Below, piece by piece: positions 1 to 64,000 of a stretch of 64,000 nucleotides of DNA (positions are counted from its first letter, which is position 1; each line of letters opens with the position of its first letter). This DNA comes from Mycolicibacterium goodii. GTDB taxonomy: Bacteria; Actinomycetota; Actinomycetes; Mycobacteriales; Mycobacteriaceae. The position numbers and the translations under genes are program-made. The notes beneath the pieces were generated by a model. The model was not told the origin of the DNA and searched no databases. It was given only the letters and a program-made list of their open reading frames with translations. The DNA lies in assembly GCF_022370755.2 (NCBI RefSeq), contig NZ_CP092364.2, positions 5,084,001-5,148,000 on the forward strand. The letters run 5' to 3'.

Positions 1-1
1 C

Positions 2-316
2 GACGTGCTGTTCATGTCGGTCACGGCCGTCTCGCGCGGCATGTGCTTTCATCCGTCGAGCACGGCAGCCGAGCTCAAGCGGGCCTTCATGGAAAGTGCC
101 GAACTGCGCGTGCTGCTCATCGATCACACCAAACCGGCTCGTCGCGCCATCCACCGCATCTGCGCACTCGAAGACTTCGATGCCGTCGTCATCGATGCCG
201 GTGTCGGCGCCGATGACATGGAGCAGATGCAGGCCACCGGTGCGAACATCATTGTCGCGCAACCTGCTCCGATCATCACGGCGGAACCGGAACTCAGCGG
301 GGCGACGCCGCGATGA
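2..316 (+). CDS. DeoR-family sugar-operon regulator, C-terminal part (partial)
   Basis: The 5' end lies outside the window; about 104 residues remain. The visible part matches the C-terminal sugar-phosphate-sensing half of DeoR regulators (DeoRC, ISOCOT fold): a VLFMSVTAVS strand, the LLIDHTK segment typical of the family, and an ending with an AVVIDAGV strand and a degenerate tail. Such proteins repress sugar catabolic operons until a phosphorylated sugar binds. The stop codon overlaps the start of the FGGY kinase gene (ATGA, 313-316), so regulator and enzymes are probably co-transcribed. The inducer cannot be read from this fragment. The N-terminal HTH is inferred, not seen. Confidence 0.8.
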   Translation, partial: DVLFMSVTAVSRGMCFHPSSTAAELKRAFMESAELRVLLIDHTKPARRAIHRICALEDFDAVVIDAGVGADDMEQMQATGANIIVAQPAPIITAEPELSGATPR

Positions 317-1839
317 GGGCACCACTCGTGCTCGCGGTCGACTGCTCGACGACCGCGGCGAAGGCCATCATCGTCGACGCCAAGGGTGACCTGGTGGGAA
401 CCGGCGCACAGGCGCTGCAGACCCAGACCCCCGCGCCGCACTGGTTCGAGCAGGACGCCGCGGACTGGTGGACGGCGACCGACGAGGCCGTTCGACAGGC
501 ACTCAGCGAGATCGACGACCGCGGTGCCGTAGCGGCCGTCTGTGTCACGCACCAGCGCGAGACCTTCGTCTGCCTCGACGCCGACGAGTCGCCGATCAGG
601 CCGGCGATCCTGTGGATGGACGGGCGCGCGGACGCCGAGACCAGAAGCCACGGAACGCAACGCGTCGAGCTGTTGTCGGGTAAGCCGGCCGACATCACGC
701 CGGGCCTGTACAAACTGCTGTGGCTGCGCCATCACGAGGCCGACACGATGGCGCGCTGTCACCGCATCGCCGACGTGCACACCTATCTCACACATGCGAT
801 GACCGGGCGGTGGGTGTCGAGCACCGCGTCGGTGGACCCGCTGGCGTTGATCGACCAGGCCACCGGGGACTACAGCGATGAGCTTCTCGAGCTCTGCGGG
901 TTGAACCGTCATCAGCTGCCCGATCTGGTGCCCACGGGCACCTCGCTCGGGCCGTTGCGTCCCGAGGTCGCCGAGGCGTGGGGGCTGAATCCCGACGTCG
1001 TGGTGGTTGCCGGCACCGGCGACGGTCAGGCCGCCGGCCTCGGCCTCGGTGTGACCGATCCCGGAGTGGCGTATCTGGTCCTCGGCACCGCTGTGGTGAT
1101 CGGCGCGGAGATGACGTCGTATCTGCCGTCTCGCGCCTACCGATCGATGATCTCGGCGATGCCCGGCCAGACCACCGCGGAGACATTCAGCTCGTCGGGT
1201 ACCTATCTGCCCACGTGGTTTCGCACCGAGTTCGGCGACCCGGAACTCGGCGGCGCCCCCGATCCGCGTCTCGAGCGCGACGCCGCAGCACTGCCGGTGG
1301 GCAGCGAGGGTCTGCTGACCCTGCCCTACTGGAACGGCGCGCAGACGCCGCACTGGGACAGCCGCGCTTCCGGCATAACCCTCGGTTGGCGCGGCTGTCA
1401 TACCAAGGCCCACATGTACCGTTCGCTACTCGAAGGCATCGCCTTCGAGCTCCGCATGCAACTCGACGGGCTCGAAGAGGCCCGCGGTGAACGCGTCGAG
1501 GTGCTGCGCGCGATGGGCGGGGGTGCCCGCAGCGTGTTGTGGACGCAGATCCTGGCCGACGTGTTCGGCAGGCCGCTGGAAGTCTGTGCCTCCGGGGAGG
1601 TCAGTGCGCTCGGCGCGGCCGCGGTCGCATTGACCACGATCGGCGAATTCAGCTCGATTCCCGAGGCCGCGGCCGCGGTCGCCCGCACCGACGCCGTGAT
1701 CGAGCCCCGCCCCGACGCCGTGGCCCGCTACGCGGAGCTACGTGTCCTGTACCAACGCCTGTTCACCGAGACCCGAGACCTGCTGCACACCCTGCACGAC
1801 TTGGGCCAGCACCACGAAACACGAGGAGATCAACGATGA
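313..1839 (+). CDS. FGGY-family carbohydrate kinase
   Basis: A 508-residue sugar or polyol kinase of the FGGY (xylulokinase/glycerokinase) class, using ATP to phosphorylate a hydroxyl group. Residues 7-19 (AVDCSTTAAKAII) form the N-terminal phosphate loop. GTGDGQAAG with Asp237 fits the catalytic base region, and MGGGARSVLWTQILAD near residue 400 is the C-terminal FGGY signature. Length is normal for the family. Translation is coupled to the regulator upstream and to the dehydrogenase downstream through ATGA overlaps. With the dehydrogenase and class II aldolase it could oxidise, phosphorylate and cleave one sugar alcohol, but the substrate is not identifiable by eye. Xylulose, ribulose and fuculose are all possible. 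Confidence 0.88.
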   Translation: MRAPLVLAVDCSTTAAKAIIVDAKGDLVGTGAQALQTQTPAPHWFEQDAADWWTATDEAVRQALSEIDDRGAVAAVCVTHQRETFVCLDADESPIRPAILWMDGRADAETRSHGTQRVELLSGKPADITPGLYKLLWLRHHEADTMARCHRIADVHTYLTHAMTGRWVSSTASVDPLALIDQATGDYSDELLELCGLNRHQLPDLVPTGTSLGPLRPEVAEAWGLNPDVVVVAGTGDGQAAGLGLGVTDPGVAYLVLGTAVVIGAEMTSYLPSRAYRSMISAMPGQTTAETFSSSGTYLPTWFRTEFGDPELGGAPDPRLERDAAALPVGSEGLLTLPYWNGAQTPHWDSRASGITLGWRGCHTKAHMYRSLLEGIAFELRMQLDGLEEARGERVEVLRAMGGGARSVLWTQILADVFGRPLEVCASGEVSALGAAAVALTTIGEFSSIPEAAAAVARTDAVIEPRPDAVARYAELRVLYQRLFTETRDLLHTLHDLGQHHETRGDQR

Positions 1840-2873
1840 GAGCGGCCATGTTCTATGGGCCAGGAGACTTGCGACTGGAAGACGTCGCGGCCACCGAACC
1901 CGGGCCAGGCGAGGTGCTGGTGGATGTGAAAGCCGCAGCGACCTGCGGCACCGACTTGAAGTCCTACCGTCGCGGCCATCCCAAGCTCTTCCCGACGCTG
2001 CCGTCCCGGTTCGGTCATGAATTCGCAGGCGTCGTATCGGCCGTCGGCGACGGCGTGGACAAGTTCGCCGTCGGCGACCGTGTGGTCGCGGCCAACACCG
2101 CGCCGTGCGGGCACTGCTGGGCATGCACTCGCGGGCGCCAAAGCCTCTGTGAGAACCTGGAATTCCTCAACGGGGCGTTCGCCGAGCAGGTGATCATTCC
2201 GGCCGCGATCGTCGAGCGCAACACCTACCGGCTGCCCGACGATCTCGACTTCGCCTCCGCGGCGCCCTTGGAACCGCTGGCCACCGTCGTGCACGGCATG
2301 GACGAAACCGGAATTCAGCTCGGGGACACTGTCGTGGTCCACGGTGCGGGACCGATCGGCCTGATGTTCGTGCGGCTCGCGACGCTTCGCGGGGCGAACG
2401 TGATCTCGGTCGACCAGTCACCGTGGCGGCTGCAACAGGCCAGCCAGGCCGGCGCGGTGGATACCGTTGACCTGTCCGAGGTCCCAGATTTCGAAGACCG
2501 GGTCGCGATGATCAAGGCACGCACACCACATGGGCGGGGCGCCGACGTCGCCATCGAGGCGGTCGGACTGCCGCAGGTGTGGGAGCAGACCGTGCGGACC
2601 CTGCGGCCCGGCGCGACGGCCGTGCTGTTCGGCGGGACACCCAAGGGTGCGCTGTTCTCCGTCGACTCCTCCGCCATGCATTACGAGGAATACACGCTCA
2701 AGGGCGTCTTCCACCACACCCCGAACTACGTCAGGACCGCGGTGGAGCTGTTGGCCAGCAAGAAGGTCGACGGGTCGATGCTCGTGACCGAGCGCAGGCC
2801 GCTGGAAGCGCTGCTGCCGAGCCTGGAGGACATGGCCGCAGGCCGCGGTTCGAAGTACGTGTTGGAACCGTGA
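1836..2873 (+). CDS. Zinc-dependent medium-chain dehydrogenase (sorbitol/threonine dehydrogenase type)
   Basis: A 345-residue NAD(P)-linked MDR dehydrogenase. Catalytic zinc ligands are Cys37 (CGTDLKSY) and His61-Glu62 (GHEF). The structural zinc site is Cys91, Cys94, Cys97 and Cys105. The Rossmann fold begins with GAGPIG (169-174). The ATG at 1836 overlaps the kinase stop and gives the expected N-terminus; an open frame continues upstream but only inside the kinase gene. It probably oxidises a polyol or sugar in the pathway shared with its neighbours. Substrate and cofactor preference are not determined. Confidence 0.87.
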   Translation: MRAAMFYGPGDLRLEDVAATEPGPGEVLVDVKAAATCGTDLKSYRRGHPKLFPTLPSRFGHEFAGVVSAVGDGVDKFAVGDRVVAANTAPCGHCWACTRGRQSLCENLEFLNGAFAEQVIIPAAIVERNTYRLPDDLDFASAAPLEPLATVVHGMDETGIQLGDTVVVHGAGPIGLMFVRLATLRGANVISVDQSPWRLQQASQAGAVDTVDLSEVPDFEDRVAMIKARTPHGRGADVAIEAVGLPQVWEQTVRTLRPGATAVLFGGTPKGALFSVDSSAMHYEEYTLKGVFHHTPNYVRTAVELLASKKVDGSMLVTERRPLEALLPSLEDMAAGRGSKYVLEP

Positions 2874-3529
2874 CCGCGTCGATTCGGCTCGGTGACGAGC
2901 GCAGGCAGATCGTCGAGGCGTGTCAGTACCTGAGCCGCTCCGGGCTCGTGGTCGGGACCGCGGGCAATGTGTCGATCCGGGTCGGCGACCTCGTGGTGAT
3001 CTCGCCGAGCGGCGTTGACTACGAGGCCATGTCGGCGCGCGACGTCGGCATCCACGACCTCGACGGCAACGCCGTCGACGCGGCGCTGGCACCTTCCAGC
3101 GAGCTCGCGCTGCACCTCGCGGTGTACCAGACGACCGAGCACACCGCGGTCGTGCACACCCACGGCCCGGCCTCCACCGCGTTGTCGACCGTCGTCGACG
3201 AGGTCCCCGCATCGCATTACTATTCGGCGCTGTTCGGCGGTGCCGTCCGGGTCGCGCCGTACGCCACGTTCGGCACCCAGGAGTTGGCCGACAACGTGAC
3301 CACCGCACTGCGCGATCGCACCGCCGCCTTGATGGGCAACCACGGTGCTGTGCTCGTCGGTCAAGCGCTCCCGAAGGTGCTGGGCCTGGTGCCCTACCTC
3401 GAGTACATCTGCGACGTACAACTGCGGGCGATGGCCAGCGGTGCGCCCGTCCGCGTGCTCGACAACGACGAGATCGCCGAAGTCGGCCGCCGGCTCGCGG
3501 GCTACGGGCAAAAGGCGACGCAGGGCTGA
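2870..3529 (+). CDS. Class II aldolase/adducin-family protein (L-fuculose-phosphate aldolase type)
   Basis: A 219-residue class II aldolase of the FucA/AraD family, which cleaves a ketose or pentulose phosphate to dihydroxyacetone phosphate or epimerises it. Motifs: GTAGNVSIR (29-37), SPSGVDYE, Glu78 in the PSSE segment, zinc ligands His96 and His98 (HTHG), and a third ligand in the NHGAV segment. It starts at a GTG overlapping the dehydrogenase stop (GTGA) and is the last gene of the DeoR-kinase-dehydrogenase-aldolase operon. A hairpin at 3564-3590 follows. The family is clear; the exact sugar phosphate is not. Confidence 0.85.
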   Translation: MTASIRLGDERRQIVEACQYLSRSGLVVGTAGNVSIRVGDLVVISPSGVDYEAMSARDVGIHDLDGNAVDAALAPSSELALHLAVYQTTEHTAVVHTHGPASTALSTVVDEVPASHYYSALFGGAVRVAPYATFGTQELADNVTTALRDRTAALMGNHGAVLVGQALPKVLGLVPYLEYICDVQLRAMASGAPVRVLDNDEIAEVGRRLAGYGQKATQG

Positions 3530-3563
3530 GGTCACCGCATCGCGAACGTGCCGCCCTGGCGGT

Positions 3564-3590
3564 GTGGGACCGGTCTGACGCCGGTCCCAC
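3564..3590. terminator. Hairpin terminator between convergent aldolase and hspR genes
   Basis: Perfect 10-bp inverted repeat GTGGGACCGG (3564-3573) and CCGGTCCCAC (3581-3590) with a 7-base loop, in the 67-bp gap between two genes that converge here. There is no T-run, as is common for mycobacterial terminators, so function is inferred from position. Confidence 0.6.
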
Positions 3591-3596
3591 GAGCAC

Positions 3597-3962
3597 TCAG
3601 GATCGGTTGTTACGGCCGCTTCTCGGCTGCCAGAGCACCAGGGCGGTACTCGGCTTGCGCAACCGTTCCAGTTCGGCGGTCAACTCGGCGACGCGTCGCT
3701 GCAGCGCATCGACCTGATTGGTCAGTTCGATGATGCGCTTGATGCCGGCGAGGTTCACGCCCTCGTCCTGGGACAGCCGCTGAACCTCCCGCAGCAGGTC
3801 GACGTCGCGTTCCGAATAACGCCGTCCGCCACCGGATGTGCGCTGCGGGGTGACCAAGCCCAGCCGGTCATAGGTGCGCAGGGTCTGCGCATGCATGCCG
3901 GCGAGCTCGGCCGCCACAGAGATCAGAAACGTACGGGCTTCGTCTTTGCGCTTGCCGCTCAT
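3597..3962 (-). CDS. hspR: Heat-shock repressor HspR (MerR family)
   Basis: A 121-residue MerR-type repressor that binds HAIR inverted repeats upstream of dnaK, with DnaK as co-repressor in Streptomyces and mycobacteria. The N-terminal winged HTH spans roughly residues 12-60 ([20 protein letters not shown], then [11 protein letters not shown]). It is followed by a leucine-rich coiled coil (about 75-102) for dimerisation. The ATG at 3962 overlaps the dnaJ stop (ATGA); an in-frame ATG five codons upstream (3977) is possible but less likely. Last gene of the dnaK-grpE-dnaJ-hspR operon, so it should be autoregulated through the two HAIR-like sites near 7689-7764. Confidence 0.95.
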
Positions 3963-5131
3963 ACGTTCCCCGCCCATCCGGCCCGCGGATCGAAGCCACT
4001 GGCGCGCTCGGCTTTCGCATAAGCCTCCAGCGCCTCTGCCGCTTCACCTTCGAGGTTCGGTGGCACCGCGACCTTCACGGTGACCAACAGGTCCCCATGA
4101 CCACCCGACCGCTTGGGCACGCCGCGTCCACGGACACGCAGGATCCGGCCGTCCGAGGTGCCCTTGGGCACCCGGACCCCGACCTTGCCGTCGAGCGTGG
4201 GAACCGAAAGTGTTGTCCCGAGCGCCAGTTCGTGGAAACTGACGGGAACGGTGACGGTCAGGTCGTCGCCGTCGCGTCCGAACACCTTGTCGGGGCGCAC
4301 GTGCACGGTGACGTAGAGATCGCCGGAAGGCGCACCACGCAGGCCCGCCTCCCCCTGCCCGGCCAGCCGGATGCGCTGTCCGTCCTCGACACCAGCGGGG
4401 ATCCGCACGTTGATGGTGCGGGTCCGGGTGGTGACGCCGGTGCCCCGGCATTCCTGGCAGGGATGCTCGATGATCGAGCCGCTACCACGGCACTCGGTGC
4501 AGGGCTCGGAGAAGCCGAAAGCACCCTGGTTGCGGCTGATCACGCCGGAGCCGTTGCAGTTCGGGCACACCTTGGGGCTGGTGCCGGGCCGTGCACCACT
4601 GCCGTGGCAGTTGGTGCACGGCGCCGGGCTGGTCAGCCGCAGCGGCATGGCCACGCCCTTGGTGGCCTCCAGGAACGACAGCTCGGTTTCGGTCTCGAGG
4701 TCGTTCCCTCGGCGCGGACGGCTCGGCCGCTGCTGGGCGCCGCGGCCGAACAGCCCGCCGAAGAGGTCGCCGATGTTCGCGCCACCGCTCTGGCCTGCGG
4801 CGTCGAACAGGTCACCGAGGTTGAATTCGACCCCGTCGGAACCGAATCCGCCTCCGAAGTTGCCTCCCGTGTTGAACCGGCGTCCACCGAATCCGCCGGC
4901 GAACAGCCGGCGGGTCTCGTCATACTCCTTGCGCTTAGCGGGGTCCGACAAAACACTGTTCGCCTCGGACACCGCCTTGAACCGCTCCGCGGCTCCAGGA
5001 TCGGAGTTCCGGTCAGGGTGCAGCTCGGAGGCCAGTTTCCGGTAGGCCTTCTTGATCTCGTCGGCGCTGGCGTCAGAGGAGACGCCGAGTTCTTTGTAGA
5101 AATCCTTCTCGACCCACTCGCGTTGGGCCAT
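3959..5131 (-). CDS. dnaJ1: Chaperone DnaJ (DnaJ1)
   Basis: A 390-residue type I Hsp40 that stimulates DnaK ATPase and delivers substrates. The J domain carries the HPD motif at 38-40. A Gly/Phe-rich stretch follows (about 76-135). The zinc-binding domain has four CxxCxGxG units starting at Cys172, 189, 211 and 225, then the C-terminal substrate-binding domains. A strong ribosome site (AAGGAGGTGG on the coding strand) lies just upstream of the ATG. It is 41 bp downstream of grpE and overlaps hspR, as in the classic mycobacterial heat-shock operon. Confidence 0.97.
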
Positions 5132-5172
5132 GCTGCGCCACCTCCTTACCTCTTCTTTCTAGTCGGATCTGT

Positions 5173-5807
5173 CTAATTGTCTGATTCTGCGGCCTGTTCT
5201 GCCGCGGCGTCGGGTTTATCCGCCGCCGCTTGGACCTCGGCGCCGTCATCGGTGCCCGGAACGGTGTCGACAACGCCGACCATGGCGTGCCGGATGACCT
5301 GCTCGCCCACCCGGTAACCGCGACGCATGACGGTTCCGACCACCGGGTGCGTGCCGTCGCCCTCGTGCTGCACGGCTTCGTGCAGCTGCGGGTCGAACTC
5401 GTCACCCTCTTGGCCGAACGCAGAAAGACCCAGGCCCTCAAGCGCGCTGACGAGCTTGTCGGCAACCGCCTTGAGCGGGCCGGATTCCAGGTCGCCGTGG
5501 CTGCGGGCGCGGTCGAGGTCGTCGAGAACGCCCAACAACTCGCTGACCACATTGGCCTTCGTCCGCTCGGCGATCAGCTGCTGGTCGCGCAGCGCCCGCT
5601 TGCGGTAGTTGTCGTACTCGGCCTTGACCCGCTGCAGCGTGGCCTTCAGCTCGGTGACCTCGTCGCTGTCGTTCGCCGATTCCGGCGCTGCGGCCGAGGC
5701 CGGCGCCGCCCCGCCTGGGGCCGTCGCCGGCTCACGAACCTCACCGGTCTCGGGATCGATGCGCCGTTTGTCGGTGATGGTCACCGGCTCGTGCGAATCG
5801 TCCTGGC

Positions 5808-5811
<4 letters not shown>
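5173..5811 (-). CDS. grpE: Nucleotide exchange factor GrpE
   Basis: A 212-residue GrpE that releases ADP from DnaK. The N-terminal 60 residues are acidic and Ala/Pro-rich, then a long helix (about 50-100, including the [20 protein letters not shown] region) forms the dimer stalk. The C-terminal beta domain carries [12 protein letters not shown] near residue 175. The start overlaps the dnaK stop (5808-5811), giving translational coupling. The acidic Ala/Glu-rich C-terminal tail is typical of mycobacterial GrpE. Confidence 0.96.
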
Positions 5812-7661
<1,850 letters not shown>

Positions 7662-7688
7662 GTTGATGCCTCCTGATAGATATAGGGG

Positions 7689-7709
7689 TCTGAGCGGACT
7701 GCGCTCAAG
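7689..7709. promoter_or_regulatory. HAIR-like operator 2 for HspR
   Basis: TCTGAGC (7689-7695), a 7-bp spacer and GCTCAAG (7703-7709): the same dyad geometry as HAIR 1 but with a degenerate left arm. It is between HAIR 1 and dnaK, 28 bp from the dnaK start codon. A possible -35 (TTGACA on the minus strand, 7737-7732) lies between the two sites, so HspR bound at both would flank the promoter. Confidence 0.65.
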
Positions 7710-7743
7710 TCTGCTCCGCCCCTCTACCGGCTGTCAATTCAGA

Positions 7744-7764
7744 CTTGAGTCCATGTCACTCAAC
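7744..7764. promoter_or_regulatory. HAIR operator 1 for HspR
   Basis: CTTGAGT (7744-7750), a 7-bp spacer and ACTCAAC (7758-7764) match 13 of 14 positions of the HspR-associated inverted repeat CTTGAGT-N7-ACTCAAG. It lies upstream of dnaK and also about 150 bp upstream of the divergent lipoprotein gene. HspR binding is inferred from the established consensus. Confidence 0.88.
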
Positions 7765-7916
7765 TTGTTGTTCGTACCCGTCAACGGGTGCAGGTCGCGT
7801 TTTGTTCCCGCGACGTACGTCACAACTTCCGCACTCAACGTCGAGATCGACGTAAATGTCGCAGAACCGGCGTGCCGACGACGTTTTCGTCGGTCTCGCG
7901 GTGGAAAATTTGGGTG

Positions 7917-8462
7917 ATGAAAGCGCGGTTGCTGCTCGGATGCCTGCTGTCGACGGGCGGGCTGCTGGTGGGCTGCCATTCCGGCATCGAGGGCACACCG
8001 GTGACCAGTCCGAACTCACCCACCGAGCCGGATTTCCCCACCGCTCGGCCGAGCCGGTCGAGTCCCGCCCCGGCTCCGAGCTCGACCGTGGCGGCACCCC
8101 CGAGCGCCAAGCCGCCGACGGGAGCGACGCCGCTGGAGCCGCAGAACGGGTACGTGTTCATCGAGACGAAATCCGGGAAGACGCGCTGCCAGCTGTCCGA
8201 GCAGGATGTGGGCTGTGAATCGGACTTCGCGAATGCGCCGGAGATCGACGGTCTGCCCGCCAATGGCGTGCAGCTGAGCGCCGGTGGGCAGATGCGGTGG
8301 ATCGTCGGGAACCTCGGTGCCATCCCCGCCGTGACACTGGACTACAAGCGCTACCGGGCATTGGGCTGGACGATCGACGCGAGCAGCGACGGCACACGCT
8401 TCACCAATGACGACACCGGCCACGGGATGGTTGTCGCGGTGGAAGGGGTACAGGTCTTCTGA
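7917..8462 (+). CDS. Putative lipoprotein of unknown function
   Basis: A 181-residue protein with a lipoprotein signal peptide: basic Lys-Ala-Arg start, hydrophobic core, and lipobox LVGC with Cys20 as the lipidation site. A Pro/Ser/Thr-rich linker (about 30-70) leads to a compact C-terminal domain with two cysteines (TRCQLSEQDVGCESD) that could form a disulfide, followed by strands ending in VAVEGVQVF. The ATG at 7917 is chosen because the signal peptide begins there. Likely outer-leaflet membrane-attached. It diverges from dnaK and shares its regulatory region, so heat-shock control is possible. No function recognised. Confidence 0.72.
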   Translation: MKARLLLGCLLSTGGLLVGCHSGIEGTPVTSPNSPTEPDFPTARPSRSSPAPAPSSTVAAPPSAKPPTGATPLEPQNGYVFIETKSGKTRCQLSEQDVGCESDFANAPEIDGLPANGVQLSAGGQMRWIVGNLGAIPAVTLDYKRYRALGWTIDASSDGTRFTNDDTGHGMVVAVEGVQVF

Positions 8463-8496
8463 TCGAAGCGACCCGTCCGCGGGGGAGGTAGAGAAC

Positions 8497-9120
8497 ATGA
8501 CGGTGGCTCAGCGGGAACGTGCCGCCCTTGTCGAGGCGATGCGGGCCGTCGGCCCGGACGCCCCGACGCTGTGTGAGGGCTGGACGACGCGCGACCTGGC
8601 CGCGCATCTGGTGGTGCGCGAGCGTCGCCCCGACGCCGCGCCGGGAATCCTGGTGCCGCGCCTCGCCGGGTACACGCAACGGGTGCAGCAGCAGGTGACC
8701 GATTCGACGGACTGGCCGACGCTGCTGGATCGCATCGCGTCGGGTCCCCCGCTGTTGTCGCCGTTCAAGCTGCTGGATCCGCTGGTCAACGTCGCCGAGA
8801 TGTTCATCCATCATGAGGATGTGCGGCGTGCGCAACCCGATTGGGAGCCAAGGGTTCTCGATGAGGAGACCGCGGGCGCCGTGGCCCGGCAGGTGTCGAC
8901 GATGGCGCGGATGACGATGTCGAAGTCCCCGGTTCGGGTGGCGTTGACCACGCCTGAGGGCAAGACGTTGGCAACCGCAGGCAAAGGGCCGGCCGTCACG
9001 GTGACGGGCGAACCCGGGGAGCTGCTGTTGTTCGTCGCGGGCCGCGAACAGACGCGGGTGGAGTTCACCGGAGACGAGAGCTCCGTCGCCGCGCTGCGAT
9101 CTGCGCGACGGGGGCTCTAG
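8497..9120 (+). CDS. TIGR03085-type metal-binding protein (DinB/mycothiol maleylpyruvate isomerase superfamily)
   Basis: A 207-residue protein with the actinobacterial N-terminal fold seen in mycothiol-dependent maleylpyruvate isomerases: LCEGWTTRDLAAHLVVRERRP (about 26-46) supplies a conserved Trp and the first metal-ligand His, and EMFIHHEDVRRAQPDW near residue 105-120 supplies the other histidines. The start at 8497 follows a GGGGGAGGT ribosome site. Family knowledge suggests a divalent metal site and possibly a thiol cofactor; the substrate is unknown. It sits alone between a lipoprotein and an LLM oxidoreductase. Confidence 0.72.
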   Translation: MTVAQRERAALVEAMRAVGPDAPTLCEGWTTRDLAAHLVVRERRPDAAPGILVPRLAGYTQRVQQQVTDSTDWPTLLDRIASGPPLLSPFKLLDPLVNVAEMFIHHEDVRRAQPDWEPRVLDEETAGAVARQVSTMARMTMSKSPVRVALTTPEGKTLATAGKGPAVTVTGEPGELLLFVAGREQTRVEFTGDESSVAALRSARRGL

Positions 9121-9124
9121 CTTC

Positions 9125-9130
9125 TAGGCT
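9125..9130 (+). promoter_or_regulatory. Putative -10 element of a leaderless transcript
   Basis: TAGGCT fits the mycobacterial TANNNT -10 pattern and ends 7 bases before the GTG at 9138, so transcription would begin at or beside the start codon. No Shine-Dalgarno sequence is present. Inferred, not measured. Confidence 0.5.
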
Positions 9131-9137
9131 GGGTGCC

Positions 9138-10070
9138 GTGGATTTCCGTGTCTTCGTCGAACCCCAGCAAGGTGCTACCTACTCCGATCAGCTTGCCGTC
9201 GCGCAGGCCGCCGAGCGGCTCGGCTACTCGGCGTTCTTCCGATCCGACCATTTCCTGAAGATGAGCGGTGACGGGCTGCCCGGCCCGACCGATTCGTGGG
9301 TGACGCTGGCGGGCATCGCGCGGGAGACCTCGACGATCCGCCTCGGCACCATGGTCACCTCGGCGACGTTCCGGTACCCCGGCCCGCTGGCCATCTCGGT
9401 GGCACAGGTCGACGAGATGAGCGGTGGTCGCGTCGAACTCGGTCTCGGCGCCGGGTGGTTCGAGGAGGAGCATCTGGCGTACGCGATCCCGTTCCCGCCG
9501 TTGGGTGAGCGGTTCGACCGGCTCACCGAACAGCTGCAGATCCTCACCGGCATGTGGGACACCCCGGTGGGCGAGACGTTCGACTTCGCGGGCACGCATT
9601 ACACCGTGAAGGACTCGCCCGGCCTGCCGAAGCCGGTCCAGACCCCGCATCCGCCGATCATCATCGGCGGGCAGGGCGCCAAGCGCACCCCCGCGCTCGC
9701 CGCGCGATTCGCTGCCGAGTTCAACATCCCGTTCGTGCCGCTGGACACGCTCAAGACGCAGTTCGAGCGGGTGGCAGCCGCGGTGGAGGGCGCAGGACGC
9801 TCCGCGGATTCGATGATCTACTCCGCGGCGTTCGTGCTGTGCGCGGGCCGCGACGAGGCGGAGATCGCCAGGCGTGCGGCCGCAATCGGCCGCGAGGTCG
9901 AAGAGCTGCGCAGCAATTCGCCGCTGGTGGGCACCCCGGCCGAGATCACAGACAAGCTCGGCCCGTTCATCGAGGCCGGCGTGCAGCGCGTCTACCTGCA
10001 GGTGCTGGACATGAGCGACCTCGATCACGTCGAGTTCTTCGCCAACGAAGTGGTACGCCAGTTCAGCTGA
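9138..10070 (+). CDS. LLM-class F420-dependent oxidoreductase
   Basis: A 310-residue luciferase-like monooxygenase-family TIM barrel. Features: MDFRVFVEPQQG start, SDHFLKM near residue 35, the IRLGTMVTSATFRYPGPLA segment and GGRVELGLGAGWFEEEH, all typical of the F420-dependent TIGR03560-like group. In mycobacteria these enzymes use deazaflavin F420 to reduce or oxidise varied substrates; FMN use cannot be excluded. The GTG start is only 17 bp after the previous stop, with a leaderless-type -10 just upstream. No substrate is suggested by the neighbours. Confidence 0.85.
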   Translation: MDFRVFVEPQQGATYSDQLAVAQAAERLGYSAFFRSDHFLKMSGDGLPGPTDSWVTLAGIARETSTIRLGTMVTSATFRYPGPLAISVAQVDEMSGGRVELGLGAGWFEEEHLAYAIPFPPLGERFDRLTEQLQILTGMWDTPVGETFDFAGTHYTVKDSPGLPKPVQTPHPPIIIGGQGAKRTPALAARFAAEFNIPFVPLDTLKTQFERVAAAVEGAGRSADSMIYSAAFVLCAGRDEAEIARRAAAIGREVEELRSNSPLVGTPAEITDKLGPFIEAGVQRVYLQVLDMSDLDHVEFFANEVVRQFS

Positions 10071-10096
10071 CGTGCGACCGCCGCAGCACCCCGCAC

Positions 10097-10102
10097 TAGT
10101 AT
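10097..10102 (+). promoter_or_regulatory. Putative -10 element of a leaderless transcript
   Basis: TAGTAT, a strong match to TANNNT, ends 8 bases before GTG 10111. This spacing would put the transcription start on the initiation codon and supports the 10111 start over the earlier in-frame GTG at 10072. Confidence 0.55.
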
Positions 10103-10110
10103 CGGTGCGC

Positions 10111-10578
10111 GTGACCGCAGACCGAGACGACCAAGGGCGACAACCGGAGGCGCCCTGGCATCACTCGACACCCGCGGTTCTCGGAGCCAGCGTGGCCGCG
10201 CTCGCGGTCATCGCACTGGCGGTGTGGGGTGTTGTGGCGCTGACGAGTGGCGCCGACAACCCGCAGCAGGCGCCCCTCGACTTCGTCGAGCCGACGTATG
10301 CGTCGACCACCTCGCGCACCACGTCCTCCACCACGTCGACGATCACCAGCACGAGCCCGCCGGAGACCACGGAATTCGGCCTGCCGCCGGAGGGCGCCGA
10401 CCCGTCGGAGACGCTGCCGTCGGAGGGCGAGGAGACCACCTCGGAATCGAGTGCGCCGAGGACGCCGCCGCGCACCAGGTCGGAGACCACCGACGACGAC
10501 GGCGATGAGACGTCGACGTCACGGAACCGGCCGCGCACCAACGTGACACGCACGCTGTATCCCGCACCCTTCAACTGA
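10111..10578 (+). CDS. Small single-pass membrane protein with Ser/Thr-rich tail
   Basis: A 155-residue protein with a hydrophilic N-terminus (about 1-25), one transmembrane helix (AVLGASVAALAVIALAVWGV region), and a Ser/Thr-rich, then Pro/Glu/Arg-rich, tail expected outside the cytoplasm. No enzyme motif. Start chosen at GTG 10111 from the -10 spacing; a frame opens 13 codons earlier. Same architecture (short cytoplasmic part, helix, Thr-rich tail) as the next gene and as the tails of the Hsp70-like proteins nearby. A heavily biased tail such as this may be O-mannosylated in mycobacteria; that is inference. Confidence 0.65.
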   Translation: MTADRDDQGRQPEAPWHHSTPAVLGASVAALAVIALAVWGVVALTSGADNPQQAPLDFVEPTYASTTSRTTSSTTSTITSTSPPETTEFGLPPEGADPSETLPSEGEETTSESSAPRTPPRTRSETTDDDGDETSTSRNRPRTNVTRTLYPAPFN

Positions 10579-10585
10579 GGCCACC

Positions 10586-10591
10586 TACCAT
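10586..10591 (+). promoter_or_regulatory. Putative -10 element of a leaderless transcript
   Basis: TACCAT (TANNNT) ends 7 bases before GTG 10599, directly after the stop of the preceding gene. Third consecutive gene with this arrangement. Confidence 0.5.
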
Positions 10592-10598
10592 CGGCCGG

Positions 10599-11102
10599 GT
10601 GGCGAACAACTACTCCGACGACGAGCCCACCCAGTACGCCAGCAGCTACGGACACAACTACGGCGGCGACTACGGTGCGTACCCGCCGCCCGACCAACCA
10701 CCGGCTCCCGAGCCCGTGCCGTGGTCCCGCAAACCGGCTGCCCTGGTCGGACTGGGTGCACTCGGTGCGCTGATCGCCGCCCTGGTGATCTACGCGGTGA
10801 TCCAGCTGTTCTCGTCGGACGATTCGTCGTCGACCACGACAACCACCAGCACGACGTCGACGACGCCGGTCACCACATCGCAGGTCGCACCGGTGGCACC
10901 GGTGCCGACACGAACCGTGACCGAGACCTCGCTGCCGCAGACGACGGTCACCCAGACGGCGACGACGACTCCGCCGACGACGAGTCCCACGACCACCGCG
11001 CCACCCACGACGTCGACGACGGTCGAGACCAGCACGTCGGTGGTGACGTCGACGGTCACCGAGACCACGACCGTCCCGGCCGAGGAGGGCGGCGGGCAGT
11101 AG
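10599..11102 (+). CDS. Small single-pass membrane protein with Thr-rich tail
   Basis: A 167-residue protein. The N-terminus is rich in Tyr, Gly, Asp and Pro (SYGHNYGGDYGAYPPP). A transmembrane helix runs through VGLGALGALIAALVIYAVIQL (about 48-68). An almost uninterrupted Thr/Ser/Val tail follows, containing runs such as TTTTTTSTTSTTPVTTS, and ends Glu-Glu-Gly-Gly-Gly-Gln. The helix resembles Hsp70-like protein helices and the tail resembles those at 19530-21293 and 62922-64000. It converges with the Hsp70-like gene at 11113 with a 10-bp gap and no obvious terminator. No known function. Confidence 0.68.
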   Translation: MANNYSDDEPTQYASSYGHNYGGDYGAYPPPDQPPAPEPVPWSRKPAALVGLGALGALIAALVIYAVIQLFSSDDSSSTTTTTSTTSTTPVTTSQVAPVAPVPTRTVTETSLPQTTVTQTATTTPPTTSPTTTAPPTTSTTVETSTSVVTSTVTETTTVPAEEGGGQ

Positions 11103-11112
11103 GCCTGACCCG

Positions 11113-12960
11113 CTACTCCACCGGCGGCGCGGGTTTCTGCGTCGTGAATTCGGGTTCGGGTTGTGGCGTCGGCTCGGGTTCCGGCTCCGCCGGCGGCGTG
11201 GGCTGCGGCGTCGCCGTCGGCTCAGGCTCGGGAGCGGAAGTGGGTTCGGGCTCCTGAGTCGGCTCAGGTGCCGGGCTCGGCTCCTGCGTCGGGGCAGCAG
11301 TGGGCGTGGGCGACGGAGAAGGCGTCGACGACGGAGGACTCGGCAGCACGAACGTCGGAATCGGCAGTTGCGGCAGCACCGGCCATTGCGGCACGGGTGC
11401 CGCCGCCGGTGGCGGGGTCGGTCGCGGTGCGGGCGCCGCCGCTCGAGGCGCAGGCCTCGATGGAACCCTCGGCGCCGCCTGTTGGGCCACCTGCCCGCTC
11501 TGCACCAGGCGCGGCGCGGCCGCCGGACGTGGCGCCGAGTGGGCGGGGGCCACAGGCGCGGCCGGGTCCTGGACCACCACGGTGCGGGTCGGCGGCGCGG
11601 GCAGCGACTGGGCCAGTGGCGATTCTGCGGGCACGGTCTGCGGCGCCAGCGGTGCGATCGCCGCGGCGGCGTCCAACCTGTCGGCGCGCACGGAGTACAC
11701 GAGGCCGACGGTTCCGACCACGGCCAAGAACGCCGCGGCGTAGAGCACGACCCCGCCGCGCCGGTACCACGGCCGCGCAGGCTCCGGCGTGACCTCGGGC
11801 GGCTCGACGAACACCAGATCCGGCCGCGCCGAACCTGCGGTGACCGCCTCGGCCCCCGCGTCAGCGGCGTCATCGACCGCCGACCAGGCCAGCGGCGGTG
11901 CCCACCCGGTCGTGGCGAAGGCATCTGCGGTGGACTGTGGTTCGGGCGCGACCGGGACGACGCGGCACGTCACGGTCTGGTCCTCGCCGCGATGCGCCAG
12001 CAGCGCGGCGCCGATCGCCGCGATCACCTGCGACTGCACCACGGTGGTCACCGGCATTCGGAATTCCTCGGAAAGCCGTTGTGTGACAAAGGGTATGCGT
12101 GCACCACCACCGACGGTGACCAGTGCCGCCAGCTGGGACGGGTGCACACCGTTGCGACGCAGCACGTCGTGCAGCGCATCGACCACACCGCCGAGCGGCT
12201 GGGCGACAACGGCTTCCACGTCGGCTCGGGTCAGCCGGATCGTGCTTCCCGGAGCGATTCCGGGCAGCCCGGTGGCGCCCTCGTAGCTCAGGCGTTCCTT
12301 GGCCAGCCGGCACTGGTCCCGCAACGCGGTCAGCGCCGACACCGCGGCGGTGCCCGACGGCTCGGCATCGAGGTCGGCGAGGACCCGCCGGAGGATCTCC
12401 TGGTCGACCAGGTCACCCGAGAAGTCCTCGTGCCTCACGGTGGCCAACGGCGCGAACCCGGTCGCGGCGTCGGCCAGTGTGAGGGTGGTCCCGCTCGCCC
12501 CGAAATCGCACAGCGCGACGATGCCGCGGGCGGGTAGACCGGGATGGGTCTGGATCGCCGTCAACGCGGCCACGGCGTCGGACACCACCCGGACACCGGG
12601 CAGTGCAGCCCGGGCCGCGTCGTAGGCGGCAGGGTGCCAGTGTGCGGGCACCGCCAACACCTGGTTCTCGGGGCGCCGGTCGGGTGCCGCCAGCCGTGAC
12701 ATCGCGCCCACGGCCGCGGCCAGCACGTGCTCGGCGCGGTGAGCGGATCCGTCGGCCGCGATGATCGGGACCGGGTCACCGATCCGCGCGACGAATTCGG
12801 AGATCGTCAGCCCGTCGCGGGCACGTTCGTCCGGTGGCGCACCGACCTCGGGTCCGCGATGTGGATACAACGTGAGGACCGCGCGCCGGATGACCGGCGC
12901 CTGGTCGGTGACTGCCACCAGGTTCGTCGTCCCGACGGACAACCCCAGGCAATCACGCAT
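11113..12960 (-). CDS. Membrane-anchored Hsp70-like protein with Pro-rich tail
   Basis: A 615-residue protein. Residues 1-320 resemble the Hsp70 nucleotide-binding domain: LGLSVGTTNLVAV (5-17), LCDFGASGTTLTL (150-162) and VTVGGGARIPFVTQRL (282-297). Compared with DnaK, the first-motif Asp is Ser, and phosphate-2 keeps only its first Asp (Asp152). No substrate-binding domain follows. Instead there is an acidic linker with LAWS at 357-360, a transmembrane helix (402-424), and a 190-residue Pro/Ala, then Pro/Glu/Thr tail. It starts 44 bp after iniC on the same strand, so an iniC operon is likely. Chaperone, sensor or scaffold roles are all open. Confidence 0.8.
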   Translation of the reverse strand: MRDCLGLSVGTTNLVAVTDQAPVIRRAVLTLYPHRGPEVGAPPDERARDGLTISEFVARIGDPVPIIAADGSAHRAEHVLAAAVGAMSRLAAPDRRPENQVLAVPAHWHPAAYDAARAALPGVRVVSDAVAALTAIQTHPGLPARGIVALCDFGASGTTLTLADAATGFAPLATVRHEDFSGDLVDQEILRRVLADLDAEPSGTAAVSALTALRDQCRLAKERLSYEGATGLPGIAPGSTIRLTRADVEAVVAQPLGGVVDALHDVLRRNGVHPSQLAALVTVGGGARIPFVTQRLSEEFRMPVTTVVQSQVIAAIGAALLAHRGEDQTVTCRVVPVAPEPQSTADAFATTGWAPPLAWSAVDDAADAGAEAVTAGSARPDLVFVEPPEVTPEPARPWYRRGGVVLYAAAFLAVVGTVGLVYSVRADRLDAAAAIAPLAPQTVPAESPLAQSLPAPPTRTVVVQDPAAPVAPAHSAPRPAAAPRLVQSGQVAQQAAPRVPSRPAPRAAAPAPRPTPPPAAAPVPQWPVLPQLPIPTFVLPSPPSSTPSPSPTPTAAPTQEPSPAPEPTQEPEPTSAPEPEPTATPQPTPPAEPEPEPTPQPEPEFTTQKPAPPVE

Positions 12961-13004
12961 ACCCGTATGTCGTCGGAACGGGCCGATTCGTTAAGCCGTG
13001 CCCG

Positions 13005-14498
13005 TCATCGGTGACGCGCGGCATATGCGGCGACGAGTGCTTCGGCGCTGCGCACCGCGGCCCGGCAGGCGCGCGTGGTGAACGGGTCATTGAGCGGGTG
13101 CTCGGCACGCCTGCGCCAACGTTGCGCTGCGGCGAACGCGGCACGCGGCCCGTCGTAGGGCTCGTCGGGGGTGAGGCCGAGCCGGCTGGCCGCATCGGTG
13201 CCCGAGCCGCCGATGATGCGGCGCAGCGAGGCCATCTCGTCGTCGTTGAGAGTCGTCGGCCGGGACCGCAGCTGGCTCAGCAGCCGCAGTTCCTCGAACG
13301 CGTGGGTGTCGGCGAGCAGCGGTTCGATGTCGGCAAGGATGTACGGCGTCGCGTAGATCGGGTTGCGTTGCACGAACTGTCGCAGCGACAACAGGGCGGT
13401 GTGCGCCTTGAGCAGCTCGGACCGCTGCGCGAACTGCTGGTCGATGACATCGCGTAGTGCGATCAGCCCACTGCGTTCGAGCAGTTCGTCGGCCAGCGCC
13501 ACCGAATCGGACACCCCGGCCCGCAGTACCGCGATCGAGATCCGGATCCCGAACATGCCGAATCGATCCAGCAGCGCGGCCCGGGTCGCGGCGTCGACGG
13601 GCAGCGCGCTGTCCTCGCGGACGAACCGGTCGACGGAGAGCATCGCCTTGGCGAGCTCGGCGGGGTCTACGCCGGCCAGCTTCTCCAGGGCGACGAACTC
13701 GCTCTGCCGCAGCGTGCGGGCGGTCACGGCGAGCAGCCCGGACACCGGGACGACGGCCTGGCAGATCCCGGTCTTGTCCATCTCGGCGGTGAACCGCTGG
13801 GCGACGTCCTTCGCCGACATCATCGCGTCGATGCGGCCGGCGCCGATCTCGTCAGCGCGGGAGGCGACGCCGATGACGCCGAGCGCGCCCGACGAGCCGC
13901 CGACGAGTTCTCCGATCTGCTTGAGCAGCGCGATGTCGGCGGCGTTGAGGGTGCGCAGCAGGAACACGACGGCGTCGACGCGCGGTACGCCGTCGTCGGG
14001 CACCAACAGGAGGTAGGTGCGTTCGGACACGTCCTGTGACAGCGACGAGGTTCCGGGGGTGTCGATGATGGTGGTGTCGACGAGCTCGACGGCAGGCCAC
14101 TCCACATCCAGGTCGATGATCTCGTGTGGGTCGAGGCCGTCGAAACTGAATGTCAGGCCCCGGTCGTGGGGGTCTCGCACGATGGGCACGTTGGAGCGTC
14201 GCCCGCCGCGGTGGTTGGCGGTCACCTTAGGGGTGGGGCCGTGCCGGAACCACGTGACGATCCGGGTCGCCTCGGTGGCGTCGGTGGGGGCTATCTCTTC
14301 GCCGAGCAGCGCGTTGACCAGCGTGGACTTACCCGCCTTCAGAGTGCCGGCGAGCGCGATGCGGATCGGCTGGTTGAGTTGCCACCCGATGCGCTCCAGC
14401 TCGTTGTGCACGTCGGGGCGGTGACGATATGCGGGGTCGCCACGATACGCCTGGACGGTGCCGCGCAGGATCGCGCGCACCTGATCGCCCGTGCTCAC
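13005..14498 (-). CDS. iniC: Dynamin-like GTPase IniC
   Basis: A 497-residue large GTPase of the bacterial dynamin group, part of the isoniazid-inducible ini system. G1 is GTLKAGKST (51-59), the G3-like motif is DTPGTSS, and the G4 position is the degenerate SRADE. Helical stalk regions follow; no transmembrane segment is obvious, unlike IniA. Start is GTG 14498. In M. tuberculosis iniC directly follows iniA. Here two opposite-strand genes (14672-15413) separate them, so iniC must use its own promoter in 14499-14671, where a tandem CCTTTCAAGCG repeat lies. The Hsp70-like gene follows it. Confidence 0.88.
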   Translation of the reverse strand: MSTGDQVRAILRGTVQAYRGDPAYRHRPDVHNELERIGWQLNQPIRIALAGTLKAGKSTLVNALLGEEIAPTDATEATRIVTWFRHGPTPKVTANHRGGRRSNVPIVRDPHDRGLTFSFDGLDPHEIIDLDVEWPAVELVDTTIIDTPGTSSLSQDVSERTYLLLVPDDGVPRVDAVVFLLRTLNAADIALLKQIGELVGGSSGALGVIGVASRADEIGAGRIDAMMSAKDVAQRFTAEMDKTGICQAVVPVSGLLAVTARTLRQSEFVALEKLAGVDPAELAKAMLSVDRFVREDSALPVDAATRAALLDRFGMFGIRISIAVLRAGVSDSVALADELLERSGLIALRDVIDQQFAQRSELLKAHTALLSLRQFVQRNPIYATPYILADIEPLLADTHAFEELRLLSQLRSRPTTLNDDEMASLRRIIGGSGTDAASRLGLTPDEPYDGPRAAFAAAQRWRRRAEHPLNDPFTTRACRAAVRSAEALVAAYAARHR

Positions 14499-14512
14499 GC
14501 TGCGGAGTCCAC

Positions 14513-14534
14513 CCTTTCAAGCGCCTTTCAAGCG
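14513..14534. repeat. Tandem 11-bp direct repeat upstream of iniC
   Basis: CCTTTCAAGCG occurs twice without a gap (14513-14523, 14524-14534), 15 bp before the iniC start. Eleven bases is one helical turn, a common geometry for regulator binding. It is in the divergent region between iniC and the holin-like gene. Confidence 0.6.
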
Positions 14535-14671
14535 GCCAACTCTTCGAGCTTAGGTCGTGCCGAATCGCGGGATCGCCGGCCCGACTGTTTGATCACCGGC
14601 ACCGCCGGGAAGCCTGCCGGCAGTGCAGCGTAACGGCTGTTCGTGCGAGGCGAGACGAAGCGAGACGAGAG

Positions 14672-15085
14672 ATGCAACCGAAAACCACTGTCGACACGCC
14701 GATCGGCGAACTGATGAGCCAGCTGTCGGCACAGACATCGCGGTTGGTCCGCGACGAGATGCGTTTGGCACAAAAGGAGTTCACCGAGTCGGCCAAGCAT
14801 GCCGGGATCGGTGCCGGGTTGTTCAGTGCCGCGGGCCTCATCGCCGTGTTCGGCCTGGCCGGGGTGGTCACCGCGGCGATCGCCGCGCTGGCGTTGGTGC
14901 TTCCGGTGTGGGCGGCGGCGTTGATCGTGGCGGTCGTCCTGTTCGCGATTGCCGGGATCACCGCGCTGATCAGCAAGAAGCAGATCGATCAGGCGTCGCC
15001 GACCCCGGAGAGGACGGTCGCCAACGTCAAACAGGACATCCACGAGGTACAGGACGAAGTGAGGACGGCCCGTCATGGCCGGTGA
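14672..15085 (+). CDS. Holin-superfamily-III-like membrane protein (DUF1469 type)
   Basis: A 137-residue protein: a charged N-terminal helix (TPIGELMSQLSAQTSRLVRD, KEFTESAK), two hydrophobic helices (about 47-72 and 75-100, ending GITALISKKQ), and an amphipathic C-terminus. This is the pattern of the actinobacterial 'phage holin family' proteins that, despite the name, are chromosomal envelope proteins usually paired with DUF3618. The ATG at 14672 begins the conserved part; the frame is open upstream but without signal. It overlaps the next gene by 11 bp. Insertion of this pair splits iniA from iniC. Confidence 0.78.
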   Translation: MQPKTTVDTPIGELMSQLSAQTSRLVRDEMRLAQKEFTESAKHAGIGAGLFSAAGLIAVFGLAGVVTAAIAALALVLPVWAAALIVAVVLFAIAGITALISKKQIDQASPTPERTVANVKQDIHEVQDEVRTARHGR

Positions 15086-15413
15086 CAACGCTGACAAGCC
15101 CGCGAATCCGCGACCGGAACCGGGTCCGGACGCCGGCGTGGCCGAGATCCAGGCCGATATCGACAAGACCCGCGACGAACTCGGTCAGACGGTGGAAGCG
15201 TTGGCGGCCAAGACCGACGTCAAGGCGCGGGTCCACGACAAGGCAGTCGAGACCAGGCAACGTGCCGTCGACAAGGCACACGCCGCGCAGGCCGCCACCC
15301 GCGACGCGATCACCGATGATCGGGGTGCGGTCAAGCCGGTGATCCCGGTGGGCGCGGTGGTCACCGTGCTGGTCGTCGTGGTCGGCGTCCTGTGGTGGCG
15401 GCGACGCCGCTGA
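15075..15413 (+). CDS. DUF3618 tail-anchored membrane protein
   Basis: A 112-residue protein with the DUF3618 signature: IQADIDKTRDELGQTVEALA followed by a helix of Lys, Asp and Ala repeats (AKTDVKARVHDKAVETRQRA). One C-terminal transmembrane helix (VIPVGAVVTVLVVVVGVLWW) ends in a run of arginines. Usually found next to holin-like DUF1469 proteins, as here, suggesting a complex at the membrane; function unknown. It converges with iniA with only 6 bp between stops. Confidence 0.85.
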   Translation: MAGDNADKPANPRPEPGPDAGVAEIQADIDKTRDELGQTVEALAAKTDVKARVHDKAVETRQRAVDKAHAAQAATRDAITDDRGAVKPVIPVGAVVTVLVVVVGVLWWRRRR

Positions 15414-15419
15414 CCCCTC

Positions 15420-17261
15420 TCAGGCCGGGCTCGGCGCCGCGTTCTGAGCCAGTTTGGTCGCGTGCTCGACCACCTGCTTGAGGATGTTCTGTTGCCGCTC
15501 GAGTTCCTTGACGCGCGTATTACGTTCGGTTTCCTCGACTTTCGCGGCAGCGATCGCGGCCTGTAGCGACTCGTTGAGGGATCGCGTGGTCTGGTTGGCG
15601 ATCTCACGGTAGTGATCGCGCAGTTGACGCTGAATTCCTTTGAGCCGGTCACGCGATTCCTTGCCGACGACGAATGCGACGTCGTCGACGAACTTGCGCA
15701 CGTTGGCCTTGGCCTCGTTGCGGACGCGCAGCATGCGGTTCTCCATGTCCTCCTTGTAGGCCTTGCGCCCCAGCACGAATCCGGCACCGATCGACAGCGG
15801 GTTGAACATGCCCAAACCTGCGAAAGACGTCAGCATGCCGAACATCAGTACCCCGCCGTAGGATCCGCGCATCCCGGTCACCACCTTGTGGCCGATCTTG
15901 ATCGGCTTGGCCTCCAACCGCGCCAGCGAGTTCAGCTCACCGAAGCCCGCACCCATGTCCCGCGCGTCGATCTGGGGCATCTGCACCGCATCGAGGCCGG
16001 CCTCGGTGAACGTCCGGGCCACCTCGGCCGCAAGTGCCTCGGCACGCTGATACGCCCACACGAAGTTGTCACCGACCGCGGTGGCGACCGCGTCCTCCAG
16101 TTCGGCGCCGATCTCGGCCCAGTGCAGCGTGGGATCGCAACCGTCGATCACCTTTTCGGTGTGCGCGGCGATGTTGCGGAACCGGTGCCGCAGGTCATGG
16201 TCGACGTCGGCGGTCAGGTCGGCGATGCCGTCGCCGAGCACCTGCTGCCACAACGCGGTCTGCTGCAACGCGTCCTGGGCCTCCTGCTTACGCCGCTCCA
16301 GTTCGGCAGTGAGCCGCTCCCGCTCCCCCGGATCGTTGAACGATGACAGCTCCGATTCCACGGCCAGCAGCAGATGCTCTGCCGCCGAGTTGATCTCGGC
16401 CACAATGTGATCGCGGATGCGGTCGTTCTCCCGGGACAGCACGCGCTCGGAGAGGAACTTCACGATCGCCGGGAAGTTCGACTCCTCGTTGAGCTCCTTG
16501 TCGTTGAGTTGGATGGCGTGGCTGCGCAGCACCGACGACGCCGGGATCATCGGAACGTTCAGCCCGGCCCGGTGCAGGTGCGCGGTGTTGGCGTCGACGA
16601 TCTTGCGCCAGTGCGGATACAGATCGGTCTTGGTCGCGACGATCGCCGCCACCGGGCAGACCTCAAGCGCCTGCCGGATGAATGTCATCTCGGGCTCGGT
16701 GAACTCCTGGCTGGTGTCGCTGACCATCAGCATCGCGTCGGCGTCGGGCAGCAGACCCAGCGTCGCCGAAAGGTGGGGTTGGCCGTGTCCGCCGACGCCG
16801 GGTGTGTCGACGAACGCCAGGCCCCCCTTGAGGAGAGGGCTGGGCGCGGTGACCTCGATGCGCAGCACCTGCCTTCCGCCCGCCTGCGGCGCACGTCGCA
16901 GGTCGTTCGTGACCTCGGAGGGCGGAATGTCGATCAGTTCCGGTTCGGCGCCGTCGGGGCGGGCCACCACGAGCCGAGCCGAGGCCTGTTCGCCGTAGGA
17001 CACCACGGTCGCCAGGACCGTGCTCTCGTCGTCACCGACCCGGGCCACGGGAATGTTGAGCAGCGAGTTGAGCAGTTGGCTCTTGCCTTGCTTGAGCTGT
17101 CCGGCGATGACGACCCGGATCTGCGGATCACTGATCCGGACCTTCGCGGCACGCAGCCGTTCCACCAGATCGCCGCGATCCTTGGCGGCGGCGATCGCGC
17201 TCAGGTGGTCGATCAACTCGACGATCACCTTGACCTTGCGGGGGTCGTTCGGTTGCGTCAT
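15420..17261 (-). CDS. iniA: Dynamin-like membrane GTPase IniA
   Basis: A 613-residue bacterial dynamin-like protein. G1 is GQLKQGKS (54-61), G3 DTPGVGG, G4 TKTD. Long helical stalk segments follow, and a hydrophobic paddle near residues 470-500 (MFGMLTSFAGLGMFNP, IGAGFVLG) inserts in membranes. Family work on mycobacterial IniA describes membrane fission and repair and links it to isoniazid and ethambutol tolerance. The ribosome site is AGGAGG. It follows iniB with a 99-bp gap holding a strong hairpin (17297-17340). It ends facing the DUF3618 gene rather than running into iniC. Confidence 0.92.
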   Translation of the reverse strand: MTQPNDPRKVKVIVELIDHLSAIAAAKDRGDLVERLRAAKVRISDPQIRVVIAGQLKQGKSQLLNSLLNIPVARVGDDESTVLATVVSYGEQASARLVVARPDGAEPELIDIPPSEVTNDLRRAPQAGGRQVLRIEVTAPSPLLKGGLAFVDTPGVGGHGQPHLSATLGLLPDADAMLMVSDTSQEFTEPEMTFIRQALEVCPVAAIVATKTDLYPHWRKIVDANTAHLHRAGLNVPMIPASSVLRSHAIQLNDKELNEESNFPAIVKFLSERVLSRENDRIRDHIVAEINSAAEHLLLAVESELSSFNDPGERERLTAELERRKQEAQDALQQTALWQQVLGDGIADLTADVDHDLRHRFRNIAAHTEKVIDGCDPTLHWAEIGAELEDAVATAVGDNFVWAYQRAEALAAEVARTFTEAGLDAVQMPQIDARDMGAGFGELNSLARLEAKPIKIGHKVVTGMRGSYGGVLMFGMLTSFAGLGMFNPLSIGAGFVLGRKAYKEDMENRMLRVRNEAKANVRKFVDDVAFVVGKESRDRLKGIQRQLRDHYREIANQTTRSLNESLQAAIAAAKVEETERNTRVKELERQQNILKQVVEHATKLAQNAAPSPA

Positions 17262-17296
17262 GGGTTCCTCCTGCCGGGCTCAACGGTAGGCGCGCG

Positions 17297-17340
17297 AACG
17301 GGGCGGGGACCACCCGTGTGTGAGATGGTCCCCGCCCGTT
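17297..17340 (-). terminator. Intercistronic hairpin between iniB and iniA
   Basis: Arms 17297-17312 (AACGGGGCGGGGACCA) and 17326-17340 (TGGTCCCCGCCCGTT) pair over 15 bp with one bulged G and a 13-base loop. No U-tract follows on the minus strand. Position suggests an attenuator or mRNA-stability element reducing iniA relative to iniB, rather than a full stop. Confidence 0.55.
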
Positions 17341-17360
17341 GCGTTATGCGGTTGTTCGGA

Positions 17361-18476
17361 TCAGAACGCGTCGAATCCGGTGTTGTTGTTGGACGCGACG
17401 TCGGTGTCGGTGTCGTAGCTGTTGCCCGACGCGAGAGCCGTGTTGGTCTCGTTGCCCGACGCGAACGCCGTCTCGTTGCCCGACGCGAACGCTGTCTCGT
17501 TGCCCGAGGCGATGTCGTTGCCCGAGGCGAACGCGGTGTCGTTGCCCGATCCGATGTTCGACTCGTAGGACGACGAGTTGTCCTCCCAGCTGGTGGACGT
17601 ATTGGTCTCCACCGTGGTGCTCACCGAGTTGTCCTGGGTGTTGTCGCTGCCCCAGTCGCCACCGACCGAGGTCTGGTCACCGCCGACGTAATTGGAGCTG
17701 GTGTCGGTCAGGATGATCGACCCGCCGTTGCCCCCGTCGCCGCCGGACGCGCCACCGCTGCCGATGCCGATCAGGCTGTCACCGCCGCTGGCGCCGCCAC
17801 CGTGGCCGCCGCTCATGTCGACGTCGCTGATCACCGGGCCGTCGTTGCCGGAGATCAGGTCGCCGCCCGCGGTCTGCGAGTTGTCCTCGACCTCGTTGTC
17901 CTTGCCGACCACGACGTTGGAGCCAGAGCCGGCCAGGATGTCGCCGTTGTTGGTGGTGTTGCCGTCGCCGAGCACCGCGCCGTCACCGCTGACGATGTCG
18001 CCGTCGTTGTCCCCGACGACCACCACGCCGCCGTTGGTGGCGGTGTTCGTGGTCTTGTCGCCCAGGGTGATGTCACCGAACCCCAGATTGAAAGCACCCT
18101 GCTGAGCGTTGGCGCCTGCGTCCTGGTTGGGGCTCATGATCGGGGTGTTGTTGTGGCTCGCCAGGTCGGTGTTGTTGTGGCTGGCCACTTCCGGGGCGAA
18201 CTGCGTCTGCGGCGAGAACGGCGAGGCGATCGGCGCCGCGAACTGAGCCGGGATGTTGTGGTGGTCGGCGACCGCGCGCTGCAGGCCGACGACCGGGTTG
18301 CCCCCGCCGAGCAGCACACCGGCCGGGGCCGCGGTGGCCGCGACCGCATGCAGCTGTGCCGCGGTCACGTTGGGCAGTCCGGCGTCGCGCAGGCTGCCGT
18401 CCGGGTCGGCGATGAATGCGGCCGCCGATGCCGGGCTGCGGAACAGGTCGAGGATGAAGTCGATCAGAGAGGTCAT
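17361..18476 (-). CDS. iniB: IniB-like Gly/Asn/Ser-rich protein
   Basis: A 371-residue protein. Residues 1-75 match the IniB N-terminal region (SLIDFILDLFRSP, then DAGLPNVTAAQLHAVA, and NPVVGLQRAVADHH). The rest is low complexity: Gly, Asp, Asn, Ser and Val dominate, with alternating hydrophobic and GD/GN steps, then six copies of an (A/S)SGN(E/D) unit near the C-terminus. No catalytic motif or clear signal peptide. IniB is the first gene of the isoniazid-induced iniBAC locus; its role is unsettled. Its control region has TTAGGGGA boxes and a perfect dyad. Confidence 0.82.
   Translation of the reverse strand: MTSLIDFILDLFRSPASAAAFIADPDGSLRDAGLPNVTAAQLHAVAATAAPAGVLLGGGNPVVGLQRAVADHHNIPAQFAAPIASPFSPQTQFAPEVASHNNTDLASHNNTPIMSPNQDAGANAQQGAFNLGFGDITLGDKTTNTATNGGVVVVGDNDGDIVSGDGAVLGDGNTTNNGDILAGSGSNVVVGKDNEVEDNSQTAGGDLISGNDGPVISDVDMSGGHGGGASGGDSLIGIGSGGASGGDGGNGGSIILTDTSSNYVGGDQTSVGGDWGSDNTQDNSVSTTVETNTSTSWEDNSSSYESNIGSGNDTAFASGNDIASGNETAFASGNETAFASGNETNTALASGNSYDTDTDVASNNNTGFDAF
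17421..17550. repeat. Tandem coding repeat in iniB
   Basis: GTTGCCCGA recurs at 17421, 17451, 17475, 17499, 17517 and 17541, mostly at 24-bp intervals (one 30, one 18), encoding the C-terminal ASGNETAF-type units of IniB on the minus strand. All steps are multiples of three, so the frame is kept. Confidence 0.8.
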
Positions 18477-18559
18477 TGCTCCAACCTTTCAGGTGTTACT
18501 GGGAGGCCCTCGTGAATTTCTTGAGGTCGTCCGCCGGGCTCTCCGGCGATCTGGACACA

Positions 18560-18565
18560 ACGTTA
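18560..18565 (-). promoter_or_regulatory. Possible iniB -10 element
   Basis: TAACGT on the minus strand fits TANNNT and lies 84-89 bp before the iniB ATG, downstream of the dyad and TTAGGGGA boxes. The -35 (TTTTCG) is poor, so this is tentative. Confidence 0.3.
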
Positions 18566-18612
18566 TGGATTCGCCGAGGCCACGAAAACGGGGCGCAATC
18601 CCCTCCTGCACG

Positions 18613-18630
18613 ACACCCCGCCCGGGGTGT
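18613..18630. promoter_or_regulatory. Perfect dyad in the iniB control region
   Basis: ACACCCCG-CC-CGGGGTGT is an exact 8+2+8 inverted repeat about 140 bp upstream of iniB and 15 bp from the tandem TTAGGGGA/TTAGGGGG boxes. It has the shape of a dimeric regulator site; the IniR-like LuxR protein encoded at 21308 is one candidate binder. It could also form an RNA hairpin if transcribed. Confidence 0.5.
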
Positions 18631-18644
18631 GGACCACGAACCCA

Positions 18645-18660
18645 TTAGGGGATTAGGGGG
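18645..18660. promoter_or_regulatory. Tandem TTAGGGGA/TTAGGGGG boxes upstream of iniB
   Basis: Two abutting octamers, TTAGGGGA (18645-18652) and TTAGGGGG (18653-18660). Near-identical octamers recur upstream of the second IniB-type gene and the divergent Hsp70-like gene (19419-19458), suggesting a shared regulator. Confidence 0.5.
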
Positions 18661-18696
18661 TGCCCGGGGGTCACTGACAGCAAACCGACACAACGC

Positions 18697-18733
18697 AAAA
18701 AGACGCATGACCATGCTGGTCATGCGTCTTTTT
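18697..18733 (-). terminator. Strong intrinsic terminator after the short IniB-type gene
   Basis: AAAAAGACGCATGACC (18697-18712) and GGTCATGCGTCTTTTT (18718-18733) form a perfect 16-bp stem with a 5-base loop and A/T ends, so it would also give a U-tract. It lies 23 bp past the stop of the gene at 18756 and isolates it from iniB. Confidence 0.88.
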
Positions 18734-18755
18734 AGTAAAGTTCGACGTGCGAGGA

Positions 18756-19286
18756 TCAGTCGAAGATGTCGAGCCCGCTGGCGTCGTCCCCATGGTGCCC
18801 CGTATCCGGATGATCGGGGATGACAGGCTGCCCCCAATCGGTGCCGAACACCGGGTCTTCGACCGGCAGCGGTTCGACGATCGGCACATCGACCTCGGCT
18901 GATGTCGGGGCGGACTGGTCCATTGCGAACCCGGTGACGACGTCCGACCCGGCCGGTTCGAGGTCGTGCGGCACGTGGATGACCTGCTCGCCGCCTCCAT
19001 CATCGAGTGGCACGTGGTCGCCGAACGCGTCGAAGGCCGCGGTAGCGGCCCCCGAGGCCCACACGTTGTCGGCGGGATCGGCGCCCCCGGCGTGGTCGAG
19101 GCCACCCGCGGTCGCGCCCATCGACAGGGATTCCGACACGACGGGGATCAGGTTGTCGACATCTGCGCTGGTCACACCGGTCAGATTGGCACCGGCGATG
19201 GCCTGCGCCGGATCGGCCGCGTATCGCGCCGCGGCCTCGGGATCGCGCACCAGCGACATGACGAAATCAAGCAGCGTATTTGCCAT
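18756..19286 (-). CDS. Short IniB-type protein (Rv0340-like)
   Basis: A 176-residue protein whose first 60 residues follow the IniB pattern: NTLLDFVMSLVRDPEAAARY, then an NLTGVTSADVDNLIP segment comparable to the IniB PNVTAAQL region. The remainder is acidic and Pro/Asp-rich with no repeats and no membrane segment. The strong ribosome site GGGGAGGT precedes the ATG. By position (between the LuxR-type regulator and iniB) and size it corresponds to Rv0340 of M. tuberculosis. It has its own terminator, so it is probably co-regulated with iniB but separately transcribed. Function unknown. Confidence 0.78.
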   Translation of the reverse strand: MANTLLDFVMSLVRDPEAAARYAADPAQAIAGANLTGVTSADVDNLIPVVSESLSMGATAGGLDHAGGADPADNVWASGAATAAFDAFGDHVPLDDGGGEQVIHVPHDLEPAGSDVVTGFAMDQSAPTSAEVDVPIVEPLPVEDPVFGTDWGQPVIPDHPDTGHHGDDASGLDIFD

Positions 19287-19418
19287 GACACCTCCCCTTC
19301 GCTGGTCGAATCACCGGCGGCACCGGCGCTGACGACGTTCCATCACTGGTTGCTGACGATGCTAATGAGCACCGCCGGGGCCGGAATCGGTGCCGAACCC
19401 ACCTCCCGAGCTGATGCA

Positions 19419-19458
19419 TTAGGGGACGCACCGTTAGGGGATCGGCGCCACTAGGGGA
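19419..19458. promoter_or_regulatory. Three (T/C)TAGGGGA boxes between divergent genes
   Basis: TTAGGGGA at 19419-19426 and 19434-19441, CTAGGGGA at 19451-19458. Steps of 15 and 17 bp place them roughly on one face of the helix. They lie between the short IniB-type gene (minus) and the Hsp70-like gene (plus), so either or both could be controlled. Confidence 0.5.
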
Positions 19459-19529
19459 TCAATGACGGGCGTCGTGGGTTCCAGCCGCTAAGGTGAGGAA
19501 CGGCCCAGACAACACAGGAGTGACGCCTG

Positions 19530-21293
19530 ATGACCGACGCACTGGGGTTGTCGATCGGGATAACCAATCTGGTGGCAGCCCGCGAAGGCGGTGCACCGGT
19601 GGTCCGCCGATCGATCCTCAATCTGTACCGCGACCGTGCCCCGGAGGTCGGCGAACTCGGCGGCGACGGGCTCGCCCTGACCGGCTTCGTCGAACGCACC
19701 GGCGATCCGGTGCCGATCGTCGCCGCCGACGGCTCGCAGCATCGCGGCGAGCTGGCGCTCGCCGAGGCGCTCGACGCGATGGCCCGCGCGGCAGGCGGCG
19801 GTGCGCCGGTCGCGGTGGCGACCCCCGCATACTGGGGGCCCGCTGCGCTGGGCGCGCTGCGCGGTGCACTCCGCAACAAGCCCGCGTTCGCGCCGGACGG
19901 CATTCCCGCTGCGCTGGTTCCCGATTCGATGGCCGCGTTGGCGGCGTTGCGGGCCGGGCCCGGTCTGCCCGCCGACGGTGTCGTGGTGTTGTGCGACTTC
20001 GGCGGCAGCGGCACGAGCGTGACGCTCGCCGATGCCGGCGCGGATCTCGCGGCGCTGGGCCAGACGGTGCGCTATCCGGAGTTCTCCGGTGACCAGATCG
20101 ACCAGTCGGTGCTCAACCACGTCCTCACCGGCATCGCCGCGGCCAACGACGCCGATCCGGCGGGTACCGCCGCGGTGGGATCTCTGGCTCGGCTGCGCAG
20201 CGACTGCCGAACCGCCAAGGAGGCATTGTCGGCCGACACCGTCGCGACGATCCCGGCGGAGCTGCCCGGCTTCAACTCCGAGGTGCGGATCACCCGCCCC
20301 GAACTCGAGCAGCTGATCTCCGGACCGCTCGACGGTTTCCTCAATGTCGTCGAGGACACCTTGCAGCGCAACAACATCGCGTTGTCCAGCGTGACCGCCG
20401 TGGCCACCGTCGGCGGAGGTGCCGCGATTCCCTTTGTGACCCAACGTCTTTCCGAGCGCCTGCGGGCGCCGGTGGTGACCTCGCCGCAGCCGCAGCTCGT
20501 CGCGGCGGGCGGGGCTGCGTTGATCGCCGACCGTGCCGTGGATGCCGGTGCGCCGACGGGACTGGCTCCCGAGGTGGCTGCCGCGGATGCGCCGACCGGG
20601 TTGGGGCCTGCCGCCGCAGTGGGTGCGGCCGCCGCCGCGGCCGGGGACAGCCCGGAATCGTCGACGTTCCGCGCGCTGGCGTGGTCGGAGGACGACGCGC
20701 CCCCCAATGAGCCGGTGCCCTACGCGGGGACCGACTACGGATACGAGTCGCCGACAGGTGCGACAGCGGCCCGACCGCCCGTGGAGTTCAGCCACGAAGA
20801 GGAGATGTACGACACCGGGCCTGCCCCGCTGCCCTGGTACAAACGTCCGCCGATCCTGTTCGGCGCGGCCGCGGCCGCCGCGCTGCTGGCCGCGGGCGGC
20901 CTTGCCGTCACGCTCACCAGCACATCCAGCGATTCGTCGCCGGTCACCGAGACCAGCACCACCTACTCGATGGGTCCGTCGCCCGAAGGTCCTCCCCCCG
21001 AGCCGGTCACCACGGTGACCGTCGGTCCCAACGGACAGCAGACCACCACCGTGGTGGTACCTCCGCCGCCGGCCACCACGACGACGACCGAACCCACGTC
21101 GACGACGAGCCCGACCACCACCACAACCACGACCACAACCACCACGACAACGACGACGACCACGACCACGCCGCCGACGACGACGCGCACAACCACGACG
21201 CCGCCGACCACCACACCGCCACCGACCACGACGCAGCCACCGGTCACGACGACGGTCGAAGTTCCCGACGTTCCGGACGACGGCGGCGCCTGA
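19530..21293 (+). CDS. Membrane-anchored Hsp70-like protein with Thr-rich tail
   Basis: A 587-residue protein. Residues 1-335 resemble the Hsp70 ATPase fold: LGLSIGITNLVAA (5-17), LCDFGGSGTSVTL (154-166) and ATVGGGAAIPFVTQRL (293-307). As at 11113-12960, the first-motif Asp is Ser and the peptide-binding domain is missing. An Ala-rich linker contains FRALAWSEDD (380-389). A helix (about 442-463) precedes a 120-residue Thr tail including a 17-residue Thr run. A ribosome site (CAGGAG) is present. The IniR-like gene follows after 14 bp, so this protein and the ini regulator are likely co-expressed. It may report envelope state to that regulator; this is inference. Confidence 0.8.
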   Translation: MTDALGLSIGITNLVAAREGGAPVVRRSILNLYRDRAPEVGELGGDGLALTGFVERTGDPVPIVAADGSQHRGELALAEALDAMARAAGGGAPVAVATPAYWGPAALGALRGALRNKPAFAPDGIPAALVPDSMAALAALRAGPGLPADGVVVLCDFGGSGTSVTLADAGADLAALGQTVRYPEFSGDQIDQSVLNHVLTGIAAANDADPAGTAAVGSLARLRSDCRTAKEALSADTVATIPAELPGFNSEVRITRPELEQLISGPLDGFLNVVEDTLQRNNIALSSVTAVATVGGGAAIPFVTQRLSERLRAPVVTSPQPQLVAAGGAALIADRAVDAGAPTGLAPEVAAADAPTGLGPAAAVGAAAAAAGDSPESSTFRALAWSEDDAPPNEPVPYAGTDYGYESPTGATAARPPVEFSHEEEMYDTGPAPLPWYKRPPILFGAAAAAALLAAGGLAVTLTSTSSDSSPVTETSTTYSMGPSPEGPPPEPVTTVTVGPNGQQTTTVVVPPPPATTTTTEPTSTTSPTTTTTTTTTTTTTTTTTTTPPTTTRTTTTPPTTTPPPTTTQPPVTTTVEVPDVPDDGGA

Positions 21294-21307
21294 CCGGGCG
21301 GATCGTC

Positions 21308-23830
21308 ATGTCCAACCCGGCACCGGAACACGCGGTGGAACTACCGCGGGTCCTGCGCGGGGTGATCGCCGGGGGGCCGGCACAACCCGCCAAGTTGTTG
21401 GTGTCCGGTGGGATCGGGACCGGCAAATCCACCGTTCTCGCGGCGGTACGGGCCGCGCTGCGGGAGGCCGGCCACACCGTGCTCACCCGGCCGCCGAGGT
21501 CCGACGACGATGCGGCGGCCGTGTTCGTCATCGACGACGTGCACCTTCTCGCCGATGATGAGATCGATTGTCTGACAGAGAGATCCACGGACCCCGAGTC
21601 GACGGTGGTGGTCGCGGCCGAGCCGCTCGCGCACCGGCGGGCGCTGCGGGCACTGGCGACCGCCCTGGAGCGTGAGAACCCCGTGGTGACGCTCGCACCG
21701 ATGTCTGCGCCCGACGTCGGACGCATCCTGTCGACCACCCTGGGTGCGCCGCCACCCCCCGAGACGGTCCGCTCGGTACTCGCGGTCACCGCGGGCCTGC
21801 CCTTCCTGGTGCGCGCGGTGGCCGCATCCGCCGCCGAACCCGAGGAGGCCGCCCGTTACGCGCTGATCGAGCGGCTGCGGCACCTCGACGAGCAGACCCG
21901 CGACACCCTGCTGATCGTGTCGCTGAGTCTGGACCTCGGGCCCGATGACGTCGCGGGCGCCCTGCGCGTCAGCGGCGCCGACGCCTCGGCACTGGTGGAC
22001 CGGGCCAGGGCCGGCGGCCTGGTCGAACCCGCCCACGACAAGAGGTTTCTGCGCCTGGTGCACACGTGCGTCGCGCAGATCGCCGGCACGGCCCGCCACC
22101 ACGACCTCGAGATCGCACTGCTGCGTTCACAACTCGAAATGTCCACGCTGTCAACCGAACTCGCCGTCCGACTGGCCGAGCACGGCGTACGCGACGACCG
22201 GCTCGCCGAGGCGCTCACCGACCGTGCGGTGCGGGTGCGTGGCCGGCCGGCCCACGCAGCCCGGCTGTACCGTGCCGCGGCCCGCGCGGGTTCGGCTGCA
22301 CTCAACGCGCGCCTGGCCGATGCGCTGGCCCTGTCGGGTGACTGTGCGACGGCAGGCCGCATGGCCGACGACCTGCTCAGCTCCGAGGATCCGGCCGACC
22401 GCGCGGCCGCGGTCCGCATCGCTGCCAGCATCGCGCTGCACGACGGCAGTGCCGCCCAGGCCGCCGACCTGTTCCGGTGGCTCGGCCCCTACCCGGATGC
22501 GGCCGTCAGCTCGGCGGGCACGGTCGTGCTGCTCGCCGCGGGCGACGCCGCCTCTGCGCGGGCGGCGTTGAGCACCGAGCTCGCCGGCCCGCCGACGTCG
22601 GCGGCGCGAGCGGCCCGCAGCCTGGCCCAGGGCCTGGTGTCCTCGCTGGACCAACCGTTCGCGGTCACGGTCGCGCGCCTCGGCCAGGCCGTCACCGCCG
22701 TGCCGTACACCGACGGCGTCGCACCGGACAGCCCTTCGGCATTGGTGGCGCTCGCGGCGCTGCACGGCGGAGACTCGGTCCGTGCGCGCAGCGTGATCGC
22801 ACGCGCGGTGCGGGGCGGAACGCCCGACACCGAAAACGGCGCGACACCGTGTTCTTCACCGTTCTCGGCAGCCCGCCATCGACTGCTGCTCGGCTGGGTC
22901 AAGATGCAGGACGGTCAACTGGCCGCCGCTGGTGCCGACGTGGCCGCCGCCGAGTCCGGGCCGCCGTTGCACCGCCGCGACGCGCTGTGGGCCGCGGCGC
23001 TGCGCACCGCGATCGCGCGGCGCAGCGGGGACAGCGGAGCCATCCAGCGGCATTGGTACGCCGCGATGGAGGTGCTCGCCGAGTACTCGATCGACCTCTT
23101 CTCGTTGCTGCCTCTCGGCGAGTTGTGGGTGGCGTCAGCGCGCATGCGACAGCTCGACCGCCTCGAGCACCCGTTGTCGGAGGCGTTCGGGCTGCTCGAA
23201 GCGCTCGGCAAGCCCGTGTTGTGGTCGATGCCGCTGCACTGGGCGGGGGTCCACGCGGGGATCCTCGTCAACTCGCCGAGTGCGGTGGCACCGCACGGCC
23301 AGGCGCTCACCGCGGCGGCCGGTCACAGCCCGTTCGCTCGTGCGCTGGCCGGCGCGGGCCGGACCTGGCTGCGGGTGCTGGCCAACCATGTCGACGTCGA
23401 CGAGGTCGGCGCGGCCGCCCGTGGGTTGGCACAGTTCGGACTGACGTGGGACGCCACGCGGCTGGCGAGCCAGGCGGCGTTGCAGACCTCCGATGCCCGG
23501 GTCTCGCAGGCGATGCTGCAGCTGGCCCGCGACCTCAAGCAGTCCGGCGCGACCGACGACACGTCGGCACCCGAGACAACGCATACACCGCAGGCCGCAC
23601 AGGTGAGCGCCCCGGCCGGATCCACGCGCCTGTCCGAGCGCGAGCGTGAGGTCGCCGAGCTGTTGCTGCTCGGCATGCCGTACCGCGACATCGGCAATCA
23701 ACTGTTCATTTCGGCAAAGACCGTCGAGCACCATGTGGCCCGGATTCGCAGGCGGCTGGGCGCCGAGTCCCGCTCCGAGATGTTGTCGATGCTGCGCGCG
23801 ATGCTCGATACGCCTTCCGGGCCGAGCTGA
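21308..23830 (+). CDS. iniR: IniR-like LuxR-family ATPase regulator
   Basis: An 840-residue signal-transduction ATPase with a LuxR HTH. The P-loop GGIGTGKS is at 34-41, Walker B VFVIDD at 72-77, a long helical TPR-like middle follows, and the C-terminal HTH (about 776-835) reads LSEREREVAELLLLGMPYRD, then FISAKTVEHHVARIRRRLG. Position and size match Rv0339c of M. tuberculosis, which I recall being reported as IniR, an activator of iniBAC responding to trehalose; this is from memory. It likely recognises the dyad or TTAGGGGA boxes near iniB. Cotranscribed with the Hsp70-like gene upstream. Confidence 0.82.
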   Translation: MSNPAPEHAVELPRVLRGVIAGGPAQPAKLLVSGGIGTGKSTVLAAVRAALREAGHTVLTRPPRSDDDAAAVFVIDDVHLLADDEIDCLTERSTDPESTVVVAAEPLAHRRALRALATALERENPVVTLAPMSAPDVGRILSTTLGAPPPPETVRSVLAVTAGLPFLVRAVAASAAEPEEAARYALIERLRHLDEQTRDTLLIVSLSLDLGPDDVAGALRVSGADASALVDRARAGGLVEPAHDKRFLRLVHTCVAQIAGTARHHDLEIALLRSQLEMSTLSTELAVRLAEHGVRDDRLAEALTDRAVRVRGRPAHAARLYRAAARAGSAALNARLADALALSGDCATAGRMADDLLSSEDPADRAAAVRIAASIALHDGSAAQAADLFRWLGPYPDAAVSSAGTVVLLAAGDAASARAALSTELAGPPTSAARAARSLAQGLVSSLDQPFAVTVARLGQAVTAVPYTDGVAPDSPSALVALAALHGGDSVRARSVIARAVRGGTPDTENGATPCSSPFSAARHRLLLGWVKMQDGQLAAAGADVAAAESGPPLHRRDALWAAALRTAIARRSGDSGAIQRHWYAAMEVLAEYSIDLFSLLPLGELWVASARMRQLDRLEHPLSEAFGLLEALGKPVLWSMPLHWAGVHAGILVNSPSAVAPHGQALTAAAGHSPFARALAGAGRTWLRVLANHVDVDEVGAAARGLAQFGLTWDATRLASQAALQTSDARVSQAMLQLARDLKQSGATDDTSAPETTHTPQAAQVSAPAGSTRLSEREREVAELLLLGMPYRDIGNQLFISAKTVEHHVARIRRRLGAESRSEMLSMLRAMLDTPSGPS

Positions 23831-23972
23831 CAGATCCTGCGCATTTCCGTCGGAGCGACGAAAATCACATTTCGCGCCCGAGGGTCCGCCGGGCAACACC
23901 CGCGCAAATGCGCGTGAAAAGGTACGGATGTCAATACGGCGCCAATTCGTCACGGCGCGCACCTCTCGATCA

Positions 23973-23988
23973 GCTACCGCTCGGTAGC
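23973..23988. promoter_or_regulatory. Dyad GCTACCG-CT-CGGTAGC
   Basis: Perfect 7+2+7 inverted repeat. Its layout (N-T/C-TACCN-N2-NGGTA-A/G-C) is like the two GTTACC dyads nearer to etfD, so it may be a third, weaker operator about 143 bp upstream of the start. Confidence 0.4.
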
Positions 23989-24068
23989 GCTCATCCGATC
24001 CGAGTTAGGACAGCCTTTGTAGCGGGAATTCGGCACGGGGTGCAACTATGAGCAGGCATCGAGCCGAA

Positions 24069-24109
24069 GTTACCCTCGGGTAACATGGCATAAGTTACCG
24101 ACGGGTAAC
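24069..24109. promoter_or_regulatory. Two GTTACC/GGTAAC operators upstream of etfD
   Basis: GTTACCC-TC-GGGTAAC (24069-24084) is a perfect dyad, and GTTACCG-AC-GGGTAAC (24094-24109) differs in one arm base. Centres are 25 bp apart and both are preceded by AA. This is the geometry of TetR-type operators. A fatty-acid-catabolism repressor would make sense for etfD, but the regulator is not encoded nearby. Confidence 0.65.
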
Positions 24110-24130
24110 GCACAAATCGGGAGGCGCGCA

Positions 24131-27100
24131 GTGGCACACACCCTCGAAGTGAGCAGGCTGATTATCGGGCTGCTCATGACGGCCGTCGTCTTGGTGTTCG
24201 CCGCCAAGCGAGTGTTGTGGCTGACGAAGCTGATCAGCTCGGGCCAGAAGACACTTGACGAGGGCGGCCGGAAGAACGACCTCCAAAAGCGCATCACCAC
24301 GCAGATCACCGAGGTGTTCGGGCAAACGCGGCTGCTGCGCTGGTCGATTCCGGGTATCGCGCATTTCTTCACGATGTGGGGCTTTTTCGTCCTCGCGTCG
24401 GTGTATCTGGAGGCCTACGGCGTCCTGTTCGATCCCGAGTTCCACATCCCGATCATCGGACGCTGGCCGATCCTGGGCTTCCTGCAGGACTTCTTCGCCG
24501 TCGCGGTACTGCTCGGCATCATCGTCTTCGCGATCATCCGCGTCGTCCGCGAGCCCAAGAAGATCGGTCGCGATTCGCGCTTCTACGGTTCGCACACCGG
24601 TGGCGCCTGGGAGATCCTCTTCATGATCTTCCTGGTCATCGCCACGTACGCGCTGTTCCGCGGTGCCGCCGTCAACACCCTCGGCGAGCGCTTCCCCTAC
24701 CAGAGCGGCGCCTTCTTCTCCGACTTCATGGCCTGGCTCCTGCGTCCGCTCGGCGCCACCGCCAACATGTGGATCGAGACCGTCGCCCTGATGGGTCACA
24801 TCGGCGTCATGCTGGTGTTCCTGCTGATCGTGCTGCATTCCAAGCACCTGCACATCGGCCTGGCACCCATCAACGTCACGTTCAAGCGCCTGCCCAACGG
24901 CCTCGGCCCGCTGCTGCCCATGGAGTACAAGGGCGAGTACATCGACTTCGAGGATCCCGCCGAGGACGCGGTGTTCGGTCGAGGCAAGATCGAGGACTTC
25001 ACCTGGAAGGGTTACCTCGACTTCACCACCTGTACCGAGTGCGGCCGCTGCCAGTCGCAGTGCCCGGCGTGGAACACCGGCAAACCGCTGTCGCCCAAGC
25101 TCGTGATCATGAACCTGCGCGACCACATGTTCGCCAAGGCGCCCTACATTCTCGGTGAGAAGCCGTCGCCGCTGGAGAGCACGCCCGAGGGCGGTCTGGG
25201 TGAGAAGGCCCGCGGTGAGAAGCACGAGCAGAAGCACGCACACGACCACGTCCCCGAGTCCGGCTTCGAGCGGATCCTGGGCAGCGGGCCCGAGCAGGCC
25301 TTGCGCCCGCTGGTCGGCACCGAGGAGCAGGGCGGTGTCATCGACCCCGACGTGCTGTGGTCCTGCACCAACTGTGGTGCGTGCGTCGAGCAGTGCCCGG
25401 TCGACATCGAGCACATCGACCACATCGTCGACATGCGCCGCTACCAGGTCATGGTGGAGTCCGAGTTCCCCGGTGAGCTCGGCGTGCTGTTCAAGAACCT
25501 GGAGACCAAGGGCAACCCCTGGGGCCAGAATGCCAAGGACCGCACCAACTGGATCGACGAGGTCGACTTCGATGTGCCGGTCTACGGCGAGGACGTCGAC
25601 TCGTTCGACGGCTTCGAGTACCTGTTCTGGGTGGGCTGCGCAGGCGCTTACGAGGACCGCGCGAAGAAGACCACCAAGGCCGTTGCCGAACTGCTCGCGA
25701 CCGCGGGCGTGAAATTCCTGGTGCTGGGCGCCGGCGAGACCTGCAACGGCGACTCGGCTCGCCGCTCCGGCAACGAGTTCCTCTTCCAGCAGCTGGCCGC
25801 ACAGAACGTCGAGACGCTCAACGACCTGTTCGAGGGTGTCGAGCGGGTGGACCGCAAGATCGTGGTGACGTGCCCGCACTGCTTCAACACGCTGGGCCGC
25901 GAATACCCGCAGGTCGGCGGCAACTACACCGTGCTGCACCATACCCAGCTGCTCAACCGCCTGGTCCGCGACAAGAAGCTCGTGCCGGTCAAGTCGGTCG
26001 GTGCGCAGAACGGCCAGCCGGTCACCTACCACGACCCGTGCTTCCTGGGTCGCCACAACAAGGTGTACGAGGCGCCGCGTGAGCTGGTCGAGGCCTCCGG
26101 CGTGACGCTGAAGGAAATGCCCCGGCACGCCGACCGCGGTCTGTGCTGTGGCGCCGGTGGCGCACGGATGTGGATGGAAGAGCACATCGGCAAGCGCGTC
26201 AACGTCGAACGGACCGAAGAGGCCATGGACACCGCCTCGACCATCGCGACCGGCTGCCCGTTCTGTCGCGTGATGATCACCGACGGTGTCGATGATGTCG
26301 CGGCCAGCCGCAACGTCGAGAAGGCCGAGGTGCTCGACGTCGCTCAGCTGCTGCTGAACTCGCTCGACACCAGCACCGTGACGCTGCCCGAGAAGGGCAC
26401 TGCGGCAAAGGAATCCGAGAAGCGTGCCGCTGCACGCGCCGAGGCCGAGGCGAAGGCCGAGGCCGAGGCGGCTGCCGCCGCTCCCCCGGCCGAGGAAGCC
26501 GAACCCGCGCAGGAGACACCGGCCGCCCCGGCGGCCGAGGCCAAGCCGGTCACCGGCCTCGGCATGGCGGGCGCCGCCAAGCGTCCCGGCGCCAAGAAGG
26601 CCGCTCCTGCCGCGCAAGCGTCGGCCCCGGCCGCCGCGCCGGCCAAGGGTCTTGGCCTGGCAGGCGGCGCCAAGCGTCCCGGCGCGAAGAAGGCCGCACC
26701 TGCCGCAGAGGCTCCCTCCCCCGCACCCGCGGAGGCTCCTGCCGCCGCGCCGGTCAAGGGTCTGGGCATCGCCGGCGGCGCCAAGCGTCCTGGAGCCAAG
26801 AAGGCTCCGGCTGCCGCACCGGCCGAAAAGCCTGCGGCGGAGGAGGCTTCGGAAACCTCGGCAGCACCCCAGGCCCCGGCGGCTCCGGTCAAAGGCCTCG
26901 GTCTCGCAGCAGGCGCACGCCGTCCCGGCGCCAAGAAAGCCGCCGCGCCCGCCGCGAAGGCCCCGGCGGCGCCGGCCGAGGCAGAGGCGGAACCGGCCGC
27001 AGCCCCCGAGCCCGTCAAGCCGGAACCGCCCGTCGTCGGCCTCGGCATCGCCGCGGGCGCTCGTCGCCCGGGTGCGAAGAAGGCAGCGGCCAAGCCGGCC

Positions 27101-27244
27101 GCTGCGGCAGCTCCCGCCGAGGAGGCTCCTGCCGCGGACGAGCCTGCCGAGCAACCCGCTCCGGCGGCCGAGCCCGCCAAGCCGGAACCGCCCGTGGTGG
27201 GCCTGGGCATCAAGCCGGGTGCCAAGCGGCCCGGTAAGCGCTGA
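24131..27244 (+). CDS. etfD: EtfD-type membrane Fe-S reductase (electron-transfer flavoprotein dehydrogenase)
   Basis: A 1037-residue heterodisulfide-reductase-like membrane protein. Five or so N-terminal helices (to about residue 245) are followed by two [4Fe-4S] motifs, C301/304/307/311 and C412/415/418/422, then two CCG domains (HDPCFLG and RGLCCGAGGARM, with CPFC). The counterpart of Rv0338c (EtfD), which takes electrons from beta-oxidation acyl-CoA dehydrogenases via EtfAB to the respiratory chain. From about residue 807 a Lys/Ala/Pro tail holds six GLG-x3-GA(K/R)RPG repeats. Starts at GTG 24131 after a GGGAGG site. Confidence 0.9.
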   Translation: MAHTLEVSRLIIGLLMTAVVLVFAAKRVLWLTKLISSGQKTLDEGGRKNDLQKRITTQITEVFGQTRLLRWSIPGIAHFFTMWGFFVLASVYLEAYGVLFDPEFHIPIIGRWPILGFLQDFFAVAVLLGIIVFAIIRVVREPKKIGRDSRFYGSHTGGAWEILFMIFLVIATYALFRGAAVNTLGERFPYQSGAFFSDFMAWLLRPLGATANMWIETVALMGHIGVMLVFLLIVLHSKHLHIGLAPINVTFKRLPNGLGPLLPMEYKGEYIDFEDPAEDAVFGRGKIEDFTWKGYLDFTTCTECGRCQSQCPAWNTGKPLSPKLVIMNLRDHMFAKAPYILGEKPSPLESTPEGGLGEKARGEKHEQKHAHDHVPESGFERILGSGPEQALRPLVGTEEQGGVIDPDVLWSCTNCGACVEQCPVDIEHIDHIVDMRRYQVMVESEFPGELGVLFKNLETKGNPWGQNAKDRTNWIDEVDFDVPVYGEDVDSFDGFEYLFWVGCAGAYEDRAKKTTKAVAELLATAGVKFLVLGAGETCNGDSARRSGNEFLFQQLAAQNVETLNDLFEGVERVDRKIVVTCPHCFNTLGREYPQVGGNYTVLHHTQLLNRLVRDKKLVPVKSVGAQNGQPVTYHDPCFLGRHNKVYEAPRELVEASGVTLKEMPRHADRGLCCGAGGARMWMEEHIGKRVNVERTEEAMDTASTIATGCPFCRVMITDGVDDVAASRNVEKAEVLDVAQLLLNSLDTSTVTLPEKGTAAKESEKRAAARAEAEAKAEAEAAAAAPPAEEAEPAQETPAAPAAEAKPVTGLGMAGAAKRPGAKKAAPAAQASAPAAAPAKGLGLAGGAKRPGAKKAAPAAEAPSPAPAEAPAAAPVKGLGIAGGAKRPGAKKAPAAAPAEKPAAEEASETSAAPQAPAAPVKGLGLAAGARRPGAKKAAAPAAKAPAAPAEAEAEPAAAPEPVKPEPPVVGLGIAAGARRPGAKKAAAKPAAAAAPAEEAPAADEPAEQPAPAAEPAKPEPPVVGLGIKPGAKRPGKR

Positions 27245-27261
27245 TCGGTACACGGTGTGGC

Positions 27262-27293
27262 AAGCGGCCCCCTCCAACAGGAGGGGGCCGCTT
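27262..27293. terminator. Bidirectional hairpin terminator after etfD
   Basis: Perfect 14-bp stem AAGCGGCCCCCTCC (27262-27275) and GGAGGGGGCCGCTT (27280-27293) with an AACA tetraloop, between the convergent etfD and 27304-27543 genes. Confidence 0.85.
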
Positions 27294-27303
27294 CGCAAGG
27301 GCC

Positions 27304-27543
27304 TCAGTTGGCGCCGTAGGGCGGGGCCTTGACCTCAGGTTTGGCGACGACGGGCGCGATGGTTCCGGGCGTGTAGGTGACCGTGGTGGTCTCCCCGACC
27401 TTCATGGCGCCGCCCGACGCGACGGCCGGCTGGTCGGCGCTGCCGCCCATGCTCGCGCCGATGATGCCCATCGCCACGGCTGCGGCGCCGCCGAGCAGCG
27501 CCGCTCCGGTGGTGAACCGCGTGATCTTCTTCACTTCTGCCAT
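27304..27543 (-). CDS. Small exported or membrane protein of unknown function
   Basis: A 79-residue protein: basic start (AEVKKITRFTTG), a hydrophobic helix (AALLGGAAAVAMGIIGASM, about 14-32), then a Gly/Ala/Pro-rich region ending in PEVKAPPYGAN. The helix may be a signal peptide or an anchor. The ATG at 27543 is used; an upstream in-frame start at 27624 would add 27 residues without a signal-like N-terminus. The upstream region has the short dyad TCCCCTA-C-CAGGGGA (27578-27592). No family recognised. Confidence 0.6.
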   Translation of the reverse strand: MAEVKKITRFTTGAALLGGAAAVAMGIIGASMGGSADQPAVASGGAMKVGETTTVTYTPGTIAPVVAKPEVKAPPYGAN

Positions 27544-27790
27544 TGGGTGTCCGTTCGTTTGTGTCGGTGTCTTCGTATCCCCTACCAGGGGAAACTCGGA
27601 CATCTCGATGATTTCGGCAGCCATCGTGACCCAGCGGGGGCACCGCGGGTGAGCCGCTCAAGCAGACCCACAGGCGGTTCGCAAGCTGATGGCAGGTTGG
27701 ATTCGTTACGAGAAGTGAGCGGTCTGCGCCTCGTCGCGGGTGTGCGTCCTGCCGGTCGGCAAATTCAATTGATTGGACAGCGATGAGACC

Positions 27791-29065
27791 ATGGAACGCG
27801 TGACCACCCACCAGTTGCCGTGGCAGAGCACCGGGGAACACCGTAAGCCGCGCACGTTTGCCCAGTCCACGAAGCTGCAGGACGTCCTGTACGAGATCCG
27901 TGGGCCGGTACACGAGCACGCCTCGCGGCTGGAGGCCGAAGGTCATCGCATCCTCAAGCTGAACATCGGCAACCCCGCCCCGTTCGGGTTCGAGGCCCCG
28001 GACGTGATCATGCGGGACATGATCCAGGCGCTGCCGACGGCACAGGGCTATTCGGACTCCAAGGGAATTCTCAGCGCGCGGCGTGCGGTGTTCACGCGCT
28101 ATGAACTCGTCGAGGGCTTCCCGAAGTTCGACGTCGACGACGTCTATCTCGGCAACGGCGTCTCCGAGCTCATCACCATGACCCTGCAGGCGCTGCTGGA
28201 CAACGGCGACCAGGTGCTCATCCCGGCACCCGACTACCCGCTGTGGACCGCGTCGACATCGCTCGCCGGTGGCACGCCGGTGCACTATCTGTGCGACGAG
28301 ACGCAGGGCTGGAACCCCGACGTCGCCGACATCGAATCCAAGATCACCGAGCGCACCAAGGCGATCGTCGTGATCAACCCGAACAACCCGACGGGCGCGG
28401 TGTACAGCCGCGAGACGCTGGAGCAGATCGTCGATCTGGCGCGCAAGCATCAACTGCTGCTGTTGGCCGACGAGATCTACGACAAGATCCTCTACGACGA
28501 TGCCAAGCACATCTCGCTGGCCACCCTGGCGCCCGACCTGCTGTGCCTGACGTTCAACGGGCTGTCGAAGGCCTACCGGGTGGCCGGCTACCGGTCCGGG
28601 TGGCTGGTGATCACCGGCCCCAAGGAGCACGCCACGAGCTTCATCGAGGGCATCAGCCTGCTGGCCAACATGCGGTTGTGCCCGAATGTCCCCGCGCAGC
28701 ACGCGATTCAGGTTGCGCTCGGCGGTCACCAGAGCATCGAGGCGCTGGTGTTGCCCGGCGGGCGGTTGCTCGAGCAGCGCGATGTCGCGTGGGAGAAGCT
28801 CAACGAGATCCCCGGGGTGTCGTGCGTGAAGCCGCGTGGCGCGTTGTACGCGTTCCCCCGGCTCGATCCCGAGGTGCACGAGATCCACGACGACGAGCAA
28901 CTCGTCCTCGACCTGTTGCTGCAGGAGAAGATCCTGTTGACCCAGGGCACCGGGTTCAACTGGCCCACACCGGATCACCTGCGTATCGTGACGCTGCCGT
29001 GGGCTCGCGACCTTGCCGCCGCGATCGAGCGGCTGGGGAACTTCCTCGCGAGCTACCGCCAGTAG
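27791..29065 (+). CDS. aspC: Aspartate/alanine aminotransferase (AspC/AlaA type)
   Basis: A 424-residue fold-type I PLP aminotransferase. Motifs: NIGNPAPFGFEAP near the N-terminus, YLGNGVSELI, IPAPDYPLW, NPNNPTGAVYS, LADEIYDKI, and the PLP lysine Lys260 in GLSKAYRVAGYRSGW. Corresponds by position to Rv0337c, annotated AspC; the sequence style (AlaA/AspC class I) leaves aspartate versus alanine open. The ATG at 27791 is preferred; a GTG nine bases later is possible. Same gene order as in M. tuberculosis (aspC, etfD, iniR). Confidence 0.87.
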   Translation: MERVTTHQLPWQSTGEHRKPRTFAQSTKLQDVLYEIRGPVHEHASRLEAEGHRILKLNIGNPAPFGFEAPDVIMRDMIQALPTAQGYSDSKGILSARRAVFTRYELVEGFPKFDVDDVYLGNGVSELITMTLQALLDNGDQVLIPAPDYPLWTASTSLAGGTPVHYLCDETQGWNPDVADIESKITERTKAIVVINPNNPTGAVYSRETLEQIVDLARKHQLLLLADEIYDKILYDDAKHISLATLAPDLLCLTFNGLSKAYRVAGYRSGWLVITGPKEHATSFIEGISLLANMRLCPNVPAQHAIQVALGGHQSIEALVLPGGRLLEQRDVAWEKLNEIPGVSCVKPRGALYAFPRLDPEVHEIHDDEQLVLDLLLQEKILLTQGTGFNWPTPDHLRIVTLPWARDLAAAIERLGNFLASYRQ

Positions 29066-29106
29066 CCCCGCCCCGGTCGCCCCAGGGGTCCCACATCGGG
29101 CCCCTC

Positions 29107-29112
29107 TACCCT
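29107..29112 (+). promoter_or_regulatory. Putative -10 element of a leaderless transcript
   Basis: TACCCT (TANNNT) lies six bases before GTG 29119, with no Shine-Dalgarno sequence in between. Confidence 0.4.
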
Positions 29113-29118
29113 GACCCG

Positions 29119-30348
29119 GTGGCGCATTCGCATTCTCATTCGCACTCGCTGAGCGGGCCGTCCCCGCTGGGCCCGCTGGCCGCCAAGATCGTCGTCGGTC
29201 TGCTCGTGGCGATCGGCGTGGTCGTGCTCGCGGGCGCGGCGCTGCTGTGGCCCAGTCAGCAGAAGGTCGACATCCCGCTGCCGTACCAGAACGCCGCGGG
29301 CGGTGCGGTGACCACCGAATCCGGCCACGTGCTGTCCAGCATGCTGGCCGCGTGCGGCAGTCCCTCGGTAGGCGCGGTGTTGACCGCGGATCCCGTGCCG
29401 GCGCCCGGCGACGCCGGGCAGTGCGTGCAGAACCTGGTGGCGATCGATTCGGGGCCCAACAAGGGTGCCAGGACGCTGCTGGAGTTCAGCGGCGGACCCG
29501 GCCAACCGAACCTGGTCGCCGGTGACGACGTCCGGTTGAGCCGTCAGGTGGACGCGGGGGGTGCGACGAGTTACGCGTTCTACGACTACGAGCGCGCGTG
29601 GCCGCTGATCGCGCTGGGTGTGGTGTTCGCGGTCGTGGTCGTCGCCGTGGCCCGTTGGCGCGGGTTGCGGGCGCTGATCGGCATCGTGGTGGCGTTCGGG
29701 GTGCTGGTCGTGTTCCTGCTGCCCGCGCTGCGTGACGGCGCCGCCGCGGTCCCGGTGTCGCTCGTGGCATCGGCGGTGATCCTGTACGCGGTGATCTATC
29801 TGGCCCACGGTGTGAGCCTGCGGACCAGCGCCGCCCTGCTGGGAACTCTGACGTCGTTGTTCCTCGCCGCGGTCTTGTCTTGGGCGGCAATCGAACTGGC
29901 TCACCTGACCGGGTTGTCCGAGGATCAGAACAACGAGGTTGCGGCGTATCTGGGAAATGTGTCGATCACCGGCCTGCTGCTCGCGGGGTTCATCATCGGT
30001 TCGCTCGGCGTCCTCAACGACGTGACGGTCACCCAGGCCTCTGCCGTGTTCGAGCTCGCCGAGGCCGGCGGCACGCGGCGGTCGGCGTTCGTCGGCGCCA
30101 TGCGCGTCGGCCGTGACCACATCGCGAGCACGGTCTACACCCTGGTGCTGGCCTACGCCGGTAGCGCGCTGCCCCTGCTGTTGCTGTTCAGCGTCGCCAA
30201 CCGGTCCCTGGGCGATGTGCTGACCAGTGAGAGCGTGGCCGTCGAGATCGCCCGCTCGGCGGTGGGCGGCATCGCCCTTGCCCTGTCGGTGCCGTTGACG
30301 ACGGGGATCGCGGCCGTGCTGGCCACACCGCAGGCCTCGACGCGCTGA
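29119..30348 (+). CDS. YibE/YibF-family multi-pass membrane protein
   Basis: A 409-residue integral membrane protein. A His/Ser start (AHSHSHSHS), one N-terminal helix (about 19-46), an extracytoplasmic domain (to about 160) and then six or seven hydrophobic helices. The segment GVLNDVTVTQASAVFELAEA in the C-terminal half is characteristic of the YibE/F family, whose biochemical role is unknown. The GTG start at 29119 follows a leaderless-type -10. The His-rich start could bind metal, which is speculative. Neighbours do not indicate function. Confidence 0.8.
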   Translation: MAHSHSHSHSLSGPSPLGPLAAKIVVGLLVAIGVVVLAGAALLWPSQQKVDIPLPYQNAAGGAVTTESGHVLSSMLAACGSPSVGAVLTADPVPAPGDAGQCVQNLVAIDSGPNKGARTLLEFSGGPGQPNLVAGDDVRLSRQVDAGGATSYAFYDYERAWPLIALGVVFAVVVVAVARWRGLRALIGIVVAFGVLVVFLLPALRDGAAAVPVSLVASAVILYAVIYLAHGVSLRTSAALLGTLTSLFLAAVLSWAAIELAHLTGLSEDQNNEVAAYLGNVSITGLLLAGFIIGSLGVLNDVTVTQASAVFELAEAGGTRRSAFVGAMRVGRDHIASTVYTLVLAYAGSALPLLLLFSVANRSLGDVLTSESVAVEIARSAVGGIALALSVPLTTGIAAVLATPQASTR

Positions 30349-30387
30349 TCGGCGTTTGGCACTTGCCGGCCCGGGTACCCACGGCGC

Positions 30388-30909
30388 GTGAGCCAGCCCG
30401 ATCACACCTCCCACGTCACCCTTGAGATCGACGGCGCCCGCCGTGAGCTGACCATCGACAACCGGGTGACGCTGCTCGACGCGCTACGTGAACATCTGCA
30501 TGTCACCGCCCCGAAGAAAGGCTGTGACCACGGACAGTGCGGATCGTGCACGGTGCTGCTGGACGGCCGCCGCGTCACGACGTGCCTGACGTTCGCCGTC
30601 GCCGCTGACGGTGCCCGCATCACCACCGCAAGTGGCCTCGGTCAGCGCGACGAACTGCACCCGGTGGCGCAGGCTTTCTGCGACGAGGACGCCTTCCAGT
30701 GCGGATACTGCACGCCAGGACAGATCTGTTCGGCCGTCGGCATGCTCGACGAGGTCAAGGCCGGGGCCCCGAGTTTCGTCTCCGATGACCTCGACGCTCC
30801 CCCCGTGCTCACCGAGGAGGAGATCCGTGAGCGGATGAGCGGCAACCTGTGCCGATGCGCGGCGTATCCGAACATCGTCGCGGCGATCGAACGTGCGGCG
30901 AGCACATGA
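30388..30909 (+). CDS. Molybdenum hydroxylase small subunit, 2x[2Fe-2S]
   Basis: A 173-residue iron-sulfur subunit of the xanthine dehydrogenase/YagT group. The N-terminal plant-type ferredoxin domain has [19 protein letters not shown] and a further Cys (TTCLTF). The C-terminal helical domain has [11 protein letters not shown] and [12 protein letters not shown]. It passes electrons from the molybdenum centre to FAD. GTG 30388 begins the gene. It overlaps the FAD subunit gene by 4 bp (ATGA); the three genes form one complex. No Tat signal is visible, unlike periplasmic PaoABC. Confidence 0.9.
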
Positions 30910-31901
30910 GGGCCTTCGACTACCACGTCGCCACGAGCCCTGCCGACGCGGTCGCGACGCTGGCCCGGCATCCCGGCGCGGCCTACCTGGCCGGTGGGAC
31001 CAATCTCGTGGACCACATGAAACTCGGTGTGGCCGAACCGGATCTGCTCGTCGATGTCAGCCGTCTGGACCTCGACCAGATCACCGTGACCGACGACGGT
31101 GGAGTCCGCGTCGGCGCCAACGTCCGCAACAGCGATCTCGCCGCCGACCCGGTGATCCGTTCGCACTACCCGATGTTGGCCCGCGCACTGCTGTCCGGCG
31201 CGTCCGGCCAGTTGCGCAACGCCGCGACCACGGCGGGAAACTTGTTGCAGCGCACCCGATGTGTCTACTTTCAGGACGTCACCACACCGTGCAACAAGCG
31301 CGAGCCGGGCACCGGCTGCTCGGCAATCGGCGGATATGTGCGCTACCACGCGATCCTCGGCGCCTCTGGGCAGTGCGTCGCGGTACATCCGTCGGACATG
31401 GCGGTCGCGATGAGCGCCCTGGACGCGATCGTCGTGGTGCAGGGACCCGACGGCGAACGGCGCCTGCCCATCGACGATTTCTATCGGCTGCCCGGTGACG
31501 CCCCGCAGCGCGACACCACGCTTGCGCACGCCGAACTCATCACCGCCGTGGAGTTGCCGCCGCCACCGGGCGGCGCAGTGTCGGACTACCGCAAGGTGCG
31601 CGACCGGGCGTCTTATGCGTTCGCTCTGGTATCGGTTGCCGCCGAGCTGGCGTTCACCGACACCTACCAGATCTCCTCGGCGAGAATCGCTCTGGGTGGG
31701 GTGGCCCACAAACCGTGGCGCGCCCGGCGCGCCGAGAGCGTGCTGGTCGCCGACCAGCCTTCTGACGAGACGTTCCTCGCCGCGGCCGACGCCGAGCTCG
31801 GCGTCGCCGAACCGTTGCCCGGTAACGAGTTCAAGGTCGAATTGGCGCGGCGCACATTGGTTGCCCAATTGCGCATGCTCACGGCGCGGAGGCAGCGATG
31901 A
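30906..31901 (+). CDS. Molybdenum hydroxylase FAD-binding subunit
   Basis: A 331-residue FAD subunit of the CoxM/YagS type. [17 protein letters not shown] (about 27-43) and [20 protein letters not shown] (about 99-118) bind FAD. Cysteines in [21 protein letters not shown] and GQCVAV fit the extra [4Fe-4S] site reported for the YagS/4-hydroxybenzoyl-CoA reductase branch. Coupled by ATGA overlaps to both neighbours. It transfers electrons from the 2Fe-2S clusters to an acceptor. Confidence 0.9.
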
Positions 31902-34021
31902 CCCTGCTGGAGCCCCGCGCCATCGGTAAACCCGTCGTCCGCAGGGAGAGCCGCGCCAAGGTCACCGGCACCGCGCCGTACGCGTTCGAGCACACCGTCG
32001 TCGACGCGCTCTACCTGCATCCGCTGCAGGCCACCGTGGCCCGCGGTCGGGTGGTGACCATGGACGTGGCCGCGGCCCGCGCACTCGACGGCGTACGCGA
32101 CATCCTCACGGTGTTCGACGCGCCGGAGTTGGCGGACACCTCCGATGGCGAGTTCACGATCCTGCAGGACGACCGGGTCCACTTCCGCGGGCAGATCATC
32201 GGTGGCGTGGTCGCCGAATCCGCTGAGATCGCCAGGGAAGCAGCCTCGCTCGTGGACGTCGAGTACGTAGAGGAACCCCACGACGTCGAGCTGCGCGTCG
32301 ACCACCCCGGCCTGTACACGCCGCAGCAGGTCAACAGCGGCTACCCACCGGAGACCGACGACGGCGATGTGGAGACCGCACTCGCGCGGGCCGCGGTGAC
32401 CGTCGACCAGACCTACGAGACACCGATCGAGCACAACAACCCGATGGAACCCCACGCGTGTATCGCGCAGTGGAGCCACGACGAGACCGATGACGGCGGC
32501 AAACCCGTTGTATTGCTGTACGATTCGACGCAGGGCGTGCACGCGGTCCGTAAGGCGCTCGCACCGGTCTTCGGCCTCGAGCCCGACCGGATCCGGGTGG
32601 TCGCCCCGCACGTGGGCGGTGGCTTCGGGTCGAAAGGCGCACCGCACGCGCACAACGTGCTGGCGATCCTGGCCGCACAGCGCAGCGGAGGGCGACCGGT
32701 GAAGCTGGCGCTGACGCGTCAGCAGATGTTCTCGCTCGTCGGCTACCGCACGCCCACCATCCAGCGGATCCGGTTGGGCGCCGACCGCGACGGCAGGCTC
32801 ACCGCACTCGTGCACGACGTGGTCGAACAGACCTCGGCGGTCAAGGAGTTCGCCGAGCAGACCGCGGTCACATCGCGCAAGATGTACGCCGGCGCCAACC
32901 GCCGCACCTCCCACAAGCTGGCAGCTCTCGACGTGCCCATACCGTTTTGGATGCGCGCGCCCGGTGAGTGTCCGGGTACGTACGCCGCCGAGGTCGCGAT
33001 GGACGAACTCGCGGTGGCGTGCGGTGTCGATCCGATCGAGCTGCGCGTGCGTAACGACCCCGAGGTGGACCCGGAGACGGGCAAGCCGTGGTCGGGTAGA
33101 CATCTGGTGGAATGCCTGCGGCTCGGCGCGGACCGTTTCGGCTGGGCGTCGCGTGATCCGCGGCCTGCGGCGCGCCGCGACGGGGAGTGGCTGATCGGCA
33201 CCGGGGTCGCCGCGGCGACCTACCCGGGCATGGCGATGCCGGGCAACTCTGCGCGCATCACCTACTCCGCCGAGGGCCACTACACCGTGCAGATCGGTGC
33301 AGCCGACATCGGCACCGGAACGTGGACGACGTTGTCGCAGATCGCCGCCGACGCGCTGGGCTGCGATCTGGCGGCGGTGGATCTGCAGATCGGCGACACC
33401 GATCTGCCGGAGGCGTCGGTGGCCGGTGGTTCGTCGGGCATCACATCGTGGGGTTCGGCGATCGTCGCCGCGGCACGGCGATTCCGGGCCGACCACGGTG
33501 ATCCGCCCGCGGTCGGTGCGACGACCGTCGCGCAGTCACCGAAGAACCCCGACGCCGACGATGTCACGGTGCAGTCGTTCGGCGCGCATTTCGTGGAGGC
33601 GCACGTCAACGCCGATACCGGCGAGATCCGGGTGCCGCGCATGCTCGGCGTGTTCTCGATCGGCCGCGTCATCAACGCCCGCACGCTGCGGTCGCAGCTG
33701 ATCGGCGGGATGACGATGGGCTTGTCGATGGCGCTGCACGAGGAGAGCGTGCGGGATCCGCGGTTCGGCCACGTCGTCACCCAGGATCTCGCGACGTATC
33801 ACATCAGCGCCCACGCCGATGCGGCCGACATCGACGCGATCTGGCTCGACGAGGCCGAGGATCATCTCAACCCCATGGGCTCACGCGGGGCCGGCGAGAT
33901 CGGCATCGTGGGGTCGGCCGCGGCCGTGGTCAACGCGGTGTATCACGCCAGCGGGGTGCGGGTGCGCAAACTGCCGGTCACGCTCGACAAGGTGCTGGCG
34001 GGTCTGCCCGAACTCGTGTGA
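31898..34021 (+). CDS. Molybdenum hydroxylase large (molybdopterin-binding) subunit
   Basis: A 707-residue catalytic subunit of the xanthine oxidase family, YagR branch. Motifs: [10 protein letters not shown] for the cofactor, [31 protein letters not shown], and the active-site Glu near the C-terminus in [12 protein letters not shown]. It hydroxylates an aldehyde or N-heterocycle using water. Family resemblance favours an aldehyde oxidase, but the substrate is not determined. No XdhC-like cofactor-sulfuration factor is encoded beside the operon. Converges with the SnoaL gene 12 bp away. Confidence 0.9.
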
Positions 34022-34033
34022 CCGCAACAGCGC

Positions 34034-34402
34034 TCAGCCGGCGAGATCCTCTTCGCTCAGATCGGTTGCGGCCAGCGCCGAGGCCAGGTCGTCGTGGCGG
34101 AACACCGAGACCACGTGGTCGTGCACCACGCGGAACGCCGAGGCGCCCTCGGCGGTACTGCCGTCGGCGCGGGTGATCGTCTGCTCGGCCACCACGACGC
34201 CGTCGTGGACGTACATGCGGCCCGGGGTGGCGGTGACGCCGGCCGTTTCGGCCCATTTGCGCAGCGCCGCGTGGCCCTGGACGGCACCGGCGGCGTCGCC
34301 GACCTCGATGTCGTCGCTGGACAAGGAGACCAGGGTGTCGAAGTCCTTGTCGTTCAGCGCGTCGTGCCAGGCCAGAACCGTCGCGATCTCCGATGTGGTC
34401 AT
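34034..34402 (-). CDS. SnoaL-like (NTF2-fold) protein
   Basis: A 122-residue NTF2/SnoaL-fold protein: TSEIATVLAWHDALNDKDFD, a D/E-rich strand, then GMYVHDGVVVAEQTITRADG-like strands and a helical tail. Such proteins act as small isomerases, hydrolases or dehydratases or bind ligands. ATG 34402 is chosen; a GTG at 34420, directly after the preceding stop, would add six residues. Last gene after the P450 and mycothiol-type genes, on the same strand and almost without gaps, so probably one operon. Confidence 0.72.
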   Translation of the reverse strand: MTTSEIATVLAWHDALNDKDFDTLVSLSSDDIEVGDAAGAVQGHAALRKWAETAGVTATPGRMYVHDGVVVAEQTITRADGSTAEGASAFRVVHDHVVSVFRHDDLASALAATDLSEEDLAG

Positions 34403-34420
34403 GAAGGCAACGTACGCCAC

Positions 34421-35173
34421 TCAGAAGGGCGCGGCGGTCAGCATCTTGTCCCAGACCTCCGTGTCGCCGAACGTCTCAACACCCAGGTCGGCCGGGGTGC
34501 GACGACCGGTGATCGCCAGCAGCAGGTCTTTGGCGGGCCCCCGCAGCGCGACCGAACCCTTGCCGTGGTCGTGCGACCATCCGACGCCGTCCTCATCGTT
34601 GACCAGGGTCCACTCGCCCGTCGGGCCGAGGCCGTCGTCGGTGGCGTGCAGGTGCACGCTCTGGCCGAAGGCCAGTGGGTCCCGGTGATGTCTCTTCGCT
34701 TCCACGCAGGTGCGCTCGAGCCATTCGCTGATCGCGTCGGCGGCCAGTTCGGTCGGTAGGTCGTAATCGACGCCAAGCGCGATTGCGGCGTCGGCCCGGT
34801 GCACCGCGACCTCGTTGGCGCGGCGCCGGATCCACCAGCCCGCGGGACGGGGACCCAGGAACGTCCAGACGCGGGCCTCGGAGCCCACCTGGTCGACGGC
34901 CTTGACGATCAGGGCCGCACCGGCGTTGAGCCATTCGATGGCACGATCGGGATCGTCGGGAGGCTTACCGTCGCGCACCTGGCGCGGATCCAGTTCTTGC
35001 GACAGTCGGTCACTGATTATCTGTGCGGCCCAACGATTTCCGCGTCCTACGTGACGGAAGAGCTGACGCAACGTCCAGTCCGGACAGGTGGGGACGGGCG
35101 TGGCGGGATCGCCGGAGGCGATCAGCTCTCCGAAGGCGCGGGTCTGGTCGAGCAGCGCGGCTCGGAAATCCAC
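34421..35173 (-). CDS. Maleylpyruvate isomerase family mycothiol-dependent protein
   Basis: A 250-residue protein with the MDMPI N-terminal domain (PTCPDWTLRQLFRHVGRGNRWA near 27-47: Trp and metal His) and a C-terminal MDMPI_C/sterol-carrier-like domain (from about 165, VHLHATDDGLGPTGEW). RRRANEVAVHRADAA supplies further His ligands. Family members use mycothiol and a metal for isomerisation or thiol transfer. Starts with GTG one base after the P450 stop. Could act on the P450 product, which is inference. Confidence 0.78.
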   Translation of the reverse strand: MDFRAALLDQTRAFGELIASGDPATPVPTCPDWTLRQLFRHVGRGNRWAAQIISDRLSQELDPRQVRDGKPPDDPDRAIEWLNAGAALIVKAVDQVGSEARVWTFLGPRPAGWWIRRRANEVAVHRADAAIALGVDYDLPTELAADAISEWLERTCVEAKRHHRDPLAFGQSVHLHATDDGLGPTGEWTLVNDEDGVGWSHDHGKGSVALRGPAKDLLLAITGRRTPADLGVETFGDTEVWDKMLTAAPF

Positions 35174-35174
35174 A

Positions 35175-36494
35175 TCATGAACCTACCGCCGCGCGCGCCT
35201 TTCCGAGCGCAATCGGGAGAGTCGACCAACCGCGCAGCACGCGGGTGTCGCGGCGGACCGCATCGCCGGCCAGCCGGGCATCGGGAAAGCGCTCGAAGAA
35301 CGCCCGCAGGCCCACCTCGCCCTCGGCACGGGCCAGCGCCGCGCCGAGGCAGAAGTGACGCCCGCCCGAGAACGACAGGTGCCGTCCGGCGTTGTCGCGT
35401 TGGATGTCGAAGCGGTGCGGGTCGTCGAACACCTTGGGATCGCGGTTGGCGCCCGCGAGGTGCAACACCACCAACTCGCCACCGCTCACCGCGGTCCCGG
35501 CGACCTCGACGTCGCGGACCGCCGCGCGGGCGGTCATCTGCACCGGCGAATCGAGTCGCAGGATCTCCTCGACCGCGTTGGGCCACACCTCGGGGCGCGC
35601 CGCGAGGGTCTCGAGGTGCTCGGGGTGGTCCAGCAGCATGCGGATGCCGTTGCCGAGGAGGTTCACGGTGGTCTCGAAGCCGGCCGCGAGCACCAGACCG
35701 GCCAACGCCTTGAGTTCCCGGTCGGTCAGCGGCTCTCCGGTCGCGCCGCTCTCGGATGCGGTGATGATCTGGCTCAGCAGATCGTCGCCCGGTTCGCGGC
35801 GCAGCGTGCGCAGGTGCCGGTTGAGCCACGTCTCGAAGCCGATGATGCCTTCGTTGACCTGTTGGTACTGCCTCCAGGACAGGCCGATGTCGAGGCTCGG
35901 TGCGCCCAGTTCTCCGTAGCGCAGGATGTTGGGGCGGTCATGGTCGGGCACGCCGAGGATATCGCCGATCACCGCGACGGGAAGCCGCGCACAGTAGCGC
36001 TCGACGACGTCGACAACTCCCCTGGAATCGGCCTCGAGTCCGTCGAGGAGTTCGTGCGCGGTCCGCTCGACGAGTTCGCGCAGCGTGGCGACCGCGCGGG
36101 TGGTGAACACCGAGGACACCAGTTTGCGCATGCGGGTGTGGTCGGGCGGCTCGATCGACAGCAGCGACGGTGGCTCGATCGGATGCAGCAGGCCCGGGTT
36201 GGTCCGGTCGGCGATCCAGCGCAGCGGTGCGGGCAGGTTGGCGCCGAGTTGGCTGACCCGGAAGTCGTCGGAACGCAGCAGGTCGAACGCGACACCGTGA
36301 TCGAAGGACAGCAACACCACCCGACCGCGGATCACCGGGCCCTGCTTGCGCATCTCGTCGGCGAACGTCGTGGGGTCCGCGCGCACCACGGGGTCTGCGA
36401 TCAACCTGGCCTGCGGATCGCCACGGCGCATACCGAGATTTGCCATGCCCCGAACGAAGCCGTGCAACGCCATCCACCGGAGTCGTTCCCGCAT
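35175..36494 (-). CDS. Cytochrome P450
   Basis: A 439-residue soluble bacterial P450. The I-helix has AAGFETT (270-276), the K-helix E310-x-x-R313, and the haem loop FSGGRHFCLG with Cys382 as the haem ligand. The ATG at 36494 gives a normal-length N-terminus; longer frames run into the neighbouring udgA. It starts 29 bp after udgA on the same strand and is followed without a gap by the mycothiol-type and SnoaL-like genes. No ferredoxin gene adjoins, so redox partners come from elsewhere. CYP family number and substrate not assigned. Confidence 0.88.
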   Translation of the reverse strand: MRERLRWMALHGFVRGMANLGMRRGDPQARLIADPVVRADPTTFADEMRKQGPVIRGRVVLLSFDHGVAFDLLRSDDFRVSQLGANLPAPLRWIADRTNPGLLHPIEPPSLLSIEPPDHTRMRKLVSSVFTTRAVATLRELVERTAHELLDGLEADSRGVVDVVERYCARLPVAVIGDILGVPDHDRPNILRYGELGAPSLDIGLSWRQYQQVNEGIIGFETWLNRHLRTLRREPGDDLLSQIITASESGATGEPLTDRELKALAGLVLAAGFETTVNLLGNGIRMLLDHPEHLETLAARPEVWPNAVEEILRLDSPVQMTARAAVRDVEVAGTAVSGGELVVLHLAGANRDPKVFDDPHRFDIQRDNAGRHLSFSGGRHFCLGAALARAEGEVGLRAFFERFPDARLAGDAVRRDTRVLRGWSTLPIALGKARAAVGS

Positions 36495-36523
36495 GGTCTG
36501 AGCGTACGGACGGCTCGGTGGCC

Positions 36524-37882
36524 CTACAACTGTCGAGCTACGTCGTTGTCCCGGCGTGTGTCGAGACGGCGGCCGAGCGCGTGCACGCGCCAGCCTGCCT
36601 GCCGCCACCGTGCGATGTCGAGGCAGTTCCGGCCGTCCACAACGACTTTGGCGCGGACGGTGCCGGCCAGCGCGGCGGGGTCGAGGTCGACGAACTCGGC
36701 CCACTCGGTGAGCACCAGCACCGCGTCGGCCCGTTCGCATGCCTCGATCACCGACGTCGAATAGGTCAGCGTCGGGAACAGCCGTCGCGAGTTCTCGATC
36801 GCCTTGGGGTCGTATACGTTCACCGTGGCGCCGTTGAGCTGCAGCATGCCCGCGACGTTGAGCGCCGGGGAGTCCCGCACGTCGTCGGATTCGGGTTTGA
36901 ACGCCGCGCCCAGCACCGCGATGTTGGCGCCGAGCAGCGATCCACCGCACGCGCGGGTGGCCAACTCGACCATCGCGGTGCGCCTGCGCATGTTGATGCT
37001 GTCCACCTCCCGCAGGAACGTCAGCGCGTGGTTGGCCCCCAACTCACCGGCGCGGGCCATGAACGCGCGGATGTCCTTGGGCAGGCATCCACCGCCGAAG
37101 CCCAAGCCGGCGTTGAGAAATCGGCGCCCGATGCGCGGGTCGTACCCCAACGCGTCGGCGAGCACCGTGACGTCGGCGTCGGCGGCCTCGCACACCTCCG
37201 AGATCGCGTTGATGAACGAGATCTTGGTTGCCAGAAACGCATTCGCCGAGACCTTGACCAATTCGGCGGTTTGCAGATCGGTGACCAAAAACGGCACCCC
37301 GTCGGCGATCAGCGGTGCGTACAGTTCACGCACGGCCGCCTCCGCGCGTGTCGAGTTCGGCTGCACTCCCAGCACGATGCGGTCCGGATGCAGCGTGTCG
37401 TGCACCGCGAAGCCCTCGCGAAGGAACTCCGGATTCCAGGCGATCTCGACGTCGACGCCGGACGGGGCCAGCAGCGCGGCGCGCTGCGCCAGGTCCGCGG
37501 CCGTCCCGACCGGGACGGTGGACTTGCCGACGATCACCGCCGGCCGTCGCAGTTGTGGGACCAGTGTGTCGATCACCGCATGCACGTGGCGCAGATCGGC
37601 GCCGTACTCGCCCTTCTTCTGCGGGGTCCCGACGCCCAGGAAGTGCACGTCGGCGAACTCGGCGGCCTCGCCGTAATCGGTGGTGAACCGCAACCGTCCC
37701 GCGGAGAGGTTGTCATTCAACACTTTCCGCAGGCCCGGCTCGTAGAACGGGATGTCGCCGGAGGCCAGTTTGGCCACCTTGCCCGGGTCGATGTCGACCC
37801 CGATGACCTCATGGCCGAGTTCGGCCATGCCCGCCGCGTGGGTCGCGCCCAGATAGCCGGTGCCGAACACAGTGCATCGCAT
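36524..37882 (-). CDS. udgA: UDP-glucose 6-dehydrogenase
   Basis: A 452-residue enzyme oxidising UDP-glucose to UDP-glucuronate with two NAD+. The Rossmann start FGTGYLGATHAAGMAELGH is at 6-24, and the catalytic Cys266 is in GFGGGCLPKD. The UDP-binding C-terminal domain ends with a DGRNCLDI segment. Length and gene order (near dcd) agree with UdgA of M. tuberculosis (Rv0322). UDP-glucuronate may feed glycolipid or polysaccharide synthesis. First gene of a possible udgA-P450-MDMPI-SnoaL run. Confidence 0.93.
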   Translation of the reverse strand: MRCTVFGTGYLGATHAAGMAELGHEVIGVDIDPGKVAKLASGDIPFYEPGLRKVLNDNLSAGRLRFTTDYGEAAEFADVHFLGVGTPQKKGEYGADLRHVHAVIDTLVPQLRRPAVIVGKSTVPVGTAADLAQRAALLAPSGVDVEIAWNPEFLREGFAVHDTLHPDRIVLGVQPNSTRAEAAVRELYAPLIADGVPFLVTDLQTAELVKVSANAFLATKISFINAISEVCEAADADVTVLADALGYDPRIGRRFLNAGLGFGGGCLPKDIRAFMARAGELGANHALTFLREVDSINMRRRTAMVELATRACGGSLLGANIAVLGAAFKPESDDVRDSPALNVAGMLQLNGATVNVYDPKAIENSRRLFPTLTYSTSVIEACERADAVLVLTEWAEFVDLDPAALAGTVRAKVVVDGRNCLDIARWRQAGWRVHALGRRLDTRRDNDVARQL

Positions 37883-37963
37883 ACTGCCTCTATAGGCAGC
37901 GCCGATGAGCTAACCGCTACGCGACATCAAGCGGCAGACCAACGCCGGGTGAGGAGTTGGTGG

Positions 37964-39658
37964 CTAGTGCCGACCGCCGCCGAACGGGAACGGCCAGATA
38001 CCGCCGCCGTTGCCGCCCGAGCCGCCGCCGTTGTGACCACCGGAACCGCCCGAGCCGCCGGGATTCCAGCCGCCGTTACCGGACCCTCCCCGGTCGGAGC
38101 CGCCCGAGGATCCACGCCCCGGGTTCCAGTCGCCGTCACCACCGCCACGGCGACCGCGGCCTGGGCCGTCATCCGAGTCGTCACCGGGGTTCCAGCCACC
38201 GGAGCCGGGCCACTGCGGCTGCGGTGCCTGCTTCGGCGGATCCCACGGCGGGTTCCACGGGTTCTGCTGCGGCGGGCGCTGCGGTTCCCACGGTGGCCGG
38301 AAGATCGACGGAACGCGCGGCAGCACCACAACCGGCGGGACGTATCCCGGCGGCTGGTAGATCGGTGCCGGCGCGGGAAGCACCGGCGCGGGTGCCACCG
38401 GGGCCGGAGCCGGCGGGGGCGCCTCGGGTGCCGGTGGCGGTGCCGCGGGAGCCGGTGCCGGTGCCTGCGGTTGTTCCACATACACCGTGCGCGGCGGGGC
38501 CTGCGGCTGCGGGGCCTCCTGCACCACGGGGACCGGGGCCTTGATGGTCTCGGGTGGCGGGGCCGGCGGCGGAGCTTCCTGCACCGGCTTCGCCTCGGGA
38601 GCAGGGGCAGGCGCGGGAGCCTTGGCGGCCGGTGCGCTCGGTACGACGGCGCCCTGTGCGGGAGCGGGACGCTGGTCGACCGTGGGGCGGATGCTCACCG
38701 CGAGCGAGATGACGAGTGCCACGACGCCGATGACGAACACCGAGGTCAGCGCGCTGCCGACCAGGAGGAACGGTTTCCGCTCCTCGTCGGCGGCGGCCTC
38801 GTTGAACAGCGCGGGGTCGAGGTCGTCCACCTCGCTCGCGACGCCGCCCCCGACCAGGCTGCCGAGATCCGAGCGGGCCGGCGCGAGCTGCGTGTCCAGA
38901 CCCGCCAGTGCGTAGGCGCTGCCCGCGGTCGGGCCGTCAGGGTCCTGTGAGTACGCCAAACCGACGGTGGACGCTTCGAAGGCCGGCGCGTGCGCCGACG
39001 CCAGGGCGGCACCGCGGGCCAGCGCCAGCTCCGGTTCCTCGGGAGCGTTGACGGGCATCGACACGAGGTGCTGCAGGTGCTCCTTGACGGAGCTGACGTC
39101 GACACCCGAACCCACGATGAACATGCCGTCGGGCGGGGTCTCCTGCGCGGCGACCGCTGCGGCCATGTCGGTGAGGACAGCCATCGCGTCGGTGCTGTGC
39201 AGCGAGCTGCCGAGCACCTTGACCACCGAGCCGTCCTCGGTCTGCACCACCGACAGCGTGGCGGCGTCGCGATCGATGAACAGCAGTGCGGTGGTGTCGT
39301 ATCCGACGGCACGGCCGACGGCCTGCGCCAGCGCCGCGGCGGCGTGGCCTTCCGAGACCATCATGACGTCGTCGATGCCGTGCGCGGTGAGTGAGTCGCG
39401 CAGCGCGGACGCGTCGGAATGATCACTCCACGTGACACCGATCGACTTGAGATGATGCCCGCCCGATTCGGCGCTCTCTTGTGTTCCGAGGATTGCCGCG
39501 ACGACCTGATCGGCCGCGCTCATCGTTGCCACGTCGTCGGTGGCGGTGACGTCGAAGACGTCGTGATCGACGGTGACCCCGTCGGCGTTCTCCCCCTCGA
39601 CCAGCACCATGCGGACCGTCGTGGGTGTCATCGACACACCCAGTACGATGTCCACCAT
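37964..39658 (-). CDS. DUF7159-type actin-fold-like membrane protein with Pro/Gly-rich tail
   Basis: A 564-residue protein. Residues 1-220 look like a divergent actin/Hsp70-type fold: IVLGVSMTPTTVRMVLVEG (4-22), DTTALLFIDRDAATLSVV (121-138), FIVGSGVDVSSVKEHL (180-195). LAYS at 234-237 parallels LAWS in the Hsp70-like proteins. A helix (about 298-323) precedes a Pro/Ala-rich then Gly/Asn/Trp-rich tail ending in WPFPFGGGRH. ATG 39658 is chosen for its GGAGGG ribosome site; the frame continues 22 codons upstream. Exported-tail topology is inferred. Function unknown. Confidence 0.72.
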   Translation of the reverse strand: MVDIVLGVSMTPTTVRMVLVEGENADGVTVDHDVFDVTATDDVATMSAADQVVAAILGTQESAESGGHHLKSIGVTWSDHSDASALRDSLTAHGIDDVMMVSEGHAAAALAQAVGRAVGYDTTALLFIDRDAATLSVVQTEDGSVVKVLGSSLHSTDAMAVLTDMAAAVAAQETPPDGMFIVGSGVDVSSVKEHLQHLVSMPVNAPEEPELALARGAALASAHAPAFEASTVGLAYSQDPDGPTAGSAYALAGLDTQLAPARSDLGSLVGGGVASEVDDLDPALFNEAAADEERKPFLLVGSALTSVFVIGVVALVISLAVSIRPTVDQRPAPAQGAVVPSAPAAKAPAPAPAPEAKPVQEAPPPAPPPETIKAPVPVVQEAPQPQAPPRTVYVEQPQAPAPAPAAPPPAPEAPPPAPAPVAPAPVLPAPAPIYQPPGYVPPVVVLPRVPSIFRPPWEPQRPPQQNPWNPPWDPPKQAPQPQWPGSGGWNPGDDSDDGPGRGRRGGGDGDWNPGRGSSGGSDRGGSGNGGWNPGGSGGSGGHNGGGSGGNGGGIWPFPFGGGRH

Positions 39659-39947
39659 GCCCTCCAAAGTGTTTGCTACACTGCCTAAGTCGCCAATTTG
39701 CGAGCCGTCTGCACAAGCCGACAACTAGAACCTTCATCGACACAGCCGGCGCATTCGTTACATCCGAACGCGTTAGCTGACGCGCTGCAGTCCCGGTCGG
39801 TTCCCCACGGCTTCGCACACCGACGTCGGTACCTTTCGACCCTACTCGGCTATACGACGCCCAGCGCAGAACAGTTCATCCCTGTTGACGGATATCCCAC
39901 ATCCACCGGTCACTTCCGTCACGCCGTTCACACGGCACACGCACCCT

Positions 39948-40517
39948 TCAGGACTTGATGAAGTTGAGGTGCGAGCGCGAGGGCGTCGGCCCGCGCTGCC
40001 CCTGATATTTCGACCCCACCGCGGCGCTGCCGTACGGATTCTCGGCCGGGCTGGTCAGCCGCAGCAGGCACAGCTGCCCGATCTTCATGCCCGGCCACAA
40101 CGTGATGGGCAGGTTCGCGACGTTCGACAGCTCCAGGGTGATGTGCCCGGAGAACCCCGGATCGACGAAACCCGCGGTCGAGTGCGTCAACAGCCCCAGC
40201 CGGCCCAGTGACGACTTGCCCTCCAACCGGCCCGCCAGATCGTCGGGCAGCGTGCACAGCTCCAGCGTCGAGCCCAGCACGAACTCACCCGGGTGCAGAA
40301 CGAACGGCTCGCCCTCGGCGGGTTCGACCAGCGTGGTCAGCTCGTCCTGCTGCATCGCGGGGTCGATGTGGGTGTACCGGGTGTTGTTGAAGACACGGAA
40401 CATGCGGTCGAGCCGCACGTCGATGCTCGACGGCTGCACCAGGGCATCCTCGAACGGCTCGAGGGCCAGGCGTTTCGCGGCGATCTCGGCCCGGATATCA
40501 CGATCGGAAAGCAGCAC
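39948..40517 (-). CDS. dcd: dCTP deaminase (bifunctional dCTP deaminase/dUTPase type)
   Basis: A 189-residue trimeric enzyme of pyrimidine nucleotide synthesis; the mycobacterial form turns dCTP into dUMP directly. Motifs: [12 protein letters not shown] start, [34 protein letters not shown] with the catalytic Glu in RLEGKSS, and the C-terminal [11 protein letters not shown] lid. Full length. It stands divergent to the tRNA-Gly gene and in the order dcd then udgA known from M. tuberculosis. Confidence 0.95.
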
Positions 40518-40623
40518 CCGACGAGACTATCGGTCACCGTCCGCACAGGAGCCCCCATCCGGCGTCGGGACCCACCGCGCTACCGGTGACGCCGACCGAG
40601 TTGCTATCCTTCGTCCGCACCTT

Positions 40624-40697
40624 GCCGGTGTAGTTCAATGGCAGAACATCAGCTTCCCAAGCTGAATACGCGGGTTCGATTCCCGTCACCGGCTCCA
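40624..40697 (+). tRNA. tRNA-Gly (anticodon CCC)
   Basis: Complete cloverleaf: acceptor GCCGGTG/CACCGGC, D stem GTTC/GAAC, anticodon stem TCAGC/GCTGA with loop TTCCCAA (anticodon CCC, 40656-40658), T arm with TTCGATT, discriminator T and encoded CCA (40695-40697). CCC reads GGG glycine codons, common in this GC-rich genome. Confidence 0.95.
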
Positions 40698-40701
40698 CGT
40701 T

Positions 40702-41244
40702 TCACTCGAACGCAGGCGCCACGAAGCGTTCGACCAAGGCCGCTTCGGCCGCAGGATCCCCGATCGGCCAGACGGCCAGGGACATCACGACGCGCACGAT
40801 CCACTGGGCGGCCTGTGGGTCGTCGGTGACGCCGGTGAGTTCGGCCGCCAGGTCCGCCAGCACCGGCGAGGCGGGAAGCTCGCTCAGATCGCGGCCCGCC
40901 CCGAGGCCGGCCATCATCTGCCGTAGCGGGTCGGACCGGATGTGCTCCAGCGCGACGGTGACGGCCTGGACCACGCGCTCGCGACCGCTGAGATGGTCGA
41001 CGGCCTGACGCACCGAATCGACGATGCCCGCCGCGAGGCGCAGCAGCACGGCGTCGCGGATCTGCGCCTTGCCTCCCGCATAGCGGTAGATCGTGGCCCG
41101 CGAGCAGTGCACGCGCGCCGTCAGCGTCTCGATGTCGAGAGCGTCCAGGCCGTCGCGCAGGACGAGTTCGGTGGCCGCGGCGTAGATGCGCTCGGCGGCC
41201 GCCGTGCTGCGCTCACCGCCGAGCAGCCAGTCGTCCCGGGCCAC
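40702..41244 (-). CDS. TetR-family transcriptional regulator
   Basis: A 180-residue TetR-type repressor. The N-terminal HTH spans about residues 13-60 (AAERIYAAATELVLRDGLDA, then VHCSRATIYRYAGGKAQIRDA); the C-terminal domain is a divergent ligand-binding bundle. Start at GTG 41244 is supported by a perfect AAGGAGG site. Divergent from the P450 gene at 41429 and probably controls it and itself through the repeats at 41276-41346. Effector unknown. Confidence 0.88.
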   Translation of the reverse strand: MARDDWLLGGERSTAAAERIYAAATELVLRDGLDALDIETLTARVHCSRATIYRYAGGKAQIRDAVLLRLAAGIVDSVRQAVDHLSGRERVVQAVTVALEHIRSDPLRQMMAGLGAGRDLSELPASPVLADLAAELTGVTDDPQAAQWIVRVVMSLAVWPIGDPAAEAALVERFVAPAFE

Positions 41245-41275
41245 GAGACCTCCTTCATACGGAACTACCGCATCA

Positions 41276-41346
41276 TCTCAACACTGAGACAAAGTCGGCA
41301 TGATTTCTCACCATCGCCGCAGGTGCGGCACCCGAGGTGAGACAAC
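41276..41346. promoter_or_regulatory. Candidate TetR operators between regulator and P450
   Basis: TCTCA-ACAC-TGAGA dyad at 41276-41289. TCTCACC (41306-41312) and GGTGAGA (41336-41342) form a wider inverted pair. TGAGACAA followed by a GTCGG-ATG-like stretch occurs twice (from 41285 and from 41338). All lie in the 184-bp divergent gap, so they are good candidates for the adjacent TetR protein. Confidence 0.5.
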
Positions 41347-41428
41347 GGTCGGACATGCGGCAACAGCCGGGTTTCGACTTCTCCGGCACCCGTTGACGCG
41401 CACCGGTCCGGCCGCCACGTTTGGACGC

Positions 41429-42649
41429 ATGACGGCAGGTGTTGGGCGGCTCGCTATCCAGTTGTTCCGTCCGGAGTGCATCCAGGACCCGTATCCCCTT
41501 TATCGACAAATGCTCGACACGGCGCCGGTCCATCCGATCGCCGATTCCGGCTTCTACGCGGTGTGCGGCTGGGACGCGGTCAACGACGCCGTCGCGCGGC
41601 CCGAGGATTTCAGCTCGAACCTGACCGCCACCATGACGTATCAGCCCGACGGCACCGTGGGCGCGTTCGAGATGGAGGGCCTGGGCGGCAAGAGTCACGT
41701 TCTGGCCACCGCCGACGAACCCGCACACAGCGCGCATCGCAAGGCGCTGTTGCCCCAGTTGGCGGCCAAACGTGTCCGGGCCTTCGAACCGTTCATCGCC
41801 GCGACGACAACCGCTCTCTGGCGCAACAACCTTCGCGACGGCCGGATCGAGTGGATGAGCGCGGTCGCCAACCGGCTACCGATGATGATCGTCGGACGCA
41901 TCATCGGCGTCCCCGACGCCGACGTCGACAAGCTGGTGCGGTGGGGCTGTTCGGCCACCCAAGTGGTCGAGGGCCTGGTCAGCCAGGACCAACTCGCACA
42001 GGCAGGCGTGGCCGTGATGGAACTCGCCGGCTACATCGCCGACCAGTTCCGGCACGCGGCGAAGGACCCGCACGACAACCTGCTGGGCGACCTGGCGGCC
42101 GCATGCGCGACTGGCGAGATGGAGGAGCTCACCGCACAGGCCATGATGATCATCCTGTTCAGCGCGGGTGGCGAATCGACGGCATCCCTGATCGGTTCTG
42201 CCGCTTGGATCTTGGCGAGCCGTCCGGACATCCAGGAACAGGTGCGTGCGCAACCCGAACTGCTCGGCGCGTTTCTCGAAGAGGTACTGCGGTACGAGCC
42301 GCCGTTCCGTGGCCACTACCGCCACGTCGTCCGCGACACCACACTGGGCGGTGTCGACCTCCCGGCGGGGTCGCGTCTGCTGCTGTTGTGGGGCGCGGCG
42401 AACCGTGACCCGTCGCATTTCGATGATCCCGACGAGTTCCGCGTGGACCGGTCCGGCGTGAAAGGTCATCTGAGTTTCGGCAAGGGCGCGCACTTCTGTG
42501 TCGGGGCGGCCCTCGCGCGGCTGGAAGCCCTGGTGGTGCTGCGTCACCTGCTGCACAGCACCGGGCACATCGCGGCAGGCGACACCGGTCCGTGGTTGCC
42601 GAGCCTGCTGGTGCGCCGGCTCGCGCATCTCGAACTGATCACGGCATAG
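41429..42649 (+). CDS. Cytochrome P450
   Basis: A 406-residue bacterial P450: I-helix AGGEST (246-251), E285-x-x-R288, and haem loop FGKGAHFCVGAAL with Cys357. Asp/Pro/Tyr-rich start (CIQDPYPLYRQM) is typical. ATG 41429 is used because the conserved N-terminus begins just after; the frame is open upstream through the operator region. Divergent from the TetR gene that probably controls it. Not closely similar to the P450 at 35175. Substrate unknown; redox partners are not encoded nearby. Confidence 0.88.
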   Translation: MTAGVGRLAIQLFRPECIQDPYPLYRQMLDTAPVHPIADSGFYAVCGWDAVNDAVARPEDFSSNLTATMTYQPDGTVGAFEMEGLGGKSHVLATADEPAHSAHRKALLPQLAAKRVRAFEPFIAATTTALWRNNLRDGRIEWMSAVANRLPMMIVGRIIGVPDADVDKLVRWGCSATQVVEGLVSQDQLAQAGVAVMELAGYIADQFRHAAKDPHDNLLGDLAAACATGEMEELTAQAMMIILFSAGGESTASLIGSAAWILASRPDIQEQVRAQPELLGAFLEEVLRYEPPFRGHYRHVVRDTTLGGVDLPAGSRLLLLWGAANRDPSHFDDPDEFRVDRSGVKGHLSFGKGAHFCVGAALARLEALVVLRHLLHSTGHIAAGDTGPWLPSLLVRRLAHLELITA

Positions 42650-42841
42650 CGCCCTGTCGCCGCCCCAAGTATCCGCACCAATCTGAGCTCCGCCTTGGCG
42701 AACGACGTCTTCTCGCGGGTCGTGCTCAAACCGTGACGATTACTTGACCGAATTGCTTGTGCACGAGAGGTTTCGATCGGCCCCCGCGCCCCTACGATCC
42801 TTATTGACAAAGTTGTAATTTTCGAGGGAAATCGGAAGCCA

Positions 42842-43849
42842 ATGCGCGTGGTCTTATGGGGTGCACTCGCGGTAGTCGGGGTCTCTGCCGGTGTCGGCCT
42901 GGCACCGGTGGACGTCGACCTGGTGGCCGCGAACCAGTCGTACCGCGCCGCCATCGCGTCGGTCGCACCGGCGCAGAATGCGGTCGTCGGCATCGGGCAT
43001 CCCATCGTGGTGACCTTCAATACACCGGTCACCGACCGGCGCGTGGCCGAACGGGCCATCGGCGTCAAGACCCATCCCGAGATGACGGGCACCTTCGAGT
43101 GGGTCGAAGACAATGTCGTGCAATGGGTTCCGGACGACTACTGGCCGGCCCACAGCACCGTTGCCCTCTCGGTGGGCAACATTCCCCTGCAGTTCAAGAC
43201 CGGTCCCGCCGTCATCAGTGTCGCCGACATCTCCGATCACACGTTCGTGGTGACCATCGACGGTGTGGCTGCCGGACCGCCCGAGCAGGCGCCCGAGCCC
43301 CCACCGGAGCAGGCACCCGAACCCAACCCGGAGGTGCCGGTACGCGTGACGCTGGCGAACGATCCTCGCATGCCCGAGGTGATGGTGCGCCTTCCCGCGA
43401 AGGACGCCGCACCGCAACCACCGGAAAAACAAGAACCACTTGCGATTCCGGGCATGACGCCGACGCCGGACATTCCGCCCGGCCCCCCGTTGCCGTCGCC
43501 GCACCACCGGTTGCACTGGGGCAAACCCGGTGTCCTGCCGGCCACGATGGGCAGACCCGAGTATCCGACCCCGGTCGGCAAGTACACCGTGCTGGCGAAA
43601 GAGGGTTCGGTGACGATGGATTCGAGTAGCGTGGGGATCCCGGTCGACGCTCCGGACGGCTACCTGATCGACGTCGACCACGCGGTTCGCTTCACGCGCC
43701 GTGGACTTTTCGTCCACCCGGCGCCGTGGGCGGAGAACTCGATCGGTTATCAGAACGTGAGCCACGGCTGCATCGGACTGAGCCCCACGGACGCGGAGTG
43801 GTACTTCAACGCGGTCAACGTCGGCGACCCGATCATCGTCCAGGAGTAA
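42842..43849 (+). CDS. L,D-transpeptidase (YkuD family)
   Basis: A 335-residue exported peptidoglycan cross-linking enzyme making 3-3 links. The N-terminal hydrophobic segment (VVLWGALAVVGVSAGVGLAP) is a signal peptide or anchor. Residues about 40-125 form an Ig-like domain (PIVVTFNTPVTDRRVAERAI). A Pro/Glu-rich linker precedes the YkuD domain, with the catalytic motif SHGCIGL and Cys310, after FVHPAPW. No lipobox. It stands alone between noncoding stretches. Carbapenem sensitivity is a property of the family, not shown here. Confidence 0.88.
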   Translation: MRVVLWGALAVVGVSAGVGLAPVDVDLVAANQSYRAAIASVAPAQNAVVGIGHPIVVTFNTPVTDRRVAERAIGVKTHPEMTGTFEWVEDNVVQWVPDDYWPAHSTVALSVGNIPLQFKTGPAVISVADISDHTFVVTIDGVAAGPPEQAPEPPPEQAPEPNPEVPVRVTLANDPRMPEVMVRLPAKDAAPQPPEKQEPLAIPGMTPTPDIPPGPPLPSPHHRLHWGKPGVLPATMGRPEYPTPVGKYTVLAKEGSVTMDSSSVGIPVDAPDGYLIDVDHAVRFTRRGLFVHPAPWAENSIGYQNVSHGCIGLSPTDAEWYFNAVNVGDPIIVQE

Positions 43850-44169
43850 CGCCGCCGTGTACCACCACCTCCGCACGAAGCGGATTGATCCCTTGCACCA
43901 AAACGCCTTTCATGAGACCGGGCCCGGTGGGCCAGATCGGACGGCGCGGCTCATGGCGCGCCGCAGTACGGTTGCCGCGCGCTACACCCGTTGCTGCGCA
44001 ACGCCTGACGTCACCGTTCGGACACGATCCGGTGCGGCGCGTGTCGCGTTGCACAACGGCTGCCGACAATTAACGCAGTCGATGAAACCCGACTTCAGCG
44101 GTGTTGAGGGGTTTTGCTGCCCAACACCATCGCTGATTTGTTCGAGCACGAATGAAGGAGTCAACGTCC
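43850..44169. other. 320-bp noncoding region
   Basis: No credible gene. It contains ACCGGGCCCGGT (43918-43929) and a CGGCGCG/CGCGCCG stem (43942-43948 with 43957-43963), which may end transcription of the L,D-transpeptidase gene, plus the ribosome site GAAGGAG at about 44153-44159 for the next gene. Confidence 0.6.
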
Positions 44170-44661
44170 ATGGCGATCTTTGATCGATTCAACTGCGGGG
44201 TGGTTGCTGCGGGGGCTGCGTTGTGTGGGGTCGCTCTGGTCTTGAGCCCAGTCGCGTCGGCCGTCACACCACGCGTCACCGGCGGCTATGAGTGTCTCAA
44301 CCAGCAAGCAGGCACGGCAGACGGTGCCGCATGTGCGCCTGCCGCCCCGCTCAACGAGATGGCCGGTGTGCCCTTGGCCGCACCCGGGCCGGTCGTGCCA
44401 CCACTGGCACCACCCGTGCCGCCGGTCCCGGTCGTCCCGCCGCCTCTGGTCCCGCCGCTGGCTCCCCCGGTTCCGCCCGTGGTCCCGCCGGCCGGCGTGC
44501 CTCCGGTTGCGGCCGCCCCGATCGCCGCTGCCGCCGGACCGGCCGCCGGTGCCCCGCTGCTCGAGATGTCCGGGCTCGGCGGCAAGGGACAGCCGACCGG
44601 TCCCGCCCCTGCCGGCGCGCCGACGCCCGGCCAGCCCGCGCTGCCCGGACCGCAGCACTGA
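44170..44661 (+). CDS. Exported Pro/Val/Ala-rich protein
   Basis: A 163-residue protein with a signal peptide (AIFDRFNCGVVAAGAALCG to about residue 35, cleavage near ASA-VTP). A short region follows with two cysteines (YECLNQQAGTADGAACAPA), then long Pro/Val/Ala stretches (PPVPPVPVVPPPLVPPLAPP) and a PGQPALPGPQH end. No enzymatic domain. Start at 44170, about 10 bases after the AAGGAG site; an earlier ATG at 44152 would overlap that site. Resembles mycobacterial secreted proline-rich antigens in style only. A terminator hairpin follows. Confidence 0.68.
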   Translation: MAIFDRFNCGVVAAGAALCGVALVLSPVASAVTPRVTGGYECLNQQAGTADGAACAPAAPLNEMAGVPLAAPGPVVPPLAPPVPPVPVVPPPLVPPLAPPVPPVVPPAGVPPVAAAPIAAAAGPAAGAPLLEMSGLGGKGQPTGPAPAGAPTPGQPALPGPQH

Positions 44662-44674
44662 CCCGGCTCTGACG

Positions 44675-44707
44675 ACGGTGCCGCTGCCACACCGGCAGCG
44701 GCACCGT
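44675..44707 (+). terminator. Intrinsic-type hairpin terminator
   Basis: Perfect 14-bp stem ACGGTGCCGCTGCC (44675-44688) and GGCAGCGGCACCGT (44694-44707), loop ACACC, followed by TGT. Located 14 bp after the Pro-rich gene. Confidence 0.75.
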
Positions 44708-44801
44708 TGTCGTGTATCAACCGGTGTTTGGCCGCGCCTCCCGTGGGTACTACAGATTCGCTGCTGTCCGCAGCTGTGCAGCGAGTTCTCTTGGAGGTTC
44801 T

Positions 44802-45461
44802 GTGTCCGGCCATGGCGGCATTGACACCGCGCAAATCGAAGCGGCATTGGCGGAGCTGGTCCGCGCATCCGCTGACCCTGACCCCTATGTGATCTTGGCC
44901 CGGATCACGATGGCCGCCGTGGATGAGCTGCCCGCGGTGCATCACGCCGGCGTCACCCTGTTGGGCGAGCAGGGCGTGATCCGCTCACTGGCCGCCACCA
45001 ACGGCCACCCGCTGGTCCTGGACAACATCCAGCGGCAGTGCGGAGACGGCCCCGCCTTCACCGCAGCTCTCGACCCCGAGTTCACCCTCATCGACGACCT
45101 GAACGGCGAGACCCGCTGGCCGTCGTTCACCGCGCGGGCCGTCGCCGCGACGCCGATCCGGTCCATGCTGCAACTACCGCTGTCCGGGCACGGCACGGCG
45201 AGCGCCACCTTGAACCTCTACTCCAACCGCGCCGGCATCTTCGGCGACGACACGGTTGCCGCCGGCCTGGTGATCGCGAAGTCTGCGTCGCAGATCTTCG
45301 AGGTGCGACGCTCCCGCCGCCGGTCCCGCAAGGCCACGACGCGACCGGTCACCGACAAGGCGCGCATTCCGCTGCCGCGTCACCACCTCGATGCGGTCGC
45401 GGTCATCGAGAGTCGCCGGTCGGTGCCGCGGCATATTCGCGCGCAGCACGACTGTGCCTGA
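44802..45461 (+). CDS. GAF-domain protein without ANTAR domain
   Basis: A 219-residue protein. A single GAF domain (about 25-165) with the actinobacterial features ELPAVHHAGVTLLGEQG, QCGDGPAFTAAL and MLQLPLSGHGTASATLNLYS. Related proteins carry a C-terminal ANTAR RNA-binding domain; here it is replaced by a basic RRSRRRSRKATTRP tail. GTG 44802 is supported by TTGGAGG seven bases upstream; an earlier start would add 30 residues without conservation. Likely a ligand or redox sensor without its own output domain. Partner unknown. Confidence 0.72.
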   Translation: MSGHGGIDTAQIEAALAELVRASADPDPYVILARITMAAVDELPAVHHAGVTLLGEQGVIRSLAATNGHPLVLDNIQRQCGDGPAFTAALDPEFTLIDDLNGETRWPSFTARAVAATPIRSMLQLPLSGHGTASATLNLYSNRAGIFGDDTVAAGLVIAKSASQIFEVRRSRRRSRKATTRPVTDKARIPLPRHHLDAVAVIESRRSVPRHIRAQHDCA

Positions 45462-45554
45462 GGTGTTCTGACGGCCATCGACCGTTTCAGCGGTCACCAG
45501 TGGGGTACCTCTGGTTTGCGCCACATTTCGGTGGCGGAAATCTAGGGAGACCGC

Positions 45555-46703
45555 ATGCGAGCCATGGTGTATCGCGGACCGTACAAAGTCCGCCTCGAAG
45601 ACAAGCCGATCCCCGCGATCGAGCATCCGAATGACGCGGTCGTGCGGGTCACCAAAGCCGCAATCTGCGGGTCGGACCTGCACCTGTATCACGGCATGAT
45701 GCCCGACACTCGGGTCGGCACGACGTTCGGACACGAATTCATAGGTGTCGTCGAGGAAGTCGGCCCGTCGGTGCAGAACCTCGCCGTCGGGGATCGGGTC
45801 ATGGTGCCGTTCAACATCTTCTGCGGATCGTGTTACTTCTGCGCGCGCGGGCTGTACTCCAACTGTCACAACGTGAACCCGAACGCCACGGCCGTCGGCG
45901 GCATCTACGGCTACTCACACACCTGCGGTGGGTACGACGGCGGTCAGGCCGAGTTCGTGCGGGTTCCGTTCGCCGATGTCGGCCCGTCGGTCATCCCGGA
46001 GTGGCTCGACGACGAGGACGCGCTGCTGCTCACAGACGCGTTGGCCACCGGATATTTCGGCGCGCAACTCGGAAACATCGCCGAAGGTGACACGGTGGTG
46101 GTGTTCGGCGCCGGTCCGGTCGGTCTGTTCGCGGCGAAATCGGCGTGGTTCATGGGGGCTGGCCGCGTGATCGTGATCGATCACCTGGAGTACCGATTGG
46201 AGAAGGCCCGCACCTTCGCACATGCCGAGACCATCAACTTCGTCGACTGCGACGACATCGTCGTGACGATGAAGAAGACCACCGACCATCTCGGAGCCGA
46301 CGTGGCGATCGACGCAGCGGGCGCGGAGGCCGACGGCAACTTCCTGCAGCACGTCCTGGCCACGAAACTGAAGTTGCAGGGCGGTTCACCGATCGCGCTG
46401 AACTGGGCCATCGACTCGGTTCGCAAAGGCGGGACGGTTTCGGTGGTCGGTGCCTACGGTCCGATGTTCAGTGCCGTGAAGTTCGGCGACGCGTTCAACA
46501 AAGGGTTGACGCTGCGTATGAACCAGTGTCCGGTCAAGCGGGAGTGGCCCCGCCTGCTGTCCCACATCAAGAACGGCTATCTGAAACCGAACGACATTGT
46601 CACCCACCGGATTCCGCTGGAGCACATTGCCGAGGGTTATCACATCTTCTCCGCCAAGCTCGATGACTGCATCAAGCCGATCATCGTCCCCACCGCCAGC
46701 TGA
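45555..46703 (+). CDS. Formaldehyde-dehydrogenase-like zinc alcohol dehydrogenase
   Basis: A 382-residue medium-chain dehydrogenase. The catalytic zinc site is Cys38 (ICGSDLHLYHG) and His-Glu in FGHEFIGVVEEVG. The structural zinc cysteines are in CGSCYFCARGLYSNC. The Rossmann motif is FGAGPVGLFAA. A long insertion (VNPNATAVGGIYGYSHTCGG) is typical of the glutathione-independent formaldehyde dehydrogenase-like group. NAD-linked; the true substrate could be an aldehyde or alcohol. Likely co-transcribed with the 192-residue protein 14 bp downstream. Confidence 0.85.
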   Translation: MRAMVYRGPYKVRLEDKPIPAIEHPNDAVVRVTKAAICGSDLHLYHGMMPDTRVGTTFGHEFIGVVEEVGPSVQNLAVGDRVMVPFNIFCGSCYFCARGLYSNCHNVNPNATAVGGIYGYSHTCGGYDGGQAEFVRVPFADVGPSVIPEWLDDEDALLLTDALATGYFGAQLGNIAEGDTVVVFGAGPVGLFAAKSAWFMGAGRVIVIDHLEYRLEKARTFAHAETINFVDCDDIVVTMKKTTDHLGADVAIDAAGAEADGNFLQHVLATKLKLQGGSPIALNWAIDSVRKGGTVSVVGAYGPMFSAVKFGDAFNKGLTLRMNQCPVKREWPRLLSHIKNGYLKPNDIVTHRIPLEHIAEGYHIFSAKLDDCIKPIIVPTAS

Positions 46704-46717
46704 CAAGGACTCTTCTC

Positions 46718-47296
46718 ATGGCTTACACCGCTCAAGGACCCGTCCGCCCCGACAGTGATGTGCTCCGCGCCCGTATCCCGGGCTGGGGCGTGGACCGTCC
46801 CGCAGAACCGCCGTCGGATCAGGAGGCCAGCACACCTGCCCCGATCCCGGACGCACATTGGGAATTTCCCGAGTTGCAGCCGGAGAACCGGCCGCGCGAG
46901 CGGTCCATCGAACACAAGATGCTCACCCCTGTGTTCGGTACCGCGGCACCGCTGAGAGGTCTGTCCGGCGCGATCCGCAGGCGTGCCTACGCGAAGTACA
47001 GCGAGGCCAGGGCCGCACACTGGCTGCTGCTGCTCGGGGCCGATCGTGTCGACGCCATCGAGCACCACCTCGCCTCGCTGTTGACGTTGCGCCCTGACAA
47101 TCCGATCACCGAAACCGGCATCAAGGGCGAATTCACGCATCACGGTTTCAGCTCACGGGTGGGCCGCAAGCGTGCCGACCGGTCCCACACGTGGATCGAT
47201 CCGATTCTGGTGGCGGGTCCGTGGATCTTGTTCGGGATCGCGGTGGTTCGCGGCGCCGGATTCCTCGTCGCGCGTCTGCGCCGCCGCGAGGATTAG
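46718..47296 (+). CDS. Protein of unknown function with C-terminal membrane helix
   Basis: A 192-residue protein. The N-terminus is Pro/Glu-rich and unstructured (to about 65). A helical region follows (SGAIRRRAYAKYSEARAAHW, then LLLGADRVDAIEHHLASLL), then one hydrophobic helix (ILVAGPWILFGIAVVRGAGF, about 165-185) with a basic end, giving a tail-anchored look. It directly follows the dehydrogenase gene, with which it probably forms a two-gene operon, and may tether or assist that enzyme. Family not recognised. Confidence 0.6.
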   Translation: MAYTAQGPVRPDSDVLRARIPGWGVDRPAEPPSDQEASTPAPIPDAHWEFPELQPENRPRERSIEHKMLTPVFGTAAPLRGLSGAIRRRAYAKYSEARAAHWLLLLGADRVDAIEHHLASLLTLRPDNPITETGIKGEFTHHGFSSRVGRKRADRSHTWIDPILVAGPWILFGIAVVRGAGFLVARLRRRED

Positions 47297-47305
47297 GTCG
47301 ACGGA

Positions 47306-48247
47306 CTAGTTGGACCCCGGCGGGTACGGCAGGCCGAACTCGTCGGCGAGCAGGCTCTGCACGATGATCTTGGCGGCCTCCGCACCGGCTGCGATCGCGG
47401 CGGGCACGGAGGGCTCCTCGGTGCAGGTGTCACCGGCTGCGAACACGGAGTGCACCGAGGTCCGGTGCATCGCGTCGACGTCGATTGCGTCGGGTGCGAG
47501 CTCTCCCGCGGCACATTGGGCCCCGAGCTGGCCGGCGAGTTCAGAACGCTGCCGCAGCGGCGCCTCGACCAGCAGACCATCGCGGTCCATGCGGGTGCCG
47601 TCGGCGAACGCGATCGCGGTGAGTTGGCCGCCGTGTCCGATCAGTTCGGCGATGCGGCGTTCCTCCACCTCCACCTTGGCGTTCTCGAGGAGACGCCGAT
47701 CGTCGGGTGACAGGCCCGCCGCGCCGTCGGTGAGCAGTACGACGTCGTCGCTCCATCCGCGCAACATCAGTGCGGTGTTGACGCCTTCCGATCCCGCGGC
47801 CAGCGTCGCCAGGCGCCGATCCCGCATCTCCCACCCGTGGCAGAACGGGCATTGGAAAACCGTTGTGCCCCAGAGCTCGTCGAGCCCGGGAAGCGACGGT
47901 GGACAGTACTGCATGCCGGTCGCCAGCAGTACCCGCTTGGCCGTCACCCGCGAGCCGTCATCGAGGTCGAGCACCGATCCGCCGTCGGTGGGGGCACCGC
48001 GGACGACGCGCCCTTTCCGGAACGTCACGTCGGGGTATGCCGCGAGTTCCCGTCGTCCCTGCGCGTACAACTCGTGTGGCGGTTGCCGGTCGTGGCCGAG
48101 CAGACCGCCGATGGCCGGGGCCACGGCATTGCTCGGTTCGCCCGCGTCGACCAACAGCGTGCGCCGCCGGGCCCGTCCGAGCACCAGCGCGGCGCTGAGT
48201 CCTGCCGCGCCGCCACCGACGACAACGCATTCCCATTCGTGATCCAT
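47306..48247 (-). CDS. Thioredoxin-reductase-like FAD oxidoreductase
   Basis: A 313-residue pyridine nucleotide-disulfide oxidoreductase. FAD motif VVGGGAAGLSAALVLG (9-24), redox-active CPFC (133-136) in the NADPH domain, and the C-terminal AAGDTCTEEPSVPAAIAAGA FAD segment. The layout matches low-molecular-weight thioredoxin reductases, but no thioredoxin gene adjoins. The NADPH glycine motif after CPFC (LAAGSEGVN) is atypical, so cofactor use is uncertain. ATG 48247 is used; ATG 48259 is also possible. Confidence 0.8.
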   Translation of the reverse strand: MDHEWECVVVGGGAAGLSAALVLGRARRRTLLVDAGEPSNAVAPAIGGLLGHDRQPPHELYAQGRRELAAYPDVTFRKGRVVRGAPTDGGSVLDLDDGSRVTAKRVLLATGMQYCPPSLPGLDELWGTTVFQCPFCHGWEMRDRRLATLAAGSEGVNTALMLRGWSDDVVLLTDGAAGLSPDDRRLLENAKVEVEERRIAELIGHGGQLTAIAFADGTRMDRDGLLVEAPLRQRSELAGQLGAQCAAGELAPDAIDVDAMHRTSVHSVFAAGDTCTEEPSVPAAIAAGAEAAKIIVQSLLADEFGLPYPPGSN

Positions 48248-48358
48248 CCGGCCAGCCATACCCCCGATCAGAGCGGTCCAACCCTCGGGTGGCCGCGGCA
48301 CTACGCCGGCCGACGCCGTTATCTGTGTCCGCCCCGCGGGCGGTGCGAACCTCGCCGA

Positions 48359-49150
48359 TCACAATGCGAACGAGTAGCCCCCGTTGACCGGGATGGTTTG
48401 GCCTGTGATCCACGAACCGTGGTCGCTGGCCAACAGGACCGCGAGGTGCGTGACATCCTCGGGCAGCCCGGGCCGACGCACGGCGTACCCCGACAGGATC
48501 GCCTTGGCCTGCGGCGAGTCGGCCTGTTCGGCCCACAACGGCTCGGTCAACGGGGTGCGCATGGTGCCGAGCGCGATGTTGTTGGCCGTGATGCCATGGC
48601 GGCCGGTTTCCAGCGCCAGCGATCGGGTGAGCCCGGCCGCACCGGCTTTCGCCGCCGCGTAGGCCGCACCGTTGGCGTCGCCGGTACGACCGGCGTCGGA
48701 CACGATGGTGAGAACCCGGCCCCATGCGCGGTCGATCATCGACGGCAGTACCGCGCGGGTGCAGTGCAGTACGCCGTACAGGTTCACCCCGAGGAAAGAC
48801 TGCCAGTCTTCCGGTGTGGTCTCGGCGAACGGCGCACGCGAGGCGAACCCCTCGGCGCCGGCGTTGCCGGCATTGTTGATCAGGATGTCCACCTGCCCCA
48901 CCCGCTCGACCACGGTCGCCACCGCCGCGGTGACCGCGTCGTAGTCGGTGACATCGAAGGCGGCCGGGCCGGCCGTCCCGCCCGCTGCCCTGATTTCCTC
49001 GGCGACCACCTCGGCGCGTTCCGCCCGCAGGTCGTTGACCACCACATCGGCTCCTGCGGTGGCGAACGCCAGCGCGAGACCGCGTCCCACACCCTGACCC
49101 GCGCCGGTGATGAGGACCCGCCGACCCGTGAGGTCCAGCTGCACGGCCAC
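48359..49150 (-). CDS. Short-chain dehydrogenase/reductase
   Basis: A 263-residue classical SDR: cofactor loop TGAGQGVG (15-22), NNAGNAG, catalytic Ser151, Tyr164 and Lys168 (YAAAK), and a C-terminal TGQTIPVNGGYSF. GTG 49150 follows an AGGAGGG ribosome site. NAD or NADP not decided. No related genes next to it; the upstream 150 bp (49151-49300) hold an AT-rich TTATTAT stretch that may contain its promoter. Confidence 0.85.
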   Translation of the reverse strand: MAVQLDLTGRRVLITGAGQGVGRGLALAFATAGADVVVNDLRAERAEVVAEEIRAAGGTAGPAAFDVTDYDAVTAAVATVVERVGQVDILINNAGNAGAEGFASRAPFAETTPEDWQSFLGVNLYGVLHCTRAVLPSMIDRAWGRVLTIVSDAGRTGDANGAAYAAAKAGAAGLTRSLALETGRHGITANNIALGTMRTPLTEPLWAEQADSPQAKAILSGYAVRRPGLPEDVTHLAVLLASDHGSWITGQTIPVNGGYSFAL

Positions 49151-49300
49151 CGCAGCCCTCCTGTTCCGCCCGGTCCGACATTACCGAGTGATAATAACGT
49201 TACCGGCCGAAGTCACTGCCACTCTCTCATTGCGAGACCTGCATTCTCCCGACTACGCCACTTTGTGATCGAGGAGCCGAACCGGAGGCGCCCCTGCCGT

Positions 49301-50284
49301 CTACTCCGGGACCTTCTCGCGGGGCCGACCGGCGCGCAACGCCATTGCCACCACCACGGTGAGCGCCACGCCCGTCCCGAGAACCGTGAGGTCGAAGGCG
49401 CGTGCCGCAGGCCAGCCGGCCTGGGCACGTGCCGATCCGTGCAGAAACGTCACCAGCACCAGGATCGCGACGGCGAGGACGGCCTCGCCGAGCACCACCG
49501 CCGGGAAATGCTCGACCGCCAACCGGAACGCGCAACGGTGATCGTCGTGCCGCCGGGCGGTCGCGATCTTCGGGAGCAGCACCCGCGAGTTGTACGCGCC
49601 GGCCAGCACCAGTAGGGCGACGAGGACGAGTTTGACGGCGAGATGACGACCGTAGGTCGTCGTGAACAACTGACCGACTGTGCCCACGTGCGTCCACGCG
49701 AGCCACGTCCCGCTCACGATCATCACACCGACCGAACACAGCGCCACGAGAGTGAACCGCTGCCAGATCTGCGTCCAATCATCGGTGGCCCGCACCGCAT
49801 CGGACTCGTCACCGCGCAACCGGCCCACGAGCCCCACGACCGCGAGCACCGTCAATCCGCCCGTCCAGATCTGCATGCCGAGCACATGGGCGGCGGTCAA
49901 CAGATCGTGGGCCACGCTGTCGAGCGAAAATGGCTTCGTCACAGGGGCATTGGGGACAAAGGCGGTGACTGCGGCAATGCCGGCGACCTGGGCGGCGAGC
50001 GGCCGGGAAGCCCGCGTCCACAACAGCACGAGGCCCAGACCCGTCAGCACGAGGCCGATCAGTTCGACCTTCGCCGCACCGGTGTCAGCGGCAGAGAGGC
50101 TCAGCAGTGCCGCCACGAAAACCAGCACGGCTGCGGGCAGCGCCAGGGCCCTGACACGTTTCGCGACCAACCCGCCTCGCTCCTGCGGCACGGCGAGCAC
50201 CGCGACCGTCACACCGATTCCGACAGGCACCGAGAGAGCGAGCCGCTGCATCACCTCGGTACCGATATCCACGAATGAGGGCAC
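49301..50284 (-). CDS. CopD-domain membrane protein (copper resistance D family)
   Basis: A 327-residue integral membrane protein with about eight hydrophobic helices. The C-terminal half matches the CopD domain: LLTAAHVLGMQIWTGGLTVL, WQRFTLVALCSVGVMIVSG and TTYGRHLAVKLVLVALLVLAGAYNSRVLLPK, including conserved His and Arg residues. The family is linked to copper uptake in bacteria. GTG 50284 is a best guess, since the frame runs further upstream without hydrophobic content. No CopC partner gene nearby. Confidence 0.75.
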   Translation of the reverse strand: MPSFVDIGTEVMQRLALSVPVGIGVTVAVLAVPQERGGLVAKRVRALALPAAVLVFVAALLSLSAADTGAAKVELIGLVLTGLGLVLLWTRASRPLAAQVAGIAAVTAFVPNAPVTKPFSLDSVAHDLLTAAHVLGMQIWTGGLTVLAVVGLVGRLRGDESDAVRATDDWTQIWQRFTLVALCSVGVMIVSGTWLAWTHVGTVGQLFTTTYGRHLAVKLVLVALLVLAGAYNSRVLLPKIATARRHDDHRCAFRLAVEHFPAVVLGEAVLAVAILVLVTFLHGSARAQAGWPAARAFDLTVLGTGVALTVVVAMALRAGRPREKVPE

Positions 50285-50467
50285 CCCTGAGAAACGGCGG
50301 TCGTCGCTCGTGCGTTCAAGGGCCGCACGGGCCCGGTCGCGTGCGGTAGGTGAGCCAGACGAACACCGCCGCACATGATCACCGACGTCAGGGCGGACGG
50401 CCAGAAAGGGTAGGAGACGCGGCATCCGATGTGCCGGGTAATCACCCGTGCCGTGACACGCCGCGGC

Positions 50468-51154
50468 TCAGCGCAGGTACACCTCTCCGCCGGACGGGTA
50501 CCCACCGCCCTTGGTGGTGATGTGGACGTGGTCGTAGTGACCGTACGAGCCTTTACGCGCTCCGCTGGGCGTGTAGTAGGTGTCGCGCCAGATGCAGTCC
50601 TGCAGCGCGAACCGCTCGGCGTTTCGCAGCGCGTACGCCACGATCTCGTTGCCGAGCGCGATGCCCGCGGCGCTGCTGGGGTTGGGGATCATCACGTCGA
50701 GCGCCAGCCCGTCGGGATGCCAGCGCAGGGCGTCCGCGCGGACGCCGCCGATCTGTTGGATCTCCGGGAAGTCTGCGCTGACGCTGCGTGCAGCGAGGAT
50801 GGTCTTGACTTGCAGGCCGCGCTCCGGCGCGCGGCCTGCGGGCAGCAGCTGGGGAATGTTGAGCACACGCCACCTCGACGCCGTGGCAGGCTCGGCGCCG
50901 GGCAGGCTCACCCCGGCCGGCGTGACGGACGGGTTCGCGGCGGGCGCAGCGGCGACGATCTCGACGCCCGGCACGGGTTGATCGGTGCCTTCGGCCGCCG
51001 CGGCGGGTTTGATCTCCGGCTCGGACGGGAACGGGTGAACATCACCTCCGACCGCGAACAGCACCGCGGCCGGAGCGATGACGGCAGCCGCGACCGCCGA
51101 CGGCTTTCGCCTGCGGGGGCTGGCTAACGAGTGTCGGCCCACGCGCAGCACCAT
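50468..51154 (-). CDS. Exported protein with a peptidase-like C-terminal domain
   Basis: A 228-residue protein. A basic, hydrophobic N-terminus (SPRRRKPSAVAAAVIAPAAV) is a signal sequence or anchor. A Pro/Ala linker precedes a C-terminal domain with SADFPEIQQIGGVRADALRW, HPDGLALDVMIPN and GHYDHVHITT. These His/Asp motifs resemble the zinc site of D,D-carboxypeptidase-like (M15 or ARB_07466-type) domains. Cell-wall hydrolysis is plausible but the catalytic set is not proven. ATG 51154 is chosen over a TTG at 51181. Confidence 0.68.
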   Translation of the reverse strand: MVLRVGRHSLASPRRRKPSAVAAAVIAPAAVLFAVGGDVHPFPSEPEIKPAAAAEGTDQPVPGVEIVAAAPAANPSVTPAGVSLPGAEPATASRWRVLNIPQLLPAGRAPERGLQVKTILAARSVSADFPEIQQIGGVRADALRWHPDGLALDVMIPNPSSAAGIALGNEIVAYALRNAERFALQDCIWRDTYYTPSGARKGSYGHYDHVHITTKGGGYPSGGEVYLR

Positions 51155-51265
51155 ACGGGGGACAGAAACGCAGGTCAGCAACGCCCTGGACGCTCTGAGA
51201 ATTCTCTTAGAGTTCTGTCAAATTTTAAGATCGGGTGTTTCTGCTGGTCAAAGGTCACAAATTGG

Positions 51266-52000
51266 TCACGGACCGATGTCGGAATTCTTAGCGTGCATGA
51301 CGGCCGTGAACGTCATCCGATCGCCCCGATACAACGAACGCCGTTGCTCGATGGCAACGTCGTTCTGGTCGTAAGACACGCGGTTGAGCAGAAACATCGG
51401 GGTCCGGGTGTCCACCCCCAGAAGCGCCGATTCCCGAGCATCCGGCAACGCCGTGTCGATCGTGTCGACGGTCCGCTCGAAGGCGATCCCCCGGCTCCTG
51501 ATCTCGGCGTACAGCGACGCCTCATGGTCGAAGGTCTCCCGCAGTCCCGGGTAGCGCGCGGCGGGCAGCTTCGTGGTCTCCAGGCCGACGCGCACGCCGT
51601 CGGTGGTCAGCACACGCTCCAACTGCAGGATGGGCGCGCCGACGTCGATGCCGAGCCGGCCGGCGAGCACATCGTCGGCGGTCAGCTCGCTCCACGCGAC
51701 GAGGATGCGCCCGGCACGCAGACCCTGCGCCTTCGCGGCCTCCGTGTACGAGCCCATCCCGAGGGGCTGCCGAATCTTGGGTCGGGCCACGACGGTCGTG
51801 CGGCCACGCCGCTCCACCCGGCCGTCGAGCAACAGTTCACGCAGCGCCTGCCGGACGGTCTCCCTGGCGACATCGAACTGCTCGGCGATCTCCCGCTCGG
51901 CGGGGAACGGATCCCCGACGCGCATGTCGTCGAGCATCCGGTCGAGTTCCGCACGAACCACCTGATGCTTGAGGATGCGTGGCACCGCCCCCGCTGTCAC
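51266..52000 (-). CDS. phnF: GntR-family repressor PhnF of the phosphate/phosphonate importer
   Basis: A 244-residue HutC-type GntR regulator. The N-terminal winged HTH is at about 10-75 (DPFPAEREIAEQFDVARETV, QALRELLLDGRVERRGRTTV); the C-terminal UTRA ligand domain follows. The GTG at 52000 gives the 244-residue length I recall for M. smegmatis PhnF. It is divergent from phnDCE, and two copies of its TGGTATAGACCA operator lie between them. Published M. smegmatis work shows it represses phnDCE and itself under phosphate-replete conditions. Confidence 0.92.
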   Translation of the reverse strand: MTAGAVPRILKHQVVRAELDRMLDDMRVGDPFPAEREIAEQFDVARETVRQALRELLLDGRVERRGRTTVVARPKIRQPLGMGSYTEAAKAQGLRAGRILVAWSELTADDVLAGRLGIDVGAPILQLERVLTTDGVRVGLETTKLPAARYPGLRETFDHEASLYAEIRSRGIAFERTVDTIDTALPDARESALLGVDTRTPMFLLNRVSYDQNDVAIEQRRSLYRGDRMTFTAVMHAKNSDIGP

Positions 52001-52033
52001 AGGGTCAACGTAACCGAGAGCCGTTTGCCGGCG

Positions 52034-52047
52034 TTGGTATAGACCAA
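52034..52047. promoter_or_regulatory. PhnF operator 1
   Basis: TTGGTATAGACCAA contains the PhnF site TGGTATAGACCA (52035-52046) with matching flanks. 34 bp from the phnF start, so it would serve autoregulation. Confidence 0.92.
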
Positions 52048-52091
52048 CACGTATTCGCTTGTTCACCTTCCGTTTTCCCGAGATGCACCGG

Positions 52092-52104
52092 TTGGTATAG
52101 ACCA
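52092..52104. promoter_or_regulatory. PhnF operator 2
   Basis: Second TGGTATAGACCA (52093-52104), identical over 12 bp to the first and 57-58 bp from it. It lies 84-97 bp upstream of the phnD start, consistent with repression of phnDCE. Confidence 0.92.
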
Positions 52105-52188
52105 CCGCACAAGGTGTGTGGACGAGGCCACCGACTCCCTTGCCTGCCTCCACATGACTTCCTCTGCCTTCGAAAGGTTCTGCGCGCC

Positions 52189-53154
52189 ATGAAAATCCGC
52201 GTTCACCACAAGATCGCCGCAGCGGCGGCCTCCGTCGCCCTGCTGGCGTCGGGCTGTTCGGGCTCCGACACGTCGGGTTCCACCAACTCCGAGGGCTTCC
52301 CCGAGACCCTCACCCTGGCCGCCGTTCCGGCCGAGAACTCGACCGACCTCAAGGCCAGCTATGACCCCTTGATCAAGATGCTGGAGAAGCAGACGGGCTC
52401 CAAGGTCGAGTTCGTGCAGGCCTCGGACTACGCCGGCGTGGTCGAAGGCATGATCGCGGGCAACGTCGACCTCGCGTTCTTCGGACCGTTCGCCTACGTG
52501 GTGGCGGGGGTGAACGGAGCCAAGATGACCCCGCTCGGGGCGGTGATCAAGGACGAGGGCACCGCACCGGGCTACCAGTCGTACGGGCTCGCACGTTCGG
52601 ACGAGGACAACATCAACGGGCTCAATGACTTTGCCGGCAAGAAGGTGTGCTTCGTCGATCCGGGCTCGACCTCGGGTTTCCTGTACCCCACCGCCGGTCT
52701 GATCGAAGAAGGTGTCGTCAAGTCGGGGTCGGAGGCCGACATCTCCGCGGCGATGTCACCGATCTTCGCCGGCGGACATGACTCCTCGGCACTGGCGATC
52801 GCCAACGGTGACTGCGACGCGGGCTTCGCGTTCGACACCATGGTCGACAAGACGATGATCGAAAAAGGTGATCTGAAACCGGGCCAGCTCAAGACGGTTT
52901 GGAAGTCGGAAATGATCGCCGGTTCGGTGTTCGCCGCCAACGATTCGCTCGGGCCCGAGGTCACCGACAAGCTTAAGACGATCTTCACACAGGATGCCAA
53001 CGTCAAAAGTTTTGAGGCGCAGGGCTTCTGCCAGGGAGATGCCTGCCGGATCACCGATGAGCGCGCCTGGGGCGTGGTGCCGGCGAGCGACGCGGACTAC
53101 GACGGTGTGCGCCACGTGTGCGATGTGACCGGCTCCGAGAAGTGCAAGGGCTGA
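52189..53154 (+). CDS. phnD: PhnD substrate-binding lipoprotein of phosphate/phosphonate ABC importer
   Basis: A 321-residue lipoprotein with lipobox LASGC (Cys about 22). The mature protein is a type II periplasmic-binding fold: LTLAAVPAENSTDLKASYDP, VEFVQASDYAGVVEGMIAGN, LAFFGPFAYVVA, VCFVDPGSTSGFLYP. In M. smegmatis PhnDCE is a high-affinity phosphate importer rather than a general phosphonate system. First gene of phnDCE; phnC begins two bases after its stop. Regulated by PhnF and, by family knowledge, the phosphate two-component system SenX3-RegX3. Confidence 0.92.
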   Translation: MKIRVHHKIAAAAASVALLASGCSGSDTSGSTNSEGFPETLTLAAVPAENSTDLKASYDPLIKMLEKQTGSKVEFVQASDYAGVVEGMIAGNVDLAFFGPFAYVVAGVNGAKMTPLGAVIKDEGTAPGYQSYGLARSDEDNINGLNDFAGKKVCFVDPGSTSGFLYPTAGLIEEGVVKSGSEADISAAMSPIFAGGHDSSALAIANGDCDAGFAFDTMVDKTMIEKGDLKPGQLKTVWKSEMIAGSVFAANDSLGPEVTDKLKTIFTQDANVKSFEAQGFCQGDACRITDERAWGVVPASDADYDGVRHVCDVTGSEKCKG

Positions 53155-53155
53155 C

Positions 53156-53962
53156 GTGACCGGCGGCGCGGACCATCCGGTCGCGGGCGATGACCTCGTC
53201 GTCGTCGCCCGCGGCGTGACCAAGCGCTTCGGCGACACCCTGGCCCTCGATGACGTATCCCTCGATGTGCGCCGCAGTGAACTCCTGGTGTTGCTGGGTC
53301 TGTCCGGTTCCGGCAAGTCCACACTGTTGCGGTGTCTCAACGGTTTACATCCGGTGACGTCGGGAACCGTGGACGTCGGGGGCACGCGCGTCGATCAAGC
53401 CTCGGCTGCGCAATTGCGGGCGCTGCGCCGTCGTGTCGGATTCGTGTTCCAGCACTTCAATCTCGTGGGCCGGCTCAGCTGTCTGGAGAACGTGCTCATC
53501 GGCGGACTCGGAAGGCTACGCCTGCCGCGTTACGGCGCGCTGACCTATCCCCGGCACATGCGCGCCGAGGCCCTGGCCCACCTGGACCGCGTCGGGCTCG
53601 CCGACCACGCCGACCGCCGGGCCGACACGCTCTCGGGGGGACAGCAGCAGCGAGTGGCGATCGCACGCACGCTGATGCAGAAGCCCGCTCTGCTGCTCGC
53701 CGACGAGCCGGTCGCGTCACTGGATCCCGAAAATGCCGGTGTCGTCATGGATTTGTTGTTCCGGGTCTGTATCGAGGAGAAGCTGACCGTGGTCTGCACG
53801 CTGCACCAGGTGGACCTCGCCCTTGGCTGGGCCCACCGCCTCGTGGGCCTGCAGGGTGGCCGAAAGGTCCTCGACCGGCCCGCCGTCGGGATGACCCGTG
53901 ACGACGTCATGGCGATCTACCAGCGTGTCGACCCCGCCGTCACTCCCGCACGTCCCGCATGA
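53156..53962 (+). CDS. phnC: PhnC ATPase of phosphate/phosphonate ABC importer
   Basis: A 268-residue ABC ATPase. Walker A GLSGSGKSTL (about 49-58), Q-loop VFQHFNLVG, signature LSGGQQQRV, Walker B LLLADEPVASLDP. H-loop: CTLHQV. Starts at GTG 53156 immediately after phnD and overlaps phnE (ATGA, 53959-53962), so the three proteins are translated together. Supplies ATP hydrolysis for PhnE at the membrane. Confidence 0.95.
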   Translation: MTGGADHPVAGDDLVVVARGVTKRFGDTLALDDVSLDVRRSELLVLLGLSGSGKSTLLRCLNGLHPVTSGTVDVGGTRVDQASAAQLRALRRRVGFVFQHFNLVGRLSCLENVLIGGLGRLRLPRYGALTYPRHMRAEALAHLDRVGLADHADRRADTLSGGQQQRVAIARTLMQKPALLLADEPVASLDPENAGVVMDLLFRVCIEEKLTVVCTLHQVDLALGWAHRLVGLQGGRKVLDRPAVGMTRDDVMAIYQRVDPAVTPARPA

Positions 53963-55554
53963 CGACCGAAATCACCCGGCCCCCGGCGCCACCGTCACAA
54001 CCTCAGACCGGAAGGGCTTCTCGTCCTGATCTGCTGCATGTCGTGGCGATCGCGGCCGTGCTGGCCACCCTCGTCTCGGCATGGGCGATCGACTTCGTGC
54101 CGACGGCTCTGCTCGAGGGCACCGACAACATCGTCGCACTGCTGCAGCGCATGATCCCGCCGCGCCTCGACGATCCGGGACGCATCTCCATGCTCGCCGT
54201 CGAGACGCTGTTGATGGCGGTGCTCGGCACGACCCTCGCGGCGATCGCCTCGGTTCCCTTGGCGTTCCTCGCGGCACGCAACACGACACCGCATCCGCTG
54301 GTGCAGGCGGTGGCGCGGGCGGTCATCACGTTCTGCCGTGCGATGCCGGACCTCCTGTTCGCGGTGCTGTTCGTACGCGCACTCGGGATCGGCGTGCTGC
54401 CAGGTATTCTCGCGCTCGCCCTGCACTCGATCGGCATGCTGGGCAAGGTGTTCGCCGACGCCATCGAGCAGACCGATCCGGGACCGCGCGAAGCGGTCCG
54501 CAGCACCGGCGTTGGCACCGTGCGTGAGTTGCTCAACGCCGTCGTCCCGCAGGTCGTCCCCTCGTGGATCGCGACCTTCGTCTACCGCATCGACATCAAT
54601 CTGCGCATGTCGGTGGTCCTGGGCTTCGTCGGCGCCGGCGGTATCGGGTTCGCGTTGCAGGACGCGTTGCGGGGGCTGATCTATCCGCGCGCGCTCGGCA
54701 TCGTGTGTGTGATCCTGGTGATCATCGCCGCCATGGAACTGCTGGCCATCGCGATCCGGCGGATCCTGCTCGAACCGGCCCGGTCGAACCCGCTGCGCGA
54801 TCGCATCGCGCGGTTCGGGCTGTCGGGTCTGCTGCTCGGTTCGTGCGTTGGAGCATTCGTACTGCTCAAGATCGACCCGGTCGCACTGTTCACCTGGGTG
54901 ATCCCGTCGGTCGACGTCTTTGCCAGGATGGTGCCGCCCAACTTCGGCGCGCTCGGTGCCGACCTGTTCACCGCCGCCGCGCAAACCGTCGCGATCGGTG
55001 TCGTGGCGACGGCGATCGGCGTGGTGTTGTCGATCCCCGTGGGAATTCTGGCTGCCCGCAACGTGAGTCCGCATGCCGGGCTGTACTGGCTCGCGCGCGC
55101 GTGGATCCTGGCGGTGCGTGCGGTGCCCGAACTCATCCTGGCTGTCGTGTTCGTCGCGGCCCTCGGTCTCGGGCCGATCGCCGGGACTTGCGCGCTCGCC
55201 ATCGGATCGGTCGGGTTCCTTGCGAAACTCGTTGCCGATGCGGTCGAGGAGATCGACACCGGACCGATCGAGGCGGTCCGCTCAGTCGGCGGTGGGTGGT
55301 GGAAGACGTTGTTCGCCGCGGTGCTTCCCCAATCCATGCCCGCGATGGTCGGTTCGAGCCTCTACCTGTTCGACGTCAATGTGCGCACATCGACGATCCT
55401 CGGCATCGTCGGCGCGGGTGGTGTCGGATTCCTGCTGTTCGAGTCCATTCGCACGCTGAACTTCGATGTCGCCGGCGCCATCGTGATCGTCATCTTCGTC
55501 ATCGTGTACGCCATCGAACGGTTGTCGGGCTGGATCCGCTCACGTCTCGTGTGA
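53959..55554 (+). CDS. phnE: PhnE fused permease of phosphate/phosphonate ABC importer
   Basis: A 531-residue permease made of two homologous halves in one chain; separate PhnE1 and PhnE2 exist in many bacteria. Each half has about five to six helices and one ATPase-coupling EAA loop: EQTDPGPREAVRSTG in the first, EEIDTGPIEAVRSVGG in the second. Last gene of phnDCE. Its stop is 35 bp from that of the convergent GH16 gene, where a short CCCGC/GCGGG stem (55566-55579) may serve as terminator. Confidence 0.93.
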   Translation: MTTEITRPPAPPSQPQTGRASRPDLLHVVAIAAVLATLVSAWAIDFVPTALLEGTDNIVALLQRMIPPRLDDPGRISMLAVETLLMAVLGTTLAAIASVPLAFLAARNTTPHPLVQAVARAVITFCRAMPDLLFAVLFVRALGIGVLPGILALALHSIGMLGKVFADAIEQTDPGPREAVRSTGVGTVRELLNAVVPQVVPSWIATFVYRIDINLRMSVVLGFVGAGGIGFALQDALRGLIYPRALGIVCVILVIIAAMELLAIAIRRILLEPARSNPLRDRIARFGLSGLLLGSCVGAFVLLKIDPVALFTWVIPSVDVFARMVPPNFGALGADLFTAAAQTVAIGVVATAIGVVLSIPVGILAARNVSPHAGLYWLARAWILAVRAVPELILAVVFVAALGLGPIAGTCALAIGSVGFLAKLVADAVEEIDTGPIEAVRSVGGGWWKTLFAAVLPQSMPAMVGSSLYLFDVNVRTSTILGIVGAGGVGFLLFESIRTLNFDVAGAIVIVIFVIVYAIERLSGWIRSRLV

Positions 55555-55588
55555 CCGGTGCGCATCCCGCCCGAGCGGGCCGGCCCGA

Positions 55589-56464
55589 TCACCCCTGGAA
55601 GACCCGGATCCAATCCACCAGCATCTCCGCCGGATAGGTGCCTCCGGCGGGTTCACGCCCGCCAGAGCCGCCGACGGCGATGTTGAAAACCGGCACCATG
55701 GTGTAGCCGGGATCGTTGAACGGCCAGTCCTGCAACGAGTTCGCGGGCACTTGGAAGAACGGCTCCATCCCGGGCGCATAGTCCTTCCAGAAGTACATGC
55801 CCTCGGGTTTCCACGACATGCGCCACGTGTGCCAGTCGCTGTCGACGGGGTGCGGATTGGTGGCGAAGGACGTGCCGTCGAGGCGGGCGTGCACCGTGGT
55901 GCCCGACGGCCAGTCGCGGTTTCCATACCACTCGACGAGGTCCACTTCACCGCCGCGTACGGGATCGTCGTTGAGCACCCAGAACGCCGGCCATGCTCCG
56001 TCGGTCAGGCAGTTGAGCTTGACGCGGGCCTCCCACGTGGTGCCGATACCGCCACGCCACAGACCGACCACCTTGGCGCTGGCGTACTTCTCCTGGATGG
56101 TCGTGCCCGGTCCCCGCGTCGCGCGGATGACCATGTTGCCTTTGCCGTCCTGGAACACGTGCTCCTGGTCGGTGACGTAGCGCCCCATGTTGAACGGCTT
56201 GTCCCATTCGACGGGGTTCTTGATGGTCTCGCGGGCGGGCACCAGATGCCACCACCTGGGATCCGGTGGCGATCCCGCCGGCCCGTTGAACTCGTCCTGG
56301 AACAGGAAGGTCGGTTCCGCCGCTGCTGCGGGGTCGGCCGGTCCTGGACCGGCCGGGTTATCGCCGATGAGCGGGTCGGCGCCGGCCGTCCCGACGGGAA
56401 GTGCAGCGGCTGCCACCCCCAGACCCATCATGAACATCACACTGCGACGATCCATTTCAGGCAC
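55589..56464 (-). CDS. Exported GH16 glycoside hydrolase (beta-1,3-glucanase type)
   Basis: A 291-residue GH16 enzyme. The N-terminus (MDRRSVMFMMGLGVAAAALP) has an Arg-Arg pair and hydrophobic core like a Tat signal; the Pro/Ala linker precedes the jelly roll. The catalytic motif EVDLVE (E-x-D-x-x-E) occurs in VRGGEVDLVEWYG. Other strands are FLFQDEFNGPAGSPPDPRWW and VFNIAVGGSGG. Position agrees with Rv0315 of M. tuberculosis, annotated as beta-1,3-glucanase. Start may be GTG 56464 (used) or ATG 56455. Confidence 0.87.
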   Translation of the reverse strand: MPEMDRRSVMFMMGLGVAAAALPVGTAGADPLIGDNPAGPGPADPAAAAEPTFLFQDEFNGPAGSPPDPRWWHLVPARETIKNPVEWDKPFNMGRYVTDQEHVFQDGKGNMVIRATRGPGTTIQEKYASAKVVGLWRGGIGTTWEARVKLNCLTDGAWPAFWVLNDDPVRGGEVDLVEWYGNRDWPSGTTVHARLDGTSFATNPHPVDSDWHTWRMSWKPEGMYFWKDYAPGMEPFFQVPANSLQDWPFNDPGYTMVPVFNIAVGGSGGREPAGGTYPAEMLVDWIRVFQG

Positions 56465-56565
56465 ACGCAGACAATAGCGGGGCTGCGGAGCGTGCGGCGT
56501 ATTTCGGTGCCGTCAAGGGTCGCGGGTCGCCGGCCGCCGGCCGCGAGTGAAACCCAAACTCCCAG

Positions 56566-57015
56566 CTAAGGACACATCGCGGGAGCGTCGTCGCGGGCCG
56601 CGACATTTGCCGGCAGGGTGTACGTCACGAGTACCTCGGCGTCCTCGGTTGCCTGGTTGACCACCTCGTGCGGCGTGCCCGCCGGAATGAACACCGACTC
56701 TTTCGGCCCGTAGGTCACCGGCGCGCACCCCGGTGCGGTGCGCAGCAGCACCGAACCTGAGTTGACGACGGAGTGCTCGGGCCCGGGATGGGCATGCCAA
56801 CCACTACTCGCCCCGGGCTTGAGCACGAGGCTCTGGACGGTCAGTGTGGTCGGCTGCCCGGCGGTAACGATCCAGATGGGTGCGGTCGTGGTGCCCTCGG
56901 CCAGATCGGTCCGTTCGACCTCTCCCTCGGGCGGGGTCGCGACGGCAGGCGCCGCGGCAATCGCGGACACAACGGTGCTCAGGGCGACGGCAGCGGCGAT
57001 GTGCATGCGATTCAT
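56566..57015 (-). CDS. Exported cupin-domain protein
   Basis: A 149-residue protein. A signal peptide (about 1-28: MNRMHIAAAVALSTVVSAIA, cleaved near AVA-TPP) leads into one cupin barrel with the metal motif GWHAHPGPEHSVVNSG and a later VFIPAGTPHEVVNQ. Two His plus Glu and His ligands suggest a bound metal. The ATG at 57015 has AGGAG five bases before it; a GTG at 57027 lies in that site and is less likely. Enzyme or binding role unknown. Confidence 0.75.
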   Translation of the reverse strand: MNRMHIAAAVALSTVVSAIAAAPAVATPPEGEVERTDLAEGTTTAPIWIVTAGQPTTLTVQSLVLKPGASSGWHAHPGPEHSVVNSGSVLLRTAPGCAPVTYGPKESVFIPAGTPHEVVNQATEDAEVLVTYTLPANVAARDDAPAMCP

Positions 57016-57311
57016 CTGGCTCCTCACAGGGTCCGCATCCTGGCGAAACCGTACATCTGAGCAGGTCGGTCATTCGCCGTTTCAAGCCGACAGCGTTGCG
57101 CACAATGTCACCGTTTCGTCATAGTCGCTGCACGAACCCCGTTCGGGCACGGCCGAACCCGTAGCTACTCCATACAGATTCGAGTTACACAGTAGAAACT
57201 TCGGCCGTTCGACTTGCGCACCGTGAATTTTCCCGAAAGATGCTCAACGGCCCACTCAGATGGCGTAGAGCTGTACCGGGGGCATCCAAGTTTGGAAATC
57301 AAGGGGAATCA

Positions 57312-58958
57312 ATGATCGCTGGGCGCAAAGTTCTGACCATCGCCAGTGTCACCGCCGTTGCCGTGTTGGGCGTCGCCGCCTGCGGGGGCGGCGGAGGAAG
57401 TGGCGGTGCGGCCAAAGAGGGCGGGGAGGTCAACGTCACCATGACGTCGTTCCCCGACTACGTCGACCCGCAGCTCTCCTACACGGTGGAGGGTTGGGAG
57501 GTCATGTACAACACCTACGTCCCACTGCTGACGTACAAGCACGTCAAGGGCGAAGAGGGCACCGAGGTGGTGCCCGGACTCGCGAAGGACATGCCCGAGG
57601 TGTCCCCCGACGGCAAGACCTACAAACTGGCGCTGCGGCCGAACATGAAGTACGCCGACGGAACCCCGATCAAGGCATCGGATTTCACCCACGCGATCCA
57701 GCGGTTGTTCAAGGCCGACTCAGGTGGCTCGGTGTTCTACGGCATCATCGCGGGCGCCAACGACTACGCGGAAGGCAAGGCCGACACCATCAGTGGCATC
57801 CAGACCAATGATGACACCGGTGACATAACCATCAACCTGACCGATGCGAACGGCACGTTCGACAGCCTGCTCGGTCTTCCGTTCTCGGCACCGGTCCCGC
57901 CGTCCACACCGCTGGACTCCGACGCCACCAACAACCCCCCACCTGGCAGTGGACCGTTCACGATCACGAGTGTCGATGCGCCGCATACGTTGACGATGGA
58001 GCGCAACCCGCAATTCCAGACCGTCAAGGACGCGGGCGCCGACGAGGTGGCCGACGCGCACGTCGACAAGATCATCGTCACGCAGAACAAGAGCAACAGC
58101 GCGCAGGTCACCGACATCGAACAGAACAAGACCGACTTCATGCACGACCCGCCGGACGCCGACCGGTTGCCGGAGGTCAAGGCGCGGTTCGGTGATCGGT
58201 TCCGGCTCGAGGACTCGATCAACACCTACTACTTCTGGATGAACACGCAGAAGGCCCCGTTCGACGACGTCCGCGTGCGTCAGGCCGTGAACTACGCGAT
58301 CGACCCGGAGGCGCTCAACCGGGTGTTCGGCGGCCGCCTGCACCCCACGCAGCAGATCCTGCCGCCCGGTATGCCCGGCTACGAGGAGTTCAAGCTGTAC
58401 CCGGGACCCGATCTCAACAAGGCCAAACAGCTGATCGCCGAGGCAAACCCGGCCGACCGCGACATCACCGTGTGGACCGATGACGAGCCCGACCGCAAGC
58501 GCATCGGCGAGTACTACCACGATGTGCTCACCCAGTTGGGATTCAACGCGACGCTGAAAGTCATCGCCGGCGACGTGTACTGGACCACCATCGGCAATCA
58601 GACGACGCCCGATCTCGACACCGGGTTCGCCGACTGGTTCCAGGACTTCCCGCACCCGGACGACTTCTTCCGGCCGCTGATCAACGGGAAGAGCATCCTG
58701 CCGACCAACGGCAACAACTACTCCCGGGTGAACATCCCCGAGCTCGACGCCAAGATGAACGAGCTGCTCACGCAGCAGCTCACGGACGAGACCAAGAAGG
58801 GTTACGCCGATCTCGACCGGGCCTACATGGAGCAGGCCGTCTGGGCGCCGTACGGCAACGAACAACTCGCGACGTTCCTGTCCGATCGGATGGACTTCGA
58901 CAGGAGCTACCACCACCTGTTGTTCAACCAGGACTTCACGTCGTTCGCGCTCAAATGA
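57312..58958 (+). CDS. Peptide-type ABC importer substrate-binding lipoprotein
   Basis: A 548-residue solute-binding lipoprotein of the DppA/OppA (SBP family 5) type. Lipobox VAAC with Cys24, followed by a Gly-rich linker. Family signature strands: YVDPQLSYTVEGWEVMYNTY, TYKLALRPNMKYADGTPIKA, FDDVRVRQAVNYAIDPEALN. The ATG at 57312 has an AAGGGG site. First gene of a five-gene operon, and the next gene overlaps it by 4 bp. Peptides are the likely ligand; nickel, sugars or other solutes are not excluded. Confidence 0.87.
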   Translation: MIAGRKVLTIASVTAVAVLGVAACGGGGGSGGAAKEGGEVNVTMTSFPDYVDPQLSYTVEGWEVMYNTYVPLLTYKHVKGEEGTEVVPGLAKDMPEVSPDGKTYKLALRPNMKYADGTPIKASDFTHAIQRLFKADSGGSVFYGIIAGANDYAEGKADTISGIQTNDDTGDITINLTDANGTFDSLLGLPFSAPVPPSTPLDSDATNNPPPGSGPFTITSVDAPHTLTMERNPQFQTVKDAGADEVADAHVDKIIVTQNKSNSAQVTDIEQNKTDFMHDPPDADRLPEVKARFGDRFRLEDSINTYYFWMNTQKAPFDDVRVRQAVNYAIDPEALNRVFGGRLHPTQQILPPGMPGYEEFKLYPGPDLNKAKQLIAEANPADRDITVWTDDEPDRKRIGEYYHDVLTQLGFNATLKVIAGDVYWTTIGNQTTPDLDTGFADWFQDFPHPDDFFRPLINGKSILPTNGNNYSRVNIPELDAKMNELLTQQLTDETKKGYADLDRAYMEQAVWAPYGNEQLATFLSDRMDFDRSYHHLLFNQDFTSFALK

Positions 58959-59965
58959 CCGACATAGCTGAACCTGTCACGGTGGCCGGGCCCGTCCCGG
59001 CCACCGGCCACAGTCCCTGGTATCTGGCCTGGACGCGGCTGCGCCGCAACAAGGTTGCGCTCATCGGTGGTGGGATGTTCATCCTCATCGTGTTGTTCTG
59101 CCTGGCGGCCCCGCTGTGGGCCGAGCACGTGGCACACACGATGCCGAACGAGAACCACATCACCGATCAGGTGCTCATCGACGGCGTGGAGACCTACGTC
59201 GTCTCGCCGGACGGCACCCCGATCGGCCCCGGCCTGCACGGCCGGTACCTGCTCGGTGCCGATCAGAACGGCCGCGACGTGATGGTGCGGTTGATGTACG
59301 GCGGCCGCACCTCGATCTACATCGGTCTCACCGCGGCTCTGGTGACCACGGTGCTCGCAGTGATCATCGGGCTGCTGGCCGGCTTCTACCGCGGCTGGAT
59401 CGACACCGTGCTGTCGCGCGCCATGGATGTGGTGTGGGCCTTCCCGGTGCTGCTCCTCGGTATCGCGCTGGGCACCGCGCTGGCGCTCGGCGGGTTCAAG
59501 CTCGGGTTCATCCACGTGGCCGGTGACTCGCTGTGGATACCGATCCTCATCATCGGCTGTGTCTACGTCCCCTACATGGCACGGCCGATCCGTGGCGAGG
59601 TACTGGCGTTGCGGCAGAAGGAATTCGTCGAGGCGGCGATCGCCATGGGCAAGGGGCCTTTCCGGATCATGGTCTCGGAGCTGCTGCCCAACATCGTCTC
59701 GACGATCATCGTGTTCTTCACGTTGAACATCGCCAACAACATGCTGCTGGAATCGGCCCTGTCGTTCCTCGGTGCGGGCGTCCGCCCGCCGAACGCCTCA
59801 TGGGGCACGATGATCGCCGACGGATACCAGACCATCTACACCGCACCGCATCTGACGATCGTGCCCGGCCTGATGATCGTCGTCACGGTGCTGTCGCTCA
59901 ACGTCTTCGGTGACGGGCTGCGTGAGGCGCTCGATCCCAAGGCCAAGATCCGGTTGGAGCACTAG
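58955..59965 (+). CDS. DppC/OppC-type ABC permease
   Basis: A 336-residue permease. The N-terminal OppC_N domain starts with a short cytoplasmic arm and helix (NKVALIGGGMFILIVLFCLA), followed by an external segment and five helices. EAA-like loop near residue 225 (EFVEAAIAMGKGPFRIM). NIANNMLLESALSFLGAG is diagnostic for the DppC class. Here it precedes the DppB-type gene, the reverse of the usual order. Coupled to both neighbours (ATGA overlap upstream, 2-bp gap downstream). Confidence 0.9.
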   Translation: MTDIAEPVTVAGPVPATGHSPWYLAWTRLRRNKVALIGGGMFILIVLFCLAAPLWAEHVAHTMPNENHITDQVLIDGVETYVVSPDGTPIGPGLHGRYLLGADQNGRDVMVRLMYGGRTSIYIGLTAALVTTVLAVIIGLLAGFYRGWIDTVLSRAMDVVWAFPVLLLGIALGTALALGGFKLGFIHVAGDSLWIPILIIGCVYVPYMARPIRGEVLALRQKEFVEAAIAMGKGPFRIMVSELLPNIVSTIIVFFTLNIANNMLLESALSFLGAGVRPPNASWGTMIADGYQTIYTAPHLTIVPGLMIVVTVLSLNVFGDGLREALDPKAKIRLEH

Positions 59966-59967
59966 AT

Positions 59968-60930
59968 ATGGCCCGGTTCATCGTCAGGCGTGTGCTCGGC
60001 ATGATCGCGGTTCTGTTCGCGATCTCGCTGCTCGTATTCCTGATCTTCAACGTGATACCCAATTCCGATCCGGCCGCGCGGATCGCGGGCAAGAACGCCA
60101 ACCCCGCACTCATCGCCCGAGTGAGCCACGATCTCGGCCTCGATCAGCCGTTGCCCGTGCAGTACCTCACGATGATGAAGCAGATCGTCACAGGACAGCT
60201 GACGTCCTACGCCAGCAATCGCAATGTCGCCGACCAGATCTGGCAGGGCCTGCCCGCCACGATGTCGCTGTGCATCGGTGCGGCCGTGCTGTGGATGACT
60301 CTGTCGATCTGGTTCGGCTACCTCAGCGCCGTCCATGCGGGCCGGTTCACCGACCGGGCGCTGACGGTGCTGTCGCTGGCCGGCATCTCGATGCCGGTGT
60401 TCTGGCTCGCCGCGATCCTGCTGTACTTCCTCAGCTACAAGCTCCAGCTGTTCCCCTCGAGTAGTTACGTACCGCTGGCCGAGAATCCGCTGGAGTGGGC
60501 GTATCACCTGATCCTCCCCTGGATCACGCTGGCGGTGCTGTTCGTCGGGTTCTACAGCCGCGTGTTGCGCACCAACATGCTCGACGTGGCCAACGAGGAC
60601 TACGTGCGGACCGCGAAGGCCAAGGGCATCAGCCCACGGCAGGTCCGGATCCGGCACATCCTGCGCAACTCGCTGATCCCGGTGATCACGCTGTTCGGAC
60701 TGGATTTCGGCGCCGTGGTCGGGGGCGGCGCGATCCTGACCGAGACAGTCTTCAACATCAACGGGGTCGGGCTGTACGCGGGCGAAGCGGTACGCACGCT
60801 CGATCTGCCGCCGCTGATCGGCGTCACGATGTACGGCGCGTTCTTCATCGTGCTGTTCAACACGATCGTCGACCTGGCGTATGCGTACCTCGATCCACGT
60901 ATCCGGCTCGGAGAGGCGGCCACAGTATGA
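59968..60930 (+). CDS. DppB/OppB-type ABC permease
   Basis: A 320-residue permease with the N-terminal IVRRVLGMIAVLFAISLLVF helix, a long external loop, then five helices. EAA loop NEDYVRTAKAKGISPRQVRIRH-like near residue 215. ILTETVFNINGVG is typical of the class. Pairs with the DppC-type protein to form the channel. Confidence 0.9.
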   Translation: MARFIVRRVLGMIAVLFAISLLVFLIFNVIPNSDPAARIAGKNANPALIARVSHDLGLDQPLPVQYLTMMKQIVTGQLTSYASNRNVADQIWQGLPATMSLCIGAAVLWMTLSIWFGYLSAVHAGRFTDRALTVLSLAGISMPVFWLAAILLYFLSYKLQLFPSSSYVPLAENPLEWAYHLILPWITLAVLFVGFYSRVLRTNMLDVANEDYVRTAKAKGISPRQVRIRHILRNSLIPVITLFGLDFGAVVGGGAILTETVFNINGVGLYAGEAVRTLDLPPLIGVTMYGAFFIVLFNTIVDLAYAYLDPRIRLGEAATV

Positions 60931-61913
60931 GCGCACTTCTTCAGGTGACCGACCTGAAGGTCAGCTTCACCACCGATGGCGGGGTGGTCCGCGCGGTCGA
61001 CGGGGTCTCGTTCGACCTGAAACCCGGCGAGATCCTCGCTGTGGTCGGCGAATCCGGTTCGGGTAAGAGCGTAACGGCCCAAACCCTGATCGGGCTGACC
61101 CGCGCGTCGAACGCGGCGATCGCCGGTGCGATCGACTTCGGCGGCCGCGACATCAACACGCTCGACGACGAGGCGCTGCGCGAGGTCCGCGGTGAGCACA
61201 TCGCGATGGTGTTCCAGGACCCCATGACATCGCTGAACCCGGTGTACCGGGTCGGTGACCAGATCATCGAGATGATCCGTGCCCACCGTGACGTATCCAA
61301 GGCCGAGGCGCGCGCCAAGGCCGTCGAACTGCTTCGCGCGGTGGGCATTCCACACCCGGAGCGGCGGATCTCGGACTATCCGCACGAGTTCTCCGGCGGT
61401 ATGCGCCAACGCGTCATGATCGCCATGGCACTCGCGCTCGAACCCGAGGTGTTGATCGCCGACGAGCCGACCACCGCACTCGACGTCACGGTCCAGGCCC
61501 AGATCCTGCGCCTGGTCGACCGGCTCAACCAGGAGCGGAAACTGGCGGTGGTCCTCATCACCCACGATCTCGGTGTGGTGGCCGAGGTCGCCGACCGCGT
61601 GGTGGTGATGTACGCCGGGCAGATCGTCGAGGACGGCACGCTCGACGAGATTTTCTACGATCCGCAACACCCCTACACGTGGGGCCTGCTCGGGTCGCTG
61701 CCGCGGGTCGAGGACACACAACGGGGACGCCTGCAACAGATCCCGGGGCACCCGCCGTCACTGCTGAACCCGCCGAGCGGATGCCGGTTCGCGGCGCGTT
61801 GCGCGCATGCGTTCGACAAGTGCTCACAGCCACCGCCGTTGGCGGACCACTTGGGTGACGGACATCTGGATCGCTGCTGGCTCACGCCGGAGGAGAAGAG
61901 GACGCTGCGGTGA
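60927..61913 (+). CDS. DppD/OppD-type ABC ATPase
   Basis: A 328-residue ATPase: Walker [11 protein letters not shown] (about 39-48), signature [12 protein letters not shown], Walker [14 protein letters not shown], and the C-terminal oligopeptide-transporter extension with [14 protein letters not shown] and CRFAARC/KC cysteines that often carry an iron-sulfur cluster in this family. The ATG at 60927 overlaps the DppB stop; the longer open frame upstream is rejected as it lies within dppB. Confidence 0.92.
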
Positions 61914-62920
61914 CCGCGCTGCTGGAAGTGACCGATCTGGTCAAACATTTCCCGATCAAATCCGGGGTCGTCATCGACCGGGAGGTCGCGAAGGTACGCG
62001 CGGTCGACGGGGTCAGCCTGACCCTGCACCAGGGCGAAACCCTGGGCCTGGTCGGCGAATCGGGCTGCGGAAAGTCGACCCTGTGCCGGCTGATCCTGCA
62101 GCTGATCCAGCCGACGTCGGGCTCGGTGCGGTTCGAGGGAGTCGAACTCGTCGGACGGTCGCAACGCGACCTGCGGCCGATGCGCCGTCAGGTGCAGATG
62201 ATCTTCCAGGACCCGTACGCCTCGCTGAACCCCCGTAAGCGGGTCGGGCAGATCATCGGTGAGCCGATGGAACTGCACGGCCTGACCTCGGGGGCGCAGA
62301 CCGGCCACAGGGTCCGCGAATTGATGGAACGCGTCGGCCTGCAGGCCGAGCACTACAACCGCTACCCGCACGAGTTCTCCGGCGGGCAGCGCCAACGAAT
62401 CGGCATCGCGAGAGCCCTTGCCCTGCAACCCAAGCTGATCATCGCCGACGAACCCGTGTCCGCGCTGGACGTTTCGGTGCAGGCCCAGATCATCAATCTT
62501 CTGAAGGATCTGCAGGAGGAGTTCGGGCTGTCGTACCTGTTCGTCGCACACGACCTGGGTGTCGTGCGCCACGTGTCGGACCGGGTCGCGGTGATGTACC
62601 TCGGCAAGATCGTCGAGACGGGCCACGTGGACGGCCTGTACCGCACACCGTTCCATCCGTATTCGAGTGCGCTGCTGTCCGCGGTGCCGATCCCCGATCC
62701 CCGCCGCAACGCGGCGCGCGAACGCCTGGTTCTCGAGGGCGACGTGCCGAGCCCGATCGACCCGCCGTCGGGGTGCAGCTTCCACACGCGGTGCCCGTGG
62801 TGCACCGAGATCTGCAAGGACCAGACCCCGGCACTGCTCGATCTGGCGCCCGGGCATGCCGCCGCGTGCTATCACCCACGCAACGTGGAGACGACGAGCC
62901 CGCAGGCCGCGCTTCCCTGA
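61910..62920 (+). CDS. DppF/OppF-type ABC ATPase
   Basis: A 336-residue ATPase: Walker [10 protein letters not shown], signature [12 protein letters not shown], Walker [15 protein letters not shown]-terminal [12 protein letters not shown] and cysteine-containing [15 protein letters not shown] segment. GTG 61910 overlaps the preceding stop. Last gene of the importer operon. It ends one base from the convergent Hsp70-like gene, with no terminator between them. Confidence 0.92.
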
Positions 62921-62921
62921 C

Positions 62922-64000
62922 TCAGGGATACGGCTGGAACGGGCTCTGCGGGTACTGCGGGTACTGCGGGTTCTGGGGGTATTGAGGCGGGTACTGCGGT
63001 TGGGGCTGCTGCTGACTCGGCACCTGGATCGGGATCGGCACCGGCACGAACGGCACCGTGATGTACGTGGTCGTCATCGGGTTGGTGGTCGTCGTCGGTG
63101 TCGTCGTCGTCGGCGTGGTCGTGGTTGTGGTGGTGGTTGTCGTCGTGGTCGTGGTTGTGGTGGTGGTTGTCGTCGTGGTCGGCTGTGTTGTCGTCGTGGT
63201 GGTGGGCGCCGTCGTGGTCCGGGTGACGACGTGCGTCTCGGTGACCGGCGGTGGCGGCGGTGGCGGTGCCTCGGTGACCGGCGGTGGTGGCGGCGGGGGC
63301 GCCTCGGTCACCGGTGGCGGGGGCGCGACCGCGCTCGGTTCCGGTTCGGGTGTCAGAGGTTTGGGTTCGGCGGTACGCACCTCGGTGGTCGGGGTGGTGC
63401 TGGTCGAACTCGTGAGCACGTACGTCACTCCACCGATGGCCACCAGGACCGACGCCACGGCGATCCCGAACACGGTGAGTGGCAGACGTTTCCACCCGCT
63501 CTCGGGCTGCTCGATCGGGCCGGTGGGCGGCACGTACTGCACCGAGGGCCTCGCCGACGTGTCACCGGCGTAAGGGTTGGCGGCATACGGGTTGCCCACA
63601 TCGGGCCCCGCATAGGGCACGACGTCGTCAGCGGGCTCGTCCTCCGACCACGCCAGTGCGCGGAACGTGGACGAGCCCTCCTGATCCGGCGTCACATCGA
63701 CCGCAGGGGCGCTCGCGGTGGCCACGTCGGACACGGCCGCGACACCGAGTGTGGGTGCGGCACCGGTCATCGCCTCCGCGTCTGCCACACCCGATGCGGT
63801 GACCCCGGAGGCCACCAGCGCAGCACCGACCGCGGCGTCGAGGGCGGGCTGCGGCGTGGTGACCAGCACCGCACGTGAGTGCTCCGAAAGCCGTTGGGTG
63901 ATCAGCGGAATGCTCGCACCCCCGCCGATCGTCACGACGGCCGACACCGCCGACCAACTGAACCCGTTGCGCTCCAAGGAACTGTCGAGTGCGTCGAGCA
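62922..64000 (-). CDS. Membrane-anchored Hsp70-like protein with Thr-rich tail (partial)
   Basis: The N-terminal part is beyond the window edge; about 359 residues remain. VVTIGGGASIPLITQRLSE matches the adenosine-site motif of the two other Hsp70-like proteins. A linker contains STFRALAWSEDE (codons near 63639-63674), almost identical to 19530-21293. A helix (LTVFGIAVASVLVAIGGVTYVL) then a Pro/Glu/Thr tail follows, with a long Thr run coded by an exact 30-bp tandem repeat, ending in YPPQYPQNPQYPQYP-type Tyr/Pro/Gln repeats. Thus a third paralogue with the same layout. Confidence 0.78.
   Translation of the reverse strand, partial: LDALDSSLERNGFSWSAVSAVVTIGGGASIPLITQRLSEHSRAVLVTTPQPALDAAVGAALVASGVTASGVADAEAMTGAAPTLGVAAVSDVATASAPAVDVTPDQEGSSTFRALAWSEDEPADDVVPYAGPDVGNPYAANPYAGDTSARPSVQYVPPTGPIEQPESGWKRLPLTVFGIAVASVLVAIGGVTYVLTSSTSTTPTTEVRTAEPKPLTPEPEPSAVAPPPPVTEAPPPPPPPVTEAPPPPPPPVTETHVVTRTTTAPTTTTTTQPTTTTTTTTTTTTTTTTTTTTTTPTTTTPTTTTNPMTTTYITVPFVPVPIPIQVPSQQQPQPQYPPQYPQNPQYPQYPQSPFQPYP
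63121..63180. repeat. Exact 30-bp tandem duplication in Thr-coding tract
   Basis: Positions 63121-63150 and 63151-63180 are identical (GTGGTTGTGGTGGTGGTTGT then CGTCGTGGTC in each). It lies in the Thr tail of the Hsp70-like gene and is in frame, so copy number could change without breaking the gene. Confidence 0.9.

What the first reader, a model, noticed from the sequence alone, without database searches (positions are those of the whole stretch)
11113..64000. Family of four actin/Hsp70-fold-like proteins rebuilt as single-pass membrane proteins
The proteins at 11113-12960, 19530-21293, 37964-39658 and 62922-64000 share a plan. An Hsp70-like or actin-like ATPase fold is followed by an acidic or Ala-rich linker, one transmembrane helix and a 120-240 residue Thr-, Pro- or Gly-rich tail. 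The first three keep no peptide-binding or lid domain, which DnaK in the same window has in full. This suggests a role in sensing or scaffolding at the envelope rather than in folding. I know of no characterised pathway for them.
Basis: partly seen in the sequence, partly recalled or inferred. Interest (0 to 1): 0.78.

Follow-up and report, generated by a model that had tools for sequence, protein, structure and literature searches.

The report
Membrane Hsp70-like partners of bacterial dynamins
This mycobacterium carries several membrane proteins made from the ATP-binding half of the chaperone Hsp70, and two of them sit among the genes that respond to cell-envelope damage, next to dynamin-like membrane remodelers and their regulator, an arrangement seen again in many related bacteria.

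Summary
Protein C is another family (DUF7159) with a degenerate actin/Hsp70-type domain. A further paralogue (F) lies elsewhere. In 101 related genomes, 53 of 61 strong IniA loci have such a protein within 25 kb, and 52 of 55 IniR genes within 10 kb. A catalytically intact type sits beside other dynamin pairs, but linkage there is partial. The ini-type group has lost the catalytic lysine (0 of 42, then 0 of 15 in a second sample) and keeps the adenosine glycines. NBD and dynamin trees are congruent (r 0.86). Exported parts vary between lineages. I read the window proteins as non-hydrolysing nucleotide-binding receptors that tie envelope state to IniR and the dynamin pair. Homology and linkage are shown; the mechanism is inferred. 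No structure could be predicted because the machine stayed busy.

The parts
11113..12960 (-). Protein A: Hsp70-type NBD (about 11965-12960), linker with LAWS motif, TM (about 11698-11754), Pro/Thr/Ala-rich tail; directly downstream of iniC
13005..14498 (-). IniC-like dynamin GTPase
   Evidence: PF00350 41.2 bits; tree
15420..17261 (-). IniA-like dynamin GTPase
   Evidence: PF00350 52.9 bits
17361..18476 (-). IniB (IniB N-terminal domain protein)
   Evidence: NCBIfam IniB_NTERM 71.7 bits
18756..19286 (-). Rv0340-family IniB-related protein (probably iniB* of PMC5760070)
   Evidence: NCBIfam Rv0340_fam 194.8 bits
19530..21293 (+). Protein B: Hsp70-type NBD (about 19530-20540), LAWS linker, TM (about 20853-20909), Thr/Pro-rich tail; 14 bp upstream of the iniR frame
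21308..23830 (+). IniR, STAND-type ATPase with LuxR-type DNA-binding domain
   Evidence: NCBIfam reg_ATPase_IniR 1390.6 bits; Pfam GerE
37964..39724 (-). Protein C: DUF7159 protein with degenerate actin/Hsp70-type domain, TM (about 38696-38752), Pro- then Gly-rich tail; likely start 39658
62922..64000 (-). Protein D, 3' part: end of the NBD, LAWS linker, TM (about 63423-63479), Pro/Thr-rich tail; the frame continues beyond the window (L007:6922-8916:-)
5808..7661 (-). DnaK, full length: the comparator
   Evidence: HSP70 746.7 bits

Best explanation
A, B, D and F are membrane-anchored proteins built on the Hsp70 nucleotide-binding domain, without its substrate-binding half. Shown: one predicted helix follows the NBD, charge places the NBD inside, and a tail that varies by lineage follows outside. 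B and A belong to the iniBAC/IniR envelope-stress locus, and a family member in that locus is conserved. The ini-type group has lost residues for ATP hydrolysis and kept the adenosine motif. Inferred: in the window they act as nucleotide-binding receptors. The exported tail reads the state of the cell wall or the growing pole, and the NBD, in a nucleotide-dependent shape, holds or releases IniR and positions the IniA/IniC dynamin pair at the membrane for repair, much as MalK at the membrane restrains the STAND activator MalT. The intact type beside other dynamin pairs would be the older, ATP-hydrolysing form that cycles on the dynamins themselves.
For: Linkage: 53 of 61 strong IniA loci have a family member within 25 kb (median 4.7 kb) and 52 of 55 IniR genes within 10 kb. 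The NBD gene is followed by iniR on the same strand, with under 200 bp between or overlapping frames, in 21 of 28 loci that hold both. In a second, order-wide sample, 18 of 19 loci with iniA>iniC order have it. Paired versus solitary dynamins in the first samples: 27 of 31 versus 0 of 17. Co-inheritance: IniC and NBD trees show the same clades, r 0.863, 0 of 2000 permutations, and in 8 genomes where both dynamin types were read each keeps its own NBD type. Catalysis: Lys70 40 of 40 in the intact type versus 0 of 42; Asp8 40 of 40 versus 0 of 42; Thr199 39 of 40 versus 1 of 42; adenosine glycines kept in all. Repeated: Lys70 20 of 20 versus 0 of 15. Topology: TM in 42 of 42 and 39 of 40, more Lys/Arg on the NBD side in 39 of 42 and 37 of 40. 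Sensor-like outer parts: PD40 propeller, NHL propeller and BON. Published: MSMEG_0692, 1 TMH, 'ATP binding', recovered with the FhaA polar complex after cross-linking (PMC11898655, section 5); iniA is MSMEG_0695 (PMC2945938, passage), so MSMEG_0692 is probably protein B; iniBAC induction follows an ATP burst (PMC6104191, passages).
Against: No interaction, binding or mutant data tie these proteins to IniR. PMC5760070 implies that M. tuberculosis and M. marinum run IniR without this gene at the locus (passage), so it is not strictly needed for induction. A genome of the window's genus (G067) has four members and no IniA or IniR hit. In 8 loci of the order sample the ini-linked protein is the NBD alone, without a TM, so membrane sensing cannot be universal. 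In the second sample only Lys70 is lost throughout: Asp8 stays in 12 of 15 and Thr199 in 8 of 15, while Asp194 is lost in 12 of 15. Some loci pair an IniR-like gene with an intact NBD protein (L037, L066, L068, L069, L153). Loss of hydrolysis is read from residues only. No structure was obtained.
Confidence: 0.45

Rival explanations
1. Actin-like scaffold: the NBDs assemble or bind like FtsA or PilM and simply anchor envelope machinery (FhaA complex, dynamins) at the pole; no signalling to IniR.
For: FhaA cross-linking recovered MSMEG_0692 with polar growth proteins (PMC11898655, section 5); a pocket without hydrolysis fits a static adaptor; family members outside the ini locus (15 of 78 rows).
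Against: Best matches are Hsp70, with MreB below cut-off; the operon coupling to iniR (21 of 28) is unexplained; no polymer evidence.
Confidence: 0.22
2. Chaperone-type remodeling of dynamin oligomers, as Hsc70 does for coats: the NBD uses an ATP cycle with a J-protein to take dynamin lattices apart.
For: Intact catalytic residues in the type beside other dynamin pairs; cyanobacterial dynamins next to DnaK-domain genes (PMC5827413, passage) and a dynamin gene with a DnaJ-like domain (PMC6104087, passage).
Against: A, B, D and F lack the intact catalytic set and any DnaK-type linker; Pfam found no J-domain in the dynamins, IniB, the Rv0340-family protein or IniR, though the Rv0340-family protein has one HPD tripeptide near its end.
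Confidence: 0.15
3. The exported Thr/Pro-rich tail is the working part (a wall-spanning or adhesive mannoprotein) and the NBD is a relic used as an anchor.
For: Tails of the four family members of this genome are 46-72% Thr, Pro and Ser.
Against: The NBD is the constant part and the tail the variable one: 8 loci keep an NBD-only protein beside iniR and iniA; the adenosine glycines are kept in all 42.
Confidence: 0.1
4. Ordinary dnaK duplicates that stayed near dnaK by history, without a shared function with the dynamins.
For: dnaK lies about 3-12 kb away in the window and in several other loci; many similar NBD proteins in other actinobacteria are not beside dynamins in the rows listed.
Against: Linkage also holds where no dnaK was seen in the fetched region (L020-L024, L027 and others); trees are congruent and two types keep to their own dynamin clade; 0 of 71 plain DnaK loci have a dynamin pair versus 6 of 9.
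Confidence: 0.06

Closest known systems
DnaK/Hsp70
   Same: NBD homology and adenosine motif over about 335 residues
   Different: No linker motif, no substrate-binding or lid domain, a TM and exported tail; the ini-type group lacks Asp8 and Lys70, and Thr199 in 41 of 42
HSPA13/Stch (recalled)
   Same: Hsp70 NBD without the peptide-binding half
   Different: Not a C-out single-pass receptor beside dynamins, as far as I recall
iniBAC/IniR locus (PMC5760070, passages)
   Same: IniA, IniC, IniB, the Rv0340-family protein and IniR are all here; the paper mentions a dnaK-like gene by iniR in M. smegmatis
   Different: In the passages I saw, the NBD protein is not treated as a component, nor are its spread, membrane plan or lost catalysis described
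Cyanobacterial dynamin 'chaperone group' (PMC5827413, passage)
   Same: DnaK-domain gene downstream of a bacterial dynamin gene
   Different: The passage speaks of Hsp70 chaperones, not of a TM or a missing substrate-binding half; another phylum
MalK-MalT control (recalled; a MalT-like domain of IniR is in PMC5760070, passage)
   Same: A membrane-bound ATP-binding protein paired with a STAND activator
   Different: MalK is an ABC ATPase; restraint of IniR by the NBD protein is untested
Receptor kinases such as PknB/PknD (recalled)
   Same: Constant cytoplasmic nucleotide-binding domain, one TM, swapped outer domains including propellers
   Different: Hsp70 NBD in place of a kinase

Membership tests
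Hsp70 chaperones | NBD with phosphate and adenosine motifs | tested here: met
   Pfam, profile and PDB-sequence matches; adenosine glycines kept
Hsp70 chaperones | Catalytic Asp8, Lys70, Thr199 | tested here: not met
   0, 0 and 1 of 42 in the ini-type group that holds A, B, D and F; in a second sample 12, 0 and 8 of 15
Hsp70 chaperones | Interdomain linker and substrate-binding/lid domains | tested here: not met
   LLLD motif 0 of 82 against 5 of 6 DnaK; Pfam match ends at profile 373 of 599 for A and B
Hsp70 chaperones | J-protein and GrpE dependence | not testable with these tools
   needs biochemistry
Actin-like filament proteins (MreB, FtsA, PilM) | Best match to that family | tested here: not met
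   MreB_Mbl 21.7 (B) and 19 (A) bits, cut-off 27; HSP70 scores higher
Actin-like filament proteins (MreB, FtsA, PilM) | Polymer formation | not testable with these tools
   needs biochemistry
DUF7159 (protein C) | Pfam model over cut-off | tested here: met
   65.2 bits, cut-off 27
Hsp70 family (protein C) | HSP70 model match | tested here: not met
   no HSP70 hit up to E 1; distant relation only by profile comparison
iniBAC/IniR system component (A, B) | Conserved place in the locus | tested here: met
   the position of A is seen also in G096 but not in G050 or G028
iniBAC/IniR system component (A, B) | Induction by IniR or effect on it | not testable with these tools
   needs expression and mutant data

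The most novel reading that the evidence does not exclude
A new class of transmembrane receptor: an Hsp70 NBD inside, swapped sensor domains outside, paired with bacterial dynamins. In the IniR branch it became a pseudo-ATPase that reports cellular ATP and envelope damage to a MalT-like activator; in the other branch it is an active ATPase that works on the dynamin pair, a bacterial parallel to the Hsc70-dynamin partnership of eukaryotes.
Probability: 0.35. Interest if true: 0.87.

Novelty: new variant of a known kind. Interest (0 to 1): 0.74.

Why it matters
iniBAC is a widely used reporter of cell-wall drug stress in mycobacteria, yet how damage reaches IniR and what the IniA/IniC dynamins do are open. 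A conserved membrane protein with an outer part and a nucleotide-binding inner domain, coupled to iniR and inherited with the dynamins, is a concrete candidate for the missing sensor. It also suggests that Hsp70-type domains and dynamins may be partners in bacteria more widely, as was noted for some cyanobacteria (PMC5827413, passage).

Tried and rejected
Structure prediction was asked for 20 times (18 times for B, twice for C) and never accepted, the machine being busy, so fold claims rest on sequence and profiles.

A conserved minus-strand 352-aa frame upstream of F looked like a partner but is the shadow of a plus-strand dehydrogenase-like gene. The tails of the intact type aligned poorly, and Pfam named no common domain in those tested. 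A phage-defence reading was checked: only distant LeoA/LeoBC hits to the dynamins, a weak tail hit for F and a DNA-binding-domain hit for IniR. A first impression that all dynamin pairs carry the NBD protein was corrected by the order-wide sample: 34 of 57 uncut loci outside the family.

Rows dropped or added before counts. IniA rows with E at or below 3.3e-91; NBD rows above 130 bits plus one weak row added by hand (G011, read at L036); IniR fragments merged and G082's short hit left out. NBDs under 150 bits or outside 290-430 residues were left out (L036 and L037 among them). Solitary dynamins: 13 of 16 weak phylum rows were fetched, and L094 (an IniA-like gene without IniC seen, no NBD protein) was left out of both sides. 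L242 was left out. The LAWS linker motif was found in 15 proteins, all of the window's genus; loose matches in L048 and L163 are not the motif.
Full report
What is in the window. The window is G000:C1:5084001-5148000 of a 6.74 Mb genome. A is window 11113-12960 minus, B is 19530-21293 plus, C is 37964-39724 minus, and D starts at 62922 minus and runs past the window end. A further member, F, is at L008:8003-9772 plus, about 3.5 Mb away. A, D and F are 51-59% identical to B over the NBD. Each has an NBD of about 335 residues, a linker with a LAWS motif, one hydrophobic helix preceded by Trp and Arg/Lys, and a tail of 125-192 residues that is 46-72% Thr, Pro and Ser. C is DUF7159 and has no HSP70 hit. 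Profile comparison aligns C with a mixed profile of the family and the intact type at probability 98, E 2.5e-13 for the pair, but with the intact type alone only at probability 45. Its PDB matches, all weak (E 0.0012 to 0.86), are activase, MreB, PilM and Hsp70 folds. Some genes in other genera are hit by both profiles, for example G049:C1:462633-463487.

Surroundings. On the minus strand run the Rv0340-family gene, iniB (NCBIfam IniB_NTERM), IniA, IniC (Pfam dynamin) and then A. On the plus strand B is followed 14 bp later by the IniR frame (NCBIfam 1390.6 bits). So B and A flank the iniBAC set. PMC5760070 (passages) states that M. [quoted passage not shown] it is the only mention of such a gene by iniR that I saw. 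My paper searches for the link were made, and for DUF7159, Rv0312 and MSMEG_0692; the library holds open-licence papers only.

Linkage in related genomes. The same 101 genomes of the family (30 genera) were searched for the NBD family, IniA and IniR. Of 61 strong IniA loci, 53 have a family member within 25 kb. The 8 misses are 3 loci that are split between contigs (G089, G005, G095) and 5 IniA-like genes in one genus, g22; the four of these that I fetched have no IniC partner (L102-L105). Of 55 IniR genes, 52 have one within 10 kb, and the 3 misses are also split loci. Of 78 family rows, 15 are far from the locus: 14 in the window's genus and one at a contig start. So the family was probably tied to the ini locus before it spread in this genus as D and F. 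I fetched 20 ini-type regions for reading, most of them picked because one search showed a hit; all 20 hold an NBD protein. In L038 it sits at the iniC end rather than beside iniR.

A second type. Weaker IniA hits marked 29 further loci, all fetched. Three are cut by contig ends and one shows no IniC. Of the other 25 pairs, 21 have an Hsp70-type NBD protein, 18 within about 4 kb and 3 at 9-12 kb; L058, L092, L097 and L101 have none. In a phylum-wide sample of 149 genomes, 6 of 6 strong IniC loci outside the genus have it (L070 shows only the IniC half). Of 16 solitary dynamin rows there, 13 were fetched and none has it, though some of those regions are short (3.6-13 kb). Among 80 named loci, 9 hold the NBD type and 6 of them sit beside a dynamin pair: Pseudonocardia sulfidoxydans, two Paractinoplanes species, and Ilumatobacter, Acidimicrobiaceae and Frankiaceae metagenome bins. 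None of the 71 plain DnaK loci does (two had spurious partial hits). Fisher tests: 27 of 31 against 0 of 17, p 1.4e-9; 6 of 9 against 0 of 71, p 2.8e-7; neither corrects for shared ancestry.

A harder test. I then took a sample of 150 genomes of the order and fetched all 59 strong IniC loci outside the family. With gene order iniA>iniC, 18 of 19 have the NBD protein (the hit in L242 looks like a ROK kinase and I count it as a miss); 15 of the 19 have IniR. With order iniC>iniA, 15 of 38 have it and 23 do not, one of these cut by its contig; 22 of the 23 come from two families (f58, f59). Two loci could not be ordered, one with and one without. Similar NBD proteins, up to 13 in a genome, occur in this order, most without a dynamin beside them in the rows listed, a list that was cut. 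So the link is near universal for ini-type loci and partial elsewhere.

Two catalytic states. In 89 aligned NBDs (42 ini-type, which include A, B, D, F and other members away from the locus; 40 other; 7 DnaK), Asp8, Lys70, Glu171 and Asp194 are intact in 40 of 40 of the other type and Thr199 in 39 of 40. In the ini type Asp8 is 0 of 42, Lys70 0 of 42, Thr199 1 of 42 and Glu171 19 of 42, while Asp194 is 41 of 42 and the adenosine glycines 42 of 42. The type labels come from profiles built on these sequences, so I repeated the count on the order sample: Lys70 is missing in all 15 ini-type proteins (IniR seen beside 14 of them, L270 being cut), and all five residues are present in 20 of 20 of the other type. 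In that sample the rest of the loss differs: Asp8 stays in 12 of 15 and Thr199 in 8 of 15, while Asp194 goes in 12 of 15; the adenosine glycines stay in 15 of 15. Five loci pair an IniR-like gene with an intact protein (L037, L066, L068, L069, L153). The NBD tree puts the ini type in one clade (support 0.78) inside the intact type, next to intact proteins from loci that include four of those five (joint support 1.0), and all apart from DnaK (0.897). So the loss looks derived. Distances in the IniC and NBD trees correlate at r 0.863 over 55 loci, 0 of 2000 permutations as high; this does not remove the species tree. In 8 genomes where both dynamin types were read (G077, G091, G024, G038, G088, G079, G092, G025), each dynamin type has its own NBD type.

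Plan of the protein. A helix follows the NBD in 42 of 42 ini-type and 39 of 40 other proteins of that set, 0 of 6 DnaK. Lys/Arg are commoner on the NBD side in 39 of 42 and 37 of 40, which predicts NBD in, tail out. Outer parts differ: rich in Thr, Pro and Ser in the window's genus, two or more cysteines in 29 of 40 of the other type, a PD40 propeller in Paractinoplanes durhamensis, an NHL propeller in a Frankiaceae bin, BON in L066 and a SnoaL-like hit in L122 that is below its cut-off. In 8 loci of the order sample, from two genera, the ini-linked protein is the NBD alone; a ninth is cut. The NBD is thus the constant part and the outer part is exchanged, as in receptors.

Published data that bear on function. 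FhaA cross-linking in M. smegmatis recovered MSMEG_0692, listed as a Thr/Pro-rich 1-TMH ATP-binding protein with Rv0312 as the M. tuberculosis match, together with polar and mycolate-transport proteins (PMC11898655, section 5). As iniA is MSMEG_0695 (PMC2945938, passage), MSMEG_0692 is probably B; this rests on tag order and I had no sequence for it. In BCG, wall inhibitors raise ATP, and suppressing that rise suppresses iniBAC induction (PMC6104191, passages). IniR has a MalT-like domain and iniBAC responds to trehalose (PMC5760070, passages).

How it most likely works. Shown: homology, predicted architecture, place in the locus, co-inheritance, loss of catalytic residues. Inferred from these: nucleotide binding without turnover, outer sensing, and control of IniR or of dynamin placement. 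The MalK-MalT comparison is recalled and is an analogy. Against it stands that M. tuberculosis and M. marinum appear to lack the gene at this place, although M. tuberculosis has a relative elsewhere (Rv0312), that the NBD-only form exists, and that intact proteins also occur with IniR-like genes. I put the receptor reading at 0.45, a polar scaffold at 0.22 and dynamin remodeling at 0.15 for the window proteins.

Novelty. The parts are known kinds: Hsp70 NBD, bacterial dynamins, the ini locus. A dnaK-like gene by iniR in M. smegmatis and DnaK-domain genes by cyanobacterial dynamins are in print. What I did not find in print, within the searches named above, is the membrane plan with its spread, the two catalytic states and the co-inheritance. 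I rate it a new variant of a known kind.

Noticed in passing
window 14499-15419: About 920 bp separate iniA and iniC, which lie close together or overlap in the other ini loci read; the gap holds a plus-strand DUF3618 frame at 15075-15413.
   Followed up: partly
L235-L241, L243-L257: A dynamin-pair lineage with reversed order (iniC-like then iniA-like), no IniR and no NBD protein in the fetched regions, common in two families of the order.
   Followed up: partly
G366, G272, G332: 10 to 13 Hsp70-NBD matches of the intact type per genome, most not beside dynamins in the rows listed; their partners are unknown.
   Followed up: no
L262-L269: The ini-linked NBD protein has no TM (about 412-448 aa) and keeps the phosphate-1 Asp while lacking Lys70.
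   Followed up: partly
L048-L050 (G067): A genome of the window's genus keeps four family members, two in tandem, but has no IniA or IniR hit.
   Followed up: no
L120:17794-19236: A second, divergent or partial family member follows iniR in G050; other genera also show a second copy beyond iniR (L022, L125).
   Followed up: no
L008:6865-7938: A DAP_DH_C dehydrogenase-like gene directly upstream of F; its antisense frame is conserved beside F-like genes in five other genomes.
   Followed up: partly
G066:C1:3810784-3812505: The IniA homologue shows one in-frame TGA; left as it is.
   Followed up: no
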